From Sphingopyxis sp. QXT-31 (GTDB taxonomy: Bacteria; Pseudomonadota; Alphaproteobacteria; Sphingomonadales; Sphingomonadaceae), in assembly GCF_001984035.1 (NCBI RefSeq), contig NZ_CP019449.1, positions 248,001 to 312,000 on the forward strand: a stretch of DNA of 64,000 nucleotides, in the 5' to 3' direction. This document shows positions 1 through 64,000 of the stretch, one piece after another. The translations under genes were made by a program, and so were the position numbers. Position 1 is the first letter of the stretch. Each line of letters opens with the position of its first letter. The notes beneath the pieces were generated by a model, which had not been told where the DNA came from, did no database searches, and was given only the letters and a program-made list of their open reading frames with translations.

Positions 1-407
1 TTACCAGCGCCGACCTGCTGGCGCGCTGGCTGCCGCCCGAGGGGGCGACGGGCGAATTCGAGCATGTCGAGCTGGTCGCCGGGGGCGGGTTCCTGATGCG
101 GCTGACGTTCGACGATTCAGGCGACGATGCCGATGTCGAGACGAAGAGCGACGACGACAGCGATGTGGTCGAGGTCCATATCCCGATCCTCGACGATGGG
201 CGGCTGATCGTCTGGGAAGTCGAATTCGTGTCGGACGATCCGCGCTTTTCGGGGACGATGGCGATGCACTGGTATCTGTCGCGGCAGAGCGGCGGGACGC
301 TGGTGACGATCGACGCGCATCAAGTGCCGCCGGGGATTTCGGCGAAGGATCATGTCGAGGGGCTGAATTCGTCGCTGGCGAATCTGGCGGGGGTGGTGGA
401 GGGTTAA
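1..407 (+). CDS. SRPBCC/AHSA1-like domain protein, 3' part
   Basis: The reading frame is open from base 3 to a TAA at 405-407, so the start lies before the window. About 134 codons are visible. The first residues (TSADLLARWLPPEGATGEF) resemble the substrate-pocket entry of AHSA1/START-like (SRPBCC) proteins, and the last helix (HVEGLNSSLANLAGVVEG) fits the long C-terminal helix of that fold. An internal acidic stretch (DDSGDDADVETKSDDDSD) is unusual and may be a loop. The ligand is unknown. The family call rests on overall pattern only and not on catalytic residues. Confidence 0.55.
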   Translation, partial: TSADLLARWLPPEGATGEFEHVELVAGGGFLMRLTFDDSGDDADVETKSDDDSDVVEVHIPILDDGRLIVWEVEFVSDDPRFSGTMAMHWYLSRQSGGTLVTIDAHQVPPGISAKDHVEGLNSSLANLAGVVEG

Positions 408-453
408 GGCAGCTTACAACATCGAGCGTTTTATTCGGACCGCTACCCCTCCC

Positions 454-540
454 CGTTTGTCCTGAGCTTGTCGAAGGACCGTCCTTTTCTTCGACGCTGG
501 AAAGAAAGAACAGCCCTTCGACAAGCTCAGGGCAAACGGT
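454..540. repeat. paired inverted repeat, family A (copy 1)
   Basis: Two arms, CCTGAGCTTGTCGAAGG and CCTTCGACAAGCTCAGG, face each other across about 35 bases, ending in a cgaacgg-like tail. The same arms recur at 3411-3497 (degenerate) and 14495-14581. This is an intergenic REP/MITE-like element of a kind common in sphingomonads. No coding function is apparent. Confidence 0.8.
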
Positions 541-569
541 TCATATTTTGCGACGATGCTCTAGAAAAA

Positions 570-650
570 CCCGTTTGCATCGAGCGCAGTCGAGATGCCT
601 CGATGGCGTGCACCCCATGGGTGTCTCGACTTCGCTCGACACGAACGGGA
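570..650. repeat. paired inverted repeat, family B (copy 1)
   Basis: The right arm GTGTCTCGACTTCGCTCGAC faces a degenerate left arm (catcgagcgcagtcgagatg). Better preserved copies lie at 12376-12455, 46793-46873 and 57238-57319. It follows family A copy 1 directly, so the gap between the SRPBCC gene and the holin is entirely repeat sequence. Confidence 0.75.
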
Positions 651-671
651 TTTGAGGTGGGTTCGCTGCTA

Positions 672-1085
672 TTAGCTCTCCACCCCCTTTGCCTTCCCCC
701 ACGCCCTAGCGGCGGTGTAGCCGAGATAGCCGGTGCCGAAGAGCGCGTAGAGCGGTTCGGGGATGCCGGCGAGATAGGCGTTCATGCCCTCGGCGATGCC
801 GCGCGCCATGTCGGGGCGCGCCGCGGCGATCAGCCCCATCGGGATCGCCCACAGCAAGAGCGCGTACATGACGTAGAGGAAGCTCGGCCGCGCGCGGCTG
901 GTCCAGGGGTCGGCGCTGTTCGCCTCGGCGACGATCGCCGCCATGCGCGTCCTGATCGCTTCCATCTCCTGGCTGCCCTCAAGCTTCAGCAGTTCGAGCT
1001 TGGCGCGGTCGCGCGCTTCGGGGTCGGGGATGATCTTGTCGATCAGCTTGGCGACGGGGCCGATCAGCCCTTCGATGATGCTCAT
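672..1085 (-). CDS. GTA-type 3TM holin
   Basis: A 137-residue protein with a charged amphipathic N-terminal half (about 1-66) and hydrophobic segments at about 68-88 (PSFLYVMYALLLWAIPMGL) and 111-128. This layout matches the holin family named for gene-transfer-agent release (GTA_holin_3TM). Such proteins perforate the inner membrane so that endolysin reaches the wall. I chose the ATG at 1085 because GAGGA precedes it; an upstream in-frame ATG at 1106 is less likely. It lies 53 bases downstream of the endolysin on the same strand, so the two probably form one lysis operon driven by the box at 1747-1777. Confidence 0.75.
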   Translation of the reverse strand: MSIIEGLIGPVAKLIDKIIPDPEARDRAKLELLKLEGSQEMEAIRTRMAAIVAEANSADPWTSRARPSFLYVMYALLLWAIPMGLIAAARPDMARGIAEGMNAYLAGIPEPLYALFGTGYLGYTAARAWGKAKGVES

Positions 1086-1138
1086 TTCGATGCTCCTCGG
1101 TTTCAAAGTTCAGGAAAGTTCAGCCCAATGACGCGTCT

Positions 1139-1714
1139 TCACGCGTGGCCCTGTCCGATGCGGTTCGCGAGCCAGCCGTAGAGGAACGCCTCCTGGCTCG
1201 GGCGGCGTTCGGCGAGTGCGATATAGCGCTCGCCCTGCAGCGCCTCGATCGCGCGCAGCAGCACCGTTTCGCCTCCGGCGCCGCGCACGCGGAGGAAGGC
1301 GTCGAGCGCGGCGAGGGTGCGCGGGCCGATCTCGCGGTCGACCGCGATATCGGGATAGTCGCGCGCGGCGCGGTTGAGCGCGTTGAGCGCGCGCTGGAGG
1401 AAGCCGGTCGCGGTGCCGCTGCCCATATTGACGCCGGTGTCGAAGAGTTCGGCGGCAATGGCGGGCGCGCGGCGCGCGACGCGGTCGAAGCCGGGGCGCT
1501 GCCAATAGAGGCGGCGGTAGATCGCCGCCGCGGCCTCGCGCGGCAGGTCGCGCATCGCGCCGCCATAGCCCTCGGCGCGGGCGACCGCCTGGGTGATGCC
1601 CCAGCAGGTTGGGCCGCCGCGGTCGGCGGGGTGGTTTACATAGCGGCCTTCGCGGTCGATGACGGCTTCGATCAGCGCGTCGGCTTCGAGCTCGGATGGG
1701 TGGGGTCTGGGCAT
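1139..1714 (-). CDS. glycoside hydrolase family 108 endolysin
   Basis: A 191-residue peptidoglycan hydrolase. The N-terminal motif DREGRYVNHPADRGGPTCWG matches the GH108 signature (usually EGGYVNDPxDxGGxTxxG), with Glu22 as the expected catalytic acid; the second G of EGG is replaced by R. The C-terminal half (from about 90, LFDTGVNMGSGTATGFLQRA) fits the peptidoglycan-binding domain that accompanies GH108. There is no signal peptide, consistent with holin-dependent release. I chose the ATG at 1714 because GGAGA lies nine bases upstream; the longer frame to 1756 would run into the shared promoter box. The GTA assignment comes from the holin partner and the shared box. Confidence 0.8.
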   Translation of the reverse strand: MPRPHPSELEADALIEAVIDREGRYVNHPADRGGPTCWGITQAVARAEGYGGAMRDLPREAAAAIYRRLYWQRPGFDRVARRAPAIAAELFDTGVNMGSGTATGFLQRALNALNRAARDYPDIAVDREIGPRTLAALDAFLRVRGAGGETVLLRAIEALQGERYIALAERRPSQEAFLYGWLANRIGQGHA

Positions 1715-1746
1715 GATTCGCGTCTCCGGTTGGTTGATTCGGCTAT

Positions 1747-1777
1747 AATGAACCATATGGGTGTTTTTTAGGAAAGG
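1747..1777 (-). promoter_or_regulatory. shared GTA-like promoter box (copy 1)
   Basis: On the minus strand this reads CCTTTCCTAAAAAACACC followed by CATATGGTTCATT. All 31 bases are identical at 39608-39638, and the core CTTTCCTAAAAAA also occurs at 8778-8790. The core (1764-1776) ends 49 bases before the endolysin start, in gene orientation. It is probably an activator site or promoter for endolysin-holin. Confidence 0.65.
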
Positions 1778-1786
1778 CTTTTCTCC

Positions 1787-2764
1787 ATGCGCGCATTATT
1801 GGTCGGCGAATTGGCGGAAAACCACGGCGGTTGCGCGCTGGTCGACTTGCCCGTTCCCGAGCCGGGGCCGGGCGCGGTGCGCGTGCGCGTGCGCGCGGCG
1901 GGGGTCAATTTCCCCGACCTGTTGATGACGCGCGGCGCCTATCAGCTGAAACCCGAGCTACCCTTCATGCCGGGGCTGGAGTTTGCGGGTGAGGTCGACG
2001 CGCTGGGAGAAGGCGTGTCGGGCTGGCAAGTTGGCGACGCGGTGATCGGCGGCAACCGCTTCGGCGCGATGGCGGAATATATCGTCGTTCCCGCGACGAA
2101 CCTGCGGCGCAAGCCTGAGCGGCTGAGCTGGGAGGAGGCCGCGGCCTATGGCGTCGCCTATCTCACCGCCTGGGTCGCGCTGACGCGCTGCGGGCAGGTG
2201 CAGTCGGGCGAATGGGTGCTGGTGCACGGCGCGGCGGGCGGCGTCGGGCTGGCGACGGTCGATCTGGCGCGGGCGCTTGGCGCGCGCGTGATCGCGGCGG
2301 CAAGCAGCGCGGAGAAGCGCGCGGCGGTGACGGAACTCTATGCCCCCGATGCGGTGATCGACGGCGCGCCGGGGTTTCGCGAGACGGTGAAGGAGCTGAC
2401 CGATGGCAAGGGCGCCGATGTGATCTTTGATCCGGTGGGCGGCGACGTGTTTGACGAATCGACGCGCTGCATCGCCTTCGGCGGCCGGCTGCTGGTGATC
2501 GGTTTCGCATCGGGGCGCATCCCCGAGGTGTCGGTCAATAGGCCGCTGATCAAGGGCTTTTCAGTCGTCGGGGTGCGCGCGGGCGAATATGGCCGGCGCT
2601 TTCCCGCGCGCGGCGCCGAGAATATCGCCTCGATCGACGCGCTGGCGGCCGAGGGAAAGATTCGGCCGCACGTCCATGCCGCGCTCGACCTTGCCGACTG
2701 GCGCGCGGGCTTTGCGATGCTCGAGCGGCGCGAGGTGGTCGGCAAGGTGGTTCTGACCGTCTGA
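1787..2764 (+). CDS. NADPH:quinone oxidoreductase family protein (MDR)
   Basis: A 325-residue medium-chain dehydrogenase/reductase of the zinc-free quinone-reductase type. The N-terminal GroES-like domain contains the family signature VNFPDLLMTRGAYQLKPELP followed by PGLEFAGEV. The Rossmann motif HGAAGGVGLATVDLARALGA sits near residue 145. It lacks the cysteine cluster of structural-zinc alcohol dehydrogenases. It likely reduces quinones or enones with NADPH; the substrate cannot be deduced. The gene runs away from the endolysin gene, and its start is 10 bases from the shared GTA box, which points the other way. Confidence 0.85.
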   Translation: MRALLVGELAENHGGCALVDLPVPEPGPGAVRVRVRAAGVNFPDLLMTRGAYQLKPELPFMPGLEFAGEVDALGEGVSGWQVGDAVIGGNRFGAMAEYIVVPATNLRRKPERLSWEEAAAYGVAYLTAWVALTRCGQVQSGEWVLVHGAAGGVGLATVDLARALGARVIAAASSAEKRAAVTELYAPDAVIDGAPGFRETVKELTDGKGADVIFDPVGGDVFDESTRCIAFGGRLLVIGFASGRIPEVSVNRPLIKGFSVVGVRAGEYGRRFPARGAENIASIDALAAEGKIRPHVHAALDLADWRAGFAMLERREVVGKVVLTV

Positions 2765-2905
2765 CGCCGGGCTCCGCCCGCGGTCGAGCCGCCGTGCATT
2801 CGCGGCGACCCGCACGGCGGTCCTATGGCCTTTGAACAATCGCATCGTCATAGCCGTGCCCGGGGGGTGAAGGCGGCCCCGCCGCCAAACCCGAAAGGAA
2901 TAGAC

Positions 2906-3217
2906 GTGAAGACATTGCTACTGATCGCCGCGCCGCTCGCGCTGGCCACCGCGGCGCATGCGGCCCAGACCGCGGGCGATGGCGACGCCCTGTTCGCCAA
3001 GCTCGACGCCAATGGCGACGGCAAGATCGACAAGGCCGAGCTGACCAAGGCGCATGAGGCGAAGGCGGCCGAGAAGGGCGACAAGACCCCGGTCGACAGC
3101 GCGAAGATCGACGCGATGATCTCGCGGATCGACACCAATGGCGACGGCGCGGTCGACAAGACCGAAATGGCCGCGACGCGCAAGGCGCCTGCCGCACCGG
3201 CCGAGCCGAAGCGCTGA
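2906..3217 (+). CDS. secreted EF-hand calcium-binding protein
   Basis: A 103-residue protein starting at GTG 2906 (AAAGGAA upstream). Residues 1-20 form a signal peptide (KTLLLIAAPLALATAAHA). Two canonical EF-hand loops follow, DANGDGKIDKAE and DTNGDGAVDKTE, each with Asp at positions 1 and 3 and acidic position 12, so Ca2+ binding is likely. The C-terminus is Ala/Pro-rich. The longer frame upstream (from 2825) has no signal peptide and is probably untranslated. The periplasmic role is unknown. Confidence 0.8.
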   Translation: MKTLLLIAAPLALATAAHAAQTAGDGDALFAKLDANGDGKIDKAELTKAHEAKAAEKGDKTPVDSAKIDAMISRIDTNGDGAVDKTEMAATRKAPAAPAEPKR

Positions 3218-3410
3218 TATCGGGGCGGCGGCCCTCGCGGGTCGCCGCCGACCGGTGGATCAGGTGAGCGCGATCTGCGCCGCCGCCTGCACCCGAAAAG
3301 CCCAGCCCGACGATGTAACGAGGGGCGCGACCGTCGCGCGCCTCGCCGATCGCTGAGAGAAGCGGGCGCCGGCCATTGTGCCCTAGAACGGTGGGCGTTT
3401 TCGAACAGAT

Positions 3411-3497
3411 TCGTTCGGCTTGAGCTTGTCGAAGAACTGCTCTTTCGTTCCGGGGTAGAAGCGAAGCAGGGTCCTTTGACGAGTTCAGGACGAACGG
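3411..3497. repeat. paired inverted repeat, family A (degenerate copy 2)
   Basis: The arms tgagcttgtcgaag and ctttgacgagttcagga with a cgaacgg tail match family A with several substitutions. This copy lies in the 407-base gap between the EF-hand gene and tRNA-Pro, in which I see no gene. Confidence 0.65.
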
Positions 3498-3624
3498 TGC
3501 CCGGTGGCGATGCGGTTATAATGCAGGACGCCCCAAAGGGCCATCGCCGCGCCAGAGCGCCGTGCGACTGGCAAGCGGTGGCCGGGCTCGCGCCATCGCA
3601 CACGCCATACCGATTTGATGTAAT

Positions 3625-3701
3625 TGGTCGGGACGAGAGGATTCGAACCTCCGACCCCCACACCCCCAGTGTGATGCGCTACCAGGCTGCGCTACGTCCC
3701 G
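3625..3701 (-). tRNA. tRNA-Pro (anticodon GGG)
   Basis: The reverse complement folds as a complete cloverleaf. The acceptor stem is CGGGACG/CGTCCCG, the anticodon arm is TCACA-CTGGGGG-TGTGG with anticodon GGG, the T-arm contains GGTTCGAATCC, and the CCA end is encoded (3625-3627). It decodes CCC (and CCU) proline codons. Neighbours on both sides are unrelated protein genes. Confidence 0.95.
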
Positions 3702-3950
3702 ACCGGCCCTGTTGGGCAGGCGAGGCCCCTAGCGCGGGTCGGCGGGGGATGCAAGGCCCCTGCGCGCGAAGATCGCATATGCGCCTTGAACTCGCGCGCC
3801 GCGGCCCCATTTCGGCCCTGCCTGCCGCGGGGGGACGGCACGCAGCCGCCGGTTGCACGCTCCGCCCCCGCGTGATAGGCGCCGCGCCATTATCTTGCGC
3901 GCCGACCCGGGTGGGGACGGCGGTGCTTTCGAACGGAAAGATTCTCATCG

Positions 3951-4283
3951 ATGTCGACGAATTTGCTTCTGAGCCAGGCGGCCGGATCTGGTGGTGGTGC
4001 TGCGGCCTTGGCCGCGCAGGTCGTCCCGCTGATCCTGATCTTCATCGTCTTCTGGTTCTTCCTGATCCGCCCGCAGCAGACGCGGATGAAGGAGCATCGC
4101 GCTAAGATCGCGGCGGTGAAGCCGCGCGACCAGGTGGTGACCGGCGGCGGCATCGTCGGCAAGGTCACCCGCGTCGACGATGATTTCGCCGATGTCGAAA
4201 TCGCGCAGGGCGTGAAGATCAAGGTCGTCAAGTCGACCCTGTCGGACGTGCTGCAGCCCGGCGCCAAGCCCGCCAACGACTGA
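3951..4283 (+). CDS. yajC: preprotein translocase subunit YajC
   Basis: A 110-residue inner-membrane protein with one transmembrane helix at about 22-42 (VVPLILIFIVFWFFLIRP) followed by the family motif RPQQTRMKEH and the cytoplasmic segment VVTGGGIVGKV. YajC associates with SecDF to assist SecYEG-dependent export. It lies directly upstream of secD and secF in the usual yajC-secD-secF order, on the same strand with a 52-base gap. Confidence 0.96.
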   Translation: MSTNLLLSQAAGSGGGAAALAAQVVPLILIFIVFWFFLIRPQQTRMKEHRAKIAAVKPRDQVVTGGGIVGKVTRVDDDFADVEIAQGVKIKVVKSTLSDVLQPGAKPAND

Positions 4284-4335
4284 CGCGGCGGCGCCCGCCG
4301 CGGTGGGCGCGCGCTCCTGGTATCGGACCAAAGAC

Positions 4336-5946
4336 ATGCTCGATTTCCCGCGCTGGAAAACCATCAGCATCTGCATCTCGTTGCTGCTCGGCATCCTGTT
4401 CGCCATCCCGACCTTCCTGCCGCAAAAGACCTTCGACCAGCTGCCGGGCTTTGCGCAGATGAAGGTCAACCTTGGGCTTGATCTCGCGGGCGGTAGCCAT
4501 TTGCTGCTCGAGGCCGACATCGCCGACCTCAACAAGACCCAGCTCTCCAACATGGAAAAGACCGTGCGCGTGTCGATGCGCGGCGAGACGGGGCCCGACG
4601 ACGATATCGCGATCGGCGATTTCAAAGCGTCGGGGAGCACGATCAGCTTCCTGGTGCGCGACCAGAATCAGCTCGACGATGCGCGCGACCGGCTGTTCCG
4701 CGAGACGCAGGGCGCCGGGCTGACCGGCCAGCGCGACTGGCAGATCGACGTCGTCGACAATACGCGGATCGTGATGACGCTGACCGCGGCGGGCCGCGAC
4801 CAGGCGATCGACCGCGCGATGGAGACCGCGCGCGAGATCATCGACAAGCGCGTCAACGAACTCGGCACGCGCGAACCGACCATCATCCGCGAGGGCAGCG
4901 ACCGTATCGTCGTGCAGGTCCCGGGCCTGCAGGATCCGAAGGCGCTGAAGGACCTGCTCGGTCGCACCGCGCGGCTCGAGTTCCGGATGGTCGATCCCAA
5001 TGGCACGGTCGGACCAGAGGGTCCGCTCAACGTGCCGATCGGCAGCGAATTCGTGCGCTATGCCCCCAATGAGGGCGGCGGCGCGCCGGGCGAAATTTTG
5101 AGCCGGCAGGTCATGATCAGCGGCGACCAGTTGATTGACGCGCGGCAGGATTTCAACCAGCAGCAGCTGCCCGCGGTGTCGATCCGTTTCGATTCGGCGG
5201 GGTCGAACACCTTCGCGCGCGTCACCGGCGCCAACGTCAACAAGCGCTTTGCGATGGTGCTCGACGGCCAGGTGCTGTCGGCACCGACGATCAACGAAGC
5301 GATCCTGGGCGGGCAGGCGCAGATTTCGGGCAGCTTCACGGTCCAGACCGCTAACGAGCTGGCGATCGCGCTGCGCTCGGGCTCGCTGCCGGTGAAGCTC
5401 GACGTCGTCGAGGAACGCACGGTCACCCCCGAACTCGGCAAGGATTCGATCGAGAAGGGCGCGATAGCGGGGATCATCGCGACGCTGTCGGTGCTGATGC
5501 TGATGCTCGTCGTTTACGGCCGTTTCGGCGTCTATGCGAATATCGCGCTGGCGTTCAACGTGGCGCTGATCATTGCGATCATGGCGTTCTTCAACGCGAC
5601 GCTGACCTTGCCGGGCATCGCCGGCTTCGTGCTGACGATCGGCGCCGCGGTCGACGCGAACGTGCTGATCAACGAGCGAATACGCGAGGAATTGAAACGC
5701 GGGCGACGCGTGTTCCAGGCGGTCGAGCTCGGCTATAGCGAGGCGAGCCGCGCGATCTTCGACGCCAACGTCACCAACGTCATCGCCGCGGCGCTGATGT
5801 TCTGGTTCGGTACCGGGCCGATCAAGGGCTTTGCCGTCGTGCTGACGATCGGCATCGTTACCAGCGTCTTCACCGCCGTCACCGTCACCCGCATGTTCGT
5901 CGCCCATTGGCTGCGCAGCGCGCGGCCGACGACGATCAACATTTAA
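4336..5946 (+). CDS. secD: protein translocase subunit SecD
   Basis: A 536-residue RND-superfamily export factor that uses the proton-motive force to pull translocating proteins into the periplasm. TM1 lies near residues 9-28; the SecD signature GLDLAGGSHLLLEAD is near 47-61; a large periplasmic domain follows; the C-terminal five-helix bundle contains GFVLTIGAAVDANVLINERI with the conserved Asp. I chose the ATG at 4336 (MLDFPRWK); an in-frame start 33 bases upstream would add a non-conserved leader. It is followed by secF after 16 bases. Confidence 0.96.
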   Translation: MLDFPRWKTISICISLLLGILFAIPTFLPQKTFDQLPGFAQMKVNLGLDLAGGSHLLLEADIADLNKTQLSNMEKTVRVSMRGETGPDDDIAIGDFKASGSTISFLVRDQNQLDDARDRLFRETQGAGLTGQRDWQIDVVDNTRIVMTLTAAGRDQAIDRAMETAREIIDKRVNELGTREPTIIREGSDRIVVQVPGLQDPKALKDLLGRTARLEFRMVDPNGTVGPEGPLNVPIGSEFVRYAPNEGGGAPGEILSRQVMISGDQLIDARQDFNQQQLPAVSIRFDSAGSNTFARVTGANVNKRFAMVLDGQVLSAPTINEAILGGQAQISGSFTVQTANELAIALRSGSLPVKLDVVEERTVTPELGKDSIEKGAIAGIIATLSVLMLMLVVYGRFGVYANIALAFNVALIIAIMAFFNATLTLPGIAGFVLTIGAAVDANVLINERIREELKRGRRVFQAVELGYSEASRAIFDANVTNVIAAALMFWFGTGPIKGFAVVLTIGIVTSVFTAVTVTRMFVAHWLRSARPTTINI

Positions 5947-5962
5947 AGGAGGGAGCAGAGAG

Positions 5963-6943
5963 ATGCGCTTGCTGAAACTCGTCCCCGACGACACCAACAT
6001 CGACTTCCTGCGCTGGCGCAAGCTCGCGTCCTTCATGAGCTTTTTCCTCGTCGCGGTGTCGATCGCGCTGGTGGCAGTGAAGGGGCTGAACCTCGGCGTC
6101 GACTTCGTCGGCGGCCAGTCGGTCCGCGTCGAATTCACCCAGACGATGCCGCCGATCGACGACATTCGCGAAAAGGTCGGCGAGATCGGCCTGGGCGAGG
6201 CGACGATCCAGCAGTTCGGATCGGACAAGGCGGTGTCGATCCGCACCGCGCTGCCCGAGGGCGACAAGGCCGTCGCCGAGCGGGCGGGGCAGCAGCTGGT
6301 GGCCGGGATCCAAAAGGCTTTCCCGACGGCCAAGACGGGCTCGGTCGAGACGGTGTCGGGCAAGGTGTCGGGCGAATTGCTGCGCACCGGTGCGATCAGC
6401 CTGGCGCTCGCGATCCTGGGCATCTCGATCTACATCTGGATCCGCTTCGAATGGCAGTTCGGGGTCGGGGCGCTCGGGCGCCTGTTCCACGAGGTGGCGC
6501 TGACCTTCGGCCTGTTCGCGGTGACGCAGATGCAGTTCGACCTGAACAGCGTCGCGGCGCTGCTGACGATCGTCGGCTATTCGCTGAACGACACGATCGT
6601 GGTCTACGACCGCATTCGCGAAAACCTCAAGAAATACCGGAAGATGGAGATCATTCCGCTGCTCAACCTCAGCATCAACGAGACGCTGTCGCGCACCGTG
6701 ATGACGACCGTTGCGATGCTGCTGGCGCTCGGCGTGCTGCTGATCTTCGGCCCCGACGTGATCTTCGGCTTCACCGCGGCGATGCTGTTCGGCGTGTTCA
6801 TCGGCGGCTATTCGTCGGTGCTGATGTCGACCCCGGTGCTGGTCTGGCTGAAGGTGGGGCCCGACAGCTTCGTGCCCAGGACGAGCGCCGGGATCATGGG
6901 CGGCGAACGCGTCGAGCGGAAGGACGACGGCGCGGTCGTCTGA
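5963..6943 (+). CDS. secF: protein translocase subunit SecF
   Basis: A 326-residue partner of SecD. The TM1 region (FMSFFLVAVSIALVAVKG) is followed by the SecF signature LNLGVDFVGGQSVRVEF. The C-terminal helices carry VGYSLNDTIVVYDRIRENLK, the conserved SecF motif. A strong ribosome site (AAAGGAGG) precedes ATG 5963. It is the last gene of the operon and is followed by the terminator at 6972-6998. Confidence 0.96.
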   Translation: MRLLKLVPDDTNIDFLRWRKLASFMSFFLVAVSIALVAVKGLNLGVDFVGGQSVRVEFTQTMPPIDDIREKVGEIGLGEATIQQFGSDKAVSIRTALPEGDKAVAERAGQQLVAGIQKAFPTAKTGSVETVSGKVSGELLRTGAISLALAILGISIYIWIRFEWQFGVGALGRLFHEVALTFGLFAVTQMQFDLNSVAALLTIVGYSLNDTIVVYDRIRENLKKYRKMEIIPLLNLSINETLSRTVMTTVAMLLALGVLLIFGPDVIFGFTAAMLFGVFIGGYSSVLMSTPVLVWLKVGPDSFVPRTSAGIMGGERVERKDDGAVV

Positions 6944-6971
6944 TCGCTGCGACGGTCCTGACGGAACGGTG

Positions 6972-6998
6972 AGGGGGGCTTCGGCTCCCCTTATTTTT
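6972..6998. terminator. terminator after secF, shared with the convergent glycosyltransferase gene
   Basis: An 8-bp stem (AGGGGGGC/GCTCCCCT, one G-U pair) closes a TTCG loop and is followed by TTATTTTT on the plus strand. Its 3' arm reaches the stop codon of the convergent glycosyltransferase gene at 6991. It is strong as a plus-strand terminator for yajC-secD-secF; function on the other strand is less certain. Confidence 0.8.
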
Positions 6999-8166
6999 GC
7001 GCGCAGCGGCGGAGATGCTCGGCGAGTTCGCGGCCGTTGCGGTCCCAGTCGAAGCGGCCGGCGAGCGTCGCGGCGACGTCGGCGGGGGCGGGCGGCGCGG
7101 CGAGAATCTCCTGCACCGCCGCGGCGATGGCGGGCGCGGTGCGCGGGGCAATGCGACCGGCGACGGGCGAAGTGACGAGTTCGGCGGCGCCGCCGGCATC
7201 GCTGATCACGATCGGGGTGCCGCAGGCGAGCGCCTCGACCCAGGCGTTGGCGAGGCCTTCGCTGGCCGAGGGCATGACGACGATATCGGCGGCGCGGTAG
7301 AGCTGCGGCAGGTCGGCATTGGCGACGGAGCCGAGGAAGTGGACGCGGTCGGCGACGCCGAGTTTGGCGGCGAGCGCGCGGTAGCGGCCTTCCTCTTCGC
7401 CCGCGCCGGCAAGCCAGTAATGGACGCCGGGGAGCGCGGGGATGGCTTCGATCACCAGCGCCTGTCCCTTGCGCGGGATGAGCGCGCCGACGGTGAGGAT
7501 CGCGGGCGCTTCGCCCATGCCGAGCGCGACGCGCGCGGCGGCGCGGTCGCCGGGATGGAAACGCGCGGTGTCGATGCCGGTGTAGTGGACCGCGATCTTC
7601 TGCGCGTCGATGCCGATGGCGGCCATATCGCGGCGCATCGCGTCGGAGACGGCGAGCAGGCCCGCGGCCTTGTCGGCGGCTTCGAGCAACTGCGGTGCGG
7701 TGGCGGGGGCGTGGCCGAAATGGCTGATGTCGGCGCCGCGTGCCTTGGCGGAGAAGGGGAGACCCAGCGCTTCGGCGACGCGCATTGCAGCGGGGCCATC
7801 GGGGTAGAAGAATTGCGCGTCGATCACGTCGGCCGCGGCGGCGCGGGCGATTGGGAGAGTCGCGCGGGCGATGGCGGCAGGGTTGAAGCGCGTGCCGACC
7901 GTGGGGATCAAAGTGAAGCGCGGGCGGTGGACGGTGAGGCCGTTCCAATCCTCCGAGCGCGGGAGGCTGCGCCGCGCGCGGTAGTGCGGGTGGAGCGAGA
8001 GCGGGAAGGGGGGGAGGCCGACGGGCGCGACGACGGTGAGGGCGATCCCGGGCTGCGCGGCGAGCGAACGCAGGCTCTTTTCGACGAAGAGGCCGAAGTT
8101 CGGATGCGCGGCATCGGGGAAGAGCGTCGCGATGCTGAGGACGCTGAGGGGCGTGTCGGCGGGCAC
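6991..8166 (-). CDS. family 4 glycosyltransferase (GT-B fold)
   Basis: A 391-residue retaining glycosyltransferase. The N-terminal domain carries the acceptor-side motif FPDAAHPNFGLFVEKSLRSL. The C-terminal domain holds the nucleotide-sugar site: ILTVGALIPRKGQ and the EX7E motif in SEGLANAWVEALACGTPIV. Sugar and acceptor are unknown; surface polysaccharide synthesis is the usual role. It starts five bases after the stop codon of the XRE regulator on the same strand, so it may be co-transcribed with it, although a functional link is not obvious. Confidence 0.85.
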   Translation of the reverse strand: MPADTPLSVLSIATLFPDAAHPNFGLFVEKSLRSLAAQPGIALTVVAPVGLPPFPLSLHPHYRARRSLPRSEDWNGLTVHRPRFTLIPTVGTRFNPAAIARATLPIARAAAADVIDAQFFYPDGPAAMRVAEALGLPFSAKARGADISHFGHAPATAPQLLEAADKAAGLLAVSDAMRRDMAAIGIDAQKIAVHYTGIDTARFHPGDRAAARVALGMGEAPAILTVGALIPRKGQALVIEAIPALPGVHYWLAGAGEEEGRYRALAAKLGVADRVHFLGSVANADLPQLYRAADIVVMPSASEGLANAWVEALACGTPIVISDAGGAAELVTSPVAGRIAPRTAPAIAAAVQEILAAPPAPADVAATLAGRFDWDRNGRELAEHLRRCAQK

Positions 8167-8171
8167 TTGGC

Positions 8172-8732
8172 TCAGAGGCTGCGGATCAATCGCACCGCGA
8201 CCGCGGCCCAGGGCGGGTTGCTAACGACCTGCTGCCGCTGCCCGACCCCGAGCGGGAGCAGGTGCAGTTTCTCGCCGTCGACGTTGAGCAGGCGCGCGAA
8301 GAAGAAGCGGCCTGCGGGGCGCGGGACGAGCAGGTCGCGGTTGAGCGCGCCCGCCCAGTCGCCCTCGATGCGTCGGCACCAGATTTCGTCGCCCGCGCGA
8401 TAATCGCCGATCGACGAGGTCACGCGCACCGCGACCATATCCTCGCCCGGGCGCGCGGTGAGCGCCTGCTCGACGCGCGTCGGCGCCTCGACCCCGTCGG
8501 CGCCGAGCAGCGCGGTGACGGTGAGCTGGGTGTCCTGCGGCAGTTGCACGAGCTCGGCGGCGTCGACGCCGAGCGCCTTGGCGATGCGGTTCATCCAGCC
8601 CAGCGACAGCGTGCGCGTGCCCGTCTCGAGGCGGCCGATCGTCTGCGCGGTGGTCGGCGGGTCGCAGCGTTGCGCCACATCTTCGAGGGTCAGGCGCTTG
8701 GCGCGGCGCACGGCGCGGATGCTGTTGATCAT
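8172..8732 (-). CDS. XRE-family repressor with S24-like C-terminal domain
   Basis: A 186-residue regulator. Residues 1-55 form an XRE/Cro-CI helix-turn-helix (IRAVRRAKRLTLEDVAQRCD, then AQTIGRLETGTRTLS). Residues from about 90 resemble the S24/LexA peptidase fold (VRVTSSIGDYRAGDEIW), but the usual GxSM serine and the later lysine are not evident, so autocleavage seems lost. I chose ATG 8732 because the longer frame (to 8927) would overlap the divergent DUF6456 gene. In Caulobacter an XRE-type repressor (RogA, by my recollection) controls the GTA activators; the divergent arrangement here suggests the same job. Confidence 0.75.
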   Translation of the reverse strand: MINSIRAVRRAKRLTLEDVAQRCDPPTTAQTIGRLETGTRTLSLGWMNRIAKALGVDAAELVQLPQDTQLTVTALLGADGVEAPTRVEQALTARPGEDMVAVRVTSSIGDYRAGDEIWCRRIEGDWAGALNRDLLVPRPAGRFFFARLLNVDGEKLHLLPLGVGQRQQVVSNPPWAAVAVRLIRSL

Positions 8733-8755
8733 GGCGAACCTATCATGCAATTTTT

Positions 8756-8771
8756 CCGATAACCAAATCGG
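8756..8771. promoter_or_regulatory. palindromic operator between repressor and DUF6456 gene
   Basis: CCGAT-AACCAA-ATCGG is a perfect 5-base inverted repeat in the 100-base divergent intergenic region. It lies 24 bases before the repressor start and directly next to the CTTTCCTAAAAAA box. It is a plausible binding site for the XRE protein acting on both genes. Confidence 0.5.
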
Positions 8772-8777
8772 TTTCTT

Positions 8778-8790
8778 CTTTCCTAAAAAA
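8778..8790 (+). promoter_or_regulatory. shared GTA-like promoter box (copy 2, core only)
   Basis: CTTTCCTAAAAAA, the same core as at 1764-1776 and 39625-39637 (both minus). It is oriented toward the DUF6456 gene and ends 42 bases before its ATG, which suggests autoregulation. The flanking bases differ from the other two copies. Confidence 0.6.
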
Positions 8791-8832
8791 TAATCCACTG
8801 TCAAGCCGCTTCTCCAATCAGAGGAGAATCTT

Positions 8833-9315
8833 ATGGCCGGCCCCCGACTCGAAACGCGCATCCACCCCGACGACCGGCTCGATCCGGGCAATACGGGGCC
8901 GCAGATGATGCGCCACGTCAGCGTCAATGTCGCTGAAAGTCCGATCGCCTGGCTCGCCGCGCGCGGCCATCTGAGCGCGGCGCAGCTCGGCGCGGGCGAG
9001 CGGCTGCGCGCCGATTACGAGCGCGCGGGGCTCGCGGCGCGGGTGACGATGCGCTGGGACGCCGCGGCGCCGGCCAAGACGCGCGGCGGCGCGAAGGCAG
9101 CCGATGCGTCGCTGGCGCGGATCGACGCGCGCCGGCGCTTTCACGCCGCGCTCGACGCAGCGGGGCCGGGGCTGGCCGACATCTGCTGGCGTGTGATCTG
9201 CGCGGGCGAGGGGATCGGCTGCGCCGAGAAAGGGCTGGGGTGGCCGGCGCGGTCGGGGAAGCTGGTGCTGGGGCTGGCGCTCGACCGGCTGGCGCGGTTT
9301 TACGGGACGGGGTGA
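8833..9315 (+). CDS. DUF6456 protein, GafA/GafY-like GTA activator
   Basis: A 160-residue protein. The C-terminal half (about 95-158) matches DUF6456: RRRFHAALDAAGPGLADICW, then GWPARSGKLVLGLALDRLARF. This domain is found in the RcGTA activator GafA and the Caulobacter GafY protein. Residues 36-70 (SPIAWLAARGHLSAAQLGAG then RLRADYERAG) form the helical part that precedes the domain in this family. GAGGAGA lies before ATG 8833. The divergent repressor, the palindrome and the shared box all support a role as a tightly controlled activator. No separate GafZ-like partner gene is visible nearby. Confidence 0.75.
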   Translation: MAGPRLETRIHPDDRLDPGNTGPQMMRHVSVNVAESPIAWLAARGHLSAAQLGAGERLRADYERAGLAARVTMRWDAAAPAKTRGGAKAADASLARIDARRRFHAALDAAGPGLADICWRVICAGEGIGCAEKGLGWPARSGKLVLGLALDRLARFYGTG

Positions 9316-9339
9316 CGCTGCCGCAGACTAAATAATATT

Positions 9340-9408
9340 CGCGCAGAGGCGCAGAGGCCGCGGAGAGGATGGCCCTTCGTCTCTGCGGCCTCTGCGCCTC
9401 TGCGCGCA
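9340..9408. repeat. inverted repeat, family D
   Basis: The arms CGCGCAGAGGCGCAGAGGCC and GGCCTCTGCGCCTCTGCGCG are perfect complements separated by about 27 bases. It would form a very stable hairpin in RNA from either strand. Together with the next repeat it fills the gap between the DUF6456 gene and the ABC-F gene. Confidence 0.8.
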
Positions 9409-9460
9409 TTAAATTTGCATGGCGTAATTCGGCGGGTTTCGGGCGGGAGCTGACAAGAGC

Positions 9461-9640
9461 GATCCTCCCTCAACGGGGGGGGGGGACCACCCGAAGGGTG
9501 GTGGAGGGGCACGTGAGGTTTGCGCAGCGCCAAACCGACAAGCCACCCATTTCCGGTAACGTATCTGTGATGCGTTCCGGTAAACCGCCTGTGCCCCTCC
9601 ACCAGCTTCGCTGGTCCCCCTCCCCGTGCCGGGGGGGATC
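9461..9640. repeat. compound inverted repeat, family E (copy 1)
   Basis: Outer arms GATCCTCCC and GGGGGGGATC enclose inner arms gtggtggaggggcac and gtgcccctccaccagc, with smaller hairpins (accacccgaagggtggt, accagcttcgctggt). A homopolymer run of about 12 G lies at 9475-9486. Similar elements lie at 50880-50999 and 56608-56758. Confidence 0.7.
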
Positions 9641-9677
9641 GGTGATGGCCGCTCGCCACCCTAAAGCGGACGGTGGG

Positions 9678-11456
9678 TTATCCCAATGCCTCGACGGCCT
9701 CGGCCAGTTCCAGCCAGCGGTCCTCGGCCGCGGCCTTTTCGGCGCGCAGCGCTTCGAGCTTGCCCGTCAGCGCAGTGAAGCGCGCATGGTCGCGCACGAA
9801 GAGGTCGCCGTCGGAGAGATCGGTTTCGATACCGGCCATTTCCGTTTCGATTTTCTCTATCCGCGTGGGAAGCAGGTCGTAGTCGCGCTGGTCCTTGTAG
9901 CTCAGCTTCTTGCGCGCCTGCGGAGGCGGCGGGGGGGCTTCTGCCGAAGCCGACTTTGCCTTGGCGGCGTTCGGCTTCGTACGCTTCGCTTCCCAGTCGG
10001 CATAGCCGCCGGCGACAATGTCGACCTTGCCCGATCCGTCGAGGCCGAGCGTCACGGTGACGGTGCGGTCAAGGAAGTCGCGGTCGTGGCTGACGAGGAG
10101 GACGGTGCCGGCATAGTCGGCGATGACCTCCTGCAGGAGGTCGAGCGTTTCGAGGTCGAGGTCGTTGGTCGGCTCGTCGAGGACGAGGAGGTTCGATTCG
10201 CGGGCGAATTCGCGCGCGAGCAGGAGCCGCGAGCGCTCGCCGCCCGAGAGCGCGCCGACGCTGGCCTCGACGACGCCGGGGTCGAAGAGGAATTCCTTGA
10301 GATAGCCCTGGATATGCTTCTTGACGCCGCGCACCTCTACCCAGTCGCCGCCGTCGGCGAGGATGTCGCGGACGCGCTTTTCGGGCGACAACAGGCTGCG
10401 CTGCTGGTCGATGACGATGCCGTCGAGCGTCGGGGCGAGGGTGATCTTGCCGCTGTCCGGCTCGATCTCGCCGGTGAGCAGCTTGAGCAGGGTCGACTTG
10501 CCCGCGCCATTGGCGCCGACGATGCCGATGCGGTCACCGCGCTGGACGCGGAAATCGAAATTCTTGATGATCGCGCGGTCGCCGAAGCTTTTGCTGACAT
10601 TTTCGGCGACGATGACCGATTTCGAGCGGACGTCGTCGTTGGCGAGGCCCAATTTGGCGACGCCCGGGCCGCCGATCATCGCGGCGCGCGTGGCGCGCAT
10701 TTCCTTCAATTTCTCGAGTCGGCCCTGGTTGCGCTTGCGGCGCGCGGTGACACCGCGTTCGAGCCAATGCGCCTCGAGCCGGAGCTTGGAGTCGAGGCGC
10801 TGCGCGGCGCGGGCTTCCTCGGCGGCGACCGCGTCGCTCCATTCCTCGAAGCCGCCGAAGCCGATCTCCTTGCGGCGGATGCTGCCGCGGTCGAGCCACA
10901 GGGTCTGGCGCGTCAGGCGGGTGAGGAAGGTGCGGTCGTGGCTGATCGCGACAAAGGCGCCGGTGTAGCGCGCGAGCCAGCTTTCCAGCCAGTCGATCGC
11001 GGCGAGGTCGAGATGGTTGGTCGGCTCGTCGAGCAGCAGTACGTCGGGATTCTGCGCGAGGGCGCGGGCGAGCGCGGCGCGGCGGCGCTCGCCGCCCGAG
11101 GCGCTCGCGGCGGTGCGGCTCATGTCGATGCCGAGCTGATCAGCGATCGCCGCGACTTCATGCTCGGGCGGGGCGTCCGTCCCGGCGATGGCGAAATCCA
11201 TCAGGGTCGCGAAGGGGCGGAAGTCGGGCTCCTGCTCGAGCATCACGACATGGGTGCCGGGGACGATGACGCGCTTGCCCTTGTCGGCGTCGATCTGGCC
11301 CGCGAGCAGTTTGAGCAAAGTGGTCTTGCCCGCGCCGTTGCGGCCGATCAGCGCGAGCCGGTCGCGTTCGCCGACATAGATGTCGAGGTCCTGGAACAGC
11401 CAGCCGCTGCCCTGCACGAGGCCGAGGCCTTCATAAGATAAGATCGGGGCTGCCAT
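9678..11456 (-). CDS. ABC-F family ATPase, Uup-like
   Basis: A 592-residue soluble protein with two ABC ATPase domains and no membrane segments. Domain 1: Walker A GRNGAGKTT, signature SGGERRRAAL, Walker B LLLDEPTNHLDL. Domain 2: GANGAGKST, LSGGERSRLLL, LVLDEPTNDLDLE. A charged C-terminal region (after about 520) fits the coiled-coil extension of Uup. ABC-F proteins act on ribosomes or, for Uup, also on branched DNA. I chose ATG 11456 (MAAPILSYEG) because conservation begins there; the frame extends 18 codons upstream. Confidence 0.88.
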   Translation of the reverse strand: MAAPILSYEGLGLVQGSGWLFQDLDIYVGERDRLALIGRNGAGKTTLLKLLAGQIDADKGKRVIVPGTHVVMLEQEPDFRPFATLMDFAIAGTDAPPEHEVAAIADQLGIDMSRTAASASGGERRRAALARALAQNPDVLLLDEPTNHLDLAAIDWLESWLARYTGAFVAISHDRTFLTRLTRQTLWLDRGSIRRKEIGFGGFEEWSDAVAAEEARAAQRLDSKLRLEAHWLERGVTARRKRNQGRLEKLKEMRATRAAMIGGPGVAKLGLANDDVRSKSVIVAENVSKSFGDRAIIKNFDFRVQRGDRIGIVGANGAGKSTLLKLLTGEIEPDSGKITLAPTLDGIVIDQQRSLLSPEKRVRDILADGGDWVEVRGVKKHIQGYLKEFLFDPGVVEASVGALSGGERSRLLLAREFARESNLLVLDEPTNDLDLETLDLLQEVIADYAGTVLLVSHDRDFLDRTVTVTLGLDGSGKVDIVAGGYADWEAKRTKPNAAKAKSASAEAPPPPPQARKKLSYKDQRDYDLLPTRIEKIETEMAGIETDLSDGDLFVRDHARFTALTGKLEALRAEKAAAEDRWLELAEAVEALG

Positions 11457-11589
11457 GATGAACGGCTCGCTACGGAGATGTTCAGCATCATGCAAGCGCC
11501 GTGGGGGCAAAGGCCGGAACGCACTCGCTCCGTCTGCGTATGGGGCGGGCGTTCATGACGGCCGGGGGTTCCGGTCACAGGAGAAGAAA

Positions 11590-12339
11590 ATGACGAAGCA
11601 TATGCTCATCGCTATGGCCAGCGCCCTCGCGCTGACGGCGGCCACGCCGGTTCTTGCGCAGCAGCAGGGAGGTTCGACGGTGACGACAGCAAGTGTGCAG
11701 GGGCCGATCCTGAGCTTCAGCGTCAACGAGGAGGTGCGCTCGCGCCCCGACCAGGCGACCGTCGGCGCCGGGGTGCAGACCACCGCGCCGACCGCGGTCG
11801 AGGCGATGCGCCTGAACGCCGCGGCGATGGACAAGCTAATCGCCGCCGCCAAGGCGCGCGGGATCAAGGCGGAGGATATCCAGACGAGCGGCATCAACCT
11901 GTCGCCGCAGTACGACTATAATAATCAGGGCAACGGCCAGCCGCCGCGCTTCATCGGCTATCAGGTGAACAACAGCGTGCGCGCGACGACGCCCAAGATT
12001 GGCGATATCGGCCCGCTGCTCGACGCGCTGGTCGCGGCGGGCGGCACCAACATCGAGGGACCGTGGTTCGGCATGAAGGACGCCGAGGCGCAGCTGGTCG
12101 GCGCGCGCGGCGCGGCGATCAAGGAAGCCGAAGCCAAGGCGGCCGATTATGCGCGGCTCGCGGGTTTCCGCGGCGCCGAGCTGGTGTCGATCAGCGAGGG
12201 CGGCAGCTACGCGAGCCCGCCGCCGCCGATGCCGCCGATGGTGCGCCTGCAGGCGATGGACGCCAAGGCGACCCCGGTCGAGCCGGGCCAGGTGTCGAAC
12301 ACGCTGACGCTGAGTTTCCAGTATCGGTTGGTGAGGTAA
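11590..12339 (+). CDS. SIMPL-domain (DUF541) periplasmic protein
   Basis: A 249-residue protein with a signal peptide (MLIAMASALALTAATPVLA) followed by a SIMPL/DUF541 domain: ILSFSVNEEVRSRPDQATV, later AEAKAADYARLAGFRGAELV and a closing beta segment SNTLTLSFQYRLVR. E. coli YggE is the best known relative and is linked to oxidative stress; the mechanism is not established. I chose ATG 11590, which gives a proper signal peptide and follows an AGGAGAAG site. It is divergent from the ABC-F gene. Confidence 0.85.
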   Translation: MTKHMLIAMASALALTAATPVLAQQQGGSTVTTASVQGPILSFSVNEEVRSRPDQATVGAGVQTTAPTAVEAMRLNAAAMDKLIAAAKARGIKAEDIQTSGINLSPQYDYNNQGNGQPPRFIGYQVNNSVRATTPKIGDIGPLLDALVAAGGTNIEGPWFGMKDAEAQLVGARGAAIKEAEAKAADYARLAGFRGAELVSISEGGSYASPPPPMPPMVRLQAMDAKATPVEPGQVSNTLTLSFQYRLVR

Positions 12340-12375
12340 TTCCAGGCGAGGGGTCGGTGAGAGCCGACCCCTCTT

Positions 12376-12455
12376 TCCGTTCGTGTCGAGCGAAGTCGAG
12401 ACACCATGCGGAGCGCGCGCCTTCGCGTGTCTCGACTTCGCTCGACACGAACGGG
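12376..12455. repeat. paired inverted repeat, family B (copy 2)
   Basis: Arms CGTTCGTGTCGAGCGAAGTC and its complement are separated by about 30 bases. It lies between the convergent SIMPL and oxygenase genes and could act as a bidirectional transcript end. Confidence 0.85.
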
Positions 12456-12468
12456 TTTTTGTGGGGCT

Positions 12469-13146
12469 TTAATCCAATTCCCCCTCCGCCCACGGCCACG
12501 GCCGTTCGCGGAACCATTTGGTGATGATATATTTGCGCCCCTTGCGCACCTTCATCCCGTGGTGGAGCGTGTCGTCGTTGGTCGTGCCGTCGGGGCGGAC
12601 ATTGTTCCAGGCGAGCAATTTGCCGGCCTCGGGCTGGTGCATCTTGCCGGTCGCGAGGAAGCGCGTTGCGCCGCCCGCGGGGGGCGCGTTGAGATAGATC
12701 ATCAGGGTCCAGCTGCGCTGGCCGGGGATCGCGCAATAGGTCTCCCAGTCGGCGCCGCGCGGGTCGAAGAAGTCGGTGTGCGCCTTGAACTCCTGCCCGA
12801 CGTCGTAGCGCTGGCCTTGGAGCGGCTCGCCAAAGGGAAGCGGGATGCCGGTGAGCGCGTGGAGCCGGTCGTTGACCGCGCGCACCACCGGGTCGCGGTG
12901 GTCGAGGTCGCAGGTGGTGCTGGTACGGAAAGCCTCATCGCCATTGGGATCGGCGATCGTCGAGGGGCGGACATCGCGGTCGATCTGCTCGATCAGCGCG
13001 GCGCAGGTCGCGGCGTCGAGGAAGTTCGACAGCATATATTGCTGCAGCTTCGGGGTCGGCGCGCGGCGGATGCCGGGCACGGCGGCGAGCCGCTCGGCGG
13101 TTCGGTCGGCGCCCGATGTGGCCATATCGACGATCTTGTCGGTCAT
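12469..13146 (-). CDS. 2OG-Fe(II) oxygenase, prolyl 4-hydroxylase-like
   Basis: A 225-residue dioxygenase. The jelly-roll core has the Fe(II) facial triad: HTDFFD (His and Asp) in YDVGQEFKAHTDFFDPRG and the distal His in TLHHGMKVRKGRKY, with an Arg/Lys nearby for 2-oxoglutarate. The N-terminal part (PKLQQYMLSNFLDAATCAAL) is typical of bacterial P4H-like proteins. The substrate, protein or small molecule, is unknown. It stands alone between a repeat and tRNA-His. Confidence 0.85.
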   Translation of the reverse strand: MTDKIVDMATSGADRTAERLAAVPGIRRAPTPKLQQYMLSNFLDAATCAALIEQIDRDVRPSTIADPNGDEAFRTSTTCDLDHRDPVVRAVNDRLHALTGIPLPFGEPLQGQRYDVGQEFKAHTDFFDPRGADWETYCAIPGQRSWTLMIYLNAPPAGGATRFLATGKMHQPEAGKLLAWNNVRPDGTTNDDTLHHGMKVRKGRKYIITKWFRERPWPWAEGELD

Positions 13147-13247
13147 AAGGCGCTTTTAAGCGGCAGATGTGACACGAACAATGCTTGACGAACCGGCACA
13201 CACGCGCCTATCGCCGCGCGCTGTCGAGGCGGTTTCGCCCGGCGTGT

Positions 13248-13325
13248 GGCGACCATAGCTCAGTTGGTTAGAGCGCCGGTTTGTGGTACCGGAGGTCGCG
13301 GGTTCGAGCCCCGTTGGTCGCCCCA
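13248..13325 (+). tRNA. tRNA-His (anticodon GTG)
   Basis: A complete cloverleaf with the extra G-1 typical of tRNA-His (13248), acceptor GCGACCA/TGGTCGC, D-arm with AGCTCAGTTGGTTAGAGC, anticodon loop TTTGTGG (GTG), T-loop TTCGAGC and encoded CCA (13323-13325). It is the only plus-strand tRNA in the window. Confidence 0.96.
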
Positions 13326-13423
13326 TTTTTCCTGTCATCGCGCCCAAGCGCTTTAGGGGTGACTCGCCGCACTCGTTGCATTATTGCGTTTCTACGTAAT
13401 TTTCTAACGCTGAGGAGTCGCGC

Positions 13424-14473
13424 ATGTCTGCTGTCTGGGATTTCGCCGATTTCGACGATCATGAGCATGTCCACATGTTCCGCGATCGCGCCAGCGGGCT
13501 GACCGCGGTGATCGCGGTCCACTCGACCCACCTCGGCCCCGGCGCCGGCGGCGTGCGTTACTGGCATTACCCGCAGCGTAAGGCCGCGATCACCGACGCG
13601 CTGCGCCTGTCGCGCGGCATGAGCTACAAAAATGCGATGGCTGGCCTGCCGATGGGCGGCGGCAAGGGCGTCATCCTGGCCGACGAGGGCGTCGAGAAGA
13701 CCCCCGAACTGCTCGCGGCGTTCGGGCGCGCGGTCGATTCGCTGGGCGGCGCTTATGTCACCGCCGAAGATGTCGGCATGTCCGTCGCCGACATGGTCAC
13801 GATTTCCCGCCACACCAAGCATGTCAGCGGCCTGCCCGTGGCGAGCGGCGAAGTCGGCGGCGACCCCGGGCCGCAGACCGCGCTCGGCGTCTATCTGGGT
13901 ATCCTCGCCGCGATCAAGCAGGGTCTGGGTACCGACAGTGCCAAGGGCGTCCACGTCGCGATCCAGGGTGTGGGCAGCGTCGGCGGCGGCGTCGCGCGGC
14001 GGCTGGCCGCCGATGGCGCGATCCTGACGCTGGCCGACGTCAATCTGGCGCGCGCCAAGGCGCTCGCCGACGAACTGGGCGCCGAGCTCGCCGATTCGGC
14101 GGCGATCATGGAGATCGAAGCCGATGTGCTGAGCCCCAATGCGCTCGGCGCGATCCTGACCGAAGAGAGCATTGCAAAGCTTCGCGTGCCGATCGTCGCG
14201 GGCGGGGCGAACAACCAGCTCGCGACCGCGGCCGACGGTCAGCGCGTTCACGACCGCGACATCGTCTATGCCCCCGATTATGTGATCAACGCGGGCGGTA
14301 TCATCAACGTCGCGCTCGAATATCTGGGGCAGGGCAGCCGCGAAGAGGTCGAAGGCCGGATCCACCAGATTCCCGGGCGACTTGCCGATATCTGGGCTGC
14401 GAGCAAGACGAGCGGAACACCAGCGTCGGTGGTGGCGGACCGGATGGCGCAGAAATTGATCGGGCGGGGTTAG
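13424..14473 (+). CDS. Glu/Leu/Phe/Val dehydrogenase (leucine dehydrogenase-like)
   Basis: A 349-residue NAD-dependent amino-acid dehydrogenase that oxidatively deaminates branched-chain or aromatic amino acids. The substrate region LGPGAGGVRYWHY and the catalytic lysine loop LPMGGGKGVILAD are near residues 40-85. TAEDVGMSVADM carries the second catalytic Asp region. The NAD-binding motif is VAIQGVGSVGGGVARRLA near 185. The length matches the leucine/phenylalanine dehydrogenase group rather than the ~450-residue glutamate dehydrogenases. Substrate preference cannot be read from sequence alone. Confidence 0.88.
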   Translation: MSAVWDFADFDDHEHVHMFRDRASGLTAVIAVHSTHLGPGAGGVRYWHYPQRKAAITDALRLSRGMSYKNAMAGLPMGGGKGVILADEGVEKTPELLAAFGRAVDSLGGAYVTAEDVGMSVADMVTISRHTKHVSGLPVASGEVGGDPGPQTALGVYLGILAAIKQGLGTDSAKGVHVAIQGVGSVGGGVARRLAADGAILTLADVNLARAKALADELGAELADSAAIMEIEADVLSPNALGAILTEESIAKLRVPIVAGGANNQLATAADGQRVHDRDIVYAPDYVINAGGIINVALEYLGQGSREEVEGRIHQIPGRLADIWAASKTSGTPASVVADRMAQKLIGRG

Positions 14474-14494
14474 GTTTCACAGCTTACCCAAATC

Positions 14495-14581
14495 CGTTTG
14501 TGCTGAGCTTGTCGAAGCACCGTCCTTCCATTGCGACGCCGAAAGAAAGGACGGCCCTTCGACAAGCTCAGGGCGAACGGA
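14495..14581. repeat. paired inverted repeat, family A (copy 3)
   Basis: Arms CTGAGCTTGTCGAAG and CTTCGACAAGCTCAG enclose a further inner pair (ccgtccttcc/ggacgg). The right end (cgaacggaggcgag) supplies the ribosome-binding-like sequence before ATG 14588 of the DUF454 gene. Confidence 0.85.
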
Positions 14582-14587
14582 GGCGAG

Positions 14588-14998
14588 ATGGCCTTTGGGC
14601 GCAAAAGCTGGCGCGTCCCTGAATTTCCGCTAAGCCAGCCTCGCATGAAGCGGCATTTCTACCTCGTCTGCGGCTGGCTGTCGCTCGCGCTCGGCGCGAT
14701 TGGCGCCTTTCTTCCTTTACTGCCGACGGTGCCGTTCGTGATCCTCGCCGCCTTCTGCTTCGCCCGCTCGTCGCCGCGGCTCGAGGCTTGTCTAGTGAAT
14801 CACGCGACCTTCGGCCCGCATATCACTGCGTGGCGCGAGAAGGGCGCGATCAGCCGCAAGGGCAAGGTCGCGGCGAGCGTCATGTTCGCGGCGAGCATCG
14901 TGCTGGCCCTGCTCTTTGCGCCCTGGCCGTGGATGATGGTGCCGGTCGTCGTCGCGGCGGTGACGGGGACGTGGATATGGACAAGGCCGGAAGCTTAG
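14588..14998 (+). CDS. DUF454 (YbaN-like) inner-membrane protein
   Basis: A 136-residue small membrane protein. The family signature is clear: HFYLVCGWLSLALGAIGAFL, then PLLPTVPFVILAAFCFARSS and ACLVNHATFGPHI. There are about four hydrophobic segments. ATG 14588 has a GGAGG-like site that comes from repeat family A; ATG 14645 (MKRHFYLVCG) matches the usual family start better and may be the true one. The function of the family is unknown. The last codons form one arm of the terminator hairpin at 14982-15010. Confidence 0.82.
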   Translation: MAFGRKSWRVPEFPLSQPRMKRHFYLVCGWLSLALGAIGAFLPLLPTVPFVILAAFCFARSSPRLEACLVNHATFGPHITAWREKGAISRKGKVAASVMFAASIVLALLFAPWPWMMVPVVVAAVTGTWIWTRPEA

Positions 14999-15010
14999 CT
15001 TCCGGCCTTG
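14982..15010. terminator. convergent hairpin terminator
   Basis: A 13-bp perfect stem (CAAGGCCGGAAGC/GCTTCCGGCCTTG) with a 3-base loop, followed by ccgtttt on the plus strand. The 5' arm lies inside the last codons of the DUF454 gene. It separates that gene from the convergent TonB receptor gene. Confidence 0.75.
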
Positions 15011-15034
15011 CCGTTTTCCCAATGTTTCAGCGGC

Positions 15035-17677
15035 TTAGAAGTCGACCGAGATGCGTCCGTAGACGAAGCGGCCGTTGAAGCCGAAGGGCGACTGCGAGCT
15101 GTACGGCAGGAAGGCGTTGTTGAAGCCGTAATTGACGCCGTCGACGGTGCCGAAGGGCAGGCGGTCGGGATAGACGTCGAACACATTGTTTGCGCCGATC
15201 GCGATCTGCAGCGCTTCGAGCGGCTTGATGCGCAGCTCGACGTCGGTGACCCATTTGGGCGACAGGAAGATGTCGCCCGGCACCTCGCCCGGGGCGAGAT
15301 CGATATTATTATTGTTCGCGGCGGTCGAGAAGCTGCTGGGCAGGAACACCTCGCCATAGCGGTTGGTGCGCAGCGTCAGCCCGACCATGTCATAATCCCA
15401 GTCGAGGCTGACGTTGAGCTTGTCCTGCGGCTGGCCGTCGGTCAGGCGGTAGCTTTCCTGCCGCGCGAACAGGCGCTGCGCGGTGAAGCCCGAGAAGGTC
15501 CGGCGGTCGGTGATCTTGGTGTTGTTGAGGTTGAAGCCCGCGCTGAGCCGGAAATTGCCCAAACCGAAATCGGGAAGGCGATAGGAGGCGACGATGTCGA
15601 GCCCTTCGGTCTTCGTGTCGATGCCGTTGATGAAGAAGCGCGCCGAGCTGACCCCGGTGATGCCCGCCGCGGTCAGCGTGGCGACGATGTCGGCGCCCTG
15701 CAGATTCTCGGTCAGCGTGATGCGGTCCTTGATCTTGATATTGTAATAGTCGGCGGTGATGCTGAGCCCGTCGATCATCGTGAAGCTGACGCCGCCGCCG
15801 AAGTTGAGCGACTTTTCGGGTTCGAGCGGTTCGGCCCCGAGCGCGACGGCGACCGGCGAGCTGACGGGGAAGGTCCCGATTTCGATCAGCACGCCGCCGA
15901 CATTGTTGGTCGAGGTGGTCTGGAAGGATTGCTGCGCGAGGCTGGGCGCGCGGAAACCCGTCGACACCGAGCCGCGCAGCGCGAGCCCGTCGATCGGTTC
16001 GAAGCGCGCCGCGGCTTTGCCGTTGACCGTATCGCCGAAGTCGCTGAAATGTTCGTAGCGGCCGGCGAGCTGGACGGTGAACATGTCGCTGAGATCGGCG
16101 TCGATTTCGGCATAGCCCGCGAAGCTGTCGCGCGACACGTCGGTCGCGTTGCTGGGGCGGAAGCCAGGGAAGACCTGTGACCCGCCCGCGGCGCCGAAGG
16201 GCGCCGAGGAGAAGGGGCCGTTGATCCAGCTCTGTTCCTCGCCGGGGACGATCTTGTAGTTCTCGTTGCGCCATTCGCCGCCGAAGGCGAGCGAGACGCT
16301 GTTCCCGATCCCGATGTCGATGTCGCGGCGGACGTCGAGGTTGACCGAGGTCTGGCCCGAGCGCAGGCCGCCCGCGTTGAACTTGCGGTTGCTGTTGAGC
16401 CCGCCGAGCGAGGTGTTGACGCTGTTCGACACGCCATAGTCCAGCCGGTTCGAACCATAGACGAGCGAGAGGTCGTAATCCCACGCGCCGATGTCGCCGC
16501 GGATCCCCGCCGCGGCCGAAATGTCGCGAATCTCGCTTTCGATGATCGGCAGGAAGCCGTCGGCGTAGATCGGAACGAAGCTGGTGGTCGAGGCCGACCA
16601 GTCCTGGTTGCGGATGTCGAGCGAGCGGCGATAGAAGCCCGCGCCGTTGCCGTCGCGGACGCCGTAGCTGCCGAAGGTGTAGAATTCGATCGCTTCGGAG
16701 AGGTCGAAGCCGGCGTTAACGAAGAAGTTCATATCCTTCGATTCGCCGTCGCCATAGCGGTGCCAATAGCGGTCGAGCGTCGTTTCGCGCGGATCGCCCG
16801 CCGCGAAATAATTGCGCCGGATGTCGGGGCCCGAGCGGTTGGTGGGCGAGCGGTCCTTATATTCGGCGGTGAAGTTCAGATAGCCGGTTCCGCTGATCGG
16901 CAGGCCGATGTTGGTCGCGAAGGTATAGGTGTCGCCGTCGTTCCGCTTGCGGTCCTTGCCCGTGTAGGTGATCACCGGATTGTCGCCGCCGGTCACGGCG
17001 AAGAAACCGTTCGAGCCGATCGCGAAGGTCGGGTTGGTGAGCGTCGGCGCGACCGACGCGACCTGATCCACATCCTCCATCCGGGTGATATATTTGCCGT
17101 AGGAGACCTGCGCCCGCCCGCCGACGCTGCGTTTCAGCTGGACGTTGATCACCCCCGCGATGGCGTCGGAGCCATAGAGCGACGAGGCGCCGTCGCGCAG
17201 CACTTCGATCCGTTCGATCGCGAGCGGCGGGATGGTGTTCAGGTCGACCGCGGTCGAACCGCGCCCGACCGAGCCGTTGAGGTTGATCAGCGACGATTGG
17301 TGGCGCCGCTTGCCGTTTACGAGCACGAGCACCTGGTCGGGGGCGAGGCCGCGCAGCGTTGCCGGGCGCAGCGAGTCGGTGCCGTCGGTCAGCGAGGGCT
17401 GCGGGAAATTGAACGAGGGGACGAGCTGATTGAGCAGCTTGTTCGTTTCGGTGGTGCCGCTGTTCTGGAGCGCGTCGCCGCCGATGACGTCGATCGGCAC
17501 GGTGCTGTCGGCGACGGTGCGATCGGTGCGGCGCGTGCCAATGACGACGATCGTGTTGCTGTCGGCGTCGGCGGCATCGTCGACCGCGGCGTCCTGGGCG
17601 AGGACCGGGGCGGACCAGACGGTCGCGGCGAGAGCGGCGGCGAGGGCGAGCGCGGAGATTTTGTTGGTATTGGGCAT
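15035..17677 (-). CDS. TonB-dependent outer-membrane receptor
   Basis: An 880-residue receptor. The signal peptide (ALALAAALAATVWSAPVLAQ) is followed by a plug domain with IVVIGTRRTDRTVADSTVPI, TLRGLAPDQVLVLVNGKRRH and IERIEVLRDGASSLYGSDAI. The rest is a 22-strand barrel ending in aromatic RFVYGRISVDF, the usual BAM signal. The ligand (siderophore, sugar or other) is unknown, and no transporter or regulator lies beside it. I chose ATG 17677, which has GGGGA upstream; the open frame continues far upstream, but that part is antisense to ccmC. It is divergent from the ccm operon. Confidence 0.92.
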   Translation of the reverse strand: MPNTNKISALALAAALAATVWSAPVLAQDAAVDDAADADSNTIVVIGTRRTDRTVADSTVPIDVIGGDALQNSGTTETNKLLNQLVPSFNFPQPSLTDGTDSLRPATLRGLAPDQVLVLVNGKRRHQSSLINLNGSVGRGSTAVDLNTIPPLAIERIEVLRDGASSLYGSDAIAGVINVQLKRSVGGRAQVSYGKYITRMEDVDQVASVAPTLTNPTFAIGSNGFFAVTGGDNPVITYTGKDRKRNDGDTYTFATNIGLPISGTGYLNFTAEYKDRSPTNRSGPDIRRNYFAAGDPRETTLDRYWHRYGDGESKDMNFFVNAGFDLSEAIEFYTFGSYGVRDGNGAGFYRRSLDIRNQDWSASTTSFVPIYADGFLPIIESEIRDISAAAGIRGDIGAWDYDLSLVYGSNRLDYGVSNSVNTSLGGLNSNRKFNAGGLRSGQTSVNLDVRRDIDIGIGNSVSLAFGGEWRNENYKIVPGEEQSWINGPFSSAPFGAAGGSQVFPGFRPSNATDVSRDSFAGYAEIDADLSDMFTVQLAGRYEHFSDFGDTVNGKAAARFEPIDGLALRGSVSTGFRAPSLAQQSFQTTSTNNVGGVLIEIGTFPVSSPVAVALGAEPLEPEKSLNFGGGVSFTMIDGLSITADYYNIKIKDRITLTENLQGADIVATLTAAGITGVSSARFFINGIDTKTEGLDIVASYRLPDFGLGNFRLSAGFNLNNTKITDRRTFSGFTAQRLFARQESYRLTDGQPQDKLNVSLDWDYDMVGLTLRTNRYGEVFLPSSFSTAANNNNIDLAPGEVPGDIFLSPKWVTDVELRIKPLEALQIAIGANNVFDVYPDRLPFGTVDGVNYGFNNAFLPYSSQSPFGFNGRFVYGRISVDF

Positions 17678-17965
17678 GATGTGCAGTCCCCTTTTTTGCG
17701 GACCCGGCGGCCCGGTGCGAGGAGGATTGACTCTAAGACGCTGTCCCGCCAGCCAAAAGCGACCGGCGGGGCGGGGTTTGTTACATTTTTGCTGCGTTTG
17801 TTGTAATTTAGTCACGTTGCCGCCCGCGGCGGCGGGCATGCGGTGGCGAGGCTGGCGACGAGACTTGACCTCGCCAGCAAGGCACGCGACAGAAGCGCCG
17901 CCGGGTCGCGCCGGGCAATTCACTGGACCGATATATCGGCCTCCCCTAAAGACGACGCGAAACCG

Positions 17966-18700
17966 ATGCACGCTTACGCCAATCCCACCCGTTTCCTCGC
18001 GATTGCGAAGCCGCTGACGCCGTGGCTGCTCGGCGCCGGGCTGCTGCTTGTGCTGGGGGGCGCCTTTGCCGGGCTGACGGAGGTGCCGGGCGATTACAAG
18101 CAGGGCGAGACCGCGCGCATATTGTACGTCCATGTGCCGTCGGCGTGGCTCGGCATGGGCGGCTGGACGAGCCTTGCGGTCGCGGGGCTGGTGCAGTTGG
18201 TGTGGCGCCATCCGCTCGCGGGCATCGCGGCGCGCGCAATCGCGGTGCCGGGCATGCTGTTCACCGCGCTGTGCCTCGCGACCGGGTCGATCTGGGGCAA
18301 GCCGACCTGGGGGACCTGGTGGGAATGGGACGGACGGATGACCTCGATGCTGGTCCTGCTGTTCCTTTATGCCGGCTTCATCGCGCTGACGAGCGGCGAT
18401 GAGGGGCAAAGGCAGGGCGGCTCGCTCTCGCGCGGCGCGGCGATCTACGCGCTGGTCGGCGCGATCAACATCCCAATCATCAACCGCAGCGTCATATGGT
18501 GGAACAGCCTGCACCAGGGGCCGAGCATCACGCTGCGCGGATCGAGCATCGACGGCGCGCTGCTGTGGCCTTTGGGCTTGACCGTGCTGGGTTTTTCCTT
18601 GCTGTTCGGCGCCATCGTGCTGATGCGGATGCGGCGGATCATCGCCGACAACCGCGTCGCGGCGCGGCTGCGGCGGCTTGCCGACGACGAGGGGAGTTGA
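17966..18700 (+). CDS. ccmC: heme exporter/handling protein CcmC
   Basis: A 244-residue inner-membrane protein with six hydrophobic segments and the tryptophan-rich heme-handling motif WGKPTWGTWWEWDGRMTS (about residues 110-127). It presents heme to CcmE in cytochrome c maturation. The start MHAYANPTRF at 17966 fits family length; an upstream frame to 17843 is not conserved-looking. It heads a ccmCDEFGHI run. ccmA and ccmB, which usually precede it, are not in the window. Confidence 0.95.
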   Translation: MHAYANPTRFLAIAKPLTPWLLGAGLLLVLGGAFAGLTEVPGDYKQGETARILYVHVPSAWLGMGGWTSLAVAGLVQLVWRHPLAGIAARAIAVPGMLFTALCLATGSIWGKPTWGTWWEWDGRMTSMLVLLFLYAGFIALTSGDEGQRQGGSLSRGAAIYALVGAINIPIINRSVIWWNSLHQGPSITLRGSSIDGALLWPLGLTVLGFSLLFGAIVLMRMRRIIADNRVAARLRRLADDEGS

Positions 18701-18703
18701 CGC

Positions 18704-18859
18704 GTGACGGGGGTGATCAGCGGGGGTGGCCAATGGGCCTATGTCGTGGCCGCCTATGGGCTGACCGCGCTGCTGACCGGCGCGGTGCTGTGGGCGAGCT
18801 GGCGGGCGATGAAGAAAGCCGAAAAGCGCAGCGACGCGCTGCGTAGGGACCGGACATGA
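18704..18859 (+). CDS. ccmD: heme exporter protein CcmD
   Basis: A 51-residue protein from GTG 18704. One transmembrane helix (WAYVVAAYGLTALLTGAVLW) is followed by a basic C-terminus (RAMKKAEKRSDALRRDRT), the standard CcmD pattern. It helps release holo-CcmE from CcmABC. It starts three bases after ccmC ends, and its TGA overlaps the ATG of ccmE. Confidence 0.9.
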   Translation: MTGVISGGGQWAYVVAAYGLTALLTGAVLWASWRAMKKAEKRSDALRRDRT

Positions 18860-19296
18860 AGGCGAAGCATCAACGTTTGATTCTGGCGCTGGTCGCGGTC
18901 GTGGGGATCGCGGGTGCGGGCGTGCTCGGCGCGAGCGCGCTGCGCGACGAGGCGGCCTATTTCCGCACTCCGGCCGAGGTCAAGGTGGGCAAGGCGCAAG
19001 TCGGCGAGCCGATGCGGCTGGGCGGCATGGTCGCCGCGGGCAGCATCGTGCGCCAGCCCGACGGGCTGACCATCCGCTTCGTCGCGACCGACGGCAAGGC
19101 GTCGGTGCCGGTCGAGTTCAAGGGCATCGTCCCCGACCTGTTCGCCGAGGAAAGCGGCATGGTCGCCGACGGCCGGATGCGCGCCGACGGGACTTTCGTC
19201 GCCGACCGCATCTTGGCGAAGCACGACGAGCGCTATATGCCGCCGCAGATGGGCGAGATGCCCGAGGGCGTCGCGAAGATGGCGCCGAAGGTATGA
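18856..19296 (+). CDS. ccmE: heme chaperone CcmE
   Basis: A 146-residue periplasmic heme chaperone anchored by an N-terminal helix (LILALVAVVGIAGAGVLGAS). The heme-attachment motif is present: RILAKHDERYMPPQM, with the covalent His and following Tyr. An OB-fold core lies between. The start codon overlaps ccmD by 4 bases, indicating translational coupling. Confidence 0.95.
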   Translation: MKAKHQRLILALVAVVGIAGAGVLGASALRDEAAYFRTPAEVKVGKAQVGEPMRLGGMVAAGSIVRQPDGLTIRFVATDGKASVPVEFKGIVPDLFAEESGMVADGRMRADGTFVADRILAKHDERYMPPQMGEMPEGVAKMAPKV

Positions 19297-19313
19297 GCAA
19301 CCGCCATTTCATC

Positions 19314-19390
19314 GTCATCCCGGCGAAGGCCGGGATCTCACCGGTGCGTATTGACGCTGACGGCGGGACCCCGGCCTTCGCCGGGGTGAC
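19314..19390. repeat. paired inverted repeat, family C (copy 1)
   Basis: Arms GTCATCCCGGCGAAGGCCGG and CCGGCCTTCGCCGGGGTGAC flank about 35 bases. It sits between ccmE and ccmF, inside the operon, without interrupting a gene. Other copies are at 48199-48275, 52072-52150 and, inside glyS, 63747-63822. Confidence 0.85.
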
Positions 19391-19402
19391 GGGGGTTGGG
19401 TT

Positions 19403-21367
19403 GTGATCGCAGAACTCGGTCTGGCCCTGCTGTGGATCGCGGCGGCGCTCGCGTGCCTGTCGCTCGTCGCCGGGATCGTCTTCCTGCGCGGCGGGCCCAA
19501 GGATCTGGCGTCGCTGGTACGGCCGGCGAGCGTGGCGCAGGGAGTGCTGACCACCGCGGCCTTCGGTCTGCTGATCGCGCTGTTCGTGCGCTCCGACATG
19601 TCGGTCGAGCTGGTCGCGCGCAACAGCAACAGTTTGAAGCCGATGATCTTCAAGATCGCGGGGACGTGGGGCAATCACGAAGGATCGATGCTGTTGTGGC
19701 TGATGATCCTGTCGCTGTCGGGGGCGCTGATCGCGATCTTCGAGCGACGGCTGCGCGAGGATACGCTGGTCGCGACCTTGAGCGCGCAGGCGGCGCTGAG
19801 CCTGGGTTTCTTCGCCTTCCTGCTCTTTTCGTCGAACCCGTTCAACCGCCTGCCCGTCGCGCCGCCCGACGGGCAGGGGCTCAACCCGCTGCTGCAGGAC
19901 ATCGGCTTGGCCTTCCACCCGCCGACGCTCTACGTCGGTTATGTCGGGCTGTCCGTGGCGTTTAGCTTCGCCGTCGGCGCGCTGATCACGCGCGAGATCG
20001 GGCCGGCCTTTGCGCGTGCGATGCGCCCGTGGGTGCTGTTCAGCTGGATTTTCCTGACGCTCGGCATCACCGCGGGCAGCTATTGGGCCTATTACGAGCT
20101 CGGCTGGGGCGGCTGGTGGTTCTGGGACCCGGTCGAGAATGTCTCGCTGATTCCCTGGCTCGCGGGCGCGGCCTTGCTCCATTCGGTCGCGGTGACCGCG
20201 ACGCGCAACGCCTTGCGCGCGTGGACGGTGATGCTGGCGGTGATCGGCTTCTCGATGTCGATGGTCGGCACCTTCATCGTGCGCTCGGGCTTGCTCACCA
20301 GCGTGCACAGCTTCGCGGTCGATCCTGAGCGCGGGACCTTCCTGCTGGCGCTGATGGCGATCTATATCGGCGGCGCGCTCACCTTGTTTGCGGTGCGCGC
20401 GGGATCGGTCGCCGAGGGCAAGAAATTCGCGCTGATGAGCCGAGAGGGCTCGCTGGTGATCAACAATCTGCTGCTCACGACGATTCTGGCGCTGGTGCTG
20501 CTCGGCACGCTCTATCCGATCGTCGCCGAGGCGCTAGGCGAGAAGATTTCGGTCGGTCCGCCCTATTATAACAAGGTCGCGGGGCCACTGGCGCTGATCC
20601 TGTGCCTGGTGATGGTCGCGGGGCCGCTGCTGAGGTGGCGCAAGGACGACGGCAAGAAACTCTGGTCGCGGCTGCCGATGGCGGTGTTCGCCGGGGCGGC
20701 GGTGCTGTTCGCCCTCATCCTGTTCGGCGGCAAGGTCGGCATCCTGCCGCTGCTGGGCATGACCGTCGCGGGGGTGGTCGCGGTCGCGAGCCTGGCGCCG
20801 CTCTGGGGCCGCAACCTTCGCCGCACGCCGCTGCCGACCTGGGGCATGGTGATCGCGCATTTCGGCGTCGCGGTCGCGCTCGCCGGGATGGGCGCCGAAA
20901 GCGCCTTCATCAAGGAGAAATTGGTCGCGGCGAAGCCCGGCGACGTGGTCAAGGTCGGCGATTTCGATGTCCAGTTCGAGGGCGTGAAGCCCGTCGCGGG
21001 GCCCAATTATACCGCGATCGAGGGCACGTTGGTCGCGACGACGCCGGGCGGCGGATCGCATGTGATGAAGCCCGAATCGCGGATGTTCCCCGGGCTGATG
21101 GGCACCGCGCCGACCGAGACCAACGAGGCCGCCCTGCTGACGCGGCCGGGCGGGCAGCTTTATGCTGTGCTGGGCCAGCCGGTGGTCGGTGCCGACGGCG
21201 CGGGCCGTTATCAACTGCGCCTCTGGTGGAAGCCGCTGGTGTGGTGGATCTGGCTGGGCGGCGCGCTGATCGCGATCGGCGCGGCGCTGTCGATGCTGGG
21301 CCGCGCGCAATTGCTGACGCTGTGGCGCGCGCGCCGGGCGCGCAAGGAAGAAGGTCGCTGGAAATGA
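19403..21367 (+). CDS. ccmF: heme lyase CcmF
   Basis: A 654-residue polytopic membrane protein. The tryptophan-rich motif WAYYELGWGGWWFWDPVENV lies near residue 233. Conserved segments HNEGSML-like (NHEGSMLLWLMIL) and SGLLTSVHSFAVDPERG are present. CcmF with CcmH attaches heme to apocytochrome CXXCH motifs. It starts at GTG 19403, right after repeat C1. Its TGA overlaps the ccmG ATG. Confidence 0.95.
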   Translation: MIAELGLALLWIAAALACLSLVAGIVFLRGGPKDLASLVRPASVAQGVLTTAAFGLLIALFVRSDMSVELVARNSNSLKPMIFKIAGTWGNHEGSMLLWLMILSLSGALIAIFERRLREDTLVATLSAQAALSLGFFAFLLFSSNPFNRLPVAPPDGQGLNPLLQDIGLAFHPPTLYVGYVGLSVAFSFAVGALITREIGPAFARAMRPWVLFSWIFLTLGITAGSYWAYYELGWGGWWFWDPVENVSLIPWLAGAALLHSVAVTATRNALRAWTVMLAVIGFSMSMVGTFIVRSGLLTSVHSFAVDPERGTFLLALMAIYIGGALTLFAVRAGSVAEGKKFALMSREGSLVINNLLLTTILALVLLGTLYPIVAEALGEKISVGPPYYNKVAGPLALILCLVMVAGPLLRWRKDDGKKLWSRLPMAVFAGAAVLFALILFGGKVGILPLLGMTVAGVVAVASLAPLWGRNLRRTPLPTWGMVIAHFGVAVALAGMGAESAFIKEKLVAAKPGDVVKVGDFDVQFEGVKPVAGPNYTAIEGTLVATTPGGGSHVMKPESRMFPGLMGTAPTETNEAALLTRPGGQLYAVLGQPVVGADGAGRYQLRLWWKPLVWWIWLGGALIAIGAALSMLGRAQLLTLWRARRARKEEGRWK

Positions 21368-21894
21368 AGTCGCGCTGGGTCCTGTTCGTGCCGCTGGCGA
21401 TCATGGGATTGCTGTTCGGCGCCTTCATCTATCGGCTGACGACGCCCGCCGAGACGCTGATCCAGTCGCAGTGGATCGACAAGCCGATGCCCTTGTTCGA
21501 CCTGCCGCCCGCGACCGCGGGCGTGGCGGGGCTCAAGAGCAGCCAGCTCGCCGACGGGCGGCCGCGGCTGGTCAATGTCTTTGCCAGCTGGTGCATCCCG
21601 TGCCGCGCCGAGGCGCCGCAGCTCGAGGCGCTGAAGCGCGCCGGCGTACCGATCGACGGCATCGCGATCCGCGACCGGCCCGAGGATGTCGCGCAATTCC
21701 TCAATGAGTTCGGCAATCCCTTCGACCGGATCGGGTCGGACATGCAGTCGAGCGTGCAGATCGCGCTCGGATCGTCGGGGGTGCCCGAGACCTTCCTGAT
21801 CGACGGCAAGGGGATCATCCGTGAGCAGATCCAGGGTGTGATCCTCGAGGAGCAGGTGCCCGAGATCATCGCCAAGCTGGAGAAGATGAAGTGA
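21364..21894 (+). CDS. ccmG: thiol:disulfide interchange protein CcmG/DsbE
   Basis: A 176-residue membrane-anchored thioredoxin. The N-terminal helix (WVLFVPLAIMGLLFGAFIY) is followed by a TlpA-like domain with active site FASWCIPCRAEAP and the cis-Pro region SSGVPETFLIDGKG. It reduces apocytochrome c and CcmH. It overlaps ccmF by four bases (ATGA) and ccmH by four bases. Confidence 0.93.
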   Translation: MKSRWVLFVPLAIMGLLFGAFIYRLTTPAETLIQSQWIDKPMPLFDLPPATAGVAGLKSSQLADGRPRLVNVFASWCIPCRAEAPQLEALKRAGVPIDGIAIRDRPEDVAQFLNEFGNPFDRIGSDMQSSVQIALGSSGVPETFLIDGKGIIREQIQGVILEEQVPEIIAKLEKMK

Positions 21895-22325
21895 CGGTGC
21901 GGCGCGCCACGCTGGGCCTGCTGGCGCTGGCGGCGGCGGGGCCGCTCGCGGCGCAGGACCGGCTGCCGCCCGCGCCCTATGCCTATCAGCAGCTCGCCGA
22001 CCCCGTGCAGGAGGCCAAGGCGAAGCGGCTGATGGAGGAACTGCGCTGCCTGGTCTGCCAGGGCCAGTCGATCGCCGATTCGGATGCGCCGCTGGCGGGC
22101 GACATGCGCAACGAAGTGCGCAGCAAGATTGCCGCGGGCGAGAGCCCCGAGGAAATCCGCAGCTGGCTGGTCGCGCGCTATGGCAATTGGGTCGATTACG
22201 ACCCGCCGTTCGATGCCGCGACCGCCTTCCTGTGGTTCGGGCCCCTGCTGTTCCTCGCGCTCGGCGGCTGGCTGGCCTTCGGGCGCTTCCGGCGCGGCGC
22301 CGGCGAAGGGGAGGGCGAGGCATGA
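21891..22325 (+). CDS. ccmH: cytochrome c maturation protein CcmH
   Basis: A 144-residue periplasmic redox protein from GTG 21891. After a short signal peptide (LGLLALAAAGPLAAQ), the motif ELRCLVCQGQSIADSDAPLA carries the LRCXXC cysteines. A C-terminal membrane anchor (AFLWFGPLLFLALGGWLAFG) follows. It reduces apocytochrome thiols for heme ligation. It overlaps ccmI by four bases. Confidence 0.93.
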   Translation: MTVRRATLGLLALAAAGPLAAQDRLPPAPYAYQQLADPVQEAKAKRLMEELRCLVCQGQSIADSDAPLAGDMRNEVRSKIAAGESPEEIRSWLVARYGNWVDYDPPFDAATAFLWFGPLLFLALGGWLAFGRFRRGAGEGEGEA

Positions 22326-22981
22326 TCTGGCTGTGGGTCCTGCTCGCCGCGGCGCTGACGATCGGCGGGTTGCTCTTCGTCGGGCGGCTGCCCGCGGCGA
22401 CGCGGCCGCTCGCGGCGGCCGCAGTGATGCTGGGGCTCGCCGGCTATGCGCTGCAGGGGCATCCGTCGTTGCCGGGGAGGCCCGTAGTCCCGGTCGACAA
22501 GCTGGAGGGTTTCGGCGAGCCGATCACCGACCGCCAGCAGGGCATGGCCGACCGCTTCGGCCCGGCGTCGCAGTGGATCGCGGCCTCCGACGGGCAGATG
22601 CGGCGCGGGCGCACCGAAAATGCGGCGAAGATGCTGCAGAACGGGCTCGCCAAATATCCCGACAATGTCGATCTGTGGGTCGGCCTCGGCAATGCGCTGG
22701 TCGCGCATGGCGGGGGCATGATGTCGCCCGCGGCGGCGCTGGCGTTCGACGAGGCGGCGAAGCGCGACCCGACGCACCCGGGACCGCCGTTCTTCGCCGG
22801 GCTGGCGCTGGCGCAGGGCGGCGATCTGAAGGGCGCCGAGGCGGTGTGGAGCGAGCTCTTGGCGCGGAGCCCCGCCGATGCGCCGTGGCGCGCCGACCTC
22901 GAGATACGGCTGGCGCAGCTGCGGCAGGCGCTGGGACCGCAGCTGGCGCCGCCGCCCGTCGAAACGCCCGACGCGCCATGA
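22322..22981 (+). CDS. ccmI: TPR protein CcmI/CycH-like, cytochrome c maturation
   Basis: A 219-residue protein. Two hydrophobic helices at the N-terminus (LWVLLAAALTIGGLLFVGRL and PLAAAAVMLGLAGYAL) precede TPR repeats (NAAKMLQNGLAKYPDNVDLW, then ALAFDEAAKRDPTHPG and ALAQGGDLKGAEAVWSELL). CcmI chaperones apocytochrome c to CcmFH. It is the last gene of the ccm run and is shorter than many CcmI proteins, lacking a large C-terminal domain. Confidence 0.85.
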   Translation: MIWLWVLLAAALTIGGLLFVGRLPAATRPLAAAAVMLGLAGYALQGHPSLPGRPVVPVDKLEGFGEPITDRQQGMADRFGPASQWIAASDGQMRRGRTENAAKMLQNGLAKYPDNVDLWVGLGNALVAHGGGMMSPAAALAFDEAAKRDPTHPGPPFFAGLALAQGGDLKGAEAVWSELLARSPADAPWRADLEIRLAQLRQALGPQLAPPPVETPDAP

Positions 22982-23024
22982 TGCACGTGCTTTCCTTTTT
23001 CTGCGGCTCGTCTAAAGGCGCGCG

Positions 23025-24986
23025 ATGACTGCTGAGTCGCAACAGGCGGCCGGCGGCGCCGAAAGCGCTGCCCCCAACGCCGCCGACACCGGCCATTACG
23101 GCCACGGCCATCAAGGCGACGGCGTGCTGAAGCTCGCCGTTGGCGCGGTCGGCGTAGTGTTCGGCGACATCGGTACCAGCCCGCTCTATGCGTTTCGCGA
23201 GACCTTTGCCGGGCACCATCCGATCGAGCCGGACCGGCTGCACATCTATGGCGTGCTGAGCCTGGTCTTCTGGTCGATGATGCTGGTCGTGACCTTCAAA
23301 TATGTGCTGACGATCATGAAGGCCGACAACAAGGGCGAGGGGGGCAGCCTGGCCCTGCTCGCGCTGATCAGCCGCTCGTCGGAGGGCAAGCGCTGGACCT
23401 GGCCGATCGTGCTGCTCGGCGTGTTCGCGACCGCGCTCTTCTATGGCGACTCGATGATCACCCCAGCGATGTCGGTGCTGTCGGCGACCGAAGGCCTCGA
23501 ATATGTGAACCCAGGCTTTGCGCCCTATATCGTGCCGATCGCGCTCGCGATCCTGATCGCGCTGTTTGCGATCCAGTCGCGCGGGACGGCGAAGGTCGGG
23601 GCGCTGTTCGGGCCGATCATGCTCGCCTATTTCGTCATGTTGGCCGCGCTCGGCATCATGCATATCGGCGACAATCCGTGGATCATCGTCGAGACGATCA
23701 ACCCGATGAACGCGCTGCGTTTCTTCTACATCGACGGTTTCACCGCGTTCATCGCGCTGGGCGCGGTCGTGCTCGCGGTGACGGGGGCCGAGGCGCTCTA
23801 TGCCGACATGGGGCATTTCGGGCGCAAGCCGATCGGGGTGAGCTGGCTGGTCTTCGTGCTGCCCGCGCTGATGCTCAACTATATGGGGCAGGGCGCGATG
23901 GTGCTCGCCGCCGAGGCGGGACCGCGCGCCGAGCTGATCTCCGATCCCTTTTTCCAGATGATGCCCGACATGTGGCGCGTGCCGGTGGTGATCCTGGCGC
24001 TGCTCGCGACGATCATCGCGAGCCAGGCGGTGATTTCGGGCGCCTTCTCGCTGACGCAGCAGGCAATCCAGCTGGGCTTCATCCCGCGCCTGCGCGTCGA
24101 GCATACCAGCGCGTCGGCGGCGGGGCAGATATATATCCCGGTGGTGAACTGGTTCCTGATGATCATGGTGATCATCCTCGTCCTGTTCTTCGGATCGTCG
24201 AGCAACCTCGCCGCGGCCTATGGCATCGCGGTGACGGGGGCGATGTTCATCGACACGTGCCTGCTCAGCGTCGTGCTGTTCACGCTGTGGAAGTGGCCGG
24301 CGTGGAAGGCGCTGCCGGTGCTGGCGGTCTTCTTCATCGTCGATGTCGCCTATTTCGGCGCCAATCTGATCAAGGTGCCCGACGGCGGCTGGGTGCCGCT
24401 GGCGATCGGGCTCGTCATCTTCACGATGCTCACCACCTGGTCGCGCGGGCGCAAGCTGATGCAGCAGGAAATGGCCGAGGGCGCGATGCCGATCCCGATC
24501 TTCGTCAAGTCGGCGGCGAACAGCGCGACGCGCGTGCCGGGGACCGCGGTGTTCATGACCTCGTCCTCCGACGGGGTGCCGCATGCGCTGCTCCACAACC
24601 TCAAGCACAACAAGGTGCTCCACGAGCGGATTATCCTGCTGACGATCAAGATCGCCGACGTGCCGTTCGTCGAGGAAAAGAAGCTCTGCCAGCTCGACGG
24701 GCTGGGGCAGGGTTTCCACCGGCTGATCCTGAATTACGGCTTCATGCAGCCCGTCGACGTGCCCGCGGCGCTGCACCGCGTCACCGGCTGCGGCGGCGAT
24801 TTCAAGATGCTTGAGACGAGCTTCTTCCTGTCGCGCCAAACGCTGATCGCGGCGGCGAAGCCCGGCATGCCGATCTGGCGCGAGAAGCTCTTCGCGTGGA
24901 TGCTGCGCAATTCGGAAAGCGCGATGGAATATTTCCGCCTGCCGACCAACCGCGTGGTCGAACTGGGCAGCCAGGTCGCGATCTGA
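23025..24986 (+). CDS. kup: low-affinity K+ uptake protein Kup
   Basis: A 653-residue KUP/HAK/KT potassium transporter with about 12 membrane segments. The family signature [18 protein letters not shown] is near residue 43, followed by [12 protein letters not shown]. The C-terminal cytoplasmic part ([20 protein letters not shown]) matches Kup. It takes up K+ together with protons. It begins 43 bases after ccmI; a shared transcript is possible but not functionally expected. Confidence 0.94.
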
Positions 24987-25095
24987 CCCACCGGCTTGGG
25001 GCTCGATCCGCTTCGGACGCATCGCCGCAATAAGCGTTTGAACAAGACGGGCAGTCTTGCGATGCTGGCCGCCTGGGAAAAGGTCGGCCGGCAGC

Positions 25096-25893
25096 ATGGA
25101 TAGTCCCCTCCGCGAAACGATGGCGCAGCCGGCGGCGGCGACGCGGACGCCCTTTGCGTTGCTCGCCGGACCGGCGATGGCGGGCGATGCGGTCGCGGCG
25201 CTGATGCGGCGCATGGGCCTGCAGCCCGAGGTCTGTGGCGCGGATGCACTGCCGCTGCGGCTGGCGCTGGGACCGCTGACCGCGACGCTCGATCGCGCGG
25301 CGGCCGCGCTGCTCGATTTCGCCGACCCGGCGGACCGGGCGACGAGCAGCCTGGGGATCGGTCTCCTTGGGGACTGGCGTACCAAGGGGGGCTGCTGGGT
25401 GGTCGAGCTGGGTGGGGCGGATGGTGCCGCCGATGCGCCGTCGCCGCCGCTGGTCGATTATCTCAAGCTGCTCGTGCTGTTGATCGATGCCTTCGATGCG
25501 GCGCAGATTTTCTGGTCGCCGGCGCGGCTGTGGACCGGCGCGCCGCAGTTTCGCGGCGCGATCGCCGAGATGCAGGCAAGCGGCATGCCGCCGGTGCTGC
25601 ACCTCGTCGCCTTTCGCCGCCGCGACGACGCGGGGGGCGAGCGTGTCGGGACGCGGGGGCTCGCGGCGTTTGCCGGGCAGGAACTGGAGGCGCCGGTGCC
25701 GCCGGGATGGGACATGGCGGCGATGGTCAAGCGGCTGGCGCGGCTGGCGCTCGACATGATGCTCAACGGCGCGGTGGCACGGGCGCAGCAGGCGCCGGGG
25801 CTGGAGCGCGGCGAAACGGTCGCTCTGACCCCGCAGCCCGCGAGCGGCGCGCGGCCGGCGACGGTGCTGGTCGAGTTCAGCGCCGATCGCTGA
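25096..25893 (+). CDS. protein of unknown function, upstream of AHH nuclease
   Basis: A 265-residue soluble protein that I do not recognise firmly. Part of the C-terminal region (TRGLAAFAGQELEAPVPPGW) is reminiscent of DUF4261. The middle part has a leucine-rich helix (VDYLKLLVLLIDAFDAAQIF) and an FWSPARLWTG motif. No signal peptide or catalytic motif is evident. I chose ATG 25096 (MDSPLRETMAQ). Its TGA overlaps the ATG of the AHH nuclease gene, so the two are translationally coupled and may function together. Confidence 0.6.
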   Translation: MDSPLRETMAQPAAATRTPFALLAGPAMAGDAVAALMRRMGLQPEVCGADALPLRLALGPLTATLDRAAAALLDFADPADRATSSLGIGLLGDWRTKGGCWVVELGGADGAADAPSPPLVDYLKLLVLLIDAFDAAQIFWSPARLWTGAPQFRGAIAEMQASGMPPVLHLVAFRRRDDAGGERVGTRGLAAFAGQELEAPVPPGWDMAAMVKRLARLALDMMLNGAVARAQQAPGLERGETVALTPQPASGARPATVLVEFSADR

Positions 25894-26393
25894 TGGCCGG
25901 GGGCGATCCGCCCGGTCCGCCCCGTTGCCGCTGGTCCGGCGCCGCACCGGCCGAAGCCGGATACCAGCGCCACCATCTGATCCCGGTCGCGCTTCTGCAA
26001 CGGCCGCAGATGGCGGCGATGTTCGCCGATCTCTGCGGCGAGGGCTTCGTGCTGCACCGCTTCGACCTCAACGGGCTGGTGCTGCCGGGGAACGAGCGGC
26101 TGGCGTGGCAGTCGGGGCATGCGCTGCACCGCGGGCCGCACCAGGCGTATAGCGACGTGGTCGCCGCGCGGGTCGAGCAGATCCGGGCATGGCATGCGGG
26201 GGCGGGCGCGGCCGACCCTCCGGCCGCGCGGCGGGTTGCGGCGATGCGGCTACGGCTGTTGCAGGACACGCTGCGCCGTGCGCTGACCGACAGGCACGGC
26301 GCGGCCTTCTGGCTCAACCGCCGCGACCCGATGCGGCTGTTCGCCGACCGGCCCTATCTAGATGCGGCGATCGAGCGGTTGTTCGGGGAGTAG
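25893..26393 (+). CDS. AHH-type HNH/Endo VII-fold nuclease
   Basis: A 166-residue protein with the features of the predicted AHH nuclease family: GYQRHHLIPVALL at 23-35, then FDLNGLVLPGNERLAWQSGH (about 56-75) and LHRGPHQAYSDVVAARVEQI (about 77-96), giving the paired His of the treble-clef HNH superfamily. AHH domains are often toxin tips, but this is a free-standing protein without a delivery domain or signal peptide. Its start overlaps the preceding gene by one base (TGATG). Whether it is a toxin, a defence nuclease or a housekeeping enzyme is open. Confidence 0.72.
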   Translation: MAGGDPPGPPRCRWSGAAPAEAGYQRHHLIPVALLQRPQMAAMFADLCGEGFVLHRFDLNGLVLPGNERLAWQSGHALHRGPHQAYSDVVAARVEQIRAWHAGAGAADPPAARRVAAMRLRLLQDTLRRALTDRHGAAFWLNRRDPMRLFADRPYLDAAIERLFGE

Positions 26394-26428
26394 CGGGTGC
26401 CGGGTTTCGGGCGGGAGGGGGCATTCCT

Positions 26429-26454
26429 AACCCCTCCTCTGACGAGGAGGGGTT
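26429..26454. terminator. hairpin between convergent genes
   Basis: AACCCCTCCTC-TGAC-GAGGAGGGGTT is a perfect 11-bp stem with a 4-base loop between the convergent AHH and nitronate monooxygenase genes. It lacks a clear T-run on either side, so it may be a repeat element rather than an intrinsic terminator. Confidence 0.5.
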
Positions 26455-26494
26455 TGAGGTCTTAAATCGAACCCAAAGCCGACCTATCCCAGAA

Positions 26495-27466
26495 CTACAG
26501 CCGCACCTTCGCCTCCAGCTCGCGCCGGGCCGCCAGATATTGCTCCTCGAGCTGCGCGACGAACGCCGCGACCGGCAGCACGCCGCGCACGGGGCTGATG
26601 CCCTGGCCCGAGCCCCAGATGTCCTTCCACGCCTTGACCTTGGTGTTGCCGCCCGAGCCGAAGTTCATCGTCTTGAGGTCGCCTTCGGGGAGGTTGTCGG
26701 GGTCCATGCCGGCGTTGACGATCGAGCCGCGGAGGTAGTTGCCGTGGACGCCGGTGAAGAGGTTCGAATAGACGATGTCGGCGGCGCGGCCCTCGACGAT
26801 GCCGTTCTTGTAGCCCGGATCGGCATTGGCTTCCTCGGTGGCGATGAAGGCGCTGCCGATATAGGCGAGGTCGGCGCCGCAGGCCTGCGCGGCGAGGATC
26901 GAACGGCCGTGGCCGATCGCGCCCGACAGCGCGATGGGGCCGTCGAACCATTCGCGGATTTCCTGCACCAGCGCGAAGGGCGACTGGACGCCGGCATGGC
27001 CGCCCGCGCCCGCGGCGACGGGGATCAGGCCGTCGGCGCCCTTTTCGACCGCCTTGCGCGCGAAGCGGTCGTCGATGACGTCGTGCAGCGTGATTCCGCC
27101 CCAGCCATGCACCGCCTGATTGAGCTCCTCGCGCGCCCCGAGCGAGGTGATGGTGATCGGCACCTTCCATTTGGCGCAGGTCGCGATGTCGGCCTCGAGC
27201 CGGTCGTTCGACTTGTGGACGATCTGGTTGACCGCATAAGGCGCCGAGAGGCGTTCGGGATTGTCGCGGTCCCAGGCGGCCAGCTCCTCGGTGATCTGGT
27301 GCAGCCATTCGTCGAGCAGGCTCTGCGGGCGGGCGTTGAGCGCGGGGAAGCTGCCGACGACGCCCGCCTTGCACTGCGCGATGACGAGTTCGGGGCCCGA
27401 GACGATGAACAGGGGCGAGCCGATGACGGGCAAGCGCAGGCGGTCGAAGATCGGGGGAAGGGCCAT
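26495..27466 (-). CDS. nitronate monooxygenase family FMN protein
   Basis: A 323-residue TIM-barrel flavoprotein of the 2-nitropropane dioxygenase/nitronate monooxygenase class. The N-terminus (LPVIGSPLFIVSGPELVIAQ) and the FMN phosphate-binding stretch (AAGAGGHAGVQSPFALVQEI, then LSGAIGHGRSILAAQACGAD) are typical. QACGADLAYIGSAFIATEEA closes the active site. The family oxidises alkyl nitronates, but many members have other substrates. I chose ATG 27466 (MALPPIFD), as conservation begins there. Confidence 0.83.
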   Translation of the reverse strand: MALPPIFDRLRLPVIGSPLFIVSGPELVIAQCKAGVVGSFPALNARPQSLLDEWLHQITEELAAWDRDNPERLSAPYAVNQIVHKSNDRLEADIATCAKWKVPITITSLGAREELNQAVHGWGGITLHDVIDDRFARKAVEKGADGLIPVAAGAGGHAGVQSPFALVQEIREWFDGPIALSGAIGHGRSILAAQACGADLAYIGSAFIATEEANADPGYKNGIVEGRAADIVYSNLFTGVHGNYLRGSIVNAGMDPDNLPEGDLKTMNFGSGGNTKVKAWKDIWGSGQGISPVRGVLPVAAFVAQLEEQYLAARRELEAKVRL

Positions 27467-27557
27467 GGAATCACACTCTCCGGTTGCTGTTTGCAACTGA
27501 CCTTAACGTAAACGGAAGGTGTGGCAAGGGGGCGCGATTATCGAAATCGCCAGCGGG

Positions 27558-28784
27558 TCAGAGTCGCGAAAGGTCGATTTCGCCGTGCCGATCGAGCCAC
27601 TGCGGCGCCTCGGGCATCGGATATTTGAGCCCGGTCGCGCAGTTGAACAGGACGGTGCGCTCGTCGGGATCGACGAAGCCGTCCTTCACCGCCTGATGAT
27701 AAGCGGCGAGCGTAGCGCCGCCTTCGGGACAGAGCAGCAGGCCGTCCTTGCGCGCGGCGGCATCGACCGCGGCGAGGATCGCGGGGTCGCCGACCGCGAG
27801 CGCACGGCCGCCCGAAGCGCGCACGGCGCGGAGGATCAGGAAGTCGCCGACCGCGCGCGGCACGCGAATGCCCGCGGCGACGGTCGCGGCATCCTCCCAT
27901 CGTTCGGCATGCTCCTCGCCCGCCTCAAAGGCGCGGACGATCGGGGCGCAGCCCGAGGCCTGCACGGCGTACATGCGCGGGCGCTTCGGGCCTATCCAGC
28001 CGAGCGCTTCGAGTTCGTCGAAGGCCTTCCACATGCCGATGAGGCCGGTGCCGCCGCCGGTGGGGTAGAAGATCGCGTCGGGCAGTTCCCAGCCGAACTG
28101 CGCCGCGAGTTCGAGCCCCATCGTCTTCTTGCCCTCGATCCGGTAAGGCTCCTTGAGCGTCGAGAAATCGAACCAGCGCCCCTCGGCGGCGCCGCGCGCG
28201 ACGATCGCGCCGCAATCGTCAATCTGGCCGTTGACGCGCCAGACGCGCGCGCCCTGCGCAGCGATCTCGCGGACGTTGATCTCGGGGGTTTCCTCGGGCG
28301 CGAGGACGATGGCCTCGATCCCGCAGCGCGAGGCATAGGCGGCGAGTGCGGCGCCAGCGTTGCCGTTGGTCGGCATCGCGATGCGCGCGACGTCGAGTTC
28401 GCGCGCCATCGCCACCGCCATGACGAGACCGCGCGCCTTGAACGACCCCGTGGGCAGGCGCCCCTCGTCCTTGACCAGAACTTGGGCGCCGCCCGAGCGC
28501 GGGATGGGGACGAGCGGGGTCTCGATCTCGCCGAGCGAGACGATGCTGGCGGTGCGGCGCACAGGCAGCAGCTCGCGCCAGCGCCAGAGGTCCGTGGGCC
28601 GCGCCTCGAGCGCGTCGCGGCTGAGCGCGGCGCCGGCGGCGGGGAGGTCGTAGCGGACCAGCAAGGGCCGGCCGGCGGCGGAGAGGCCGTGGAGTTGGTC
28701 GGCCGCATAGGTCTCGCCGGTCAGCGAACATTCGAGATGGGTGACGAAGGTCGGGCGGTCGGTGTGGAGATTGGCGTTTATCAT
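27558..28784 (-). CDS. thrC: threonine synthase (PLP fold type II)
   Basis: A 408-residue PLP enzyme converting O-phosphohomoserine to threonine. PLP lysine: GRLPTGSFKARGLVMAVAM. The phosphate loop is FYPTGGGTGLIGMWKAF and the asparagine contact is MPTNGNAGAALAAYA. The N-terminus (THLECSLTGETYAADQ) resembles threonine synthases that open with a short metal-ribbon-like region, though few cysteines remain. The ATG at 28784 overlaps the stop codon of the upstream GNAT-nitrilase gene. Other type II PLP enzymes are possible, but threonine synthase fits best. Confidence 0.82.
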   Translation of the reverse strand: MINANLHTDRPTFVTHLECSLTGETYAADQLHGLSAAGRPLLVRYDLPAAGAALSRDALEARPTDLWRWRELLPVRRTASIVSLGEIETPLVPIPRSGGAQVLVKDEGRLPTGSFKARGLVMAVAMARELDVARIAMPTNGNAGAALAAYASRCGIEAIVLAPEETPEINVREIAAQGARVWRVNGQIDDCGAIVARGAAEGRWFDFSTLKEPYRIEGKKTMGLELAAQFGWELPDAIFYPTGGGTGLIGMWKAFDELEALGWIGPKRPRMYAVQASGCAPIVRAFEAGEEHAERWEDAATVAAGIRVPRAVGDFLILRAVRASGGRALAVGDPAILAAVDAAARKDGLLLCPEGGATLAAYHQAVKDGFVDPDERTVLFNCATGLKYPMPEAPQWLDRHGEIDLSRL

Positions 28785-30361
28785 CAGCGCGACCCGATGC
28801 CCGGCGCCTGCGCGTCCTTCCAGTCCACCCGATAGAGGTCGAAGCGGCGGTCGCGGAGGTTCTGGACCGCGCCGCTCTGGCGGCTGGTGAGCAGGTCGGC
28901 GAGGCTCAAATCGGCGATGGCGATCGTTTCGGTATTGGGCGCGGTGTCGGCGGCGACGCCGTCGCGCGCGAAGGCGAAGTCCGACGGGGTCAGGATCGCG
29001 CTCTCCGCATAATGAATGTCCATATTCTCGACGTTGGGCAGATTGCCGACGACGCCCGAGGTGATGACATAGCATTGATTCTCGACCGCGCGCGCATGGC
29101 AGCAATAGCGGACGCGGAGATAGCCGCGGCGCTCGTCGGTGCAGAAGGGAACGAAGAGCATCATCGCGCCCTGGTTGACGAGGTGGCGCGCGAGTTCGGG
29201 GAATTCGCTGTCGTAGCAGATCATCACCCCGATCGGCCCGCAGTCGGTGTTGATCGCATCGGCGCCGTGGCCGCCCTTGATGTTCCACCAGCGTCGCTCG
29301 GATGGGGTGGGGTGCAATTTCTGCTGCGTATGCACCGATCCGTCGCGCAGGAAGACATAGGCGATGTTGCGGATGTCGCCATTGGGCATGCGCGTCGGGT
29401 GCGAGCCGCCGATGATGTTGATATTATAGCCCACCGCGAGCTTTTCCATGAAGGCGACATAGCGGTCGGTGTAATCGGCGATCTTCTCGATCGCCTGTTG
29501 GGGCTCCAGCTTCTTCTTTTCGATCGACAGCAATTCCAGCGTGTAAAGTTCGGGAAAGACGACAAAGTCTGCCTTGTAGTCGGCGGCGACGTCGACGAAA
29601 TATTCGACCTGTTCCTCGAACTCCTCGATCTTGGCGATGCCGCGCATCTGAAACTGCACGGTCGCGACGCGCACCGAGGCGGGCAGGCGGTCGGGGACCG
29701 CGCCACGCGCCTTGGGGTTCGCGGCATCCTGCGGCTCGAGCGGGTTTTCCCAGTACATCAGCACCGCATGGCCGCCGCTGTCGAGGTCGCGGCGATCATA
29801 GTGGTGAAGCACGCGGCGCGCCTCGAAGCCCTGCGCGATCTGGAAGTTGATGACGGGATCTCGCAGCTGCTTTTCGACGACGGCGTCAAGATAATCCTGC
29901 GGGTCGGGATATTTGCGGCGGCGGCGGGCATAGCCCGGCATGCGGCCGCCGAAGGCGATGCCCTTCAGCTCCCAGGATTGGCAGAGCTCCTGGCGCTTGC
30001 GGTAAAAACGCTGGCCGATACGCAGGCGGCGGTAATCGGGGTCGACGCACACCTCCATGCCATAGAGGATGTCGCCGTCGGGGTCGTGGCTGGTGCCGAA
30101 GCCGCCGCCGCTGATCGCCGACCAGCGATGGTCGGTGAAAACCTCCTCCTGCGGCACGATCAATGTTGCGCAGAGGCCGACGATCGTGCCTTCATATTCG
30201 GCGACGAACTGGCCTTCGGGGAAATTGTTGATCTGGCCGCGGATCTGCGCCGCCGAATAGCCTTCGCCGCGGCCATAGACCTTGGCGGTGAGGCGCGCGA
30301 TCGCGGCGGCGTCGCGGGGGGCGGAGTTGCGGATGACGAGCTTCGCTTTGGTGGAGTCCAT
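28784..30361 (-). CDS. GNAT acetyltransferase fused to carbon-nitrogen hydrolase
   Basis: A 525-residue bifunctional protein. Residues 1-210 form a GNAT domain (YGMEVCVDPDYRRLRIGQRF, with the acetyl-CoA loop). Residues from about 228 form a nitrilase/CN-hydrolase domain with the E-K-C triad: VVFPELYTLE, QKLHPTPSERRWW and GVMICYDSEFPELARHLV. The enzyme may amidate or hydrolyse an amide after acetyl transfer; the substrate is unknown. The fusion is widespread in proteobacteria. Four-base overlap with thrC suggests an operon. Confidence 0.88.
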   Translation of the reverse strand: MDSTKAKLVIRNSAPRDAAAIARLTAKVYGRGEGYSAAQIRGQINNFPEGQFVAEYEGTIVGLCATLIVPQEEVFTDHRWSAISGGGFGTSHDPDGDILYGMEVCVDPDYRRLRIGQRFYRKRQELCQSWELKGIAFGGRMPGYARRRRKYPDPQDYLDAVVEKQLRDPVINFQIAQGFEARRVLHHYDRRDLDSGGHAVLMYWENPLEPQDAANPKARGAVPDRLPASVRVATVQFQMRGIAKIEEFEEQVEYFVDVAADYKADFVVFPELYTLELLSIEKKKLEPQQAIEKIADYTDRYVAFMEKLAVGYNINIIGGSHPTRMPNGDIRNIAYVFLRDGSVHTQQKLHPTPSERRWWNIKGGHGADAINTDCGPIGVMICYDSEFPELARHLVNQGAMMLFVPFCTDERRGYLRVRYCCHARAVENQCYVITSGVVGNLPNVENMDIHYAESAILTPSDFAFARDGVAADTAPNTETIAIADLSLADLLTSRQSGAVQNLRDRRFDLYRVDWKDAQAPGIGSR

Positions 30362-30456
30362 GGGGCCTGCATAGGGGGAGTGGGGACGGGCTGTCCATCG
30401 CCACTACTGGCGAAGCGCGGTTCGGGTTCCCATCTTGGCGGCGAAGGAGCACCGTC

Positions 30457-30837
30457 ATGACCGAACGCAGGATGCTGATCCCCGACGCGGGCCACCCGAC
30501 CACGATCGCACCGCACCCGGGGCGGGTCGAAGTAAGGATCGGCGACCGAGTGATCGCCGATACGAAAGCGGCGGTCGCTCTGCGCGAAGCGAGCTATCCC
30601 GTAGTGCTCTATATCCCCCGCGCCGACGTCGACATGGCGCAGCTGCAGGCGTCGAGCCATAGCAGCTATTGCCCGTATAAGGGCGAGGCGGGCTATTTCG
30701 ACCTGCCGGCGCTGGGCGCGGCGGGGGCGAATGCGGTTTGGACCTATGAGGCGCCTTATGACGCGGTGGCCGCGATCGCGGGGCACCTTGCCTTCTATCC
30801 CGACCGGGCGACGTTCGTCGAACATCCGGCGGGATAG
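30457..30837 (+). CDS. DUF427 protein
   Basis: A 126-residue protein with the DUF427 signatures RVEVRIGDRVIADTKAAVAL, PVVLYIPRADVDM, SSYCPYKGEAGYFDL and AIAGHLAFYPDRATF. The fold is a small beta-tent of unknown function. It is divergent from the GNAT-nitrilase gene and convergent with the GGDEF gene (seven bases apart). Confidence 0.85.
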   Translation: MTERRMLIPDAGHPTTIAPHPGRVEVRIGDRVIADTKAAVALREASYPVVLYIPRADVDMAQLQASSHSSYCPYKGEAGYFDLPALGAAGANAVWTYEAPYDAVAAIAGHLAFYPDRATFVEHPAG

Positions 30838-30843
30838 GCGGCC

Positions 30844-31974
30844 CTACTCCGCGCCGGCGATTTCGACCCGGTTGCGGCCGTTCTGCTTGGCGCGGTAGAG
30901 CGCGTCGTCGGCAGCCTTGAGCGCCGCGCGCGCGTCGCCGAAGCCGAAGATGTCGGCGACCCCGCCCGAGAAGGTGATCTGGCCGAAGGGCTCGTCGGTC
31001 TTGCGGTTGATCAGGCGGCGCGCGGCGAGATGCTCGCGCGCCTGGTCGAGCCGTTCGGCGGCGGCGGCGGGATTCTTGCCGCGGAAGAGCATGACGAATT
31101 CCTCGCCGCCGTGGCGCGCGACATGGCATTGGTCGTCGCTGATCTGCGACAGCGTATCGGCGATGGCTTTCAGTACGCGGTCGCCGGCCTCGTGGCCGTG
31201 CGCGTCGTTGATCGCCTTGAAATTGTCGATGTCGCAGAAGGCGACGCTGAGCGGTTCCATCGCCGCCTGCGCGTCGCGATACTGGCGTTCGAGCAGTTCC
31301 TCGAACGCGCGGCGGTTGGGCAGGCCGGTGAGATAGTCGATCTCGGCATCGCGCTTGGCGCGTTCGAGGCTGCGGCGGAGCGACTTCGCTTCCTCCTCGC
31401 TCTTGCGCATCTCGTCCTCGGCCTTGCGCGTGCGTTCGAGCATCGTCTTGGCGAGGTCCGCGAGGTTCGAGACGATCTGGCCGGTTTTCTGGAGCTGCTC
31501 GAGGTCGGTGACATGCTGTTCGAGCTCGCTGCCGTAATCGGCGGCGTGCTTGTGCGCGGATTTGCTCTGCGCCTGGAAGGCGTCGAGATTGGTCTCGAGC
31601 CGTGCCATCAGCCGTTCGAGCTCGGCCTGCGCCGAGCTGCCGGCGACTTCCTCGGTCAGCTCGTCGAGCCAGGCTTGGGTGACGCCGCCATTGCCGGTGC
31701 GCGCGGTGATCTGGCGCGCGAGGCGTGGGTTGTTGCCCGAAAAGGCGCTGTGCGCGAGCAGCAGATTGGGCGGCGTGACGTCGAGGCCGTTGTCGAGCAG
31801 GAAGGTGCCGATCGCCTCGATCAGGTCGCGGCGCGCGAGCCGCGCGAGGTCGCGCACCCCGCCGGGTTCGGTCGCATCCTGCTGCGAAGCCTCGCCGGCC
31901 CGGGATTGTCGAAGCCCCAGCCAGCCAAGAAGCCGCCCGACCGGCTCACCAGAGGAAGATGCGAAAGTGGTCAT
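30844..31974 (-). CDS. GGDEF diguanylate cyclase
   Basis: A 376-residue cytoplasmic protein. Residues 1-140 form an uncharacterised helical region, 140-205 a coiled coil (EEEAKSLRRSLERAKRDAE), and 210-370 a GGDEF domain: DYLTGLPNRRAFEELL, FCDIDNFKAINDAHGH and the active-site loop ARHGGEEFVMLF (GGEEF). This should make cyclic di-GMP. The inhibitory RXXD I-site five residues before GGEEF is absent (ISDDQ occurs there). There is no transmembrane or known sensory domain. It is probably a stand-alone signalling enzyme. Confidence 0.9.
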   Translation of the reverse strand: MTTFASSSGEPVGRLLGWLGLRQSRAGEASQQDATEPGGVRDLARLARRDLIEAIGTFLLDNGLDVTPPNLLLAHSAFSGNNPRLARQITARTGNGGVTQAWLDELTEEVAGSSAQAELERLMARLETNLDAFQAQSKSAHKHAADYGSELEQHVTDLEQLQKTGQIVSNLADLAKTMLERTRKAEDEMRKSEEEAKSLRRSLERAKRDAEIDYLTGLPNRRAFEELLERQYRDAQAAMEPLSVAFCDIDNFKAINDAHGHEAGDRVLKAIADTLSQISDDQCHVARHGGEEFVMLFRGKNPAAAAERLDQAREHLAARRLINRKTDEPFGQITFSGGVADIFGFGDARAALKAADDALYRAKQNGRNRVEIAGAE

Positions 31975-32203
31975 GCGACGTTTAACGGCCGCGGCCGGAC
32001 AGGATTAAGCGCGGTTTACCATGAGCGCGCCGATCCGCGGCAAGCGCCCGATATGACGCATTTTTTTCTCCATCGACCCGCGAGATTATGGCGCGATCCG
32101 AAAAAAGATGAAAAAAAATCGCAAGGCCTGTCGATTCGAGCGCGCGCCGTTCGTCGTCTGGACAGGAGGCCGATGCCGGCTTTCGATTTTGAGGAGGAAT
32201 ACG

Positions 32204-32635
32204 ATGCGTGTGATGGTTTTCGTCAAGGCGACCGAGGACAGCGAAAAGGGCCTGCCGCCGACCGACGAGATGACCGAGATGTTCGAGGCGATGGGCAAGT
32301 TCAACGAGGAACTCGTCAACGCCGGCGTGATGGTCGACGGCGACGGGCTGAAGCCCTCGTCGCACGGCAAGCGCATCGCGTTCGACGGCCCGAACCGGTC
32401 GGTGATCGACGGTCCCTTCGCAGAGACGCGCGAGTTGGTCGCGGGTTACTGGGTCTGGGAAGTCAAGGACATGGACGAGGCGGTCGCCTGGGCGAAGCGC
32501 TGTCCGAACCCGATGCCGGGGCCGAGCGAACTCGAAATCCGCCCCTTCTACGAGATGGAGGATTTCGGCGATGCGGTGACCCCCGAGATCCTGGCGCACG
32601 ACCAGATGCTGCGCGACAAGCTCGCCGGCGAATAA
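32204..32635 (+). CDS. YCII-domain (DGPF) protein
   Basis: A 143-residue protein with the YCII/DGPF signature: RVMVFVKATEDSEKGLPPTD, then VIDGPFAETRELVAGYWVWE and the alpha-beta end SELEIRPFYEMEDFGD. Start ATG 32204 follows GAGGAGGAA. YCII proteins are small dimeric alpha-beta proteins that co-occur with ECF42-type sigma factors. The sigma factor gene follows 57 bases downstream, so co-transcription is likely. Confidence 0.87.
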   Translation: MRVMVFVKATEDSEKGLPPTDEMTEMFEAMGKFNEELVNAGVMVDGDGLKPSSHGKRIAFDGPNRSVIDGPFAETRELVAGYWVWEVKDMDEAVAWAKRCPNPMPGPSELEIRPFYEMEDFGDAVTPEILAHDQMLRDKLAGE

Positions 32636-32692
32636 GCGCCGCGCGCCGCCGCCATGCTTGCCTCTCCCGGCGCTTTCGCCGAGAAGGCCGGC

Positions 32693-33964
32693 ATGGCGGA
32701 ATCGGCCGCAGAGCACACCCACCGCGCGATCGAGGCGGTGTACCGGATCGAGCGCGCGCGGCTGATCGCCGGCCTCGCGCGGATGACGCGCGACGTCGAC
32801 CGCGCCGAGGAACTGGCGCAGGAGGCGCTGCTCACTGCGCTGACCGACTGGCCGCGGATGGGCGTCCCCGACAATCCCCGCGCCTGGCTGATGGCGGCGG
32901 CGAAGCGGCGCGCGATCGACGGCTTTCGGCGCAGCGCGATGGCGAGCCGCAAGCATGACGAACTGGCACGCGACATGGACGAAGCCGACGACAGCGTCGC
33001 GGCGATCGAGGCTGCGATCGACGACGAACTGGGCGACGAACTGCTCGGGCTGATCTTCGCCGCCTGTCACCCGGTGATCGCGCCCGAAGCGCGCGCCGCG
33101 CTGACGCTGCGGCTGGTCGGCGGGCTGACGGTCGAGGAGATTGCGCGCGCCTTCCTGTCGAACGAGCCCGCGATCGCGGCGCGGATCACGCGTGCCAAGA
33201 AGGCGATCGCCAAGGCGGGCGTCGCGTTCGAGGTGCCGCGCGGCGCCGAGCTGGCGGCGCGGCGCGCGTCGGTGCTCGAGGTCGTGTATCTCATCTTCAA
33301 CGAGGGCTATGCCGCGACCGCGGGGCCGTCGCTGGTGCGCCCGCCGCTCTGCGCCGAGGCGCAGCGGCTGGGGCGCATTCTGGCGGGGCTGATGCCGGAC
33401 GAGCCCGAGGTGCTGGGGCTGCTGGCGCTGATGGAGATCCAGGCGTCGCGGCTGGTCGCGCGCGCCGGGCCCGACGGGCGCTTCGTGCCGCTGACCGAAC
33501 AGAACCGGGCGCGCTGGGACCAGCTGCTGATCCGCCGCGGGCTGAAGGCGCTGGAGCGGGCCGAGGCGCTGGGCGGTGCCGACGGGCCCTATGCGCTGCA
33601 GGCGGCGCTGGCGGCGTGCCATGCGCGGGCGCGGCGCGCCGAGGATACCGACTGGGCACGGATCGCCGGGCTCTACGACCGGCTGGGGCAGGTCATGCCG
33701 TCGCCGGTGGTCGAACTGAACCGCGCGGTCGCGCACAGCATGGCATTCGGCCCCGAGGCGGGGCTGGAGCTGGTCGATGCAATCGCGGACGAGGCGCTGC
33801 TGCGCAACTATGCCCCACTGCCCGCCGCTCGCGGCGATTTCCTGTTCCGCGCCGGGCGGCTGGGCGAGGCGAAGGCGGCGTTCGAGACGGCCGCGACGCT
33901 CGCGCGCAACGACCGCGAGCGCGAATGGCTGCTGGCGCGGGCGATGCGATGTGAAACCCGGTGA
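32693..33964 (+). CDS. ECF42-type RNA polymerase sigma factor
   Basis: A 423-residue protein. Sigma2 region: TRDVDRAEELAQEALLTALT then AKRRAIDGFRR. Sigma4 region: GGLTVEEIARAFLSNEPAIA. A long C-terminal extension (from about 185, including EVVYLIFNEGYAATAG and LNRAVAHSMAFGPEAGLELV) is the TPR-like DUF6596 domain that defines the ECF42 group. ECF42 members have no classical anti-sigma factor and are controlled through this extension and YCII proteins. I chose ATG 32693; the frame also opens at 32654. Confidence 0.88.
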   Translation: MAESAAEHTHRAIEAVYRIERARLIAGLARMTRDVDRAEELAQEALLTALTDWPRMGVPDNPRAWLMAAAKRRAIDGFRRSAMASRKHDELARDMDEADDSVAAIEAAIDDELGDELLGLIFAACHPVIAPEARAALTLRLVGGLTVEEIARAFLSNEPAIAARITRAKKAIAKAGVAFEVPRGAELAARRASVLEVVYLIFNEGYAATAGPSLVRPPLCAEAQRLGRILAGLMPDEPEVLGLLALMEIQASRLVARAGPDGRFVPLTEQNRARWDQLLIRRGLKALERAEALGGADGPYALQAALAACHARARRAEDTDWARIAGLYDRLGQVMPSPVVELNRAVAHSMAFGPEAGLELVDAIADEALLRNYAPLPAARGDFLFRAGRLGEAKAAFETAATLARNDREREWLLARAMRCETR

Positions 33965-34039
33965 GGGCGGCTTGGCCTTTCGCGCGGCTGTCGATATGGT
34001 TTTCGCCAGAGGCCGGTAAAGACTAGCGGGAGCCGATCG

Positions 34040-34477
34040 ATGGCGGGCAATAAGGAGGTCGTGCTGCTGTCGGGCGGCAATCCGCAGATCGCCAAGGGCG
34101 ACGGCGACCGGCCGGTGCAGGAGTATATCGCGGCGATGCCGGGGTGGAAGAGCGCGGCGGGCAAGAAGCTCGACGCGCTAATCGTCGCCACGGTGCCCGA
34201 GGTCGAGAAGGCGGTGCGCTGGAACTCGCCCTTCTATGGCGTGCCGGGGCAGGGGTGGTTCCTCTGTTTCCACTGCTTCAACAAGTACATCAAGATCACC
34301 TGGTTCCGCGGTCGGCAGCTCGACCCTGTGCCGCCGGTCGGATCGAAGGACCCCGATGCGCGCTATTTCCATATCCATGAGGATGAGGCGATCGACGAGG
34401 AATTGCTGGTGAGCTGGATCCGGCAGGCGGCCGCGATCCCCGGCTGGATATCCCATGCAAAGGACAAGGCGAAATGA
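34040..34477 (+). CDS. DUF1801 protein (first of two)
   Basis: A 145-residue protein with the DUF1801/YdhG fold pattern: RPVQEYIAAMPGWKSAAGKK, EVEKAVRWNSPFYGVPGQGW then FHCFNKYIKITWFRG. Structurally these resemble iron-chaperone or frataxin-like folds; the function is unknown. It overlaps the next DUF1801 gene by four bases (ATGA). The group YCII-sigma-DUF1801-DUF1801 is on one strand. Confidence 0.82.
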   Translation: MAGNKEVVLLSGGNPQIAKGDGDRPVQEYIAAMPGWKSAAGKKLDALIVATVPEVEKAVRWNSPFYGVPGQGWFLCFHCFNKYIKITWFRGRQLDPVPPVGSKDPDARYFHIHEDEAIDEELLVSWIRQAAAIPGWISHAKDKAK

Positions 34478-34851
34478 GCGAGAAGAGCCCCTCCGAACGG
34501 ATCGACGGCCGTATCGCCGAGCTCGGCGACTGGCGCGGCGACGTGCTGGCCAAGGCGCGCGCGCTGATCAAGGTGGCGATCCCCGACGTCGTCGAGGAAT
34601 GGAAGTGGCGCGGGGTGCCGACCTGGTATGCGGGCGGCAAGATCGTCTGCACCGGCGAGACGTACAAGGACAAGGTCAAGCTGACCTTTGCCAAGGGGGC
34701 GGCGCTGGACGACCCCAAGCGGCTGTTCAATTCCAGCCTCGACGGCAATGCGCGGCGCGCGATCGATATCGGCGCGGGCGACGGCATCGACGAGGGCGCG
34801 CTGAAAGCGCTGTTAGTGGCGGCCGCCGATTTGAACGCAGGGCGCAGTTAG
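34474..34851 (+). CDS. DUF1801 protein (second of two)
   Basis: A 125-residue relative of the preceding gene: RIDGRIAELGDWRGDVLAKA, PDVVEEWKWRGVPTWYAGGK and TYKDKVKLTFAKGAALDDPK. The two proteins share the W-x-x-P/G-Y-GGK pattern, which suggests divergence after duplication or a heteromer. It overlaps the convergent gene at its 3' end by four bases. Confidence 0.82.
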   Translation: MSEKSPSERIDGRIAELGDWRGDVLAKARALIKVAIPDVVEEWKWRGVPTWYAGGKIVCTGETYKDKVKLTFAKGAALDDPKRLFNSSLDGNARRAIDIGAGDGIDEGALKALLVAAADLNAGRS

Positions 34852-36845
34852 TCGTCCTCGTCCAGCGGCGGCGGCGCGGCGACTGCTTTCGGGCCTTCGA
34901 CCGACGGCGCCCGCCGGGGCGCGATCCTGCGGGCTATCGCGTGGAAGCCGTCGATCACCCGATGCCGGATCGATCGGCGTAACAACAACGTGTCGGCAAG
35001 GTAGAGAAAGAGGAAGGCGATAGCGATCCCGCCGCCGATCATGTGCATCCATTCATAGGGTGCGGGCTGCGATTTGAGCAGGCCATAGCCATAATAGAGC
35101 GCCGCGACGATGCCGATGTCTTCGGCACGTTCGAGCAGTTTTCTCGTGTCGTCGCCCTGCCGGACCGATGCTTCGGTCGCCCGCTTGACCTCGCCCGTCT
35201 GTTCGACCGATGTCGCCGCCTGGAGCATGATCTCCGCTGTGTGGCGCCACGAATGGAAGCGGTCGATTCGCCGGCCGAGCGCGCCATAGCGGATGCCGAA
35301 ACCGGCAATCTGTTCGAACAGCTGGAAGACATAACGGCGTGCGAATTCGTCATAGGGCTGCCAGCCCTCGATGCGCCGGATTCTGAGGTCGGGCATCCGC
35401 CGGTCATAGGCATCGGCATAATAGCGCGATCGTTCGACGCGGAAGACGAGGCCGCCGCTAGCGCAGGCGTTGATCGCCGAATAGTCCAGCGAGATGTCGA
35501 GCAGGCCATCGAACTGCCGCACGAAATCATCGGCGCCCGCTGTCCCGCCGCGGACCGCGCCCAAGGATTTCATCTTTGCCTCAAGCTGGTTCAGTTCCTC
35601 GCCGATCCGGCGGATTTCCTGCCCCGCCTGCACCAGATTGCGGACGCGCTGATATTTTTTGAGCAACTCCGGCGGCGTGTCTTCGCCAAGCGGCACCGCA
35701 TATTTGTCGCGGATTTCCATCTCGAGCTCGTCGTTGCGCCGCTTGCCGTCGAAGTCCATCAGCGCCGACAGACGAAGCTCGCCCATCACATGCAGGCGGT
35801 GGATAAAGCGGCCGAGCTGTGCCTCTGACGTACCGTCATAGGCGACGAGATAATTGACCTGGCTGCGCTGATCGAATTTCATCGAAATCGGGGAGGCATA
35901 GAGCGCGCGGCCGCTGAGCATGCCGCACACCACCGCTTCGGCCGCGAATTCGTCGGTGTCTCCGCCGTCGCCGCCATGGTGCCAGCGGGCGCCGATGAAA
36001 TTGCGGATGAAACCCGCATGGGTATCGGTGAATCTCTGCGTCATTTTGGTCAGTCCCTGCTCGGGCGCGGGCGCTTGATGCAGGCTGTCGACGCTGGAGA
36101 ATTTGGCGGCGGCCGCGGCCGGCAGAACTAGTCCGTGAAATTCGGCGACCGCCCGCTCGAACATAGGTACCTGGCCGCCGAAACCGATCGTCGAGTCACG
36201 GAACAACCGCGCCTTGTCGCGGCCGATGGTGCCGATGGCCGAGCGCATTGCGTCGGCATCATAGGATATTTCTTCGGACATCAGTCGGCTGATGTCGGGA
36301 AAGGGCATGCCGCAGCCGCGGTCGAAAATGTCTCCGATGGCAGCGATCTGCCCGTCGCCGGCGGTCGCGGCCAGCGCGGCGTCGATCTTTCGACGGGGTT
36401 CGCAACCCGCCTCCATCTGATCGACGATGAAGGTGAAAGCCAGCGTCTCCAGATAGACCGCGACGCGCAGCCGGACCCGGTAGGCTGCGCCTGCTTCGGG
36501 CGTCAGCAGGAAGGTCGAGCTTTCGCTGGCATATTCCTGATTGGCGGCCGGCGTCTCGCCGTGGATCAGCTTGATCCAGAACAGGCGATCCTCGGTACCG
36601 CCGAACGCGGCGCGGCAGGCCGATATCGTCCGGTTCATGCGGAACAGCAGCGCCGCCCAGATGTCCTGACGGTTGGTATTGTGCGGGCGCCAGCGTGGAT
36701 TGCGGCTGCCGGGGATACGAAACAGCAGGTGGCGGGTCAGCGCCGGTGCATCCATCGGCACCGAGGGGCGCTGGCTCGACACCGCGCGCCGGGCCTTCTC
36801 CCGGGCAAACTCCTCCTGTGCCGCGCGCCGCGCACCCTTGTTCAT
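34848..36845 (-). CDS. unknown 665-residue membrane-anchored protein
   Basis: I do not recognise this gene. The N-terminus is basic and helical (KGARRAAQEEFAREKARRAV). The long middle region is soluble, with helical stretches near 400-430 (RVRNLVQAGQEIRRIGEELN). Residues around 580-640 hold one or two hydrophobic helices (HMIGGGIAIAFLFLYLADTL), and the tail is Pro/Arg-rich. The arrangement near the end (ERAEDIGIVAALYYGYGLL) is faintly like the C-terminus of DUF3422 or CorA-type proteins. I chose ATG 36845 (GGGAGA upstream). Composition is slightly less GC-rich than neighbours, and the upstream flank is clearly AT-rich, so acquisition by transfer is possible. Confidence 0.6.
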   Translation of the reverse strand: MNKGARRAAQEEFAREKARRAVSSQRPSVPMDAPALTRHLLFRIPGSRNPRWRPHNTNRQDIWAALLFRMNRTISACRAAFGGTEDRLFWIKLIHGETPAANQEYASESSTFLLTPEAGAAYRVRLRVAVYLETLAFTFIVDQMEAGCEPRRKIDAALAATAGDGQIAAIGDIFDRGCGMPFPDISRLMSEEISYDADAMRSAIGTIGRDKARLFRDSTIGFGGQVPMFERAVAEFHGLVLPAAAAAKFSSVDSLHQAPAPEQGLTKMTQRFTDTHAGFIRNFIGARWHHGGDGGDTDEFAAEAVVCGMLSGRALYASPISMKFDQRSQVNYLVAYDGTSEAQLGRFIHRLHVMGELRLSALMDFDGKRRNDELEMEIRDKYAVPLGEDTPPELLKKYQRVRNLVQAGQEIRRIGEELNQLEAKMKSLGAVRGGTAGADDFVRQFDGLLDISLDYSAINACASGGLVFRVERSRYYADAYDRRMPDLRIRRIEGWQPYDEFARRYVFQLFEQIAGFGIRYGALGRRIDRFHSWRHTAEIMLQAATSVEQTGEVKRATEASVRQGDDTRKLLERAEDIGIVAALYYGYGLLKSQPAPYEWMHMIGGGIAIAFLFLYLADTLLLRRSIRHRVIDGFHAIARRIAPRRAPSVEGPKAVAAPPPLDEDD

Positions 36846-36935
36846 CGCCCATTCTCCCACCCTCGGTTCCGGTGCCGCTGGCCTAAGTCATCCCGGAATC
36901 ATTATTATATTATTGTCTTCCTTCCGGGGCATGAG

Positions 36936-37550
36936 TCAAATATCTTTCAATATCGGGCCGAAAGATGACTTGAGCGATGCTTTGTCAACTTGGTCCATAC
37001 CTTGATTTGTTTCCGCCCGAAGCAATTTCCCCATCCTGATCAGCGGGACGCTCACCCCGCCGGGGCCGGGGGCTTCGACGCGCTCGATCGGGGTGTAGCC
37101 GCAGGCGCGGTAGAGCGGCTCGCCCGACAGCGTTGCCATCATTTCGGCGCGGGCGAAACCGGCGGCGCGGGCGGCGTCTTCGCAGAGCTGCATCACCAGC
37201 CGCCCGACGCCGCGGCGGGCGAAGGCGGGGTGGGTGTACATGGCGCGGATGCGCGCGGCATCGACCGCGGGGTCGAGCGCGGCGGGGTCGCGGAGGTCCT
37301 TGCTGTGGTCGCCGCCGTAGAGCGTCGCGCGGTGCGACCAGCCGCCGCATCCCGCGATGGTGCCGCCCGCATCCTCGACGATGAAATAGGTGCCGTCGGC
37401 GATGAGCTGGGTATCGAGGCCCATGACGGCGTGGCTCGCGGCGATCTGCTCGGGGTTGAGAAAGTCTTTTTGCAACTCGGCGATGGCGAGCGCCATCACG
37501 GCGCGCAGCGCATCGAGGTCGGCGGGGGCGGCGCGGCGGTGGGTGAACAT
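36936..37550 (-). CDS. GNAT N-acetyltransferase
   Basis: A 204-residue acetyltransferase starting MFTHRRAAPADLDALRAVMA. The acetyl-CoA loop is RAMYTHPAFARRGVGRLVMQ, followed by ARAEMMATLSGEPLYRACGY, all typical GNAT elements. The substrate is unknown. The last 24 codons (after KLLRAETNQ) are AT-rich and unlike the rest of the gene, suggesting the original C-terminus was replaced when the neighbouring DNA was acquired. Confidence 0.83.
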   Translation of the reverse strand: MFTHRRAAPADLDALRAVMALAIAELQKDFLNPEQIAASHAVMGLDTQLIADGTYFIVEDAGGTIAGCGGWSHRATLYGGDHSKDLRDPAALDPAVDAARIRAMYTHPAFARRGVGRLVMQLCEDAARAAGFARAEMMATLSGEPLYRACGYTPIERVEAPGPGGVSVPLIRMGKLLRAETNQGMDQVDKASLKSSFGPILKDI

Positions 37551-37599
37551 CGGCTTGCCATGACGCGTCCGCGCCGCCCGCGTCAATCTTGCTTTGTCG

Positions 37600-37821
37600 T
37601 CAATAGCTGCCCGGCGGGCCCGGGGCGCGATAGAAGCGGTGGCGCGCTACCGTGCCCTCGATGAGATGTTTCTTGAGCTTGCCGCGCATCAGTTCGGCGT
37701 CGTCCGGCGAGACGCAGACGAGGCGCGTGCCGCCGTTCGGCAGCGGTTCGATCGCGCTGATCACGATGCCGGCGGTGCGGCACATGTCGGTGACGCCGGC
37801 TTCGTCGAGCGTGACGTTCAT
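37600..37821 (-). CDS. small conserved-looking hypothetical protein
   Basis: A 73-residue protein (MNVTLDEAGVTDMCRTAGIV, ending RHRFYRAPGPPGSY). No domain is recognised; it looks like a compact alpha-beta protein with charged helix DDAELMRGKLKKHLIEG. It lies just downstream of the ParS/MbcA-like gene on the same strand with overlapping ends, so both are probably co-transcribed. Confidence 0.55.
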   Translation of the reverse strand: MNVTLDEAGVTDMCRTAGIVISAIEPLPNGGTRLVCVSPDDAELMRGKLKKHLIEGTVARHRFYRAPGPPGSY

Positions 37822-37829
37822 CGCGCGGC

Positions 37830-38111
37830 TCATGCGGCGCCAGCCGGGACGGCCGAGGCGCGGATGATCCCGGCGACGCGGACATAACCTTCGGCGCTGG
37901 CGGTGGCGATGTCGAGCGGCCGCCCGCCGAGTGCGGGATGATCGCTGTTCAGAAAGGCGATGGCGGGATCGCGCCCGCCCATCTGGAGATAGGCGAGCTG
38001 GCTGATGTCGCCCTGGCGCCGGGCGTCGGCGGGGGGAAGCGGGGTGCCGCGCTTGCGGAAATGGCTGTTGGTGCGGCGGGTGGCGGCGGGTTTGGCGGGC
38101 GGCTGGTCCAT
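37830..38111 (-). CDS. ParS/MbcA-like (DUF2384) small protein
   Basis: A 93-residue protein. The basic N-terminus (KPAATRRTNSHFRKRGTPLP) is followed by ISQLAYLQMGGRDPAIAFLN and HPALGGRPLDIATASAEGYV, which match the toxin-binding DUF2384 domain of Xre/MbcA/ParS antitoxins. The usual Xre helix-turn-helix part is missing or very short. No RES-domain toxin gene follows. It may be an orphan antitoxin or a protein with another role. I chose ATG 38111; the longer frame is unsupported. Confidence 0.62.
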   Translation of the reverse strand: MDQPPAKPAATRRTNSHFRKRGTPLPPADARRQGDISQLAYLQMGGRDPAIAFLNSDHPALGGRPLDIATASAEGYVRVAGIIRASAVPAGAA

Positions 38112-38398
38112 GGGACGGCTCCTGTCGGTAAGCGGGAGCGCACGTCGGTCTCTCAGTCGCGGCGGCCTACGGATGACGTGTGCCGCGATACGAATGATAT
38201 GGGGGCGCGGGGGGCGGATTGTAAGGGCGTCGGCGTGGGCGTTCGTCATGGCTTCTCCGGTGGCGGCGGCGCGGCTTTGGACTCTCGTTCGATCCGGCAT
38301 GCGGTGGGCTTCGATCTGGTTCGCGCGAAGACGCGAAGGCGCGAAGAGGCTGGCGCGCATTTCGGATGGCGGTTTTGGGGTGGAAAGCTGCCGTAAAG

Positions 38399-38521
38399 CC
38401 CTCTCCCCTTGAGCGAAGCTTGGAGAGGGGTGCTTGGACGCTGGCGGTCGGAAACCCCTCTCAACTCCGGCTAGGCAGCAGGCTGCCAAGCCTGCGTATC
38501 TCTCCCCTCAAGGGGAGAGAG
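38399..38521. repeat. compound inverted repeats in a 458-base gap
   Basis: Arms ccctctccccttgagcgaag/cttggagagggg and tctcccctcaaggggagaga, with an inner hairpin gcagcaggctgc. This resembles the family E arrangement without close identity. The remainder of the gap (38112-38569) shows no convincing gene. Confidence 0.55.
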
Positions 38522-38569
38522 CATAACCCTGCGAACGGCCACTTCCGCCCGAAAACGGCTCTCCACGCC

Positions 38570-39574
38570 TCACCCCTTCCGCGTCTTCGCGGCTTTGGAC
38601 GCGACGTTTTCATGCCCGCCCTCACGGTCGTTCGCGGGTTCGGGAAAGCCGAAGAAGGCGCGGCGGGCGGCTTCGCCGGCGGCGCGGAGGGGAGCGAGTT
38701 CCTGGTTATAGGCGTCCTCATAGGCCTCGATCTCGTCGGGATCGAGGGTGCGTTCGTAATCGGGGTCGCCGAACTGACCTTCCTCGTCGCCGAGAAAGTC
38801 GCCCGGCGGCGGGAAGTTGGTGCGCAGCTCGTCCTTTTCCTCGTCGTGCCAGACGGTCATCGCCTCGGCCTCTTCCTCGGGGGTCGGATCGGGGAGCGGC
38901 GCGCGGTCGGGATCGGCGGAAAACTGCGCAACTTCATTCGCGATCGGGGTGTCCTGCCACAGCGAAGCGAGGGGGTTAGCGCGATTGTCGCGGGCGGCGA
39001 GCCAGAGCGCCAGCGCGGCGGCCATGCCGGGTTGCGGGGCGCTTTCGGGGCGGTCGGCGCCGGTGTCGTCGGCGGCATGCGTGTCCGCAAGGACGGCGCG
39101 TGCGGCTTCTGCAACGTCGAAGAGCGACAGGAAGCCCGGCCAGTCGCCGGCGATGACCTGCGCCAGCATTTCCTCGCCGGCGCGCGCACGGGTTTCGACC
39201 ATGCGGTCGAGCCGCGCGAGCATCGCGAGGCCGAGGCGGCTGTCGATGCGGCGGCGCTTATAGAGGCTGCGCTCTTCCTCGCGATAGACGATGGTCGTCT
39301 CCTCATGGCCATAGATGGCGCGGTCGAGCAGCTCGTCGGCGATCCGCCCGCGCGCGATCAGCACCGCCGCCGCCCAGCCGAGCCGGAACGCTGCGCCCGC
39401 GGGCCGCTGCTTCAGCTGATAGGCGGCGGTGGGCGACATGCCGACACGGTCGCACGCGATGCGCACCGATCCGGTGACGGCGACATGCTCGAGGAACTCG
39501 CGCTGGAGCCGCGGGGTCCAGTGGTAGCTGGCGGGGGTGGGGATTTGCGTGGGGTCGTGGTCGAAGTCTTCCAT
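38570..39574 (-). CDS. HTH protein resembling a phage/GTA small terminase
   Basis: A 334-residue protein. Residues 20-60 (TPRLQREFLEHVAVTGSVRI then DRVGMSPTAAYQLKQR) form the helix-turn-helix typical of small terminase subunits of phages in alphaproteobacteria. Residues 62-110 (FRLGWAAAVLIARGRIADEL, then RAIYGHEETTIVYREEERSL) match the following helical linker. The C-terminal half is acidic and low-complexity. It is preceded by the same 31-base promoter box as the endolysin operon, which is the main reason to connect it with the GTA set. No large terminase is nearby. It could instead be another regulator. Confidence 0.6.
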   Translation of the reverse strand: MEDFDHDPTQIPTPASYHWTPRLQREFLEHVAVTGSVRIACDRVGMSPTAAYQLKQRPAGAAFRLGWAAAVLIARGRIADELLDRAIYGHEETTIVYREEERSLYKRRRIDSRLGLAMLARLDRMVETRARAGEEMLAQVIAGDWPGFLSLFDVAEAARAVLADTHAADDTGADRPESAPQPGMAAALALWLAARDNRANPLASLWQDTPIANEVAQFSADPDRAPLPDPTPEEEAEAMTVWHDEEKDELRTNFPPPGDFLGDEEGQFGDPDYERTLDPDEIEAYEDAYNQELAPLRAAGEAARRAFFGFPEPANDREGGHENVASKAAKTRKG

Positions 39575-39607
39575 TGATTCGCTCCTTCGGTTAGGTGAAA
39601 CCGACAG

Positions 39608-39638
39608 AATGAACCATATGGGTGTTTTTTAGGAAAGG
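39608..39638 (-). promoter_or_regulatory. shared GTA-like promoter box (copy 3)
   Basis: Identical over 31 bases to 1747-1777. The core CTTTCCTAAAAAA (39625-39637, minus strand) ends 50 bases before the ATG of the terminase-like gene. Immediately beyond it (from about 39640) the sequence turns AT-rich, marking the edge of the DUF262-HEPN cassette. Confidence 0.65.
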
Positions 39639-39733
39639 GAAAATTTGATTGCTTGCCTCAATGCAAATGCTCTTGCACTTTTTGCCCCGCTGTAGGAATT
39701 TGTCGCCTTGAAAACTTTTCTAAAGGGAATTCT

Positions 39734-40849
39734 GTGGCCCAGATTTCTGACGAAATTGCTGTAGCTCAGCGAAGTGTCCGTACCGATGCTTATCAAATGT
39801 CGATCGGGGAACTGGTCAGCCTTTACGAAGAAGGTGACTTGATAATAGACCCGGAATTCCAGCGCCTGTTCCGCTGGGAACCTGGTCAAAAATCTAAATT
39901 AATTGAATCTCTTCTATTAGGAATACCTCTTCCCTCGATATTCGTCTTTGAGAAAGAAGACGGAAAGTGGGAACTCGTGGATGGACTTCAACGTTTGTCA
40001 ACGATTCTAGAATTCATGGGAAAGCTTCGTGATCCCGATCGAGGATTGCTTCCTCCTTCGTTCCTTGAATCAACTCGTTACTTGCCTGCTCTTCACAATG
40101 CGGTTTGGGAAAGATCCGACCTAGTTGTCGGCTTGCCGGCCGAGCAGCAAATGCCGTTGGAGCGGACAGAGCAACTGGCGATCCGTCGCGCACGAATAGG
40201 TGTCGAGATTCTGAAACGTCCTAGCGATGAAGCGACCAAGTTTGACCTTTTTCAAAGGCTCAATTCCGGTGGGACTGTAGCGAATGCTCAAGAGATTAGG
40301 AACTCTATCGTTTTGATGGTTGATGCCGATTACTTCCGAGCCGTTAGAGAAGTTGCTGAATTGCCGCTCTTCAAGCGTATGGTAGGCGTTTCTGAAGAGC
40401 AGGAGCAAAAGCAGAGGCACTTAGAGCTCGCGATGAGATTTTTAGTTCATTCTTATATTCCCTATGACGGACGGCTCGATGTGGAGGAATATATCGATGA
40501 AGGCGCGATAGAATTAGCAAGGGTGGGCGAATCCCAGAGAGACGCAGGCGTGTTAAGGAAAACTTTTGAGCTCCTGTCAGAAGCTGTGGGTGAGGATGCC
40601 TTGCGGCGTTACGATAACGGTCGCCACGTCGGGAGGATCGGGTTGGTAGCAATTGAAGGAATAGCTGTTGGAGTGGGTAAGAATATAGATGCGATATTGG
40701 CCCTTCCCGATCCAGCGGGATTTGTAAAAGACCGAGTGCGCAGCTTTTGGCAGCAACCAGATGTCGCAACCTTCACGTCACCCGGCATGCGTGGTACCAC
40801 TAGAGTGCAACGCACGGTGCCATTTGGGGCGAGTTGGTTTGCTCCGTGA
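39734..40849 (+). CDS. DUF262 (GmrS-type) domain protein
   Basis: A 371-residue protein from GTG 39734 (AAAGGGAA upstream). The DUF262 core resembles ParB/GmrS nucleotidases: DPEFQRLFRWEPGQKSKLIE at 39-58, then LVDGLQRLSTILEF with the DGxQR motif at 83-87. The rest is helical. DUF262 proteins use NTPs and are found in type IV restriction (GmrSD) and other defence systems. The usual C-terminal DUF1524 nuclease is absent. Its stop overlaps the HEPN gene start. Base composition is far lower in GC than the chromosome, showing horizontal acquisition. Confidence 0.82.
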   Translation: MAQISDEIAVAQRSVRTDAYQMSIGELVSLYEEGDLIIDPEFQRLFRWEPGQKSKLIESLLLGIPLPSIFVFEKEDGKWELVDGLQRLSTILEFMGKLRDPDRGLLPPSFLESTRYLPALHNAVWERSDLVVGLPAEQQMPLERTEQLAIRRARIGVEILKRPSDEATKFDLFQRLNSGGTVANAQEIRNSIVLMVDADYFRAVREVAELPLFKRMVGVSEEQEQKQRHLELAMRFLVHSYIPYDGRLDVEEYIDEGAIELARVGESQRDAGVLRKTFELLSEAVGEDALRRYDNGRHVGRIGLVAIEGIAVGVGKNIDAILALPDPAGFVKDRVRSFWQQPDVATFTSPGMRGTTRVQRTVPFGASWFAP

Positions 40850-41487
40850 CTAAGCCGTATACGGAAGACGATCTAGCTAGCCAGTTGAGCCAAGATGTGG
40901 CTTGGCGAGTTCGAGAGATTAGCGATCTAAAGGCCGCAGTTCATCGTGCGGACGCGACAGCTAAGAATTCGCTGCTGAGGGCGCTGGTTACGATTTGTTA
41001 TGCTCACTGGGAGGGGCATGTAAAATTTTCTGCTCAAAAATTCATGCAACACATCACTTTGAGAAAATTTCAGTTTTCAGCATTGGATAGGCAATTTTTG
41101 AAGAATCATTTTTTGCCTAGGTTGGGATCTCTAGCACAAAAAGGCATCTTTGATCGAAGTGAACTTATTGATCTTATCCTCGATTCTGGAAACGATAGAT
41201 TTTCTAAGATAAATGACGATCTTATTAATACAAGATCTAATTTAAACTACGAAGTTTTATTAGAATTATGTCATGTTTGTGGCATAAATGGAAGTTTATT
41301 TGAAGAGAAGTCAACATTTATTGATGTGGTCTTGTTGAAGAGAAGAAATTCGATCGCGCACGGCGAGGATACGTTGGTCGGTGTTGAAGAGATTGACAGC
41401 CTGCCTGATGATACAATTGGGCTTATGCGAACCTTCTCTAACGAGCTCCAAACCAAGGCCTATTTGAAGGGCTATATGGCTGCGTAA
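40846..41487 (+). CDS. MAE_28990-like HEPN ribonuclease
   Basis: A 213-residue protein from GTG 40846, overlapping the DUF262 stop by four bases. The N-terminal helix pattern YAHWEGHVK (about 52-60) and the RNase motif RRNSIAHG (R167-x4-H172) match the MAE_28990/MAE_18760 HEPN family. The Rx4-6H motif is the catalytic RNase site in many defence HEPN proteins. Translational coupling to a DUF262 partner suggests a two-component abortive-infection or toxin/sensor pair. It is AT-rich like its partner. It ends 18 bases from the convergent leuA stop. Confidence 0.82.
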   Translation: MTKPYTEDDLASQLSQDVAWRVREISDLKAAVHRADATAKNSLLRALVTICYAHWEGHVKFSAQKFMQHITLRKFQFSALDRQFLKNHFLPRLGSLAQKGIFDRSELIDLILDSGNDRFSKINDDLINTRSNLNYEVLLELCHVCGINGSLFEEKSTFIDVVLLKRRNSIAHGEDTLVGVEEIDSLPDDTIGLMRTFSNELQTKAYLKGYMAA

Positions 41488-41505
41488 AAGCAGTTAGGCG
41501 TCAAT

Positions 41506-43170
41506 CTAAGCCCCATTCGCCGCCGACAAGATCGCCCGCACGCTAGCCGTCGCGACGTCGGTGTCCAGCCCGCACCCAAACAAGCTCTTCCCGTCGGCGG
41601 TGCGGCACTCCACATACGCCGCCGCCTGCACGCCGCTGCCCTGGCCGATCGCGTGCTCGCTGTAATCGACGATGTCCATGATCGGGCCGCCTGACTCGGC
41701 AAGCGCAGCGATGACGCTCGACATCAGGCCGTTGCCGCGGCCGCTGACGCTGCGGGGGGTGCCGTCGATGGTGAGCTTGCCGGCGAAGATGCGGTCGGCG
41801 CCCGAGTGGGTTTCGTGCCAGTCGACGAGCTGGAAGCGCTTGCCCGACGTCGCCAGATACTGGCCCTCGAACGCCTGCCAGATATCCTCGGCGCCGAGTT
41901 CGCGGCTCGTCTGATCGGCCAGCGCCTGGACGATGTGGCTGAAGCTCGCCTGCATCTTCTTGGGGAGCTTGAGGCCCTTGTCCTGTTCGAGCACCCAGGC
42001 GACGCCGCCCTTGCCCGACTGGCTGTTGACGCGGATCACCGCTTCGTAGCTGCGGCCGAGGTCGGCGGGGTCGATGGGCAGATAGGGGACTTCCCAGCGC
42101 TCGTCGTTCTGGCGCTCGCGCGCGGCGAAGCCCTTCTTGATCGCATCCTGATGGCTGCCCGAGAACGCCGTGTAGACGAGCTCGCCGCCATAGGGGTGGC
42201 GCGGGTGGACGGGCAGGTTGTTGCAATATTCGACCACCCCGATGACCTCGTCGATGTTCGAGAAGTCGAGTTCGGGATCGACGCCCTGCGTGTAGAGGTT
42301 GAGCGCGATGGTGACGAGGCAGGTGTTGCCGGTGCGCTCGCCATTGCCGAACAGGCAGCCCTCGACGCGGTCGGCGCCCGCGAGCAGGCCGAGTTCGGCC
42401 GCCGCGACGCCGGTGCCGCGGTCGTTGTGGGTGTGCAGGCTCAGGATCGCGGCGTCGCGGTTGGGCAGGTTCTTGCCGAAATATTCGATCTGGTCGGCGT
42501 AGATGTTCGCGGTCGAGGCCTCGACCGTCGCGGGGAGGTTGAGGATGATCGGGTTGGCGGTGGTGGGCTGGAGTATCTCCATCACCGCCTCGCAGCATTC
42601 GAGGCTGAAATCGAGCTCGGTGGTCGAGAAGCATTCGGGGCTGTACTGGAAGCGCCAGTCGGTGCCGGGCAGGCGCGCGGCATTGTCGCGCAGCTGCTTC
42701 GCGCCCTCGATCGCGATCGCCTTGATGTCGGCCTTGTCCATGCCGAAGACGATCTTGCGCCAGGCGGGGGCGACGGCGTTGTAGACGTGGACGATCGCGG
42801 TCTTTGCGCCCGCGAGGCTGTCGAAGCTGGTGCGGATGAGGTCGGCGCGGCTTTGGGTGAGCACCTGCGGGGTGACGCCCTCCGGGATGCGGCCGCTGCG
42901 CACGAGGTTCTGGATATAGTCGAAGTCGGTCGCGCCGCTGGCGGGGAAGCCGACCTCGATCTCCTTGAAGCCGGCTTTCACCAGCAGGTCGAAGAAGCGC
43001 GTCTTTTTCTCGGCGTCCATCGGGTCGATGAGCGACTGGTTGCCGTCGCGAAGGTCGGTGGAGAGCCAGATCGGCGCCTTGGTGGTGACGCGGGAGGGCC
43101 ATTCGCGGTTCGTGAGCGGAACCTGCGGGAAGGCGCTATACTTGACCGAGGGGTCGCGGAGCATGGTCAT
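41506..43170 (-). CDS. leuA: 2-isopropylmalate synthase
   Basis: A 554-residue enzyme condensing acetyl-CoA and 2-ketoisovalerate, the first step of leucine synthesis. The TIM barrel shows STDLRDGNQSLIDPM (catalytic Arg-Asp) and the metal site LHTHNDRGTGVAAAELG. The C-terminal LeuA regulatory domain (VDWHETHSGADRIFAGKLTI to YVECRTADGKSLFGCG) should bind leucine for feedback inhibition. The length fits the long LeuA type. I chose ATG 43170 (MTMLRDPS); ATG 43164 is an alternative. A leucine-rich leader peptide precedes it. Confidence 0.93.
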   Translation of the reverse strand: MTMLRDPSVKYSAFPQVPLTNREWPSRVTTKAPIWLSTDLRDGNQSLIDPMDAEKKTRFFDLLVKAGFKEIEVGFPASGATDFDYIQNLVRSGRIPEGVTPQVLTQSRADLIRTSFDSLAGAKTAIVHVYNAVAPAWRKIVFGMDKADIKAIAIEGAKQLRDNAARLPGTDWRFQYSPECFSTTELDFSLECCEAVMEILQPTTANPIILNLPATVEASTANIYADQIEYFGKNLPNRDAAILSLHTHNDRGTGVAAAELGLLAGADRVEGCLFGNGERTGNTCLVTIALNLYTQGVDPELDFSNIDEVIGVVEYCNNLPVHPRHPYGGELVYTAFSGSHQDAIKKGFAARERQNDERWEVPYLPIDPADLGRSYEAVIRVNSQSGKGGVAWVLEQDKGLKLPKKMQASFSHIVQALADQTSRELGAEDIWQAFEGQYLATSGKRFQLVDWHETHSGADRIFAGKLTIDGTPRSVSGRGNGLMSSVIAALAESGGPIMDIVDYSEHAIGQGSGVQAAAYVECRTADGKSLFGCGLDTDVATASVRAILSAANGA

Positions 43171-43214
43171 GGACGGGGTTTCTTCTGCTGTCGGTTGCGT
43201 CTGTGTCGATCGGA

Positions 43215-43270
43215 CCCTTGAGCGGGTGGCCGCGACTAGCGCGCAGCCAGTGTCACGCCCAAGGGCGTGT
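43215..43270 (-). promoter_or_regulatory. alternative RNA pairings of the leuA attenuator
   Basis: In the minus-strand RNA, CCCTTGGGCG (43256-43265) can pair over 10 bases (one G-U) with CGCTCAAGGG (43215-43224). This excludes the local hairpin of 43254-43270. A third stem GGCTGCG/CGCGGCC lies between them. No T-run follows, so control may act on translation or through Rho. Confidence 0.5.
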
Positions 43271-43303
43271 AAGTCGCAGAAGAAGAAGGGCGTTGCCGCG
43301 CAT
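43253..43303 (-). CDS. leuA leader peptide (attenuator)
   Basis: A 16-codon frame, MRGNALLLLRLTRPWA, ends 82 bases before leuA. Five of its codons are leucine, four in a row (CTT CTT CTT CTG) and a fifth after one Arg. The end of the frame forms the hairpin CACGCCC-TT-GGGCGTG. The same bases can pair instead with a downstream stretch (see the attenuator entry). This is the classical layout of leucine-dependent attenuation. No ribosome site was identified with certainty. Confidence 0.7.
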   Translation of the reverse strand: MRGNALLLLRLTRPWA

Positions 43304-43374
43304 GGCCGTCCCAATGATGCAAAATGTCGCGGCGTGCAAGGGGGGAATGATAAAATTGCGCGGGAGGGGCGGGA

Positions 43375-43866
43375 TCAGCCCTTGACCCACTCCACCTTCG
43401 GATCGTCGAAATCGACGACGTCGGCGAGTTCGTAGACATTGGCATAGCCATAGCCGACGAGGTTGATGAAGGTCTGGATATTGAGCGCGAGCGGCGCCGA
43501 TTTGAGCGGCACGGGGCTGCGGTGGTTCGAGAAATTATTGTTGCAATAGATGAGGATCGGGCGGTCCGGGTCGGCGCCGATCACCGCGGCGAGGCTTTCG
43601 GCGGTGAAGTCGGTCAGCGGCAGGTTGACCGCGCCGGCGATATGGCCGCGCGCGAAGGCGTCCTTCGAGCGCGCGTCGAGGAGCAGCACGCCGGGCTCGG
43701 CGGCTTCGGCCTTGAAGGCGTCGAAGGGCATCAGCCGCGCCGCGCGCTGCGGCGCGACCGCGGCGGTGAGCGCCTGGAAGCCCGGATAGTCGATCTGCGG
43801 ATTGGCGGGTGCCTGGGCGAGGGCGGGGGCTGCGGCGAGCGCGGCGGCGAGCAGGATGATGCGCAT
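43375..43866 (-). CDS. periplasmic rhodanese-like protein
   Basis: A 163-residue protein with a signal peptide (MRIILLAAALAAAPALAQA) and one rhodanese domain. The core includes VLLLDARSKDAFARGHIAGA and AVNLPLTDF. The active-site loop is LIYCNNNFSNH, with the expected catalytic Cys. Sulfur transfer or thiol binding in the periplasm is probable; the substrate is unknown. It lies upstream of the leuA leader on the same strand. Confidence 0.85.
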   Translation of the reverse strand: MRIILLAAALAAAPALAQAPANPQIDYPGFQALTAAVAPQRAARLMPFDAFKAEAAEPGVLLLDARSKDAFARGHIAGAVNLPLTDFTAESLAAVIGADPDRPILIYCNNNFSNHRSPVPLKSAPLALNIQTFINLVGYGYANVYELADVVDFDDPKVEWVKG

Positions 43867-43940
43867 GATGGTCCTCCCTTGATGGAAGGATGCTAGGCGC
43901 GGCGAGCTGCACCGGCGATGAACCCCGGGCCGCCCGAGCG

Positions 43941-44300
43941 TCAGGCCGCTTCGTCTTCCGCGCCTTCCTCCTCTTCCTCATATTCGAACAATTCTTCCTC
44001 GATCATATTGTCGATGGCGTGGACGCGGACGCCGAGGACCCAGTCTTCGAGCGGGCCTTCCCACGCGGCCTCGACCGGGGTGAGGACGTCCGCGGCGGCT
44101 TCGGACGGGCGGTCGCCGACGAGGTCGAAGTCCTGAAAGCCGTCCTCGGGTGCGTCGATGTAGATATGCGCCTCGAGCCGGACGTTGGTCCAGCCGGCGG
44201 TGGGGGCGAGGCCCTCGGCCTCGACGGTCAGCTGCTCCTGCTCGTCGTCGCCGGTGACGAAGGCGGTGATTTCGACGATTTCGCGTACCAGTTCGCTCAT
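43941..44300 (-). CDS. acidic hypothetical protein
   Basis: A 119-residue protein, MSELVREIVEITAFVTGDD..., with a beta-rich body (TNVRLEAHIYIDAPEDGFQD) and a very acidic C-terminus (EEELFEYEEEEEGAEDEA). No domain is recognised. I chose the start MSELVREI (ATG 44300) over the longer frame, which would run into the terminator hairpin. It is isolated, downstream of that terminator. Confidence 0.6.
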   Translation of the reverse strand: MSELVREIVEITAFVTGDDEQEQLTVEAEGLAPTAGWTNVRLEAHIYIDAPEDGFQDFDLVGDRPSEAAADVLTPVEAAWEGPLEDWVLGVRVHAIDNMIEEELFEYEEEEEGAEDEAA

Positions 44301-44319
44301 GTCACGGGCTCCTGCGGGC

Positions 44320-44368
44320 AAAAAAAAGGGGCGGGGGCCCAAGGGTCTCTGACCCTGGCCCGCGCCCC
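44320..44368 (-). terminator. rho-independent terminator after the YceI gene
   Basis: On the minus strand a long stem (GGGGCGCGGGCC pairing with GGCCCCCGCCCC, one mismatch), topped by AGGGT/ACCCT, is followed by eight T (44327-44320). It lies 38 bases after the YceI stop codon. Confidence 0.88.
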
Positions 44369-44405
44369 GATTCTTAGCCGCGGCGTGTGACAGATTGGCG
44401 CGCGC

Positions 44406-45053
44406 CTACTGTTTTTCGAAGGCGGCTTGGATCTCGAGCTCGACCGTGTCGCTGACCGCGGGGATGCCGTAGGCGATGCCGAAGTCGCTGCGCTTGATGG
44501 TCGCCTCGGCGTTGAAACCGACGGTTTCCTTCTTGTTATAGGGGTTGGTGCCCGCGCCGTGGAAATCGACGTCGAGCGTCACCGGCTTGGTGACGCCGTT
44601 CAGCGTCAGGTTGCCGGTGACCTTGGCCTCGTCGCCATCTTCGTCGACGACGACGCTGGTCGAGACGAATTTGGCGTCGGCGGGGGCGGCGCCGAAGAAG
44701 TCGGGCTTGCCGCCGTCCTTGCCCGCGCGCAGCAGGTGGCCGGTGAGGCCGGTGCTGGCGGTGGTGACCTTGGCAACGGGGATCGTCACCTCGACCTTCG
44801 ACGCGGCCGGGTTGGCGGGGTCGAGCACGAGCGTGCCGGCGACGTCGCCGAAGAGGCCCGAATATTTGCTGAAGCCGAAATGGTCGACCTCCCACACGAC
44901 GAGCGTGTGGCCGGGGTCGGCGACATAAGTGCCCGCGGCGACGCGGCTCTTGTCGGGCGCGCCCGGCGGGCCGCTGTTCTGCGCGATGACGGGGACGGCG
45001 ATCGCCGCGGCGATCGCGGCGAGGGGAAGGGCGGTGCGGAAGAGCTTGTTCAT
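44406..45053 (-). CDS. YceI-family periplasmic lipid-binding protein
   Basis: A 215-residue protein with a signal peptide (FRTALPLAAIAAAIAVPVIA). The YceI lipocalin-like barrel shows YVADPGHTLVVWEVDHFGFS, KYSGLFGDVAGTLVLDP and VTGNLTLNGVTKPVTLDVDF, ending DSDFGIAYGIPAVSDTVELE-like. YceI proteins bind isoprenoid chains such as ubiquinone precursors. The C-terminus is complete. It is followed by a strong terminator and so is probably monocistronic. Confidence 0.92.
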   Translation of the reverse strand: MNKLFRTALPLAAIAAAIAVPVIAQNSGPPGAPDKSRVAAGTYVADPGHTLVVWEVDHFGFSKYSGLFGDVAGTLVLDPANPAASKVEVTIPVAKVTTASTGLTGHLLRAGKDGGKPDFFGAAPADAKFVSTSVVVDEDGDEAKVTGNLTLNGVTKPVTLDVDFHGAGTNPYNKKETVGFNAEATIKRSDFGIAYGIPAVSDTVELEIQAAFEKQ

Positions 45054-45206
45054 GACCGGGGGGACTCCGTGCAGATGGGAGGGCGCAGGCTAGGGCGGCA
45101 GCGGGGGCTGCGTCAATGCTTCGGGACGGACGGCGCGGAAACGCTGGGTTTCCGATGCGGCGGCAATCGGGTTTGTCGGCGGCGCGGGGCATGCTATCCG
45201 GGCGGC

Positions 45207-45533
45207 ATGAGCCTTTCTGCCACTGCCCTCGCCGACGCTGCGCAGTGGGTCGCCGCCGTCGCGACCGGATCGGTCGCTACCGGCGTTGCGACGATCGCGG
45301 TGGCGGCGGTCGGCTTTGCGATGCTGGCGGGGCGGATCGACGTGCGGCGCGGGGCGAGGGTGATCCTGGGGTGCTTCATCGTCTTCGGCGCGCCGACTAT
45401 CGCGGCGGGCTTCACGCAATGGCTGGGGGAGGGCGAGCAGGTCGCGGTGCAGGCGGCGGCGCTGCCCGCCGCGCCCGCGCCGCCGCCTGCGCAGCCGCAT
45501 GATCCTTATGCCGGGGCTTCGTTGATTCGGTGA
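45207..45533 (+). CDS. orphan TrbC/VirB2-like small membrane protein
   Basis: A 108-residue protein starting at ATG 45207. Two hydrophobic helices (QWVAAVATGSVATGVATIAV and RVILGCFIVFGAPTIAAGFT) flank the short basic loop GRIDVRRGAR, as in VirB2/TrbC pilins. The tail is Ala/Pro-rich. VirB2 is the major pilin of type IV secretion systems, but no other conjugation gene is in the window. It may be an orphan or a different small membrane protein. Confidence 0.6.
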   Translation: MSLSATALADAAQWVAAVATGSVATGVATIAVAAVGFAMLAGRIDVRRGARVILGCFIVFGAPTIAAGFTQWLGEGEQVAVQAAALPAAPAPPPAQPHDPYAGASLIR

Positions 45534-45540
45534 GCGAGTT

Positions 45541-45680
45541 AGCGCCGGTTTGCCCACCCCGCTGCGACTAACGAGCAAGCTCGTAAGTCTCGCTGCCCAG
45601 TGCCGGGTGAACAGTCCCCCGGACTGTTCAGGTCATGCCGGGGGCATGACCGACCCGAAACTCGCTTGCGGGAGGGGTTA
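45541..45680. repeat. cluster of short hairpins (family E-like)
   Basis: Two perfect hairpins, GAACAGTC/GACTGTTC (45609-45629) and GTCATGCC/GGCATGAC (45632-45650), sit in a degenerate repeat that includes gcgactaacgagcaagctcg. No gene is seen in the gap. Confidence 0.55.
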
Positions 45681-45686
45681 GCGCGC

Positions 45687-46097
45687 TCAGCGCGTCGAGC
45701 GGCGTTCCGCGAACCATTGGCGCAGCATCGCGCTGGTGCAGCCGGTGAAGCCGTAGCTGCCTACCGCCGAGCAGCTGTTGGGGCGGCTCAGCCGGGCGAT
45801 ATCGTCGTGCGCCTCGACGGTCGAGGCCCAGCTGCCGCCGCCGCCGACATCCTCTTCGCGCAGTTCTTCGCGCAGTTCCTTGGGGACGCGGTAACGATCG
45901 GCCTCGGGCTCCTGCGCGCAGACGACGATCTCGTCGCCCTCGGCCTCGGGGCATTCGTCATTGCCATAGGCGATGAGGAAGGAGAATTTCTCGGGCGGCT
46001 GCGACGTTTGCGCCAGATCCTCGACCTGCGCCGCGGCAGGCGCGGCGAAGGCCAGCGCCGCGAGCAGCGGGAGCAGGAGGCGGGTCGGCTTGGTCAT
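45687..46097 (-). CDS. secreted hypothetical protein
   Basis: A 136-residue protein with a clear signal peptide (LLLPLLAALAFAAPAAAQV). The mature part contains NDECPEAEGDEIVVCAQEPE and GSYGFTGCTSAMLRQWFAER, with four cysteines that could form two disulfides. No known domain is recognised, though the EGDEIVVCA pattern is frequent in sphingomonad periplasmic proteins. It is convergent with the VirB2-like gene and divergent from the YHS protein gene. Confidence 0.65.
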   Translation of the reverse strand: MTKPTRLLLPLLAALAFAAPAAAQVEDLAQTSQPPEKFSFLIAYGNDECPEAEGDEIVVCAQEPEADRYRVPKELREELREEDVGGGGSWASTVEAHDDIARLSRPNSCSAVGSYGFTGCTSAMLRQWFAERRSTR

Positions 46098-46269
46098 CGC
46101 GGCGTCATTCCCTCAACAAACCCCTGTCCCCGCATCTATGCTTAGGCGGCGAAGATGAACATAGGCCGAATTGCCGTGGCGCGCGCGTAACTTTCGCGGG
46201 GCGGGGGGCGAACCCAAGGCAACGCGCGCCGCGGCATCGGGCCGGGCAGCGCGAAGATGGAGATACCCC

Positions 46270-46755
46270 ATGAAAAACCAAGCCCTGTTCGTGCTGCTCG
46301 CGGCGCTGCTCGCCCCGCTGTCGGTCGCGGTGTTCACCCCGCAGGCCTATGCCAAGCCCGTCTATGTCGGGGTCGAGGGCGGCAAGGTGGCGGTCAGCGG
46401 CTATGACACGGTCAGCTATTTCGACGGCGACGGCGTGCCGGTGAGGGGCGATGCGAATTTCGCGGTCGAGCATGACGGCGCACTCTATCATTTCGCCAAT
46501 GCCGCCAATGCCGCGCGCTTCCAGGCCAATCCGCAAGCGTTCGCGCCCCAATATGGCGGGCACTGCGCCTGGGCGATGTCCCGCGGTTACCTCGCGCCGG
46601 GCGATCCGCTCGCTTACGCTGTGGTGGACGGCAGACTGTACCTGAACTTCAACCAGGAGGTGAAGGCGAAGTGGGACGCGGACCGCGCGGGCTTCATCGC
46701 GGCGGCGGAGAAGAATTGGGCGGTGGTGCCGGAGGATGCCAAGTTCGGGGGGTGA
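46270..46755 (+). CDS. periplasmic YHS-domain protein
   Basis: A 161-residue protein starting at ATG 46270 with a signal peptide (ALFVLLAALLAPLSVAVFTP). The YHS-like region is VAVSGYDTVSYFDGDGVPVR to HDGALYHFANAANAARFQAN and FAPQYGGHCAWAMSRG, a pattern of proteins thought to bind metal ions. The function is unknown. It is followed by repeat B3. Confidence 0.83.
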   Translation: MKNQALFVLLAALLAPLSVAVFTPQAYAKPVYVGVEGGKVAVSGYDTVSYFDGDGVPVRGDANFAVEHDGALYHFANAANAARFQANPQAFAPQYGGHCAWAMSRGYLAPGDPLAYAVVDGRLYLNFNQEVKAKWDADRAGFIAAAEKNWAVVPEDAKFGG

Positions 46756-46792
46756 GGCTGGATTGGGGGTGGGGAGCGGACGGTCCTCTATT

Positions 46793-46873
46793 TCCGTTCG
46801 TGTCGAGCGAAGTCGAGACACGCTTGGAAAGCGCCGGCCTTCACGTGTCTCGACTTCGCTCGACACGAACGGG
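46793..46873. repeat. paired inverted repeat, family B (copy 3)
   Basis: Arms CGTTCGTGTCGAGCGAAGTC and its complement, about 30 bases apart, between the convergent YHS and bioA genes. Almost the same arms as copy 2. Confidence 0.85.
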
Positions 46874-46917
46874 TTTTGTAGCGCGGTTTGTCCGCTTCCG
46901 CCCGATACCGGCCATTT

Positions 46918-48177
46918 CTAGATCGCGTCCAGCGACGCCCCGATCACGCCCCACACCTGCGCCAGTTCCTCCGCCGCGATGCAATAGGGCGGCATGACGT
47001 AGACGGTGTTGCCGAGCGGGCGGAGGAGGACGCCGCGGTCGCGATGGAAGGCGATCAGGCGCGGGGCGAGGGTCGAGAGATAGCCCGAGTCCGCCACGAC
47101 GATGTCGAGCGCGGCGATGGTGCCGAGACGGCGGGGATTCGCGACGCGCGGGTCGTGGCCGAGCAGCGACAGGTGCGCGGCCTGCGCGTCGGCGAGCGCG
47201 TCGATGCGCTGCTGCACCGGCTCGTCGCGCCAGATTTCGAGGTTCGCCGCCGCCGCGGCGCAGGCGATCGGGTTCGCGGTGTAGCTCGACGAATGGTAGA
47301 AAGTTTTGCTGCGGTCGGTCGAGAAGTGCGCTTCGTAGATCGGCTCGATGCAGAGCGTCACCGCGAGCGGCAGGCTGCCGCCGGTGAGGCCTTTGGAGAG
47401 GCAGACGATGTCGGGGATGACGCCCGCTTGGTCGCAGGCGAAACGCGTGCCGGTGCGGCCCCAGCCGGTCATCACTTCGTCGGCGATGAAGAGCACGCCG
47501 TGGCGCGCGCAGATGGCGCGCATCTCGGCGAGCACCCACGCGGGGTAGATGAGCATGCCGCCGGCGCCGAGGATGAGGGGTTCGACGATGAAGGCGGCCG
47601 GCTTTTGGGCGCACGCGGTTTCGAGCGCGTCGAGGGCGGCTTGCTCCATGCCTTCGTGCGGGAAGGGAATGGTGTCGACCTCGAACAGCAGGGGCTGCCA
47701 AGCGCGGTTGTAGACGCCGCGCTCGCCGACCGACATCGTGCCGATGGTGTCGCCATGATAGCTATGCTCGAGCACGAGGATGCGGCTGCGCGGCTCTCCG
47801 ATGTTGAACCAATAGCCGAGCGCCATCTTGAGCGCGACCTCGACGCTGGTCGAGCCCGAGTCCGAGAAGAAGACGCGGGTCAGCGGATCGGGGGTGATGC
47901 GGATCAGTTCGGCGGCGAGACTCTCGGCGGGCTCGTGCGTCCAGCCGGCGAAGATGAGCTGGTCGAGCCTTTCGGACTGCTCGCGGATCGCGGCCATGAT
48001 GCGCGGGTGCGCGTGGCCGTGGGTGGTGACCCACCAGCTGCTGATCGCATCGATCCAGTGGTTGCCGTCGGCGTCGTAGAGGCGCGCGCCTTCGCCGCGG
48101 GCGATGAGCGGAATGGCATCGCCGAGCCCGTGCTGGGTGAAGGGGTGCCAGATGGGGGATTGATGGTCGAGTTTCAT
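46918..48177 (-). CDS. bioA: adenosylmethionine-8-amino-7-oxononanoate transaminase
   Basis: A 419-residue class III aminotransferase converting KAPA to DAPA in biotin synthesis, with S-adenosylmethionine as amino donor. N-terminus: SPIWHPFTQHGLGDAIPLI. PLP site: LFIADEVMTGWGRTGTRFAC, with the lysine in CLSKGLTGGSLPLAV. The Tyr/Trp substrate features are typical (WWVTTHGHAHPRI). It follows bioD on the same strand after a family C repeat. Confidence 0.94.
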   Translation of the reverse strand: MKLDHQSPIWHPFTQHGLGDAIPLIARGEGARLYDADGNHWIDAISSWWVTTHGHAHPRIMAAIREQSERLDQLIFAGWTHEPAESLAAELIRITPDPLTRVFFSDSGSTSVEVALKMALGYWFNIGEPRSRILVLEHSYHGDTIGTMSVGERGVYNRAWQPLLFEVDTIPFPHEGMEQAALDALETACAQKPAAFIVEPLILGAGGMLIYPAWVLAEMRAICARHGVLFIADEVMTGWGRTGTRFACDQAGVIPDIVCLSKGLTGGSLPLAVTLCIEPIYEAHFSTDRSKTFYHSSSYTANPIACAAAAANLEIWRDEPVQQRIDALADAQAAHLSLLGHDPRVANPRRLGTIAALDIVVADSGYLSTLAPRLIAFHRDRGVLLRPLGNTVYVMPPYCIAAEELAQVWGVIGASLDAI

Positions 48178-48198
48178 GGGCGCGCCCTATATTACATC

Positions 48199-48275
48199 GT
48201 CATCCCGGCGAAGGCCGGGATCTCGCCAGTACGTCATAATTCGAGGTCGAGATCCCGGCCTTCGCCGGGATGACG
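48199..48275. repeat. paired inverted repeat, family C (copy 2)
   Basis: Arms CGTCATCCCGGCGAAGGCCG and its complement, about 35 bases apart, between bioD and bioA inside the operon. The hairpin could process or attenuate the bio transcript. Confidence 0.88.
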
Positions 48276-48280
48276 AATAT

Positions 48281-48889
48281 CTATTGGAAGTCCGTGAGAT
48301 CGAAGTTTGCTGCGAAAGCCTGCGCAAGAGCCTCGGGGGTCAGCGGATCGACGATCGGCAGGCGGCCGAGGCGGCGGACGCCGCTGAGCTCCGCGATGAT
48401 CGCTTCGCTGTCTTCGACCGCGTCGCCGAGGAAGGCGAGGCCGTGGATCGGGACGTTGCGGCTTTTGAGGGCTTCGATGGTCAGCAGGCTGTGGTTGATC
48501 GTGCCGAGGCTGGTGCGCGCGCAGACGATGACCGGGATATGCCAGCGCGCGAAGAGATCGGCGTAGAGCAGGGCGCGCGTGACGGGGACGAGTGCGCCGC
48601 CGGCGCCTTCGACGATGAGGTCGCCGGGCGGAGGCGTCAGGGCGTCGGGGTCGATGGTGACGCCGTCGATCTCGGCGGCCAGGTGCGGCGAGGCGGGGGT
48701 GGCGAGGCGATACGCCTCGACGCGCACGGGCACGCCCGCGAGGCGCGCGACGGCTTCGCTGTCGGTTTCGTCTTCGAGGCCCGACTGGATCGGTTTCCAA
48801 TAGGGGGCGTGCGTCGCGCCGGCGAGCGCGGCGCTGAAGATCGTCTTGCCGATGCCGGTGTCGGCGCCGGTGACGACGAAGCGCGTCAT
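48281..48889 (-). CDS. bioD: dethiobiotin synthetase
   Basis: A 202-residue ATP-dependent carboxylase that makes dethiobiotin from DAPA and CO2. P-loop: [18 protein letters not shown]; substrate lysine: YWKPIQSG; Mg/ATP region: [13 protein letters not shown]. It overlaps bioF by four bases (ATG 48889 and the bioF stop), which indicates a bioF-bioD-bioA operon. Confidence 0.94.
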
Positions 48890-50022
48890 GCCGCGGCCAT
48901 CGACGCGGCGAGCGTGTCGGCCATGCGGTCGATGTCGGCCTCGGTCACATTGAGCGTGATCGCGATGCGGAGCCGCGCACTGCCGTGCGGGACGGTCGGC
49001 GGGCGGATGCCGCGGATGTCGAAGCCCGCCTCCTGCAGCGCGCCCGCGATGCGCATCGTGCGCTTGTTGTCGCCGATGACGACGGGCAGGATCTGGCTGC
49101 GGCTGGCGGGCAGGCCGAGCGCGGCGAGGCGGGTTTCGGCGTGCGCGACGAGCGCGTGGAGATGCGCCGCGCGCTCGGGCGCGTTGGCGACGATCTCGAG
49201 CGCCTGGTGGACGAGCCACGCCATCAGCGGCGACGGCGCCGTCGAGAAGATGAAGGGGCGGCCGCGGTTGATCAGGAAATCGCGGACGATTTGCGGGCCG
49301 CAGAGGAGCGCGCCCTCGCAGCCGAGCGCCTTGCCGCAGGTGTGGAGGGTGACGAGGTTGTCGCGGCCCGCCAGCCGGTGCGCGAGGCCCTGGCCCGCGG
49401 GGCCGTAGACGCCGGTGGCATGCGCCTCGTCGACCACGAGGATGGCGTCGTGGCGGTCGGCGACCTTGGCGAGCGCGGCGAGCGGGGCGCGGTCGCCGTC
49501 CATGCTGTACAGGCTTTCGACCGCGATCCACGCCGTGCCCTTGCCGCCGCGCGCGCGCCAGGCGGCGATCGCGTCGTCGAAGGCCTGCGGATCGTTGTGC
49601 AGCGCCGATGCGCGCTCGGCGCGGCCGAGCTTCATGCCGTCGTGCGCGCTGGCGTGGATGAGCGCGTCGTGGACGATGAGGTCGCCGCGCTGGGGCAGCG
49701 TGGCGAAGAGCGCGGCGTTGGCGGCGAAACCCGTGGGGAAGAAGAGCGCGGCCTCGCTGCCATAATGGCGCGCGGCGTGCGCCTCGAGCGCTTCATGCTC
49801 GTCGTGATTGCCGCGCAGCAGGCGCGAGCCGCCCGAGCCGGCGGGGATACCGCGGCGCAGGCCCTCGGCGAGCGCCTCGTTGAGGAGGTAGGAGTTCGCG
49901 AGGCCGAGATAGTCGTTCGAGGCGAAATCGACGCCCGCGCGCGGGCTGAGCGCGCGGCGTCGGTTTTCGGTGGCGAGGCCGGCGAGGTCGGCGTGGTGCG
50001 CGGCGAAGGGGGAGGTCACCAT
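48886..50022 (-). CDS. bioF: 8-amino-7-oxononanoate synthase
   Basis: A 378-residue PLP alpha-oxoamine synthase condensing pimeloyl-ACP/CoA with alanine. Motifs: [57 protein letters not shown] and the PLP lysine in [20 protein letters not shown] chose ATG 50022 (GAGAGAAG upstream). It is the first gene of bioF-bioD-bioA. bioB and bioC/H functions are not in the window. Confidence 0.93.
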
Positions 50023-50073
50023 GGTCTTCTCTCTTCGGTCTTCATCGTGCAGGCGGGCATCCCGGTCCCGGTA

Positions 50074-50147
50074 TCTTCTCTTCGTGCCTTTGTGCCTTCG
50101 TGCGAGATTTTTTTGACTCGCACAAAGGCACAAAGGCACGAAGAGGA
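50074..50147. repeat. inverted repeat, family F
   Basis: Arms CTCTTCGTGCCTTTGTGCC and GGCACAAAGGCACGAAGAG with an additional tgcga/tcgca at the inner end form a stem of about 26 bp around gatttttttgac. It lies upstream of bioF and could affect its transcript. Confidence 0.75.
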
Positions 50148-50199
50148 AAATGACGGATTTCCGCTGACGCGGGAGTGACGAAATTTGTTGAACGGCGGG

Positions 50200-50802
50200 T
50201 TAGGCGTTCCGCAAGGCCTGCCGTTCTTCGGCGGTCAGGCGGTGGGGCGGGGCGATCGGCTGGAGCGTTTTGGGGTCGAAGAGCGGACAGCGGCGGCGGT
50301 CGCCCGAGATCAAGTCCTTGATCATGCGCGGGAAGAAGCGGCGCATGAGCTTGCCCATGCTCATTTTGTGCAGCGCGCTGGTGTCGCCGGTGCCGTCCTG
50401 GGTGAACAGATGCCCGAGCGGGGGACCGACCAGCGCGGCGCGCTTTGCCGGGTCGCAGGCGGCGAGCTGGGTCGTGATATAGGGGATTTTCCCGTTGGCA
50501 TAGGTGTTGAACAGCGGCATGCCGCAGCAGGCGGCGTACCAGCGGAGCGTCGGCTTGTCGGTCATGTGGAGGCAGGCGAGCCGCTCGCGGCCGGTGTCGA
50601 GGCGCAGGCGCGCGCAGCGCGACTGGTATAGCGCGCTGCCGCCATGCGCGTCGAGCATATCCGCAGCGTGGCCGAGGTGGCGCGTCAGCTGCTGGCAGTC
50701 GGTGCAATGGCATATCACATGATCGCCCTGGCCGGGGCCGACGTCGAGCAGGGTTCCGGAAACGCTGCCGCAGCGGCAGGCGAAGGTTAGGTCGGAGGAC
50801 AT
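50200..50802 (-). CDS. DUF6151/GFA-like zinc-binding protein
   Basis: A 200-residue protein. The N-terminus has the GFA/CENP-V-like zinc ligands: FACRCGSVSGTL and HVICHCTDCQQLTRHLG, with AACCGMPLFNTYANGK later. This matches the DUF6151 family. Function is unknown; GFA relatives bind zinc and act on glutathione adducts. The C-terminus is basic (RRFFPRMIKDLISGDRRR). It lies between repeats F and E. Confidence 0.78.
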   Translation of the reverse strand: MSSDLTFACRCGSVSGTLLDVGPGQGDHVICHCTDCQQLTRHLGHAADMLDAHGGSALYQSRCARLRLDTGRERLACLHMTDKPTLRWYAACCGMPLFNTYANGKIPYITTQLAACDPAKRAALVGPPLGHLFTQDGTGDTSALHKMSMGKLMRRFFPRMIKDLISGDRRRCPLFDPKTLQPIAPPHRLTAEERQALRNA

Positions 50803-50879
50803 GCTCGGGTCCTAGCGCTTCGCTGGCGGATGCGGAAGGGCGTTGGAACTGCTGCGCGGCTTGATCTCCCTGTCGCGCA

Positions 50880-50999
50880 GCGATGGGGAGGTGGCAGCGC
50901 GGAGCGCTGACGGAGGGGCATTGGCTCGACGTTGCTGCCCCTCCACCACTCGCTTCGCGAGCGGTCCCCCTCCCCATGGCCTGCGGCCACTGGGAGGAT
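50880..50999. repeat. compound inverted repeat, family E (copy 2)
   Basis: Outer ggggaggt.../...cctcccc arms and inner ggaggggca/tgcccctcc arms with hairpins cgcttcgcgagcg and ggcctgcggcc, as at 9461-9640. It lies downstream of ilvC and may end its transcript. Confidence 0.65.
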
Positions 51000-51007
51000 G
51001 AGACGTG

Positions 51008-52045
<1,038 letters not shown>

Positions 52046-52071
52046 CTAAACCCCTTCGTGTATTTGCTTGA

Positions 52072-52150
52072 TCGTCATCCCGGCGAAGGCCGGGACCCCG
52101 CCCTCGCGTCCATCTGCAACGGTGAGATCCCGGCCTTCGCCGGGATGACG
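52072..52150. repeat. paired inverted repeat, family C (copy 3)
   Basis: Arms CGTCATCCCGGCGAAGGCCG and its complement, about 36 bases apart, between ilvN and ilvC. It is the third copy of the element found within operons at 19314 and 48199. Confidence 0.88.
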
Positions 52151-52166
52151 AAGTTAGTGGTAAACT

Positions 52167-52682
52167 TTACAGCGCCTCCGACCCGCGGCCGATGGCGACG
52201 ACGCCGGTGCGGCCGACCTCGACCAGCCCGCATTCGCGCATCAGCGCGATGAAGCGGTCGACCTTGTCGCTGTTCCCGGTGATTTCGAAGATGAAGCTGG
52301 TGAGCGTGGTGTCGACGACCTTCGCGCGGAAGACGTCGGCCATGCGCAGCGCCTCGATGCGCTTGTCGCCGGTGCCCGCGACCTTGACCAGCGCGATCTC
52401 GCGTTCGACATGCGCGCCCTGGTCGGTGAGGTCGGTGACCTTGTGCACGGGGACGAGCCGGTCGAGCTGCGCGATGATCTGGTCGATCACCGCGGGTGGA
52501 CCCGAGGTGACGATGGTGATCCGCGATAGCGCATGGTCGGCGCTGATGTCAGCGACGGTCAGGCTCTCGATATTATAGCCGCGCGCCGAGAACAGCCCGG
52601 TGATCTTGGCGAGGATGCCCGCCTCGTTATCGACGGTGACGGCGAGCACATGGCGCTCGCCCGCTTCGGTTTTGATTTTCAT
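52167..52682 (-). CDS. ilvN: acetolactate synthase small (regulatory) subunit
   Basis: A 171-residue regulatory subunit. The ACT domain VLAVTVDNEAGILAKITGLF and NIESLTVADISADHALSRIT binds valine for feedback inhibition; the C-terminal IlvH-type domain follows. It starts at ATG 52682, one base after the small membrane-protein gene ends. The naming ilvN or ilvH depends on preference; the length (171) fits IlvH-type subunits. Confidence 0.93.
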   Translation of the reverse strand: MKIKTEAGERHVLAVTVDNEAGILAKITGLFSARGYNIESLTVADISADHALSRITIVTSGPPAVIDQIIAQLDRLVPVHKVTDLTDQGAHVEREIALVKVAGTGDKRIEALRMADVFRAKVVDTTLTSFIFEITGNSDKVDRFIALMRECGLVEVGRTGVVAIGRGSEAL

Positions 52683-52683
52683 G

Positions 52684-52896
52684 TCAGTGCCCCGCGACCG
52701 GGAGGTCGATTTTGACGGCGTGGGTTTGAACGGGTTGGAGCAGGATGGCACCGGCGCCGCCGAACAGCGCGATGGTCGCCGGGCCCCAGCCTAGGCGCTG
52801 GCCGCGCTCCGGGCCTTGAATGGTCCGAAAGGCGGCATAAAGGCCCGCAGCAAGGCATATGGCCGCAAGGACCATCGAAATCCGGAGCATGTCCAT
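52684..52896 (-). CDS. small membrane protein between ilvB and ilvN
   Basis: A 70-residue protein from ATG 52896, overlapping the ilvB TGA (ATGA) and ending one base before ilvN. It has two hydrophobic segments (ISMVLAAICLAAGLYAAF and TIALFGGAGAILLQ) and a short Arg/Gly loop (PERGQRLGWGPA). No family is recognised. Its placement as a tightly coupled gene inside the acetolactate synthase operon is unusual and supports that it is translated. Confidence 0.65.
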   Translation of the reverse strand: MDMLRISMVLAAICLAAGLYAAFRTIQGPERGQRLGWGPATIALFGGAGAILLQPVQTHAVKIDLPVAGH

Positions 52897-54650
52897 CAAA
52901 CCAGTGCCTTGGCTTCGTCGTCCATCGTGCCGATGATGTCGTTCGGCTGGAGGATCATGTCGGTGTGCGCGGCTCCGCTCGGGATCATCGGGAAGCAGTT
53001 GGCGAGCTTGGCGACGCGGCAGTCGACGATCACCGGGCCCGGCGTGTCGATCATCGTCTGGATGCCTGCCTCGAGCTCGCCGAGCGTGTCGATGCGCAGG
53101 CCCGTCCAGCCGTATGCCGCGGCGAGCTTCACGAAATCGGGCAGGCTGTCCGAATAGCTGTTCGAATAGCGGCTCTCATAGGTGAGTTCCTGCCATTGGC
53201 GGACCATGCCCATCCACTCATTGTTGAGGATGAAGATTTTCACCGGCAGGCGGTACTGGCTGACCGTGCCCATTTCCTGGATGTTCATCTGGAGCGAGGC
53301 TTCGCCCGCGATGCAGACGACGAGGCGGCCGGGGTGCGCGATTTGCGCGCCGACCGCGGCGGGGAAGCCGTAACCCATCGTGCCCAGCCCGCCGCTGGTG
53401 AGCCAGCGGTTGGGCGCCGAAAAGCCGAAATGCTGCGCCGCCCACATCTGGTGCTGGCCGACCTCGGTGGTGATGATCGGGTCGCGGCCGCGCGTCGCGT
53501 CGAACAAGGCCTTCACCGCGCGCTGCGGCATGATGTCGGCCGAGGCTTCCTTCTTTTCGGGGAAGTCGAGGCAGCGCGTGGCGCGCCAGCCGTCGAGGCG
53601 GCGCCACCATTCGCCAAGGTCGCGCGGCTTGTGGCCCTTGTCCTGCCAGGCCGCGATCAGCGCATCGAGCGCGCGGCCGGCGTCGCCGACCACCGCGAGG
53701 TCGACGGGGACGATCTTGTTGATCGAACTGCGGTCGATGTCGATGTGGATCTTCTTCGAGTCCGGCGAGAAGGCGTCGAGGCGGCCGGTCACGCGGTCGT
53801 CGAAGCGCGCGCCGACCGCGATGATCAGGTCGGCGCGGTTCATCGCCATGTTCGACTCATAAGTGCCGTGCATGCCGAGCATGCCGAGCCACTTGGGATC
53901 GTCCGACGGGAACGCGCCGAGGCCCATCAGCGTCGAGGTCACGGGCGCGCCGGTCAGCGACACCAGCTGGCGCAGCGCGGCGCTGGCGTCGGGGCCGGCG
54001 TTGATCACGCCGCCGCCGGTGTAGAAGATCGGGCGCTCGGCGGCGGCGATCATGTCGATGGCCTGGGCGATCGCGTCGGCGTCGGGCTCGACCTGCGGGC
54101 GATAGCTTTGATGCTCGATCTTTTCGGGCAGCTTATATTTGCCCGTCGCGACCTGCACGTTCTTGGGGATGTCGATCACCACCGGGCCGGGGCGGCCGTG
54201 GGTCGCGATGTAGAAGGCCTCATGCATGATCGCGCCGAGCCGGTCGGGATCCATGACGAGATAATTATGCTTGGTGCAGTGGCGCGTGATGCCGACGGTG
54301 TCGCATTCCTGGAAAGCGTCGGTGCCGATCAGGTTCGTCGGAACCTGGCCGGTGAGCACGACCATCGGAATGGAATCGAGCAGCGCGTCGGTGATGCCGG
54401 TGACCGCGTTGGTCGCGCCGGGGCCCGAGGTGACGAGCACGACGCCGGGCTTGCCGGTCGAGCGGGCATAGCCCTCCGCCGCGTGGGTCGCCGCCTGCTC
54501 GTGGCGGACGAGGATGTGCTGGATCGTCGGATGCTTGTAGAGCGCGTCATAGATCGGAAGCACCGCACCGCCCGGATAGCCGAACACCGTATCGACCCCG
54601 AGGTCGACCAGCGCCTGAACCACCATGTCGGCACCACTCATTTCCGTCAC
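52896..54650 (-). CDS. ilvB: acetolactate synthase large subunit
   Basis: A 584-residue TPP enzyme. Domains in order: N-terminal PYR (ALVDLGVDTVFGYPGGAVLP, with Glu in VRHEQAATHAAEGYARSTGK), central FAD-binding (LPEKIEHQSYRPQVEPDADA onward), and C-terminal TPP domain. The TPP/Mg motif reads AGEASLQMNIQEMGTV, with Glu and Ala where GDGSFQMN is usual. GPGATNAVTGITDALLDSIP is the typical start of the family. The next genes are coupled to it by overlaps. Confidence 0.94.
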   Translation of the reverse strand: MTEMSGADMVVQALVDLGVDTVFGYPGGAVLPIYDALYKHPTIQHILVRHEQAATHAAEGYARSTGKPGVVLVTSGPGATNAVTGITDALLDSIPMVVLTGQVPTNLIGTDAFQECDTVGITRHCTKHNYLVMDPDRLGAIMHEAFYIATHGRPGPVVIDIPKNVQVATGKYKLPEKIEHQSYRPQVEPDADAIAQAIDMIAAAERPIFYTGGGVINAGPDASAALRQLVSLTGAPVTSTLMGLGAFPSDDPKWLGMLGMHGTYESNMAMNRADLIIAVGARFDDRVTGRLDAFSPDSKKIHIDIDRSSINKIVPVDLAVVGDAGRALDALIAAWQDKGHKPRDLGEWWRRLDGWRATRCLDFPEKKEASADIMPQRAVKALFDATRGRDPIITTEVGQHQMWAAQHFGFSAPNRWLTSGGLGTMGYGFPAAVGAQIAHPGRLVVCIAGEASLQMNIQEMGTVSQYRLPVKIFILNNEWMGMVRQWQELTYESRYSNSYSDSLPDFVKLAAAYGWTGLRIDTLGELEAGIQTMIDTPGPVIVDCRVAKLANCFPMIPSGAAHTDMILQPNDIIGTMDDEAKALV

Positions 54651-54736
54651 GACGAAACTCCTTTTCTCACCCTGCCACGTCTTTTGATGCGCGCCTTGTG
54701 CGCTGCAGCAGGTCGGCGGGCAATAGGTGCATGATT

Positions 54737-55696
54737 CTATCCTGTCAACAGCCTATCTCGTAATATTATTACCAATTTCTTGATAGAATCGTTGTTTAGC
54801 GACTCTTCGTGGCGCGGCCAGTCGGCGGGGGGCTGGTGGCGGAACCACGTGAATTGGCGCTTGGCATATTGGCGGGTGGCGGCCTGCGCTTGAGCCAGCG
54901 CTTCGGCGCGGGAGATGTCGCCGCGAAGATACGCCGCGATCTGGGGCACCCCGATCGCGCGCATTGCCGGGAGATCGGGGTCGAGGTCGCGCGCGAGTAG
55001 GGCTTCGACCTCCTCGATCGCGCCGCCGTCGAACATCTGGACGAGGCGCGCGTCGCAGCGCGCGCGGAGCCAGTCGCGTGGCGGGAGGAGGATCAGCGGG
55101 GTCAGCGCGATCTCGCCGACGATGCCGCCCTCGCGCGCCTGCTGCCAGTCGGCAAGCGTGCGGCCTGTCGAGCGCACGACCTCGAGGGCACGCGCGACGC
55201 GGGTGGTGTCGGCGGGATTGAGGCGCTGGGCGGCGTCCGGATCGGCGGCGGTCAGCGCGGCATGGGCTTCGGCCACCGGCAGCGCGCGGACGGCTTCGCG
55301 TACGGCGGGGTCGATCACGGGCACCGGGGCGATGCCGTACAGGAGCGTGCGCAGGTAAAGGCCGGTGCCGCCGACGAGGATCGGCGCCGCGCCCGCTGCG
55401 TGTGCTTCGACGACCGTGGCGCGGGCTTCGCTCGCCCAGCGCGCGGCGTTATGGGCCTCGGCGGCATCGACATGGCCGAACAGGCGATGCGGCACGCCTT
55501 GCATCTCTTCCGCCGTCGGTCGCGCCGACAGGACCCCGAGGTCGGCATAGACCTGGCTGGCGTCGGCATTGATCACCACCGCCTTTTCGAGCGCCTGCGC
55601 GAGCGCGACCGCCAATGCGCTCTTGCCGCTGGCGGTGGGTCCGGCGATAAGCGCAAGTGACGGCCGTGCGGGGCCCGGGGAAGAAGGAGCAGCCAT
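54737..55696 (-). CDS. miaA: tRNA dimethylallyltransferase
   Basis: A 319-residue enzyme that adds dimethylallyl to A37 of tRNAs reading U-starting codons. The P-loop [19 protein letters not shown] is near residue 14. [19 protein letters not shown] and the C-terminal helical part with [14 protein letters not shown] are typical. I chose ATG 55696 (MAAPSSPG). This ATG overlaps the divergent serB ATG. It is upstream of ilvB on the same strand. Confidence 0.93.
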
Positions 55697-56579
55697 GTTC
55701 GTAGCCACGCTGATAGCAGCCGGGAAGCTGACCGACGAGGTGGTTCGCGAGGCGATCGACAGACTCGCCGCGACGGGGCACGAAGTCGGCGCGCCGCACT
55801 GGCTGGACGAGCATGACGCCGCGGACATCGTCTTTCAGGGCAGCCTGGTCAGCGCGCGCGCCGAACTGGCGAAGATGGACCATGGCGCGCTCGACGTCGT
55901 CGTCCAGCCGCTGGGCGACCGCACCAAGAAATTGATCGTCGCCGACATGGATTCGACGATGATCACCGTCGAATGCATCGACGAACTCGCCGATTACGCC
56001 GGGATCAAACCCGAGATCGCGGCGATCACGCAGCGGGCTATGCGCGGCGAGCTCGATTTCCGCGCGGCGCTGATCGAACGCGTCGCCGCGCTCGGCGGCA
56101 TGGCCGAGGCGACGCTGACCGAATGCCGGATCGAACGGGTGAAGCTGACGCGCGGCGCGCGCACCCTGGTGCAGACGATGAAGGCGCATGGCGCCTATTC
56201 GGTGCTGGTCTCGGGGGGCTTCACAGCCTTCGCCGATCCGGTGGGCGAGGCGATCGGTTTCGACAAGGTGGTCGCCAACACGCTCGAGATTTCGGGCGGC
56301 AAGCTGACCGGCCGGGTGGCCGAGCCGATTGTCGACAGCCAGACCAAGCTCGAGACGCTGAAGGCCGAGGCGGCGAAGCACGGCCTGCCGCTGGCCGAGA
56401 CGCTCGCGGTCGGCGACGGCGCGAACGACATCCCGATGATCACCGCGGCGGGGCTGGGCATCGGCTTCTACCCGCACGCCTCGGCGGGCGAGGCGGCGGC
56501 GGCGGTGATCCGGCACCATGACCTCACGGCCTTGCTGTGGGCGCAGGGCTATCCGCGGCGTAGCTGGGTGATGGGGTGA
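55695..56579 (+). CDS. serB: phosphoserine phosphatase SerB
   Basis: A 294-residue HAD hydrolase making serine from phosphoserine. HAD motif [21 protein letters not shown]; motif [16 protein letters not shown]; motifs [25 protein letters not shown]. The N-terminal 80 residues are a reduced ACT-like region. ATG 55695 with AAGGAG upstream shares the CATG with the miaA start on the other strand, so each gene's leader is the other's coding sequence. Confidence 0.94.
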
Positions 56580-56607
56580 TGGCGGGTTTCGGGTAAAATT
56601 CGACCGT

Positions 56608-56758
56608 CTTGATCCTCCGTGCGGCGAAGCCGTGGGGAGGGGGACCGCCGAAGGCGGTGGACGGGCCGATGCCTGAAGCGTCGGTGGAGGGTGGTCGCCC
56701 CTCCACCATGCTTCGCATGGTCCCCCTCCCCATCGCTTCGCGACAGGGAGGATCGGGT
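56608..56758. repeat. compound inverted repeat, family E (copy 3)
   Basis: Outer arms gatcctccgt and gggaggatc, inner arms gtggacgggc.../...cgcccctccacc, with hairpins gcggcgaagccg and catcgcttcgcga. A run of C (56764-56772) follows. It fills most of the gap after serB. Confidence 0.65.
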
Positions 56759-56856
56759 TGCCCGCCCCCCCCCAAAAAAGAGACCGTACCCGGAAAGTGG
56801 ATGCCGGTCAGCTCCGGGATGACGGAAGGGCGCGTTTGGCGTAGGATCAAAAGAAC

Positions 56857-57207
56857 ATGACCAGGCACCGCATCTATTCGATCAGCGTCGCGAGCGTGTA
56901 TCCGCATTATATCGCCAAGGCCGGGAAAAAGGGCCGAACCAAGGCCGAGGTCGACGAGATTTTCCGCTGGTTGACGGGCTTTGACCAGAAGGGGCTCGAG
57001 GCCGAGCTGGCGGCGAAGACGAATTTCGAGGATTTCTTTGCCAAGGCGCCGCAGCTGAACCCCGCGCGGTCGCTGATCACCGGCGTGGTGTGCGGCATCC
57101 GCGTCGAAAATATCGAAGAGCCGCTGATGCGCGAGCTACGCTACCTCGACAAGCTGATCGACGAGCTCGCCAAGGGCAAGAAGATGGAGAAGATCCTGCG
57201 GGGGTAG
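56857..57207 (+). CDS. DUF2200 protein
   Basis: A 116-residue protein that matches DUF2200 along its whole length: [40 protein letters not shown] and [20 protein letters not shown]. The function of the family is unknown. It is monocistronic between repeats E3 and B4. Confidence 0.88.
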
Positions 57208-57237
57208 GGGGCGGCCGCCAATGCGCCGCCCAATAAA

Positions 57238-57319
57238 ACCGTTCGTGTCGAGCGAAGTCAAGACACGCCTGGGACGCGCTGGCCTTCGGGGTGTCTCGAC
57301 TTCGCTCCGCACGAACGGA
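57238..57319. repeat. paired inverted repeat, family B (copy 4)
   Basis: Arms ccgttcgtgtcgagcgaagt (one change: aagacacg) and gtgtctcgacttcgctccgc with a cgaacgg tail. It lies between the convergent DUF2200 and TraB genes. Confidence 0.8.
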
Positions 57320-57362
57320 ATCAGAGGGTTGTCGGGAAACTGAGCCGAACCCGTCGGTTCGC

Positions 57363-58274
57363 TCACTGCACCCGCGTCACCTTCAACCCTTCGGCCTCCA
57401 GCAAATTCGGCAGGCCATCGCTACCGATCAGATGGCCAGTGCCGACCGCGACCAGTACCGTCCCCGGCCGGTCCATCCGCGCCTTGGCCCAGCGGCTCCA
57501 CGCATGGTTGCGCTTGGTGAGGAGCGCCGCGCGCGCGGCGGGGACGGTGTCGATATCCTCGTTCACGATCTTTTCGAGCGCGCCGACGTCGCCGCGCGAC
57601 CAGGCGGCGGTGAGCGCGCCGACCTCTGCCACGGCGTCGTCGGCACCCGCGGCGGCGTTGGTGAGCAGCGCACGCTGCGTTGCGGCGTCGAGCGTTTCGA
57701 AAGCCATCAACTGCCCTTCGGCGCTTTCGAGGCCGCCGACCGGCTTGCCCGCGTCGTTGAAACTGGCGGTCAGCACGGTCTCGACGCCGTTCGCGGGCGA
57801 CAGCGCGGCGTTCTGCGCGACGCGCTGGCCCATCAGCACCATCACCGCCCAGTCGTCTAGCGGGTCGCCTCCGAAGGGTTGGCCGGACCCGCTCGCCTCG
57901 AGCGCGCGATATCCGGCAAGCGAGTCGGCGGGCAGGCGGCGCTCGACGGGGAGCGTCGCGACGCGCGGGGCGAGGCGCTGGAACACGCGGCCAACCTTGG
58001 CGAGCTCGGCGGGTGAGAGTTCGAGCACCAGTTCGTCGGCGGCGGCGATCGCGGCGCCGACCTGACCATGGTCCCAGTCGGTCGTCGCGGGCAGCGCGTG
58101 CATCGTGCCGAGCAGGTAAAGCTGGGTGTCGTCGTCCTCGACCAGCCACATCGCGGGTTTCGCGATCTCTTTCTCGGCGGGCGAGGGCGTGCCGCAGGCG
58201 GCGAGCAGGCAAGCCGAAAGGGCCGCCGCGGCGCGGCGACCCCAGCGGAAGAAAGGCTTTGCCGCGGCGTTCAA
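57363..58274 (-). CDS. TraB/GumN lipoprotein (second of tandem pair)
   Basis: A 303-residue protein. The start is best placed at TTG 58274, overlapping the stop of the preceding TraB gene. A lipoprotein signal (AAAALSACLLAACGTP, lipobox LAAC) follows. TraB/GumN motifs: LLGTMHALPATTDWD (GTxH) near the start and LVAVGTGHLIGSDGLP (GxGH) near the end. Bacterial TraB/GumN proteins (PF01963) resemble Tiki-like metalloproteases. The substrate is unknown. Confidence 0.82.
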   Translation of the reverse strand: MNAAAKPFFRWGRRAAAALSACLLAACGTPSPAEKEIAKPAMWLVEDDDTQLYLLGTMHALPATTDWDHGQVGAAIAAADELVLELSPAELAKVGRVFQRLAPRVATLPVERRLPADSLAGYRALEASGSGQPFGGDPLDDWAVMVLMGQRVAQNAALSPANGVETVLTASFNDAGKPVGGLESAEGQLMAFETLDAATQRALLTNAAAGADDAVAEVGALTAAWSRGDVGALEKIVNEDIDTVPAARAALLTKRNHAWSRWAKARMDRPGTVLVAVGTGHLIGSDGLPNLLEAEGLKVTRVQ

Positions 58275-59212
58275 TAGTCGACCCGCTGCACAGTCAGCCC
58301 GCGCTCGGTCAGATAGGCCTGGACGCTCTTGTCGCCCGCGAGATGGCCCGCGCCGACCGCGACGAAGACCGTGCCGGGCTTGTCCATGCGCGTTTTGAGC
58401 GTGTCGGCCCAGCGCGCGTTGCGATCGTAGAGCAGGATCTTCGCGAGCTCGGGGGTTTCGGTCATGCTTTCGTTCATCGTGACGGCGAGCGCGGCGGGAT
58501 CGCCCTTGACCCATTGCGCGACGAGCGTGTCGAGGGTGGGTACGACCTTGTCCATGTCGCGTACGACGGTGTCGAGATAGGCGAGCTGCGACGCATCAGA
58601 CAGATTGTCGAAGAAGCCGTACTGCTCCTCGATGGTTTCGAAGGCGCCGATCGGCTTGCCGCCGGCCTTGGCGGCGCCGGTCAGCACCATCTCGGGGCCG
58701 AGCTGGGGGTTGTAGCCCTTGATCAGCAGCGGCAGCACCGACAGGTTGACCGCGACGAACCAGGGTTCGTATTTCTCGAATGCCTCGGGCGGCAGGCCGA
58801 CCGACACCATCGACGCGGCATAGGCGTCATGCGCTTCCTTGCTCATCCGGCTGGCCATGGTGCGGCCCGCGGGATCGATCGCCATCTTGTCGGTTACCGC
58901 CTTCACCGCGGCGGGATCCTCGGGCATCAGCATCTCGAGCATCAGCTCGTCCGAGCCGTCGAAGGCGCTCTTCACCGCCTCGTCGAACCAGCCGAGTCCG
59001 GGCTTCAGGAAATGGACGGTGCCGAAGAGATAGATGGTGGTGTCGTCGTCCTTGACCACCCAGAGGGCGGGGTCGGCGTCGACAGTCGGCGCCGCGGCCT
59101 CGGCCGCGACGGGTTCGGCGGCGCGCGCGGCACCGGTGCCGGGGAGCAGGGCGCACTGCGCGAAGGGGATGATCGCACAGGTGGCGGCGAGGGTCTTGAA
59201 CAGGGATTTCAT
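58271..59212 (-). CDS. TraB/GumN periplasmic protein (first of tandem pair)
   Basis: A 313-residue paralogue of the next gene. The signal peptide (LFKTLAATCAIIPFAQCALL) is followed by WVVKDDDTTIYLFGTVHFLK and, near the end, VFVAVGAGHLAGDKSVQAYL. The GTxH and GxGH motifs match TraB/GumN. The two proteins are diverged copies with the same domain layout, and the second gene is translationally coupled to this one. Confidence 0.85.
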   Translation of the reverse strand: MKSLFKTLAATCAIIPFAQCALLPGTGAARAAEPVAAEAAAPTVDADPALWVVKDDDTTIYLFGTVHFLKPGLGWFDEAVKSAFDGSDELMLEMLMPEDPAAVKAVTDKMAIDPAGRTMASRMSKEAHDAYAASMVSVGLPPEAFEKYEPWFVAVNLSVLPLLIKGYNPQLGPEMVLTGAAKAGGKPIGAFETIEEQYGFFDNLSDASQLAYLDTVVRDMDKVVPTLDTLVAQWVKGDPAALAVTMNESMTETPELAKILLYDRNARWADTLKTRMDKPGTVFVAVGAGHLAGDKSVQAYLTERGLTVQRVDY

Positions 59213-59246
59213 GGGAGCGGTACTTTCGGTTTGGAGGGGGGCGGGG

Positions 59247-59873
59247 TCAGCGGAATTTGAACCAGAAATAGACGAGGGCGTTGACGACCAGGCTGGCGAC
59301 GAAAAGGATCATCGCGTCGATCGGCGGCGCCAGCCCGGCGCGGTGGAGCACCCACCAAGCGGGGCAGGGGATGACGAAGGCGTAAAAGCCCCAGAGGCCG
59401 CCAAGGCGATAGGCCTGTTGCTCATGATCGTCGATCGTGCGTTCATAGGCGATGAGCGAGAGCGCGAGCCCGACCACCCACAGGGCCGACAGCGCAACCG
59501 CGACCGTCGGCGACAGCGCGGCGTTGCTATAGAGGTCGCCGCCGCCCGCCTGGAGCGTGATCGCCGAGACCATGCCGAGCGTGCCCGCGCCGAAGATGCT
59601 GGCCCAATAGAGCCGCTTGCGCGGCGACCAGCGGCGGAAATAGTCGGCGTGGCTGCGGATATAGAGCGCGATCGCGGCCACGCCGAAGGCGATCGCGGCG
59701 ACCGGCCCGACCCACGGCGCGAGCGCCGGATCGCCCGAATTGATCTGCGCCTGGTTAAAACCGGCGATCCCGCCCGCGAGCATCGCGGTGCACAGGCCGA
59801 TGAACACGGGCATGATCATGTTCGGCGCGCGGGGTTCCTTTGGCTCAGTTGCCATCGTCATGTCCTTCGCCAT
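59247..59873 (-). CDS. multipass membrane protein of unknown function
   Basis: A 208-residue protein with about six hydrophobic helices (IMPVFIGLCTAMLAGGIAGF, VGPVAAIAFGVAAIALYI, RLYWASIFGAGTLGMVSAIT, VAVALSALWVVGLALSLIAY, and so on). No family is recognised. ATG 59873 has GAGGAG upstream and overlaps the HTH gene by 29 bases. Small HTH regulator plus membrane protein is a common pairing in which the membrane protein modulates or is regulated by the HTH protein. Confidence 0.7.
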   Translation of the reverse strand: MAKDMTMATEPKEPRAPNMIMPVFIGLCTAMLAGGIAGFNQAQINSGDPALAPWVGPVAAIAFGVAAIALYIRSHADYFRRWSPRKRLYWASIFGAGTLGMVSAITLQAGGGDLYSNAALSPTVAVALSALWVVGLALSLIAYERTIDDHEQQAYRLGGLWGFYAFVIPCPAWWVLHRAGLAPPIDAMILFVASLVVNALVYFWFKFR

Positions 59874-60057
59874 AATCGAAAATCTCCTCGATCGGCATGT
59901 CGAACAGCCGCGCGAGCTTGAAGGCGAGCGGCAGCGACGGGTCGTATTTGCCCGTTTCGATCGCGTTCACCGCCTGCCGCGAAACGTCGAGCCGGTCGGC
60001 CAGTTCGGCCTGGCTCCAGTTGCGCATCGCGCGCAGCACTTTGAGTTTGTTGTTCAT
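59845..60057 (-). CDS. small XRE-type HTH regulator
   Basis: A 70-residue protein that is almost only a helix-turn-helix: LKVLRAMRNWSQAELADRLD, SRQAVNAIETGKYDPSLPLA and FKLARLFDMPIEEIF. This matches the small Cro/CI-like regulators (YozG/PF13560 type). It starts at ATG 60057. Its 3' end overlaps the membrane-protein gene, so the two are co-expressed. Confidence 0.88.
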   Translation of the reverse strand: MNNKLKVLRAMRNWSQAELADRLDVSRQAVNAIETGKYDPSLPLAFKLARLFDMPIEEIFDYGEGHDDGN

Positions 60058-60280
60058 CGGCGCCTCGCCAGTCCCAGCCTTTGCTCCGCCATGGCAAGCC
60101 AGGGCGCTGTCGGCAAACGGCAATTTGGGGTCGGCCCTGCGGGCGTGGTGCTGCGGGTCGTGCATGTCCTGGCTTCCCAAGGGCTGGAGCGCCGTCGCGG
60201 AGGGCGCCCCAGCCCGGCTCGCCTGCCGACGCCGGGGAGGATCGGACGGGGCAAGACATCGAACATTGGCCTGATGCGGC

Positions 60281-60601
60281 TCAGCGCGCGCGCTCGAGCA
60301 TCAGCAGCGCGAGCTGCGTGCCGCCCGCGGCGCGGGCGATGGCGCGGTCGGCCTGCGGCTTGGCGGCGGCGAGAGCATCGGCGATGCACTGCGTTTCGCG
60401 GGCGCGCTCGGCGGTGCCGCCGATGCCGGCGTTGCAGAGGCTGCGCGCGGCGCTCTTCACGCGGGTTTCGAGGCGCTGCTGACCCTTGGCGGTCGACAGG
60501 TCGAGGTCGGCGATGCGGACTTCGGCGGTCTGGCCCTCCGCGGCGATCGCGGGAACGGCGGCGGTCAGCGAGAGGGCGAGGATCAGGGTGCGGGTCATCA
60601 T
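60281..60601 (-). CDS. UrcA family protein
   Basis: A 106-residue secreted protein: signal peptide (LILALSLTAAVPAIAAEG), then the UrcA pattern VRIADLDLSTAKGQQRLETR and AARSLCNAGIGGTAERARET with two cysteines. UrcA proteins are frequent in Sphingomonadaceae and of unknown function. Its promoter probably lies in 60660-60695. Confidence 0.87.
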   Translation of the reverse strand: MMTRTLILALSLTAAVPAIAAEGQTAEVRIADLDLSTAKGQQRLETRVKSAARSLCNAGIGGTAERARETQCIADALAAAKPQADRAIARAAGGTQLALLMLERAR

Positions 60602-60661
60602 GTCGGGTCTCCTTGGGCTAGATAGTTGGTCATGGCCACCTGTCTTTGTGTCAGGTGTTGT

Positions 60662-60694
60662 TGACTATATGTCGCGATTCGCTGACTATGTCAA
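60662..60694. promoter_or_regulatory. urcA promoter with palindromic operator-like repeats
   Basis: On the minus strand TTGACA (60694-60689) and TATAGT (60669-60664) lie 19 bases apart. The -35 box overlaps the perfect palindrome TGAC-TAT-GTCA (60683-60693); the -10 box overlaps the near-palindrome TGAC-TATAT-GTC (60662-60673). ACCTGACA occurs twice more toward glyQ (60699-60706, 60720-60727) and once inverted at 60649-60656. Confidence 0.4.
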
Positions 60695-60832
60695 TAAGAC
60701 CTGACAAAAAGTTTTGCAGACCTGACAAAGGCGCCGGATTCCGGCGCGCGCGGTGGGGCACGGAGCCTTGACCGTGGCGCCCCGCTGGGCCAATGCGGCG
60801 GCGATTTTTGCACCTGCGAAGGAAGACCGGCC

Positions 60833-61756
60833 GTGGCCGAGGCGGACGCCAAGCAACCCCTGAGTTTCCAGGACATGATCCTGACGCTGCACGCCTATTG
60901 GAGCGCGCGCGGCTGCGCGATCCTGCAGCCCTATGACATGCGCGTGGGGGCGGGGACGTTTCACCCCGCGACGACCTTGCGCAGCCTGGGGCCCGAGCCG
61001 TGGAACGTCGCCTATGTCCAGCCGAGCCGCCGCCCGACCGACGGCCGCTATGGCGAGAACCCCAACCGATTGCAGCATTATTATCAGTATCAGGTGATCC
61101 TGAAACCGTCGCCCGCCGACCTGCAGGAACAATATCTGGGGTCGCTTGCCGCGATCGGCATCGATCCGCTGCTCCACGACATCCGTTTCGTCGAGGACGA
61201 TTGGGAATCGCCCACATTGGGCGCATGGGGGCTGGGCTGGGAAGTCTGGTGCGACGGGATGGAAGTCACCCAGTTCACTTACTTTCAGCAGATGGGCGGC
61301 TTCGACTGCAAGCCCGTCGCGGGCGAGCTGACCTACGGGCTCGAACGCCTCGCCATGTATATCCAGAATGTCGACAATGTGTACGACCTGCGCTTTTCGG
61401 ACGCGGTCGGTGACGTCGCGGCGGTCAGCTATGGCGACGTGTTCCTCGAGAATGAGCGCCAATTCTCGAAATGGAATTTCGAGGTCGCCGACACCGACAG
61501 CCTGTTCGCGGGGTTCAAGGCCGCCGAGGCCGAGTGCCAGCGCGCGATCGCCGCGAACGTGCCGCTGGCGGCCTATGACCAGGCGATCGAGGCGAGCCAC
61601 CTGTTCAACCTCTTGCAGGCGCGCGGTGTAATCAGCGTGCAGGAACGCGCGAACTATATGGCGCGCGTCCGCGACCTCGCGAAGGGCAGCTGCAAGGCGT
61701 GGATCGACAGCCAGTCCGAACGCTGGACCGCAAAATATCCGGGATGGACGCTGTGA
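60833..61756 (+). CDS. glyQ: glycyl-tRNA synthetase alpha subunit
   Basis: A 307-residue catalytic subunit of the heterotetrameric enzyme. Class II motifs: [40 protein letters not shown] and [13 protein letters not shown]. It starts at GTG 60833. Its TGA overlaps the glyS GTG, so the subunits are translationally coupled. Confidence 0.96.
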
Positions 61757-64000
61757 CCGACTTTCTTCTCGAACTGCGCAGCGAGGAAATCCCGGCGCGG
61801 ATGCAGGCGGGCGCGCGCGCCGAGCTTGAAAAGCTGTTCCGCGCGCAGTTGAGCGCTGCGGGTCTCGAAACCGGCGAACTCACCATCTGGTCGACGCCCC
61901 GGCGGCTGGCGCTGATCGCGCGCGATCTGCCCGAGGCGACCGCTGCGGTCAGCGAGGAACTCAAGGGCCCGCGCAGCAGTGCGCCGCCGCAGGCGCTCGA
62001 AGGCTTCCTTCGCAAGACCGGGTTGACGCAGGACCAGCTCGAGGATCGCGATGGCGTGTATTTCGCCGTGATCGACAAGCCCGGTCGCGCGACCGCCGAA
62101 GTGCTCGCCGAGGCGATCCCCGCGATCGTCCGCGGCTTTTCGTGGCCCAAGTCGATGCGCTGGGGCAAGAACAGCGCGAGCAGCGAAAGCCTGCGCTGGG
62201 TGCGTCCGCTGTCGGGCATCGTTGCGATCTTCGGCGAGGAGCTGGTGCCGTGCGAAGTGAGCGGGATTTCCGCGGGTTTCGCGACGCGAGGGCACCGCTT
62301 CCACTGCCCGGGCGAGATAACCATCGGCTCGGCGTCGGATTACACCGAGAAGCTTCGCGCGTGCCACGTCATCGTCGATCATGAGGAGCGGCAGGCGATC
62401 ATCCGCGACGGCGCCGCCAAGGCCGCGGCCGATGCGGGGCTGGTGCTCGTCGAGGACGAGGGGCTGGTGATCGAGAATGCCGGGCTGACCGAATGGCCGG
62501 TGCCCTTGCTCGGCCGCTTCGACGAAGCCTTCCTCGAAGTGCCGCCCGAGGTCATCCAGCTCACCGCGCGCGTGAACCAGAAATATTTCGTCGTGAACGG
62601 GGCGGACGGGAAGCTGGCGAACGGCTTCGTCTGCACCGCGAACATCGACGCGAAGGACGGCGGCGCGGAGATCGTCGCGGGCAACCGCAAGGTGCTCGCG
62701 GCGCGGCTGTCGGACGCGCGCTTCTTCTGGGAACAGGACCAGAAGAAGACGCTCGCGCAGCACGCCGAAAAGCTCGCGAACATCACTTTCCATGAAAAGC
62801 TGGGGACGGTCGCCGACAAGGTCGAGCGCGTTGCGAAGCTCGCCGAATGGCTGGCAAGCGAGGGCATCGTGCCGAACTGCGACCCTGCGCTCGCGCGGCA
62901 GGCGGCCGAGCTGGCCAAGGCCGATCTCGTCACCGAAATGGTCGGCGAATTCCCCGAATTGCAGGGCCTCATGGGCGGCTATTACGCCCGCGCCGAAGGC
63001 TTGCCCGCCGCGGTCGCCGACGCGATCCGCGACCATTACAAGCCGGCCGGGCAGGGCGATGACGTGCCAACCGCGCCGGTGACGGTGGCTGTGGCGTTGG
63101 CGGATAAGCTGGATTCAATAATTCAGTTCTTCTTGGCCGACGAGCGGCCAACTGGTTCTAAAGATCCATTCGCACTCCGTAGGTCCGCTATCGGCGTTGC
63201 GAGCCTGCTTATGGGAAATCGCCTGAGGCTTAATTTGCATAAGGCGTTTGCTAAGCCGATGGCGGATATATTGCGCCAAGTTGCGGATGAATTTGAGGGA
63301 TATGCCTCTCATAAGGAGGCCGCTGAGGCTCTCTACAGCGAACTTATGAAAACCGTTGGACGGATCGACGAAAGATTGGAGAGCCTCGATCTACCGACGT
63401 TGCGACGTTTCAAGAAGATCGTGGAGGATGCTCAACGTGCGGGGATGGTTTCACCTCGAATGTCATACTTTGCGACACTTCAGGATTATCCGGTTACGTA
63501 CTTTGGAAAGGTGAGCGATTCCGCGGTGACATTCCTCGCCGACCGCCTCAAGGTCCAGCAGCGCGAGGCCGGCGTTCGCCACGACCTGATCGATGCGGTG
63601 TTCGCGCTCGGCGGCGAGGATGATCTCGTGCGCCTGCTCGCGCGCGTAAAGGCGTTGCAGGCGTTCATGGCGACCGAGGACGGCACCAACCTGCTCGCGG
63701 GCTACAAGCGCGCAGCGAATATCCTGAAGCAGGCGGGCAAAGATACCGTCATCCCAGCGGAAGCTGGGATCGCTGGCGATGGTGCTTCGACGGTAGCGGC
63801 CCCAGCTTTCGCTGGGGTGACGGAAATGGACAAGGCCCTCCTCGCCGCGCTCGACGCCGCGGAGCCTGCCGCCTCCGCCGCGGTCGCCGACGAGCGCTTC
63901 ACCGATGCCATGGCGGCGCTTGCGTCGCTGCGGGCGCCGATCGATGCCTTTTTCGAGGGCGTGATGGTCAACGACCCCGACGGAGCGGTGCGCGCCTATC
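61753..64000 (+). CDS. glyS: glycyl-tRNA synthetase beta subunit, partial and mosaic
   Basis: The frame is open from GTG 61753 to the window end (749 codons visible). Typical GlyS features: [48 protein letters not shown] and [20 protein letters not shown]. From about 63076 to 63535 the sequence is AT-richer with different codon use; it keeps the GlyS motif [12 protein letters not shown] but then has 100 residues before [12 protein letters not shown], about 70 more than usual. A second unusual stretch at 63747-63822 is a translated family C repeat. All of it is in frame, so the protein is probably made. The C-terminal anticodon-binding domain continues past the window. Confidence 0.92.
63076..63537 (+). 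other. AT-richer mosaic segment inside glyS
   Basis: Codons such as ATA, AAT, CAA, TCT and AGA, rare in the flanks, are frequent here. The segment begins within GlyS homology (VALADKLD) and ends abruptly before GCC GAC CGC CTC (63538). It encodes residues about 442-595, including the extra H496-L595 stretch. It is probably a recombined piece of a foreign glyS. Confidence 0.65.
63747..63822 (+). repeat. family C repeat translated within glyS
   Basis: GTCATCCCAGCGGAAGCTGGGATC and the opposed ccccagctttcgctggggtgac form the same paired inverted repeat as family C with A/T changes in the arms. It adds about 25 residues ([13 protein letters not shown]...AFAGVTE) to GlyS without breaking the frame. 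Confidence 0.8.

Follow-up and report, generated by a model that had tools for sequence, protein, structure and literature searches.

A putative composite promoter element common to lysis, DUF6456 regulator and orphan small-terminase genes in Sphingopyxis

Introduction

How the capsid, lysis and packaging genes of gene transfer agents (GTAs) are coupled across megabase distances is known chiefly from Rhodobacter and Caulobacter. The activator GafA of the Rhodobacter capsulatus agent (RcGTA) binds at -10/-35 and at its own promoter, according to the available part of PMC9638019. In Caulobacter, XRE proteins act on the activator and, in the case of CdxB, on the lysis genes (excerpts of PMC10688885 and PMC13236601), and the excerpt of PMC9632790 gives no homolog of the R. 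capsulatus lysis genes for this genus.

Features of such regulons are also found in Sphingopyxis sp. QXT-31, namely an RcGTA-like main cluster, a DUF6456-type activator gene, and lysis genes outside the cluster which share an element with the activator. The stretch analysed here (hereafter the window) comprises 64,000 nucleotides, positions 248001–312000 of the 4.29 Mb single-contig genome. An initial annotation had proposed a dispersed GTA regulon controlled through a short box in this window. Relatives do have the box, at nearly constant distances, in front of the lysis, regulator and terminase-like genes, but the capsid cluster is boxless, and the regulon reading thus stands only in part. 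Judged from the sequence comparisons below, the box belongs to a real composite promoter common to lysis, activator and orphan small-terminase (TerS) genes.

Results

Box A and the composite element

The 13-mer CTTTCCTAAAAAA (box A) occurs exactly three times in the window, and the number remains three when up to two mismatches are allowed, against an expectation of 0.11; three copies were reached in 0 of 100 shuffles. As initially described, each copy is aimed at its own gene, ending 49, 42 and 50 nt before the start codons of the lysin, DUF6456 and TerS genes (ATGs at 1714, 8833 and 39574), and the lysin and TerS copies are identical over 31 bases. The whole genome contains four exact 13-mers, and the one outside the window (L004, C1:2663736) is close to an ISXO2-like transposase gene; the apparent other half of the unit carrying this fourth box (L368, C1:2661269) is situated approximately 2.4 kb away.

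Table 1. Coordinates of the promoter elements and genes of the three box-linked loci in the window.
Feature	Position	Strand	Basis
Holin, GTA_holin_3TM, 137 aa	672..1085	-	GTA_holin_3TM 9e-33
Direct repeat TGAACTTTCC-TGAACTTTGA (right box), between lysin and holin	1103..1122	-	Pattern search
Endolysin, GH108 + PG_binding_3, 191 aa	1139..1714	-	Glyco_hydro_108 1.7e-26
XRE-type operator half of lysin promoter, CACCCATATGGTT	1751..1763	-	Pattern search
Box A of lysin-holin promoter (CTTTCCTAAAAAA)	1764..1776	-	Exact match
XRE-family regulator, divergent, 186 aa	8172..8732	-	HTH_31 8.3e-10
Operator AACCAAATCGGTT	8761..8773	+	Pattern search
Box A of DUF6456 promoter	8778..8790	+	Exact match and conservation
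DUF6456 (GafA-family) regulator, 160 aa	8833..9315	+	PF20057 7.8e-42
Orphan small-terminase-like protein, 334 aa	38570..39574	-	phrog_4044 1.7e-7 and model
Operator half CACCCATATGGTT of orphan TerS promoter	39612..39624	-	Pattern search
Box A of orphan TerS promoter	39625..39637	-	Exact match

Box A forms one half, the left one, of a composite element that consists of CTTTCCTA[AC]A and an AACC-N5-GGTT-type operator. A site of this type directly adjoins the lysin and TerS boxes and is 4 nt away from the DUF6456 box (Table 1). The conserved element spans 34 bp (46 bits) in a matrix built from congeners only, which found only the lysin (53.8 bits) and TerS (43.3 bits) sites in the window; the DUF6456 copy shares the left half only. 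Nineteen of 20 shuffled windows contained nothing above 3 bits, and the remaining one a match at 18.9 bits. The operator pattern [ACT]ACC-N5-GGTT is present at six distinct places in the window, three of them at the three boxes, and its count of 8 was matched by 2 of 100 shuffles, which makes the number alone weak.

A 28-base pattern with up to three mismatches was found at 15 places in the whole genome and its reversed form at none, and a related pattern with up to two mismatches matched in 21 of 30 Sphingopyxis genomes (QXT-31 included) and 0 of 20 others. The 15 sites comprise seven before orphan TerS paralogs, one before the lysin and seven that are gene-less or unassigned. The scan of genome and relatives suggested earlier supports the regulon in the conservation of the box, but not in its exclusiveness, as nearly half of the sites head no assigned gene and orphan TerS genes carry the box in other genera too.

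Lysin-holin locus

The assignment of the first box-linked genes as a GTA-type holin and lysin was confirmed by domain matches (Table 1). Scored at any position up to 170 or 190 nt from the protein motif, the core was present before the lysin in 27 of 28 and before DUF6456 in 28 of 29 Sphingopyxis loci, the QXT-31 loci included, while a stricter scan detected the box before a start in 25 of 30 lysin loci (two of the 30 from other genera). CC-N5-GGTT is held at the same place in the congener lysin loci with the box, among the matches listed. Across 30 Sphingopyxis genomes (G000–G029), 4 of 8 that are negative for the GTA marker and 2 of 22 positive ones have lost the lysin, carry a broken copy or match it only distantly. 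This association is weak, with a p value (0.03) uncorrected for kinship, and the remaining four marker-negative genomes keep an intact lysin.

DUF6456 regulator and divergent XRE gene

The regulator gene behind the second box is a DUF6456 gene, as had been proposed (Table 1). Its product lacks the N-terminal part of other-genus DUF6456 proteins in the alignment, and the C-terminal half of its structure model resembles the -35-binding region 4 of sigma factors, a similarity not significant alone. GafA homologs are annotated as DUF6456 in the available part of PMC9638019, and this annotation and the predicted fold make the protein a plausible reader of the box; the C-terminal part of GafA may correspond to DUF6456, judging from the same partial source and from length. 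Operator and box, with one letter of leeway, are found in 29 of 29 Sphingopyxis DUF6456 promoters, 21 nt apart in 28 and 22 nt apart in one.

In most GTA loci of other genera an XRE-like ORF adjoins DUF6456, and the gap between the two genes contains the full operator in 6 of 11 cases and ATAACC-N5-GG in 10 of 11, the full operator pattern having 12 occurrences in 40 kb of surrounding sequence, both strands counted. In one genome of another family (L202), the XRE-DUF6456 gap contains CTTTCCTACAAGAT. The XRE protein is the candidate owner of the AACC-N5-GGTT operator; a PDB sequence search with it returned nothing informative. Calling it RogA was rejected, as a search for a LexA/S24-like C-terminal domain gave no Pfam or NCBIfam match at E 0.01. 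A sigma-like protein (Sigma70_r2, r4_2) with DUF6596 is encoded between the DUF6456 and TerS loci (32654–33964, +). The window also contains genes for tRNA-Pro(ggg) (3625–3701, -) and tRNA-His(gtg) (13249–13325, +).

Orphan TerS genes

The third box precedes a gene initially taken as a small-terminase-like GTA gene. The first part of this assignment agrees with the phrog_4044 match and the small-terminase-like model, but the gene is one of seven box-linked paralogs and falls outside the GTA terminases in the tree. All 11 members of TerS set A1 matched phrog_4044 (terminase small subunit; best 4.6e-22), and a PDB sequence search with this set gave no match. TerS models show an HTH. Large terminase was not found among nine ORFs picked from 32654–43981 around the window TerS gene, which encode DUF3422, HEPN, GNAT, Xre/MbcA-like, sigma-like or no-family proteins, with GmrSD on one side. 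Divergent from the TerS gene, a GmrSD-type restriction gene followed by a HEPN (MAE_28990/RiboL-PSP) gene (39653–41487, +) is a possible defence pair, and downstream of the TerS gene there is a weak Xre/MbcA/ParS antitoxin-like C-terminal match under the Pfam cut-off (37830–38489, -).

The seven box-linked paralogs are dispersed along the chromosome. The TerS family is matched in 54 of 60 genomes, with eight matches in QXT-31, 0 to 7 in congeners and 0 to 2 in other genera, where the match stands mostly in the order XRE (divergent), DUF6456, TerS, TerL, i.e. at the start of the GTA cluster. No exact core was present within 1100 nt before the TerL motif in the 17 other-genus GTA loci in which this motif was seen (18 given). 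A tree built from 34 box-linked orphan proteins and 10 GTA-linked TerS sets the two groups apart with a support of 97/100; in it, the GTA TerS of QXT-31 has a very long branch and an unsure placement.

The core box was found in all 22 Sphingopyxis TerS loci with a recognised ORF motif (QXT-31 included; 29 given, 7 not recognised). Named genomes were also scanned with the short orphan family, the best 80 of 105 relatives being kept and 75 being evaluable. An in-frame start follows CT[TG]TCCTA at exactly 37 or 38 nt in all 29 loci of the Sphingopyxis set, which was chosen by row and includes a few loci titled only Sphingomonadaceae or Alphaproteobacteria, and in 36 of 46 others; 96 control offsets gave 16 matches in all and at most four at any one offset. 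Several of the non-Sphingopyxis orphan loci (e.g. L276, L297, L303 and L316) have AACC-N5-GGTT directly after the box, and the TerL motif was seen in none of the 46 within the 0.2–2.0 kb of downstream sequence covered. The element keeps a locked distance, which is 37/38 nt to the ATG in short orphan TerS genes and mostly 61–64 nt in the lysin and long TerS genes. For the short genes, the box would cover the -35 region if transcription began close to the ATG or at it.

Capsid cluster

The RcGTA-like main cluster of QXT-31 is located at approximately 2.41–2.43 Mb (2.412–2.429 Mb) on the minus strand, with a PF09343 match at C1:2416090–2416692 (7.3e-73) and TerS-TerL upstream of the PF09343 gene. 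GTA_TIM (PF13547) was discarded as uninformative for marking capsid clusters, being absent in 60 of 60 genomes though its control was positive in Caulobacter; PF09343, present in 37 of the 60, was used instead. The box that the regulon reading would place before this cluster is lacking: 35 kb around it contain no core CTTTCCTA and a best matrix score of 10.3, and of 16 congener GTA stretches only one contains a box, that of G016 (18.6 bits), which is located upstream of TerS-TerL and 36 nt ahead of an ATG.

An AACC-N5-GGT-type operator was found instead upstream of TTGACATCG in 13 of 15 GTA promoters, at 21 nt in 12 and 20 nt in one; the 15 include QXT-31, two of 17 stretches having been left out for want of a recognised TerL. 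In the DUF6456 promoter the operator likewise stands 21 nt from the CCTA[AC]A part of the box. This equals its spacing to TTGACA in the GTA promoters, and CCTA[AC]A would accordingly occupy the place of TTGACA. The capsid cluster is best read as tied to the gene set by the AACC-N5-GGTT operator, not by the box.

The GTA leaders carry a conserved GC-rich hairpin before the TerS start, a candidate attenuator, in 15 of 15 sequences examined (L238 at C1 ~2.429 Mb and 14 congeners). Its consensus has 12 pairs, four of which are changed on both sides in at least one sequence, and the pairing is mostly conservation-based, as the covariation term (+0.2) is unfavourable.

Right boxes and gene-less units

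The 20-base right-box pattern (Table 1), a direct repeat of the form TGAACTTTCC-TGAACTTTGG, occurs with up to one mismatch at 22 places in the QXT-31 genome, against one for the reversed control, and 42 times in congener G005. A box stands 86–155 bp upstream of 26 of 28 right boxes sampled; of the other two, one belongs to the lysin locus (box at 654). In QXT-31, 10 of 12 further right boxes have a box-like core within 259 bp. In another class of units, the box is followed by an ATG, a few codons and the ...LKATKETF end of short TerS genes, which by sequence looks like internal deletion of TerS genes; the dozens of short gene-less box units are probably internally deleted relatives of box-TerS cassettes. 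As the box also heads these repeat units, it is not GTA-exclusive. One QXT-31 unit, which precedes a helicase-like gene, has no counterpart at any of the 21 placed congener loci. A locus-specific target-site duplication was rejected, the flank likeness of 16 units being 6.9 for matched and 7.2 for mismatched flanks. Congener G032 contains eleven short gene-less units (L057–L064, L067, L069 and L070) which share a nearly invariant GCTAACCCCTTGTTCGC..GATGGGGCGTCAACTTAGTCAACTTCCGC tail and could be small RNAs or miniature elements. An Rfam search on 13 loci gave nothing at gathering score.

Discussion

With moderate confidence, we favour a dispersed GTA-associated regulon with the box as the upstream half of its core promoter, in which DUF6456 and the XRE protein are the candidate reader and gatekeeper, respectively, and to which the capsid cluster is joined by the operator. 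The last six bases of the box, CCTACA or CCTAAA, would stand in for the -35 hexamer, and the short TerS genes would be transcribed leaderless or nearly so. The predicted sigma-4-like part of DUF6456 would read the box at -35 and bring RNA polymerase to its own gene, the lysin-holin genes and the orphan TerS genes, by analogy with the C-terminal part of GafA, which binds -10/-35 regions in Rhodobacter. The divergent XRE protein would bind AACC-N5-GGTT and thereby gate the lysin, DUF6456 and TerS genes together with the capsid cluster. The weakest part of this explanation is the orphan TerS proteins, which could be GTA packaging partners or DNA-binding regulators, both being possible.

The abundance of right boxes in QXT-31 and G005, their usual pairing with a box at short range, the dozens of gene-less units and the unit missing from all placed congener loci would also be expected if the box were simply the left end common to a family of dispersed repeats or mobile cassettes (box, TerS and right end, plus internally deleted copies), the ends having been gained by the lysin and DUF6456 genes by chance and there being no regulon. 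This is unlikely, as the box keeps one fixed place in the lysin and DUF6456 promoters genus-wide, unlike the scattered units, the order at DUF6456 (operator, then box) differs from the cassette order, and the flanks have no locus-specific duplication. Chance recurrence of an AT-rich 13-mer has a negligible probability and is already refuted by the shuffles, by the 15 direct against no reversed matches of the longer pattern, and by the genus-wide conservation.

It is rather unlikely that the box is read by another factor, such as ordinary RNA polymerase helped by an activator, some alternative sigma factor, or the HTH proteins of the orphan TerS genes in autoregulation. In favour of this, the box varies very little in front of the TerS genes, whose modelled products have an HTH, the window encodes a second sigma-like protein, and the GafY and GafZ elements mapped in Caulobacter look different in the available part of PMC11150451; yet the box also precedes the DUF6456 and lysin genes, and it is more economical to assign the reading to a sigma-4-like DUF6456 protein whose own promoter carries the box. 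A far-reaching extension of the DUF6456 reading is highly improbable: an order-wide regulon of a dismantled GTA, read by the lone sigma-4-like DUF6456 via its own -35 code CTTTCCTACA, in which orphan TerS proteins co-expressed with the lysis genes would bind the 10-bp-period repeats TGAACTTTCC-TGAACTTTGG as chromosomal pac-like sites and steer GTA packaging to chosen loci.

The favoured DUF6456-XRE regulon suggests a domesticated virus run through a scattered, jointly switched gene set, for which a defined cis-element can now be named in Sphingopyxis, along with candidates for a reader and a repressor. In many Sphingomonadales genera, orphan small terminases have a common position-locked promoter; no description of the box-linked family was found in the literature searched, nor any promoter paper, by title and among the matches listed, with sequence strings.

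Comparison with known systems

The gene-less units resemble MITE-like families in their copy-number differences, shortness and one presence/absence polymorphism, but differ in having no locus-specific target duplication and no transposase tied to the box units. Unlike phage small terminases of the Sf6 gp1 type, the orphan TerS genes are multi-copy with a common promoter and have no large terminase among the neighbours scanned, and they are also set apart from GTA TerS in the tree (97/100). The control of the Caulobacter crescentus agent (CcGTA) by GafYZ, RogA and CdxB would be alike in the sigma-like GafZ and in XRE proteins that act on the activator and, for CdxB, on lysis genes, though Caulobacter differs in having no homolog of the R. 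capsulatus lysis genes; the Sphingopyxis leader hairpin recalls the terminator passed by polymerase under GafYZ, while the mapped YBE and ZBE elements show no resemblance to the box (both from the accessible part of PMC11150451). The GafA regulon of RcGTA differs in that the Sphingopyxis DUF6456 protein is N-truncated and the Sphingopyxis box marks the activator, lysis and orphan TerS genes but is lacking at the capsid cluster; the two systems are alike in a DUF6456-family activator and in dispersed lysis genes under the same activator, as the latter are described for R. capsulatus in the available part of PMC9638019 and would apply to Sphingopyxis under the reading favoured here.
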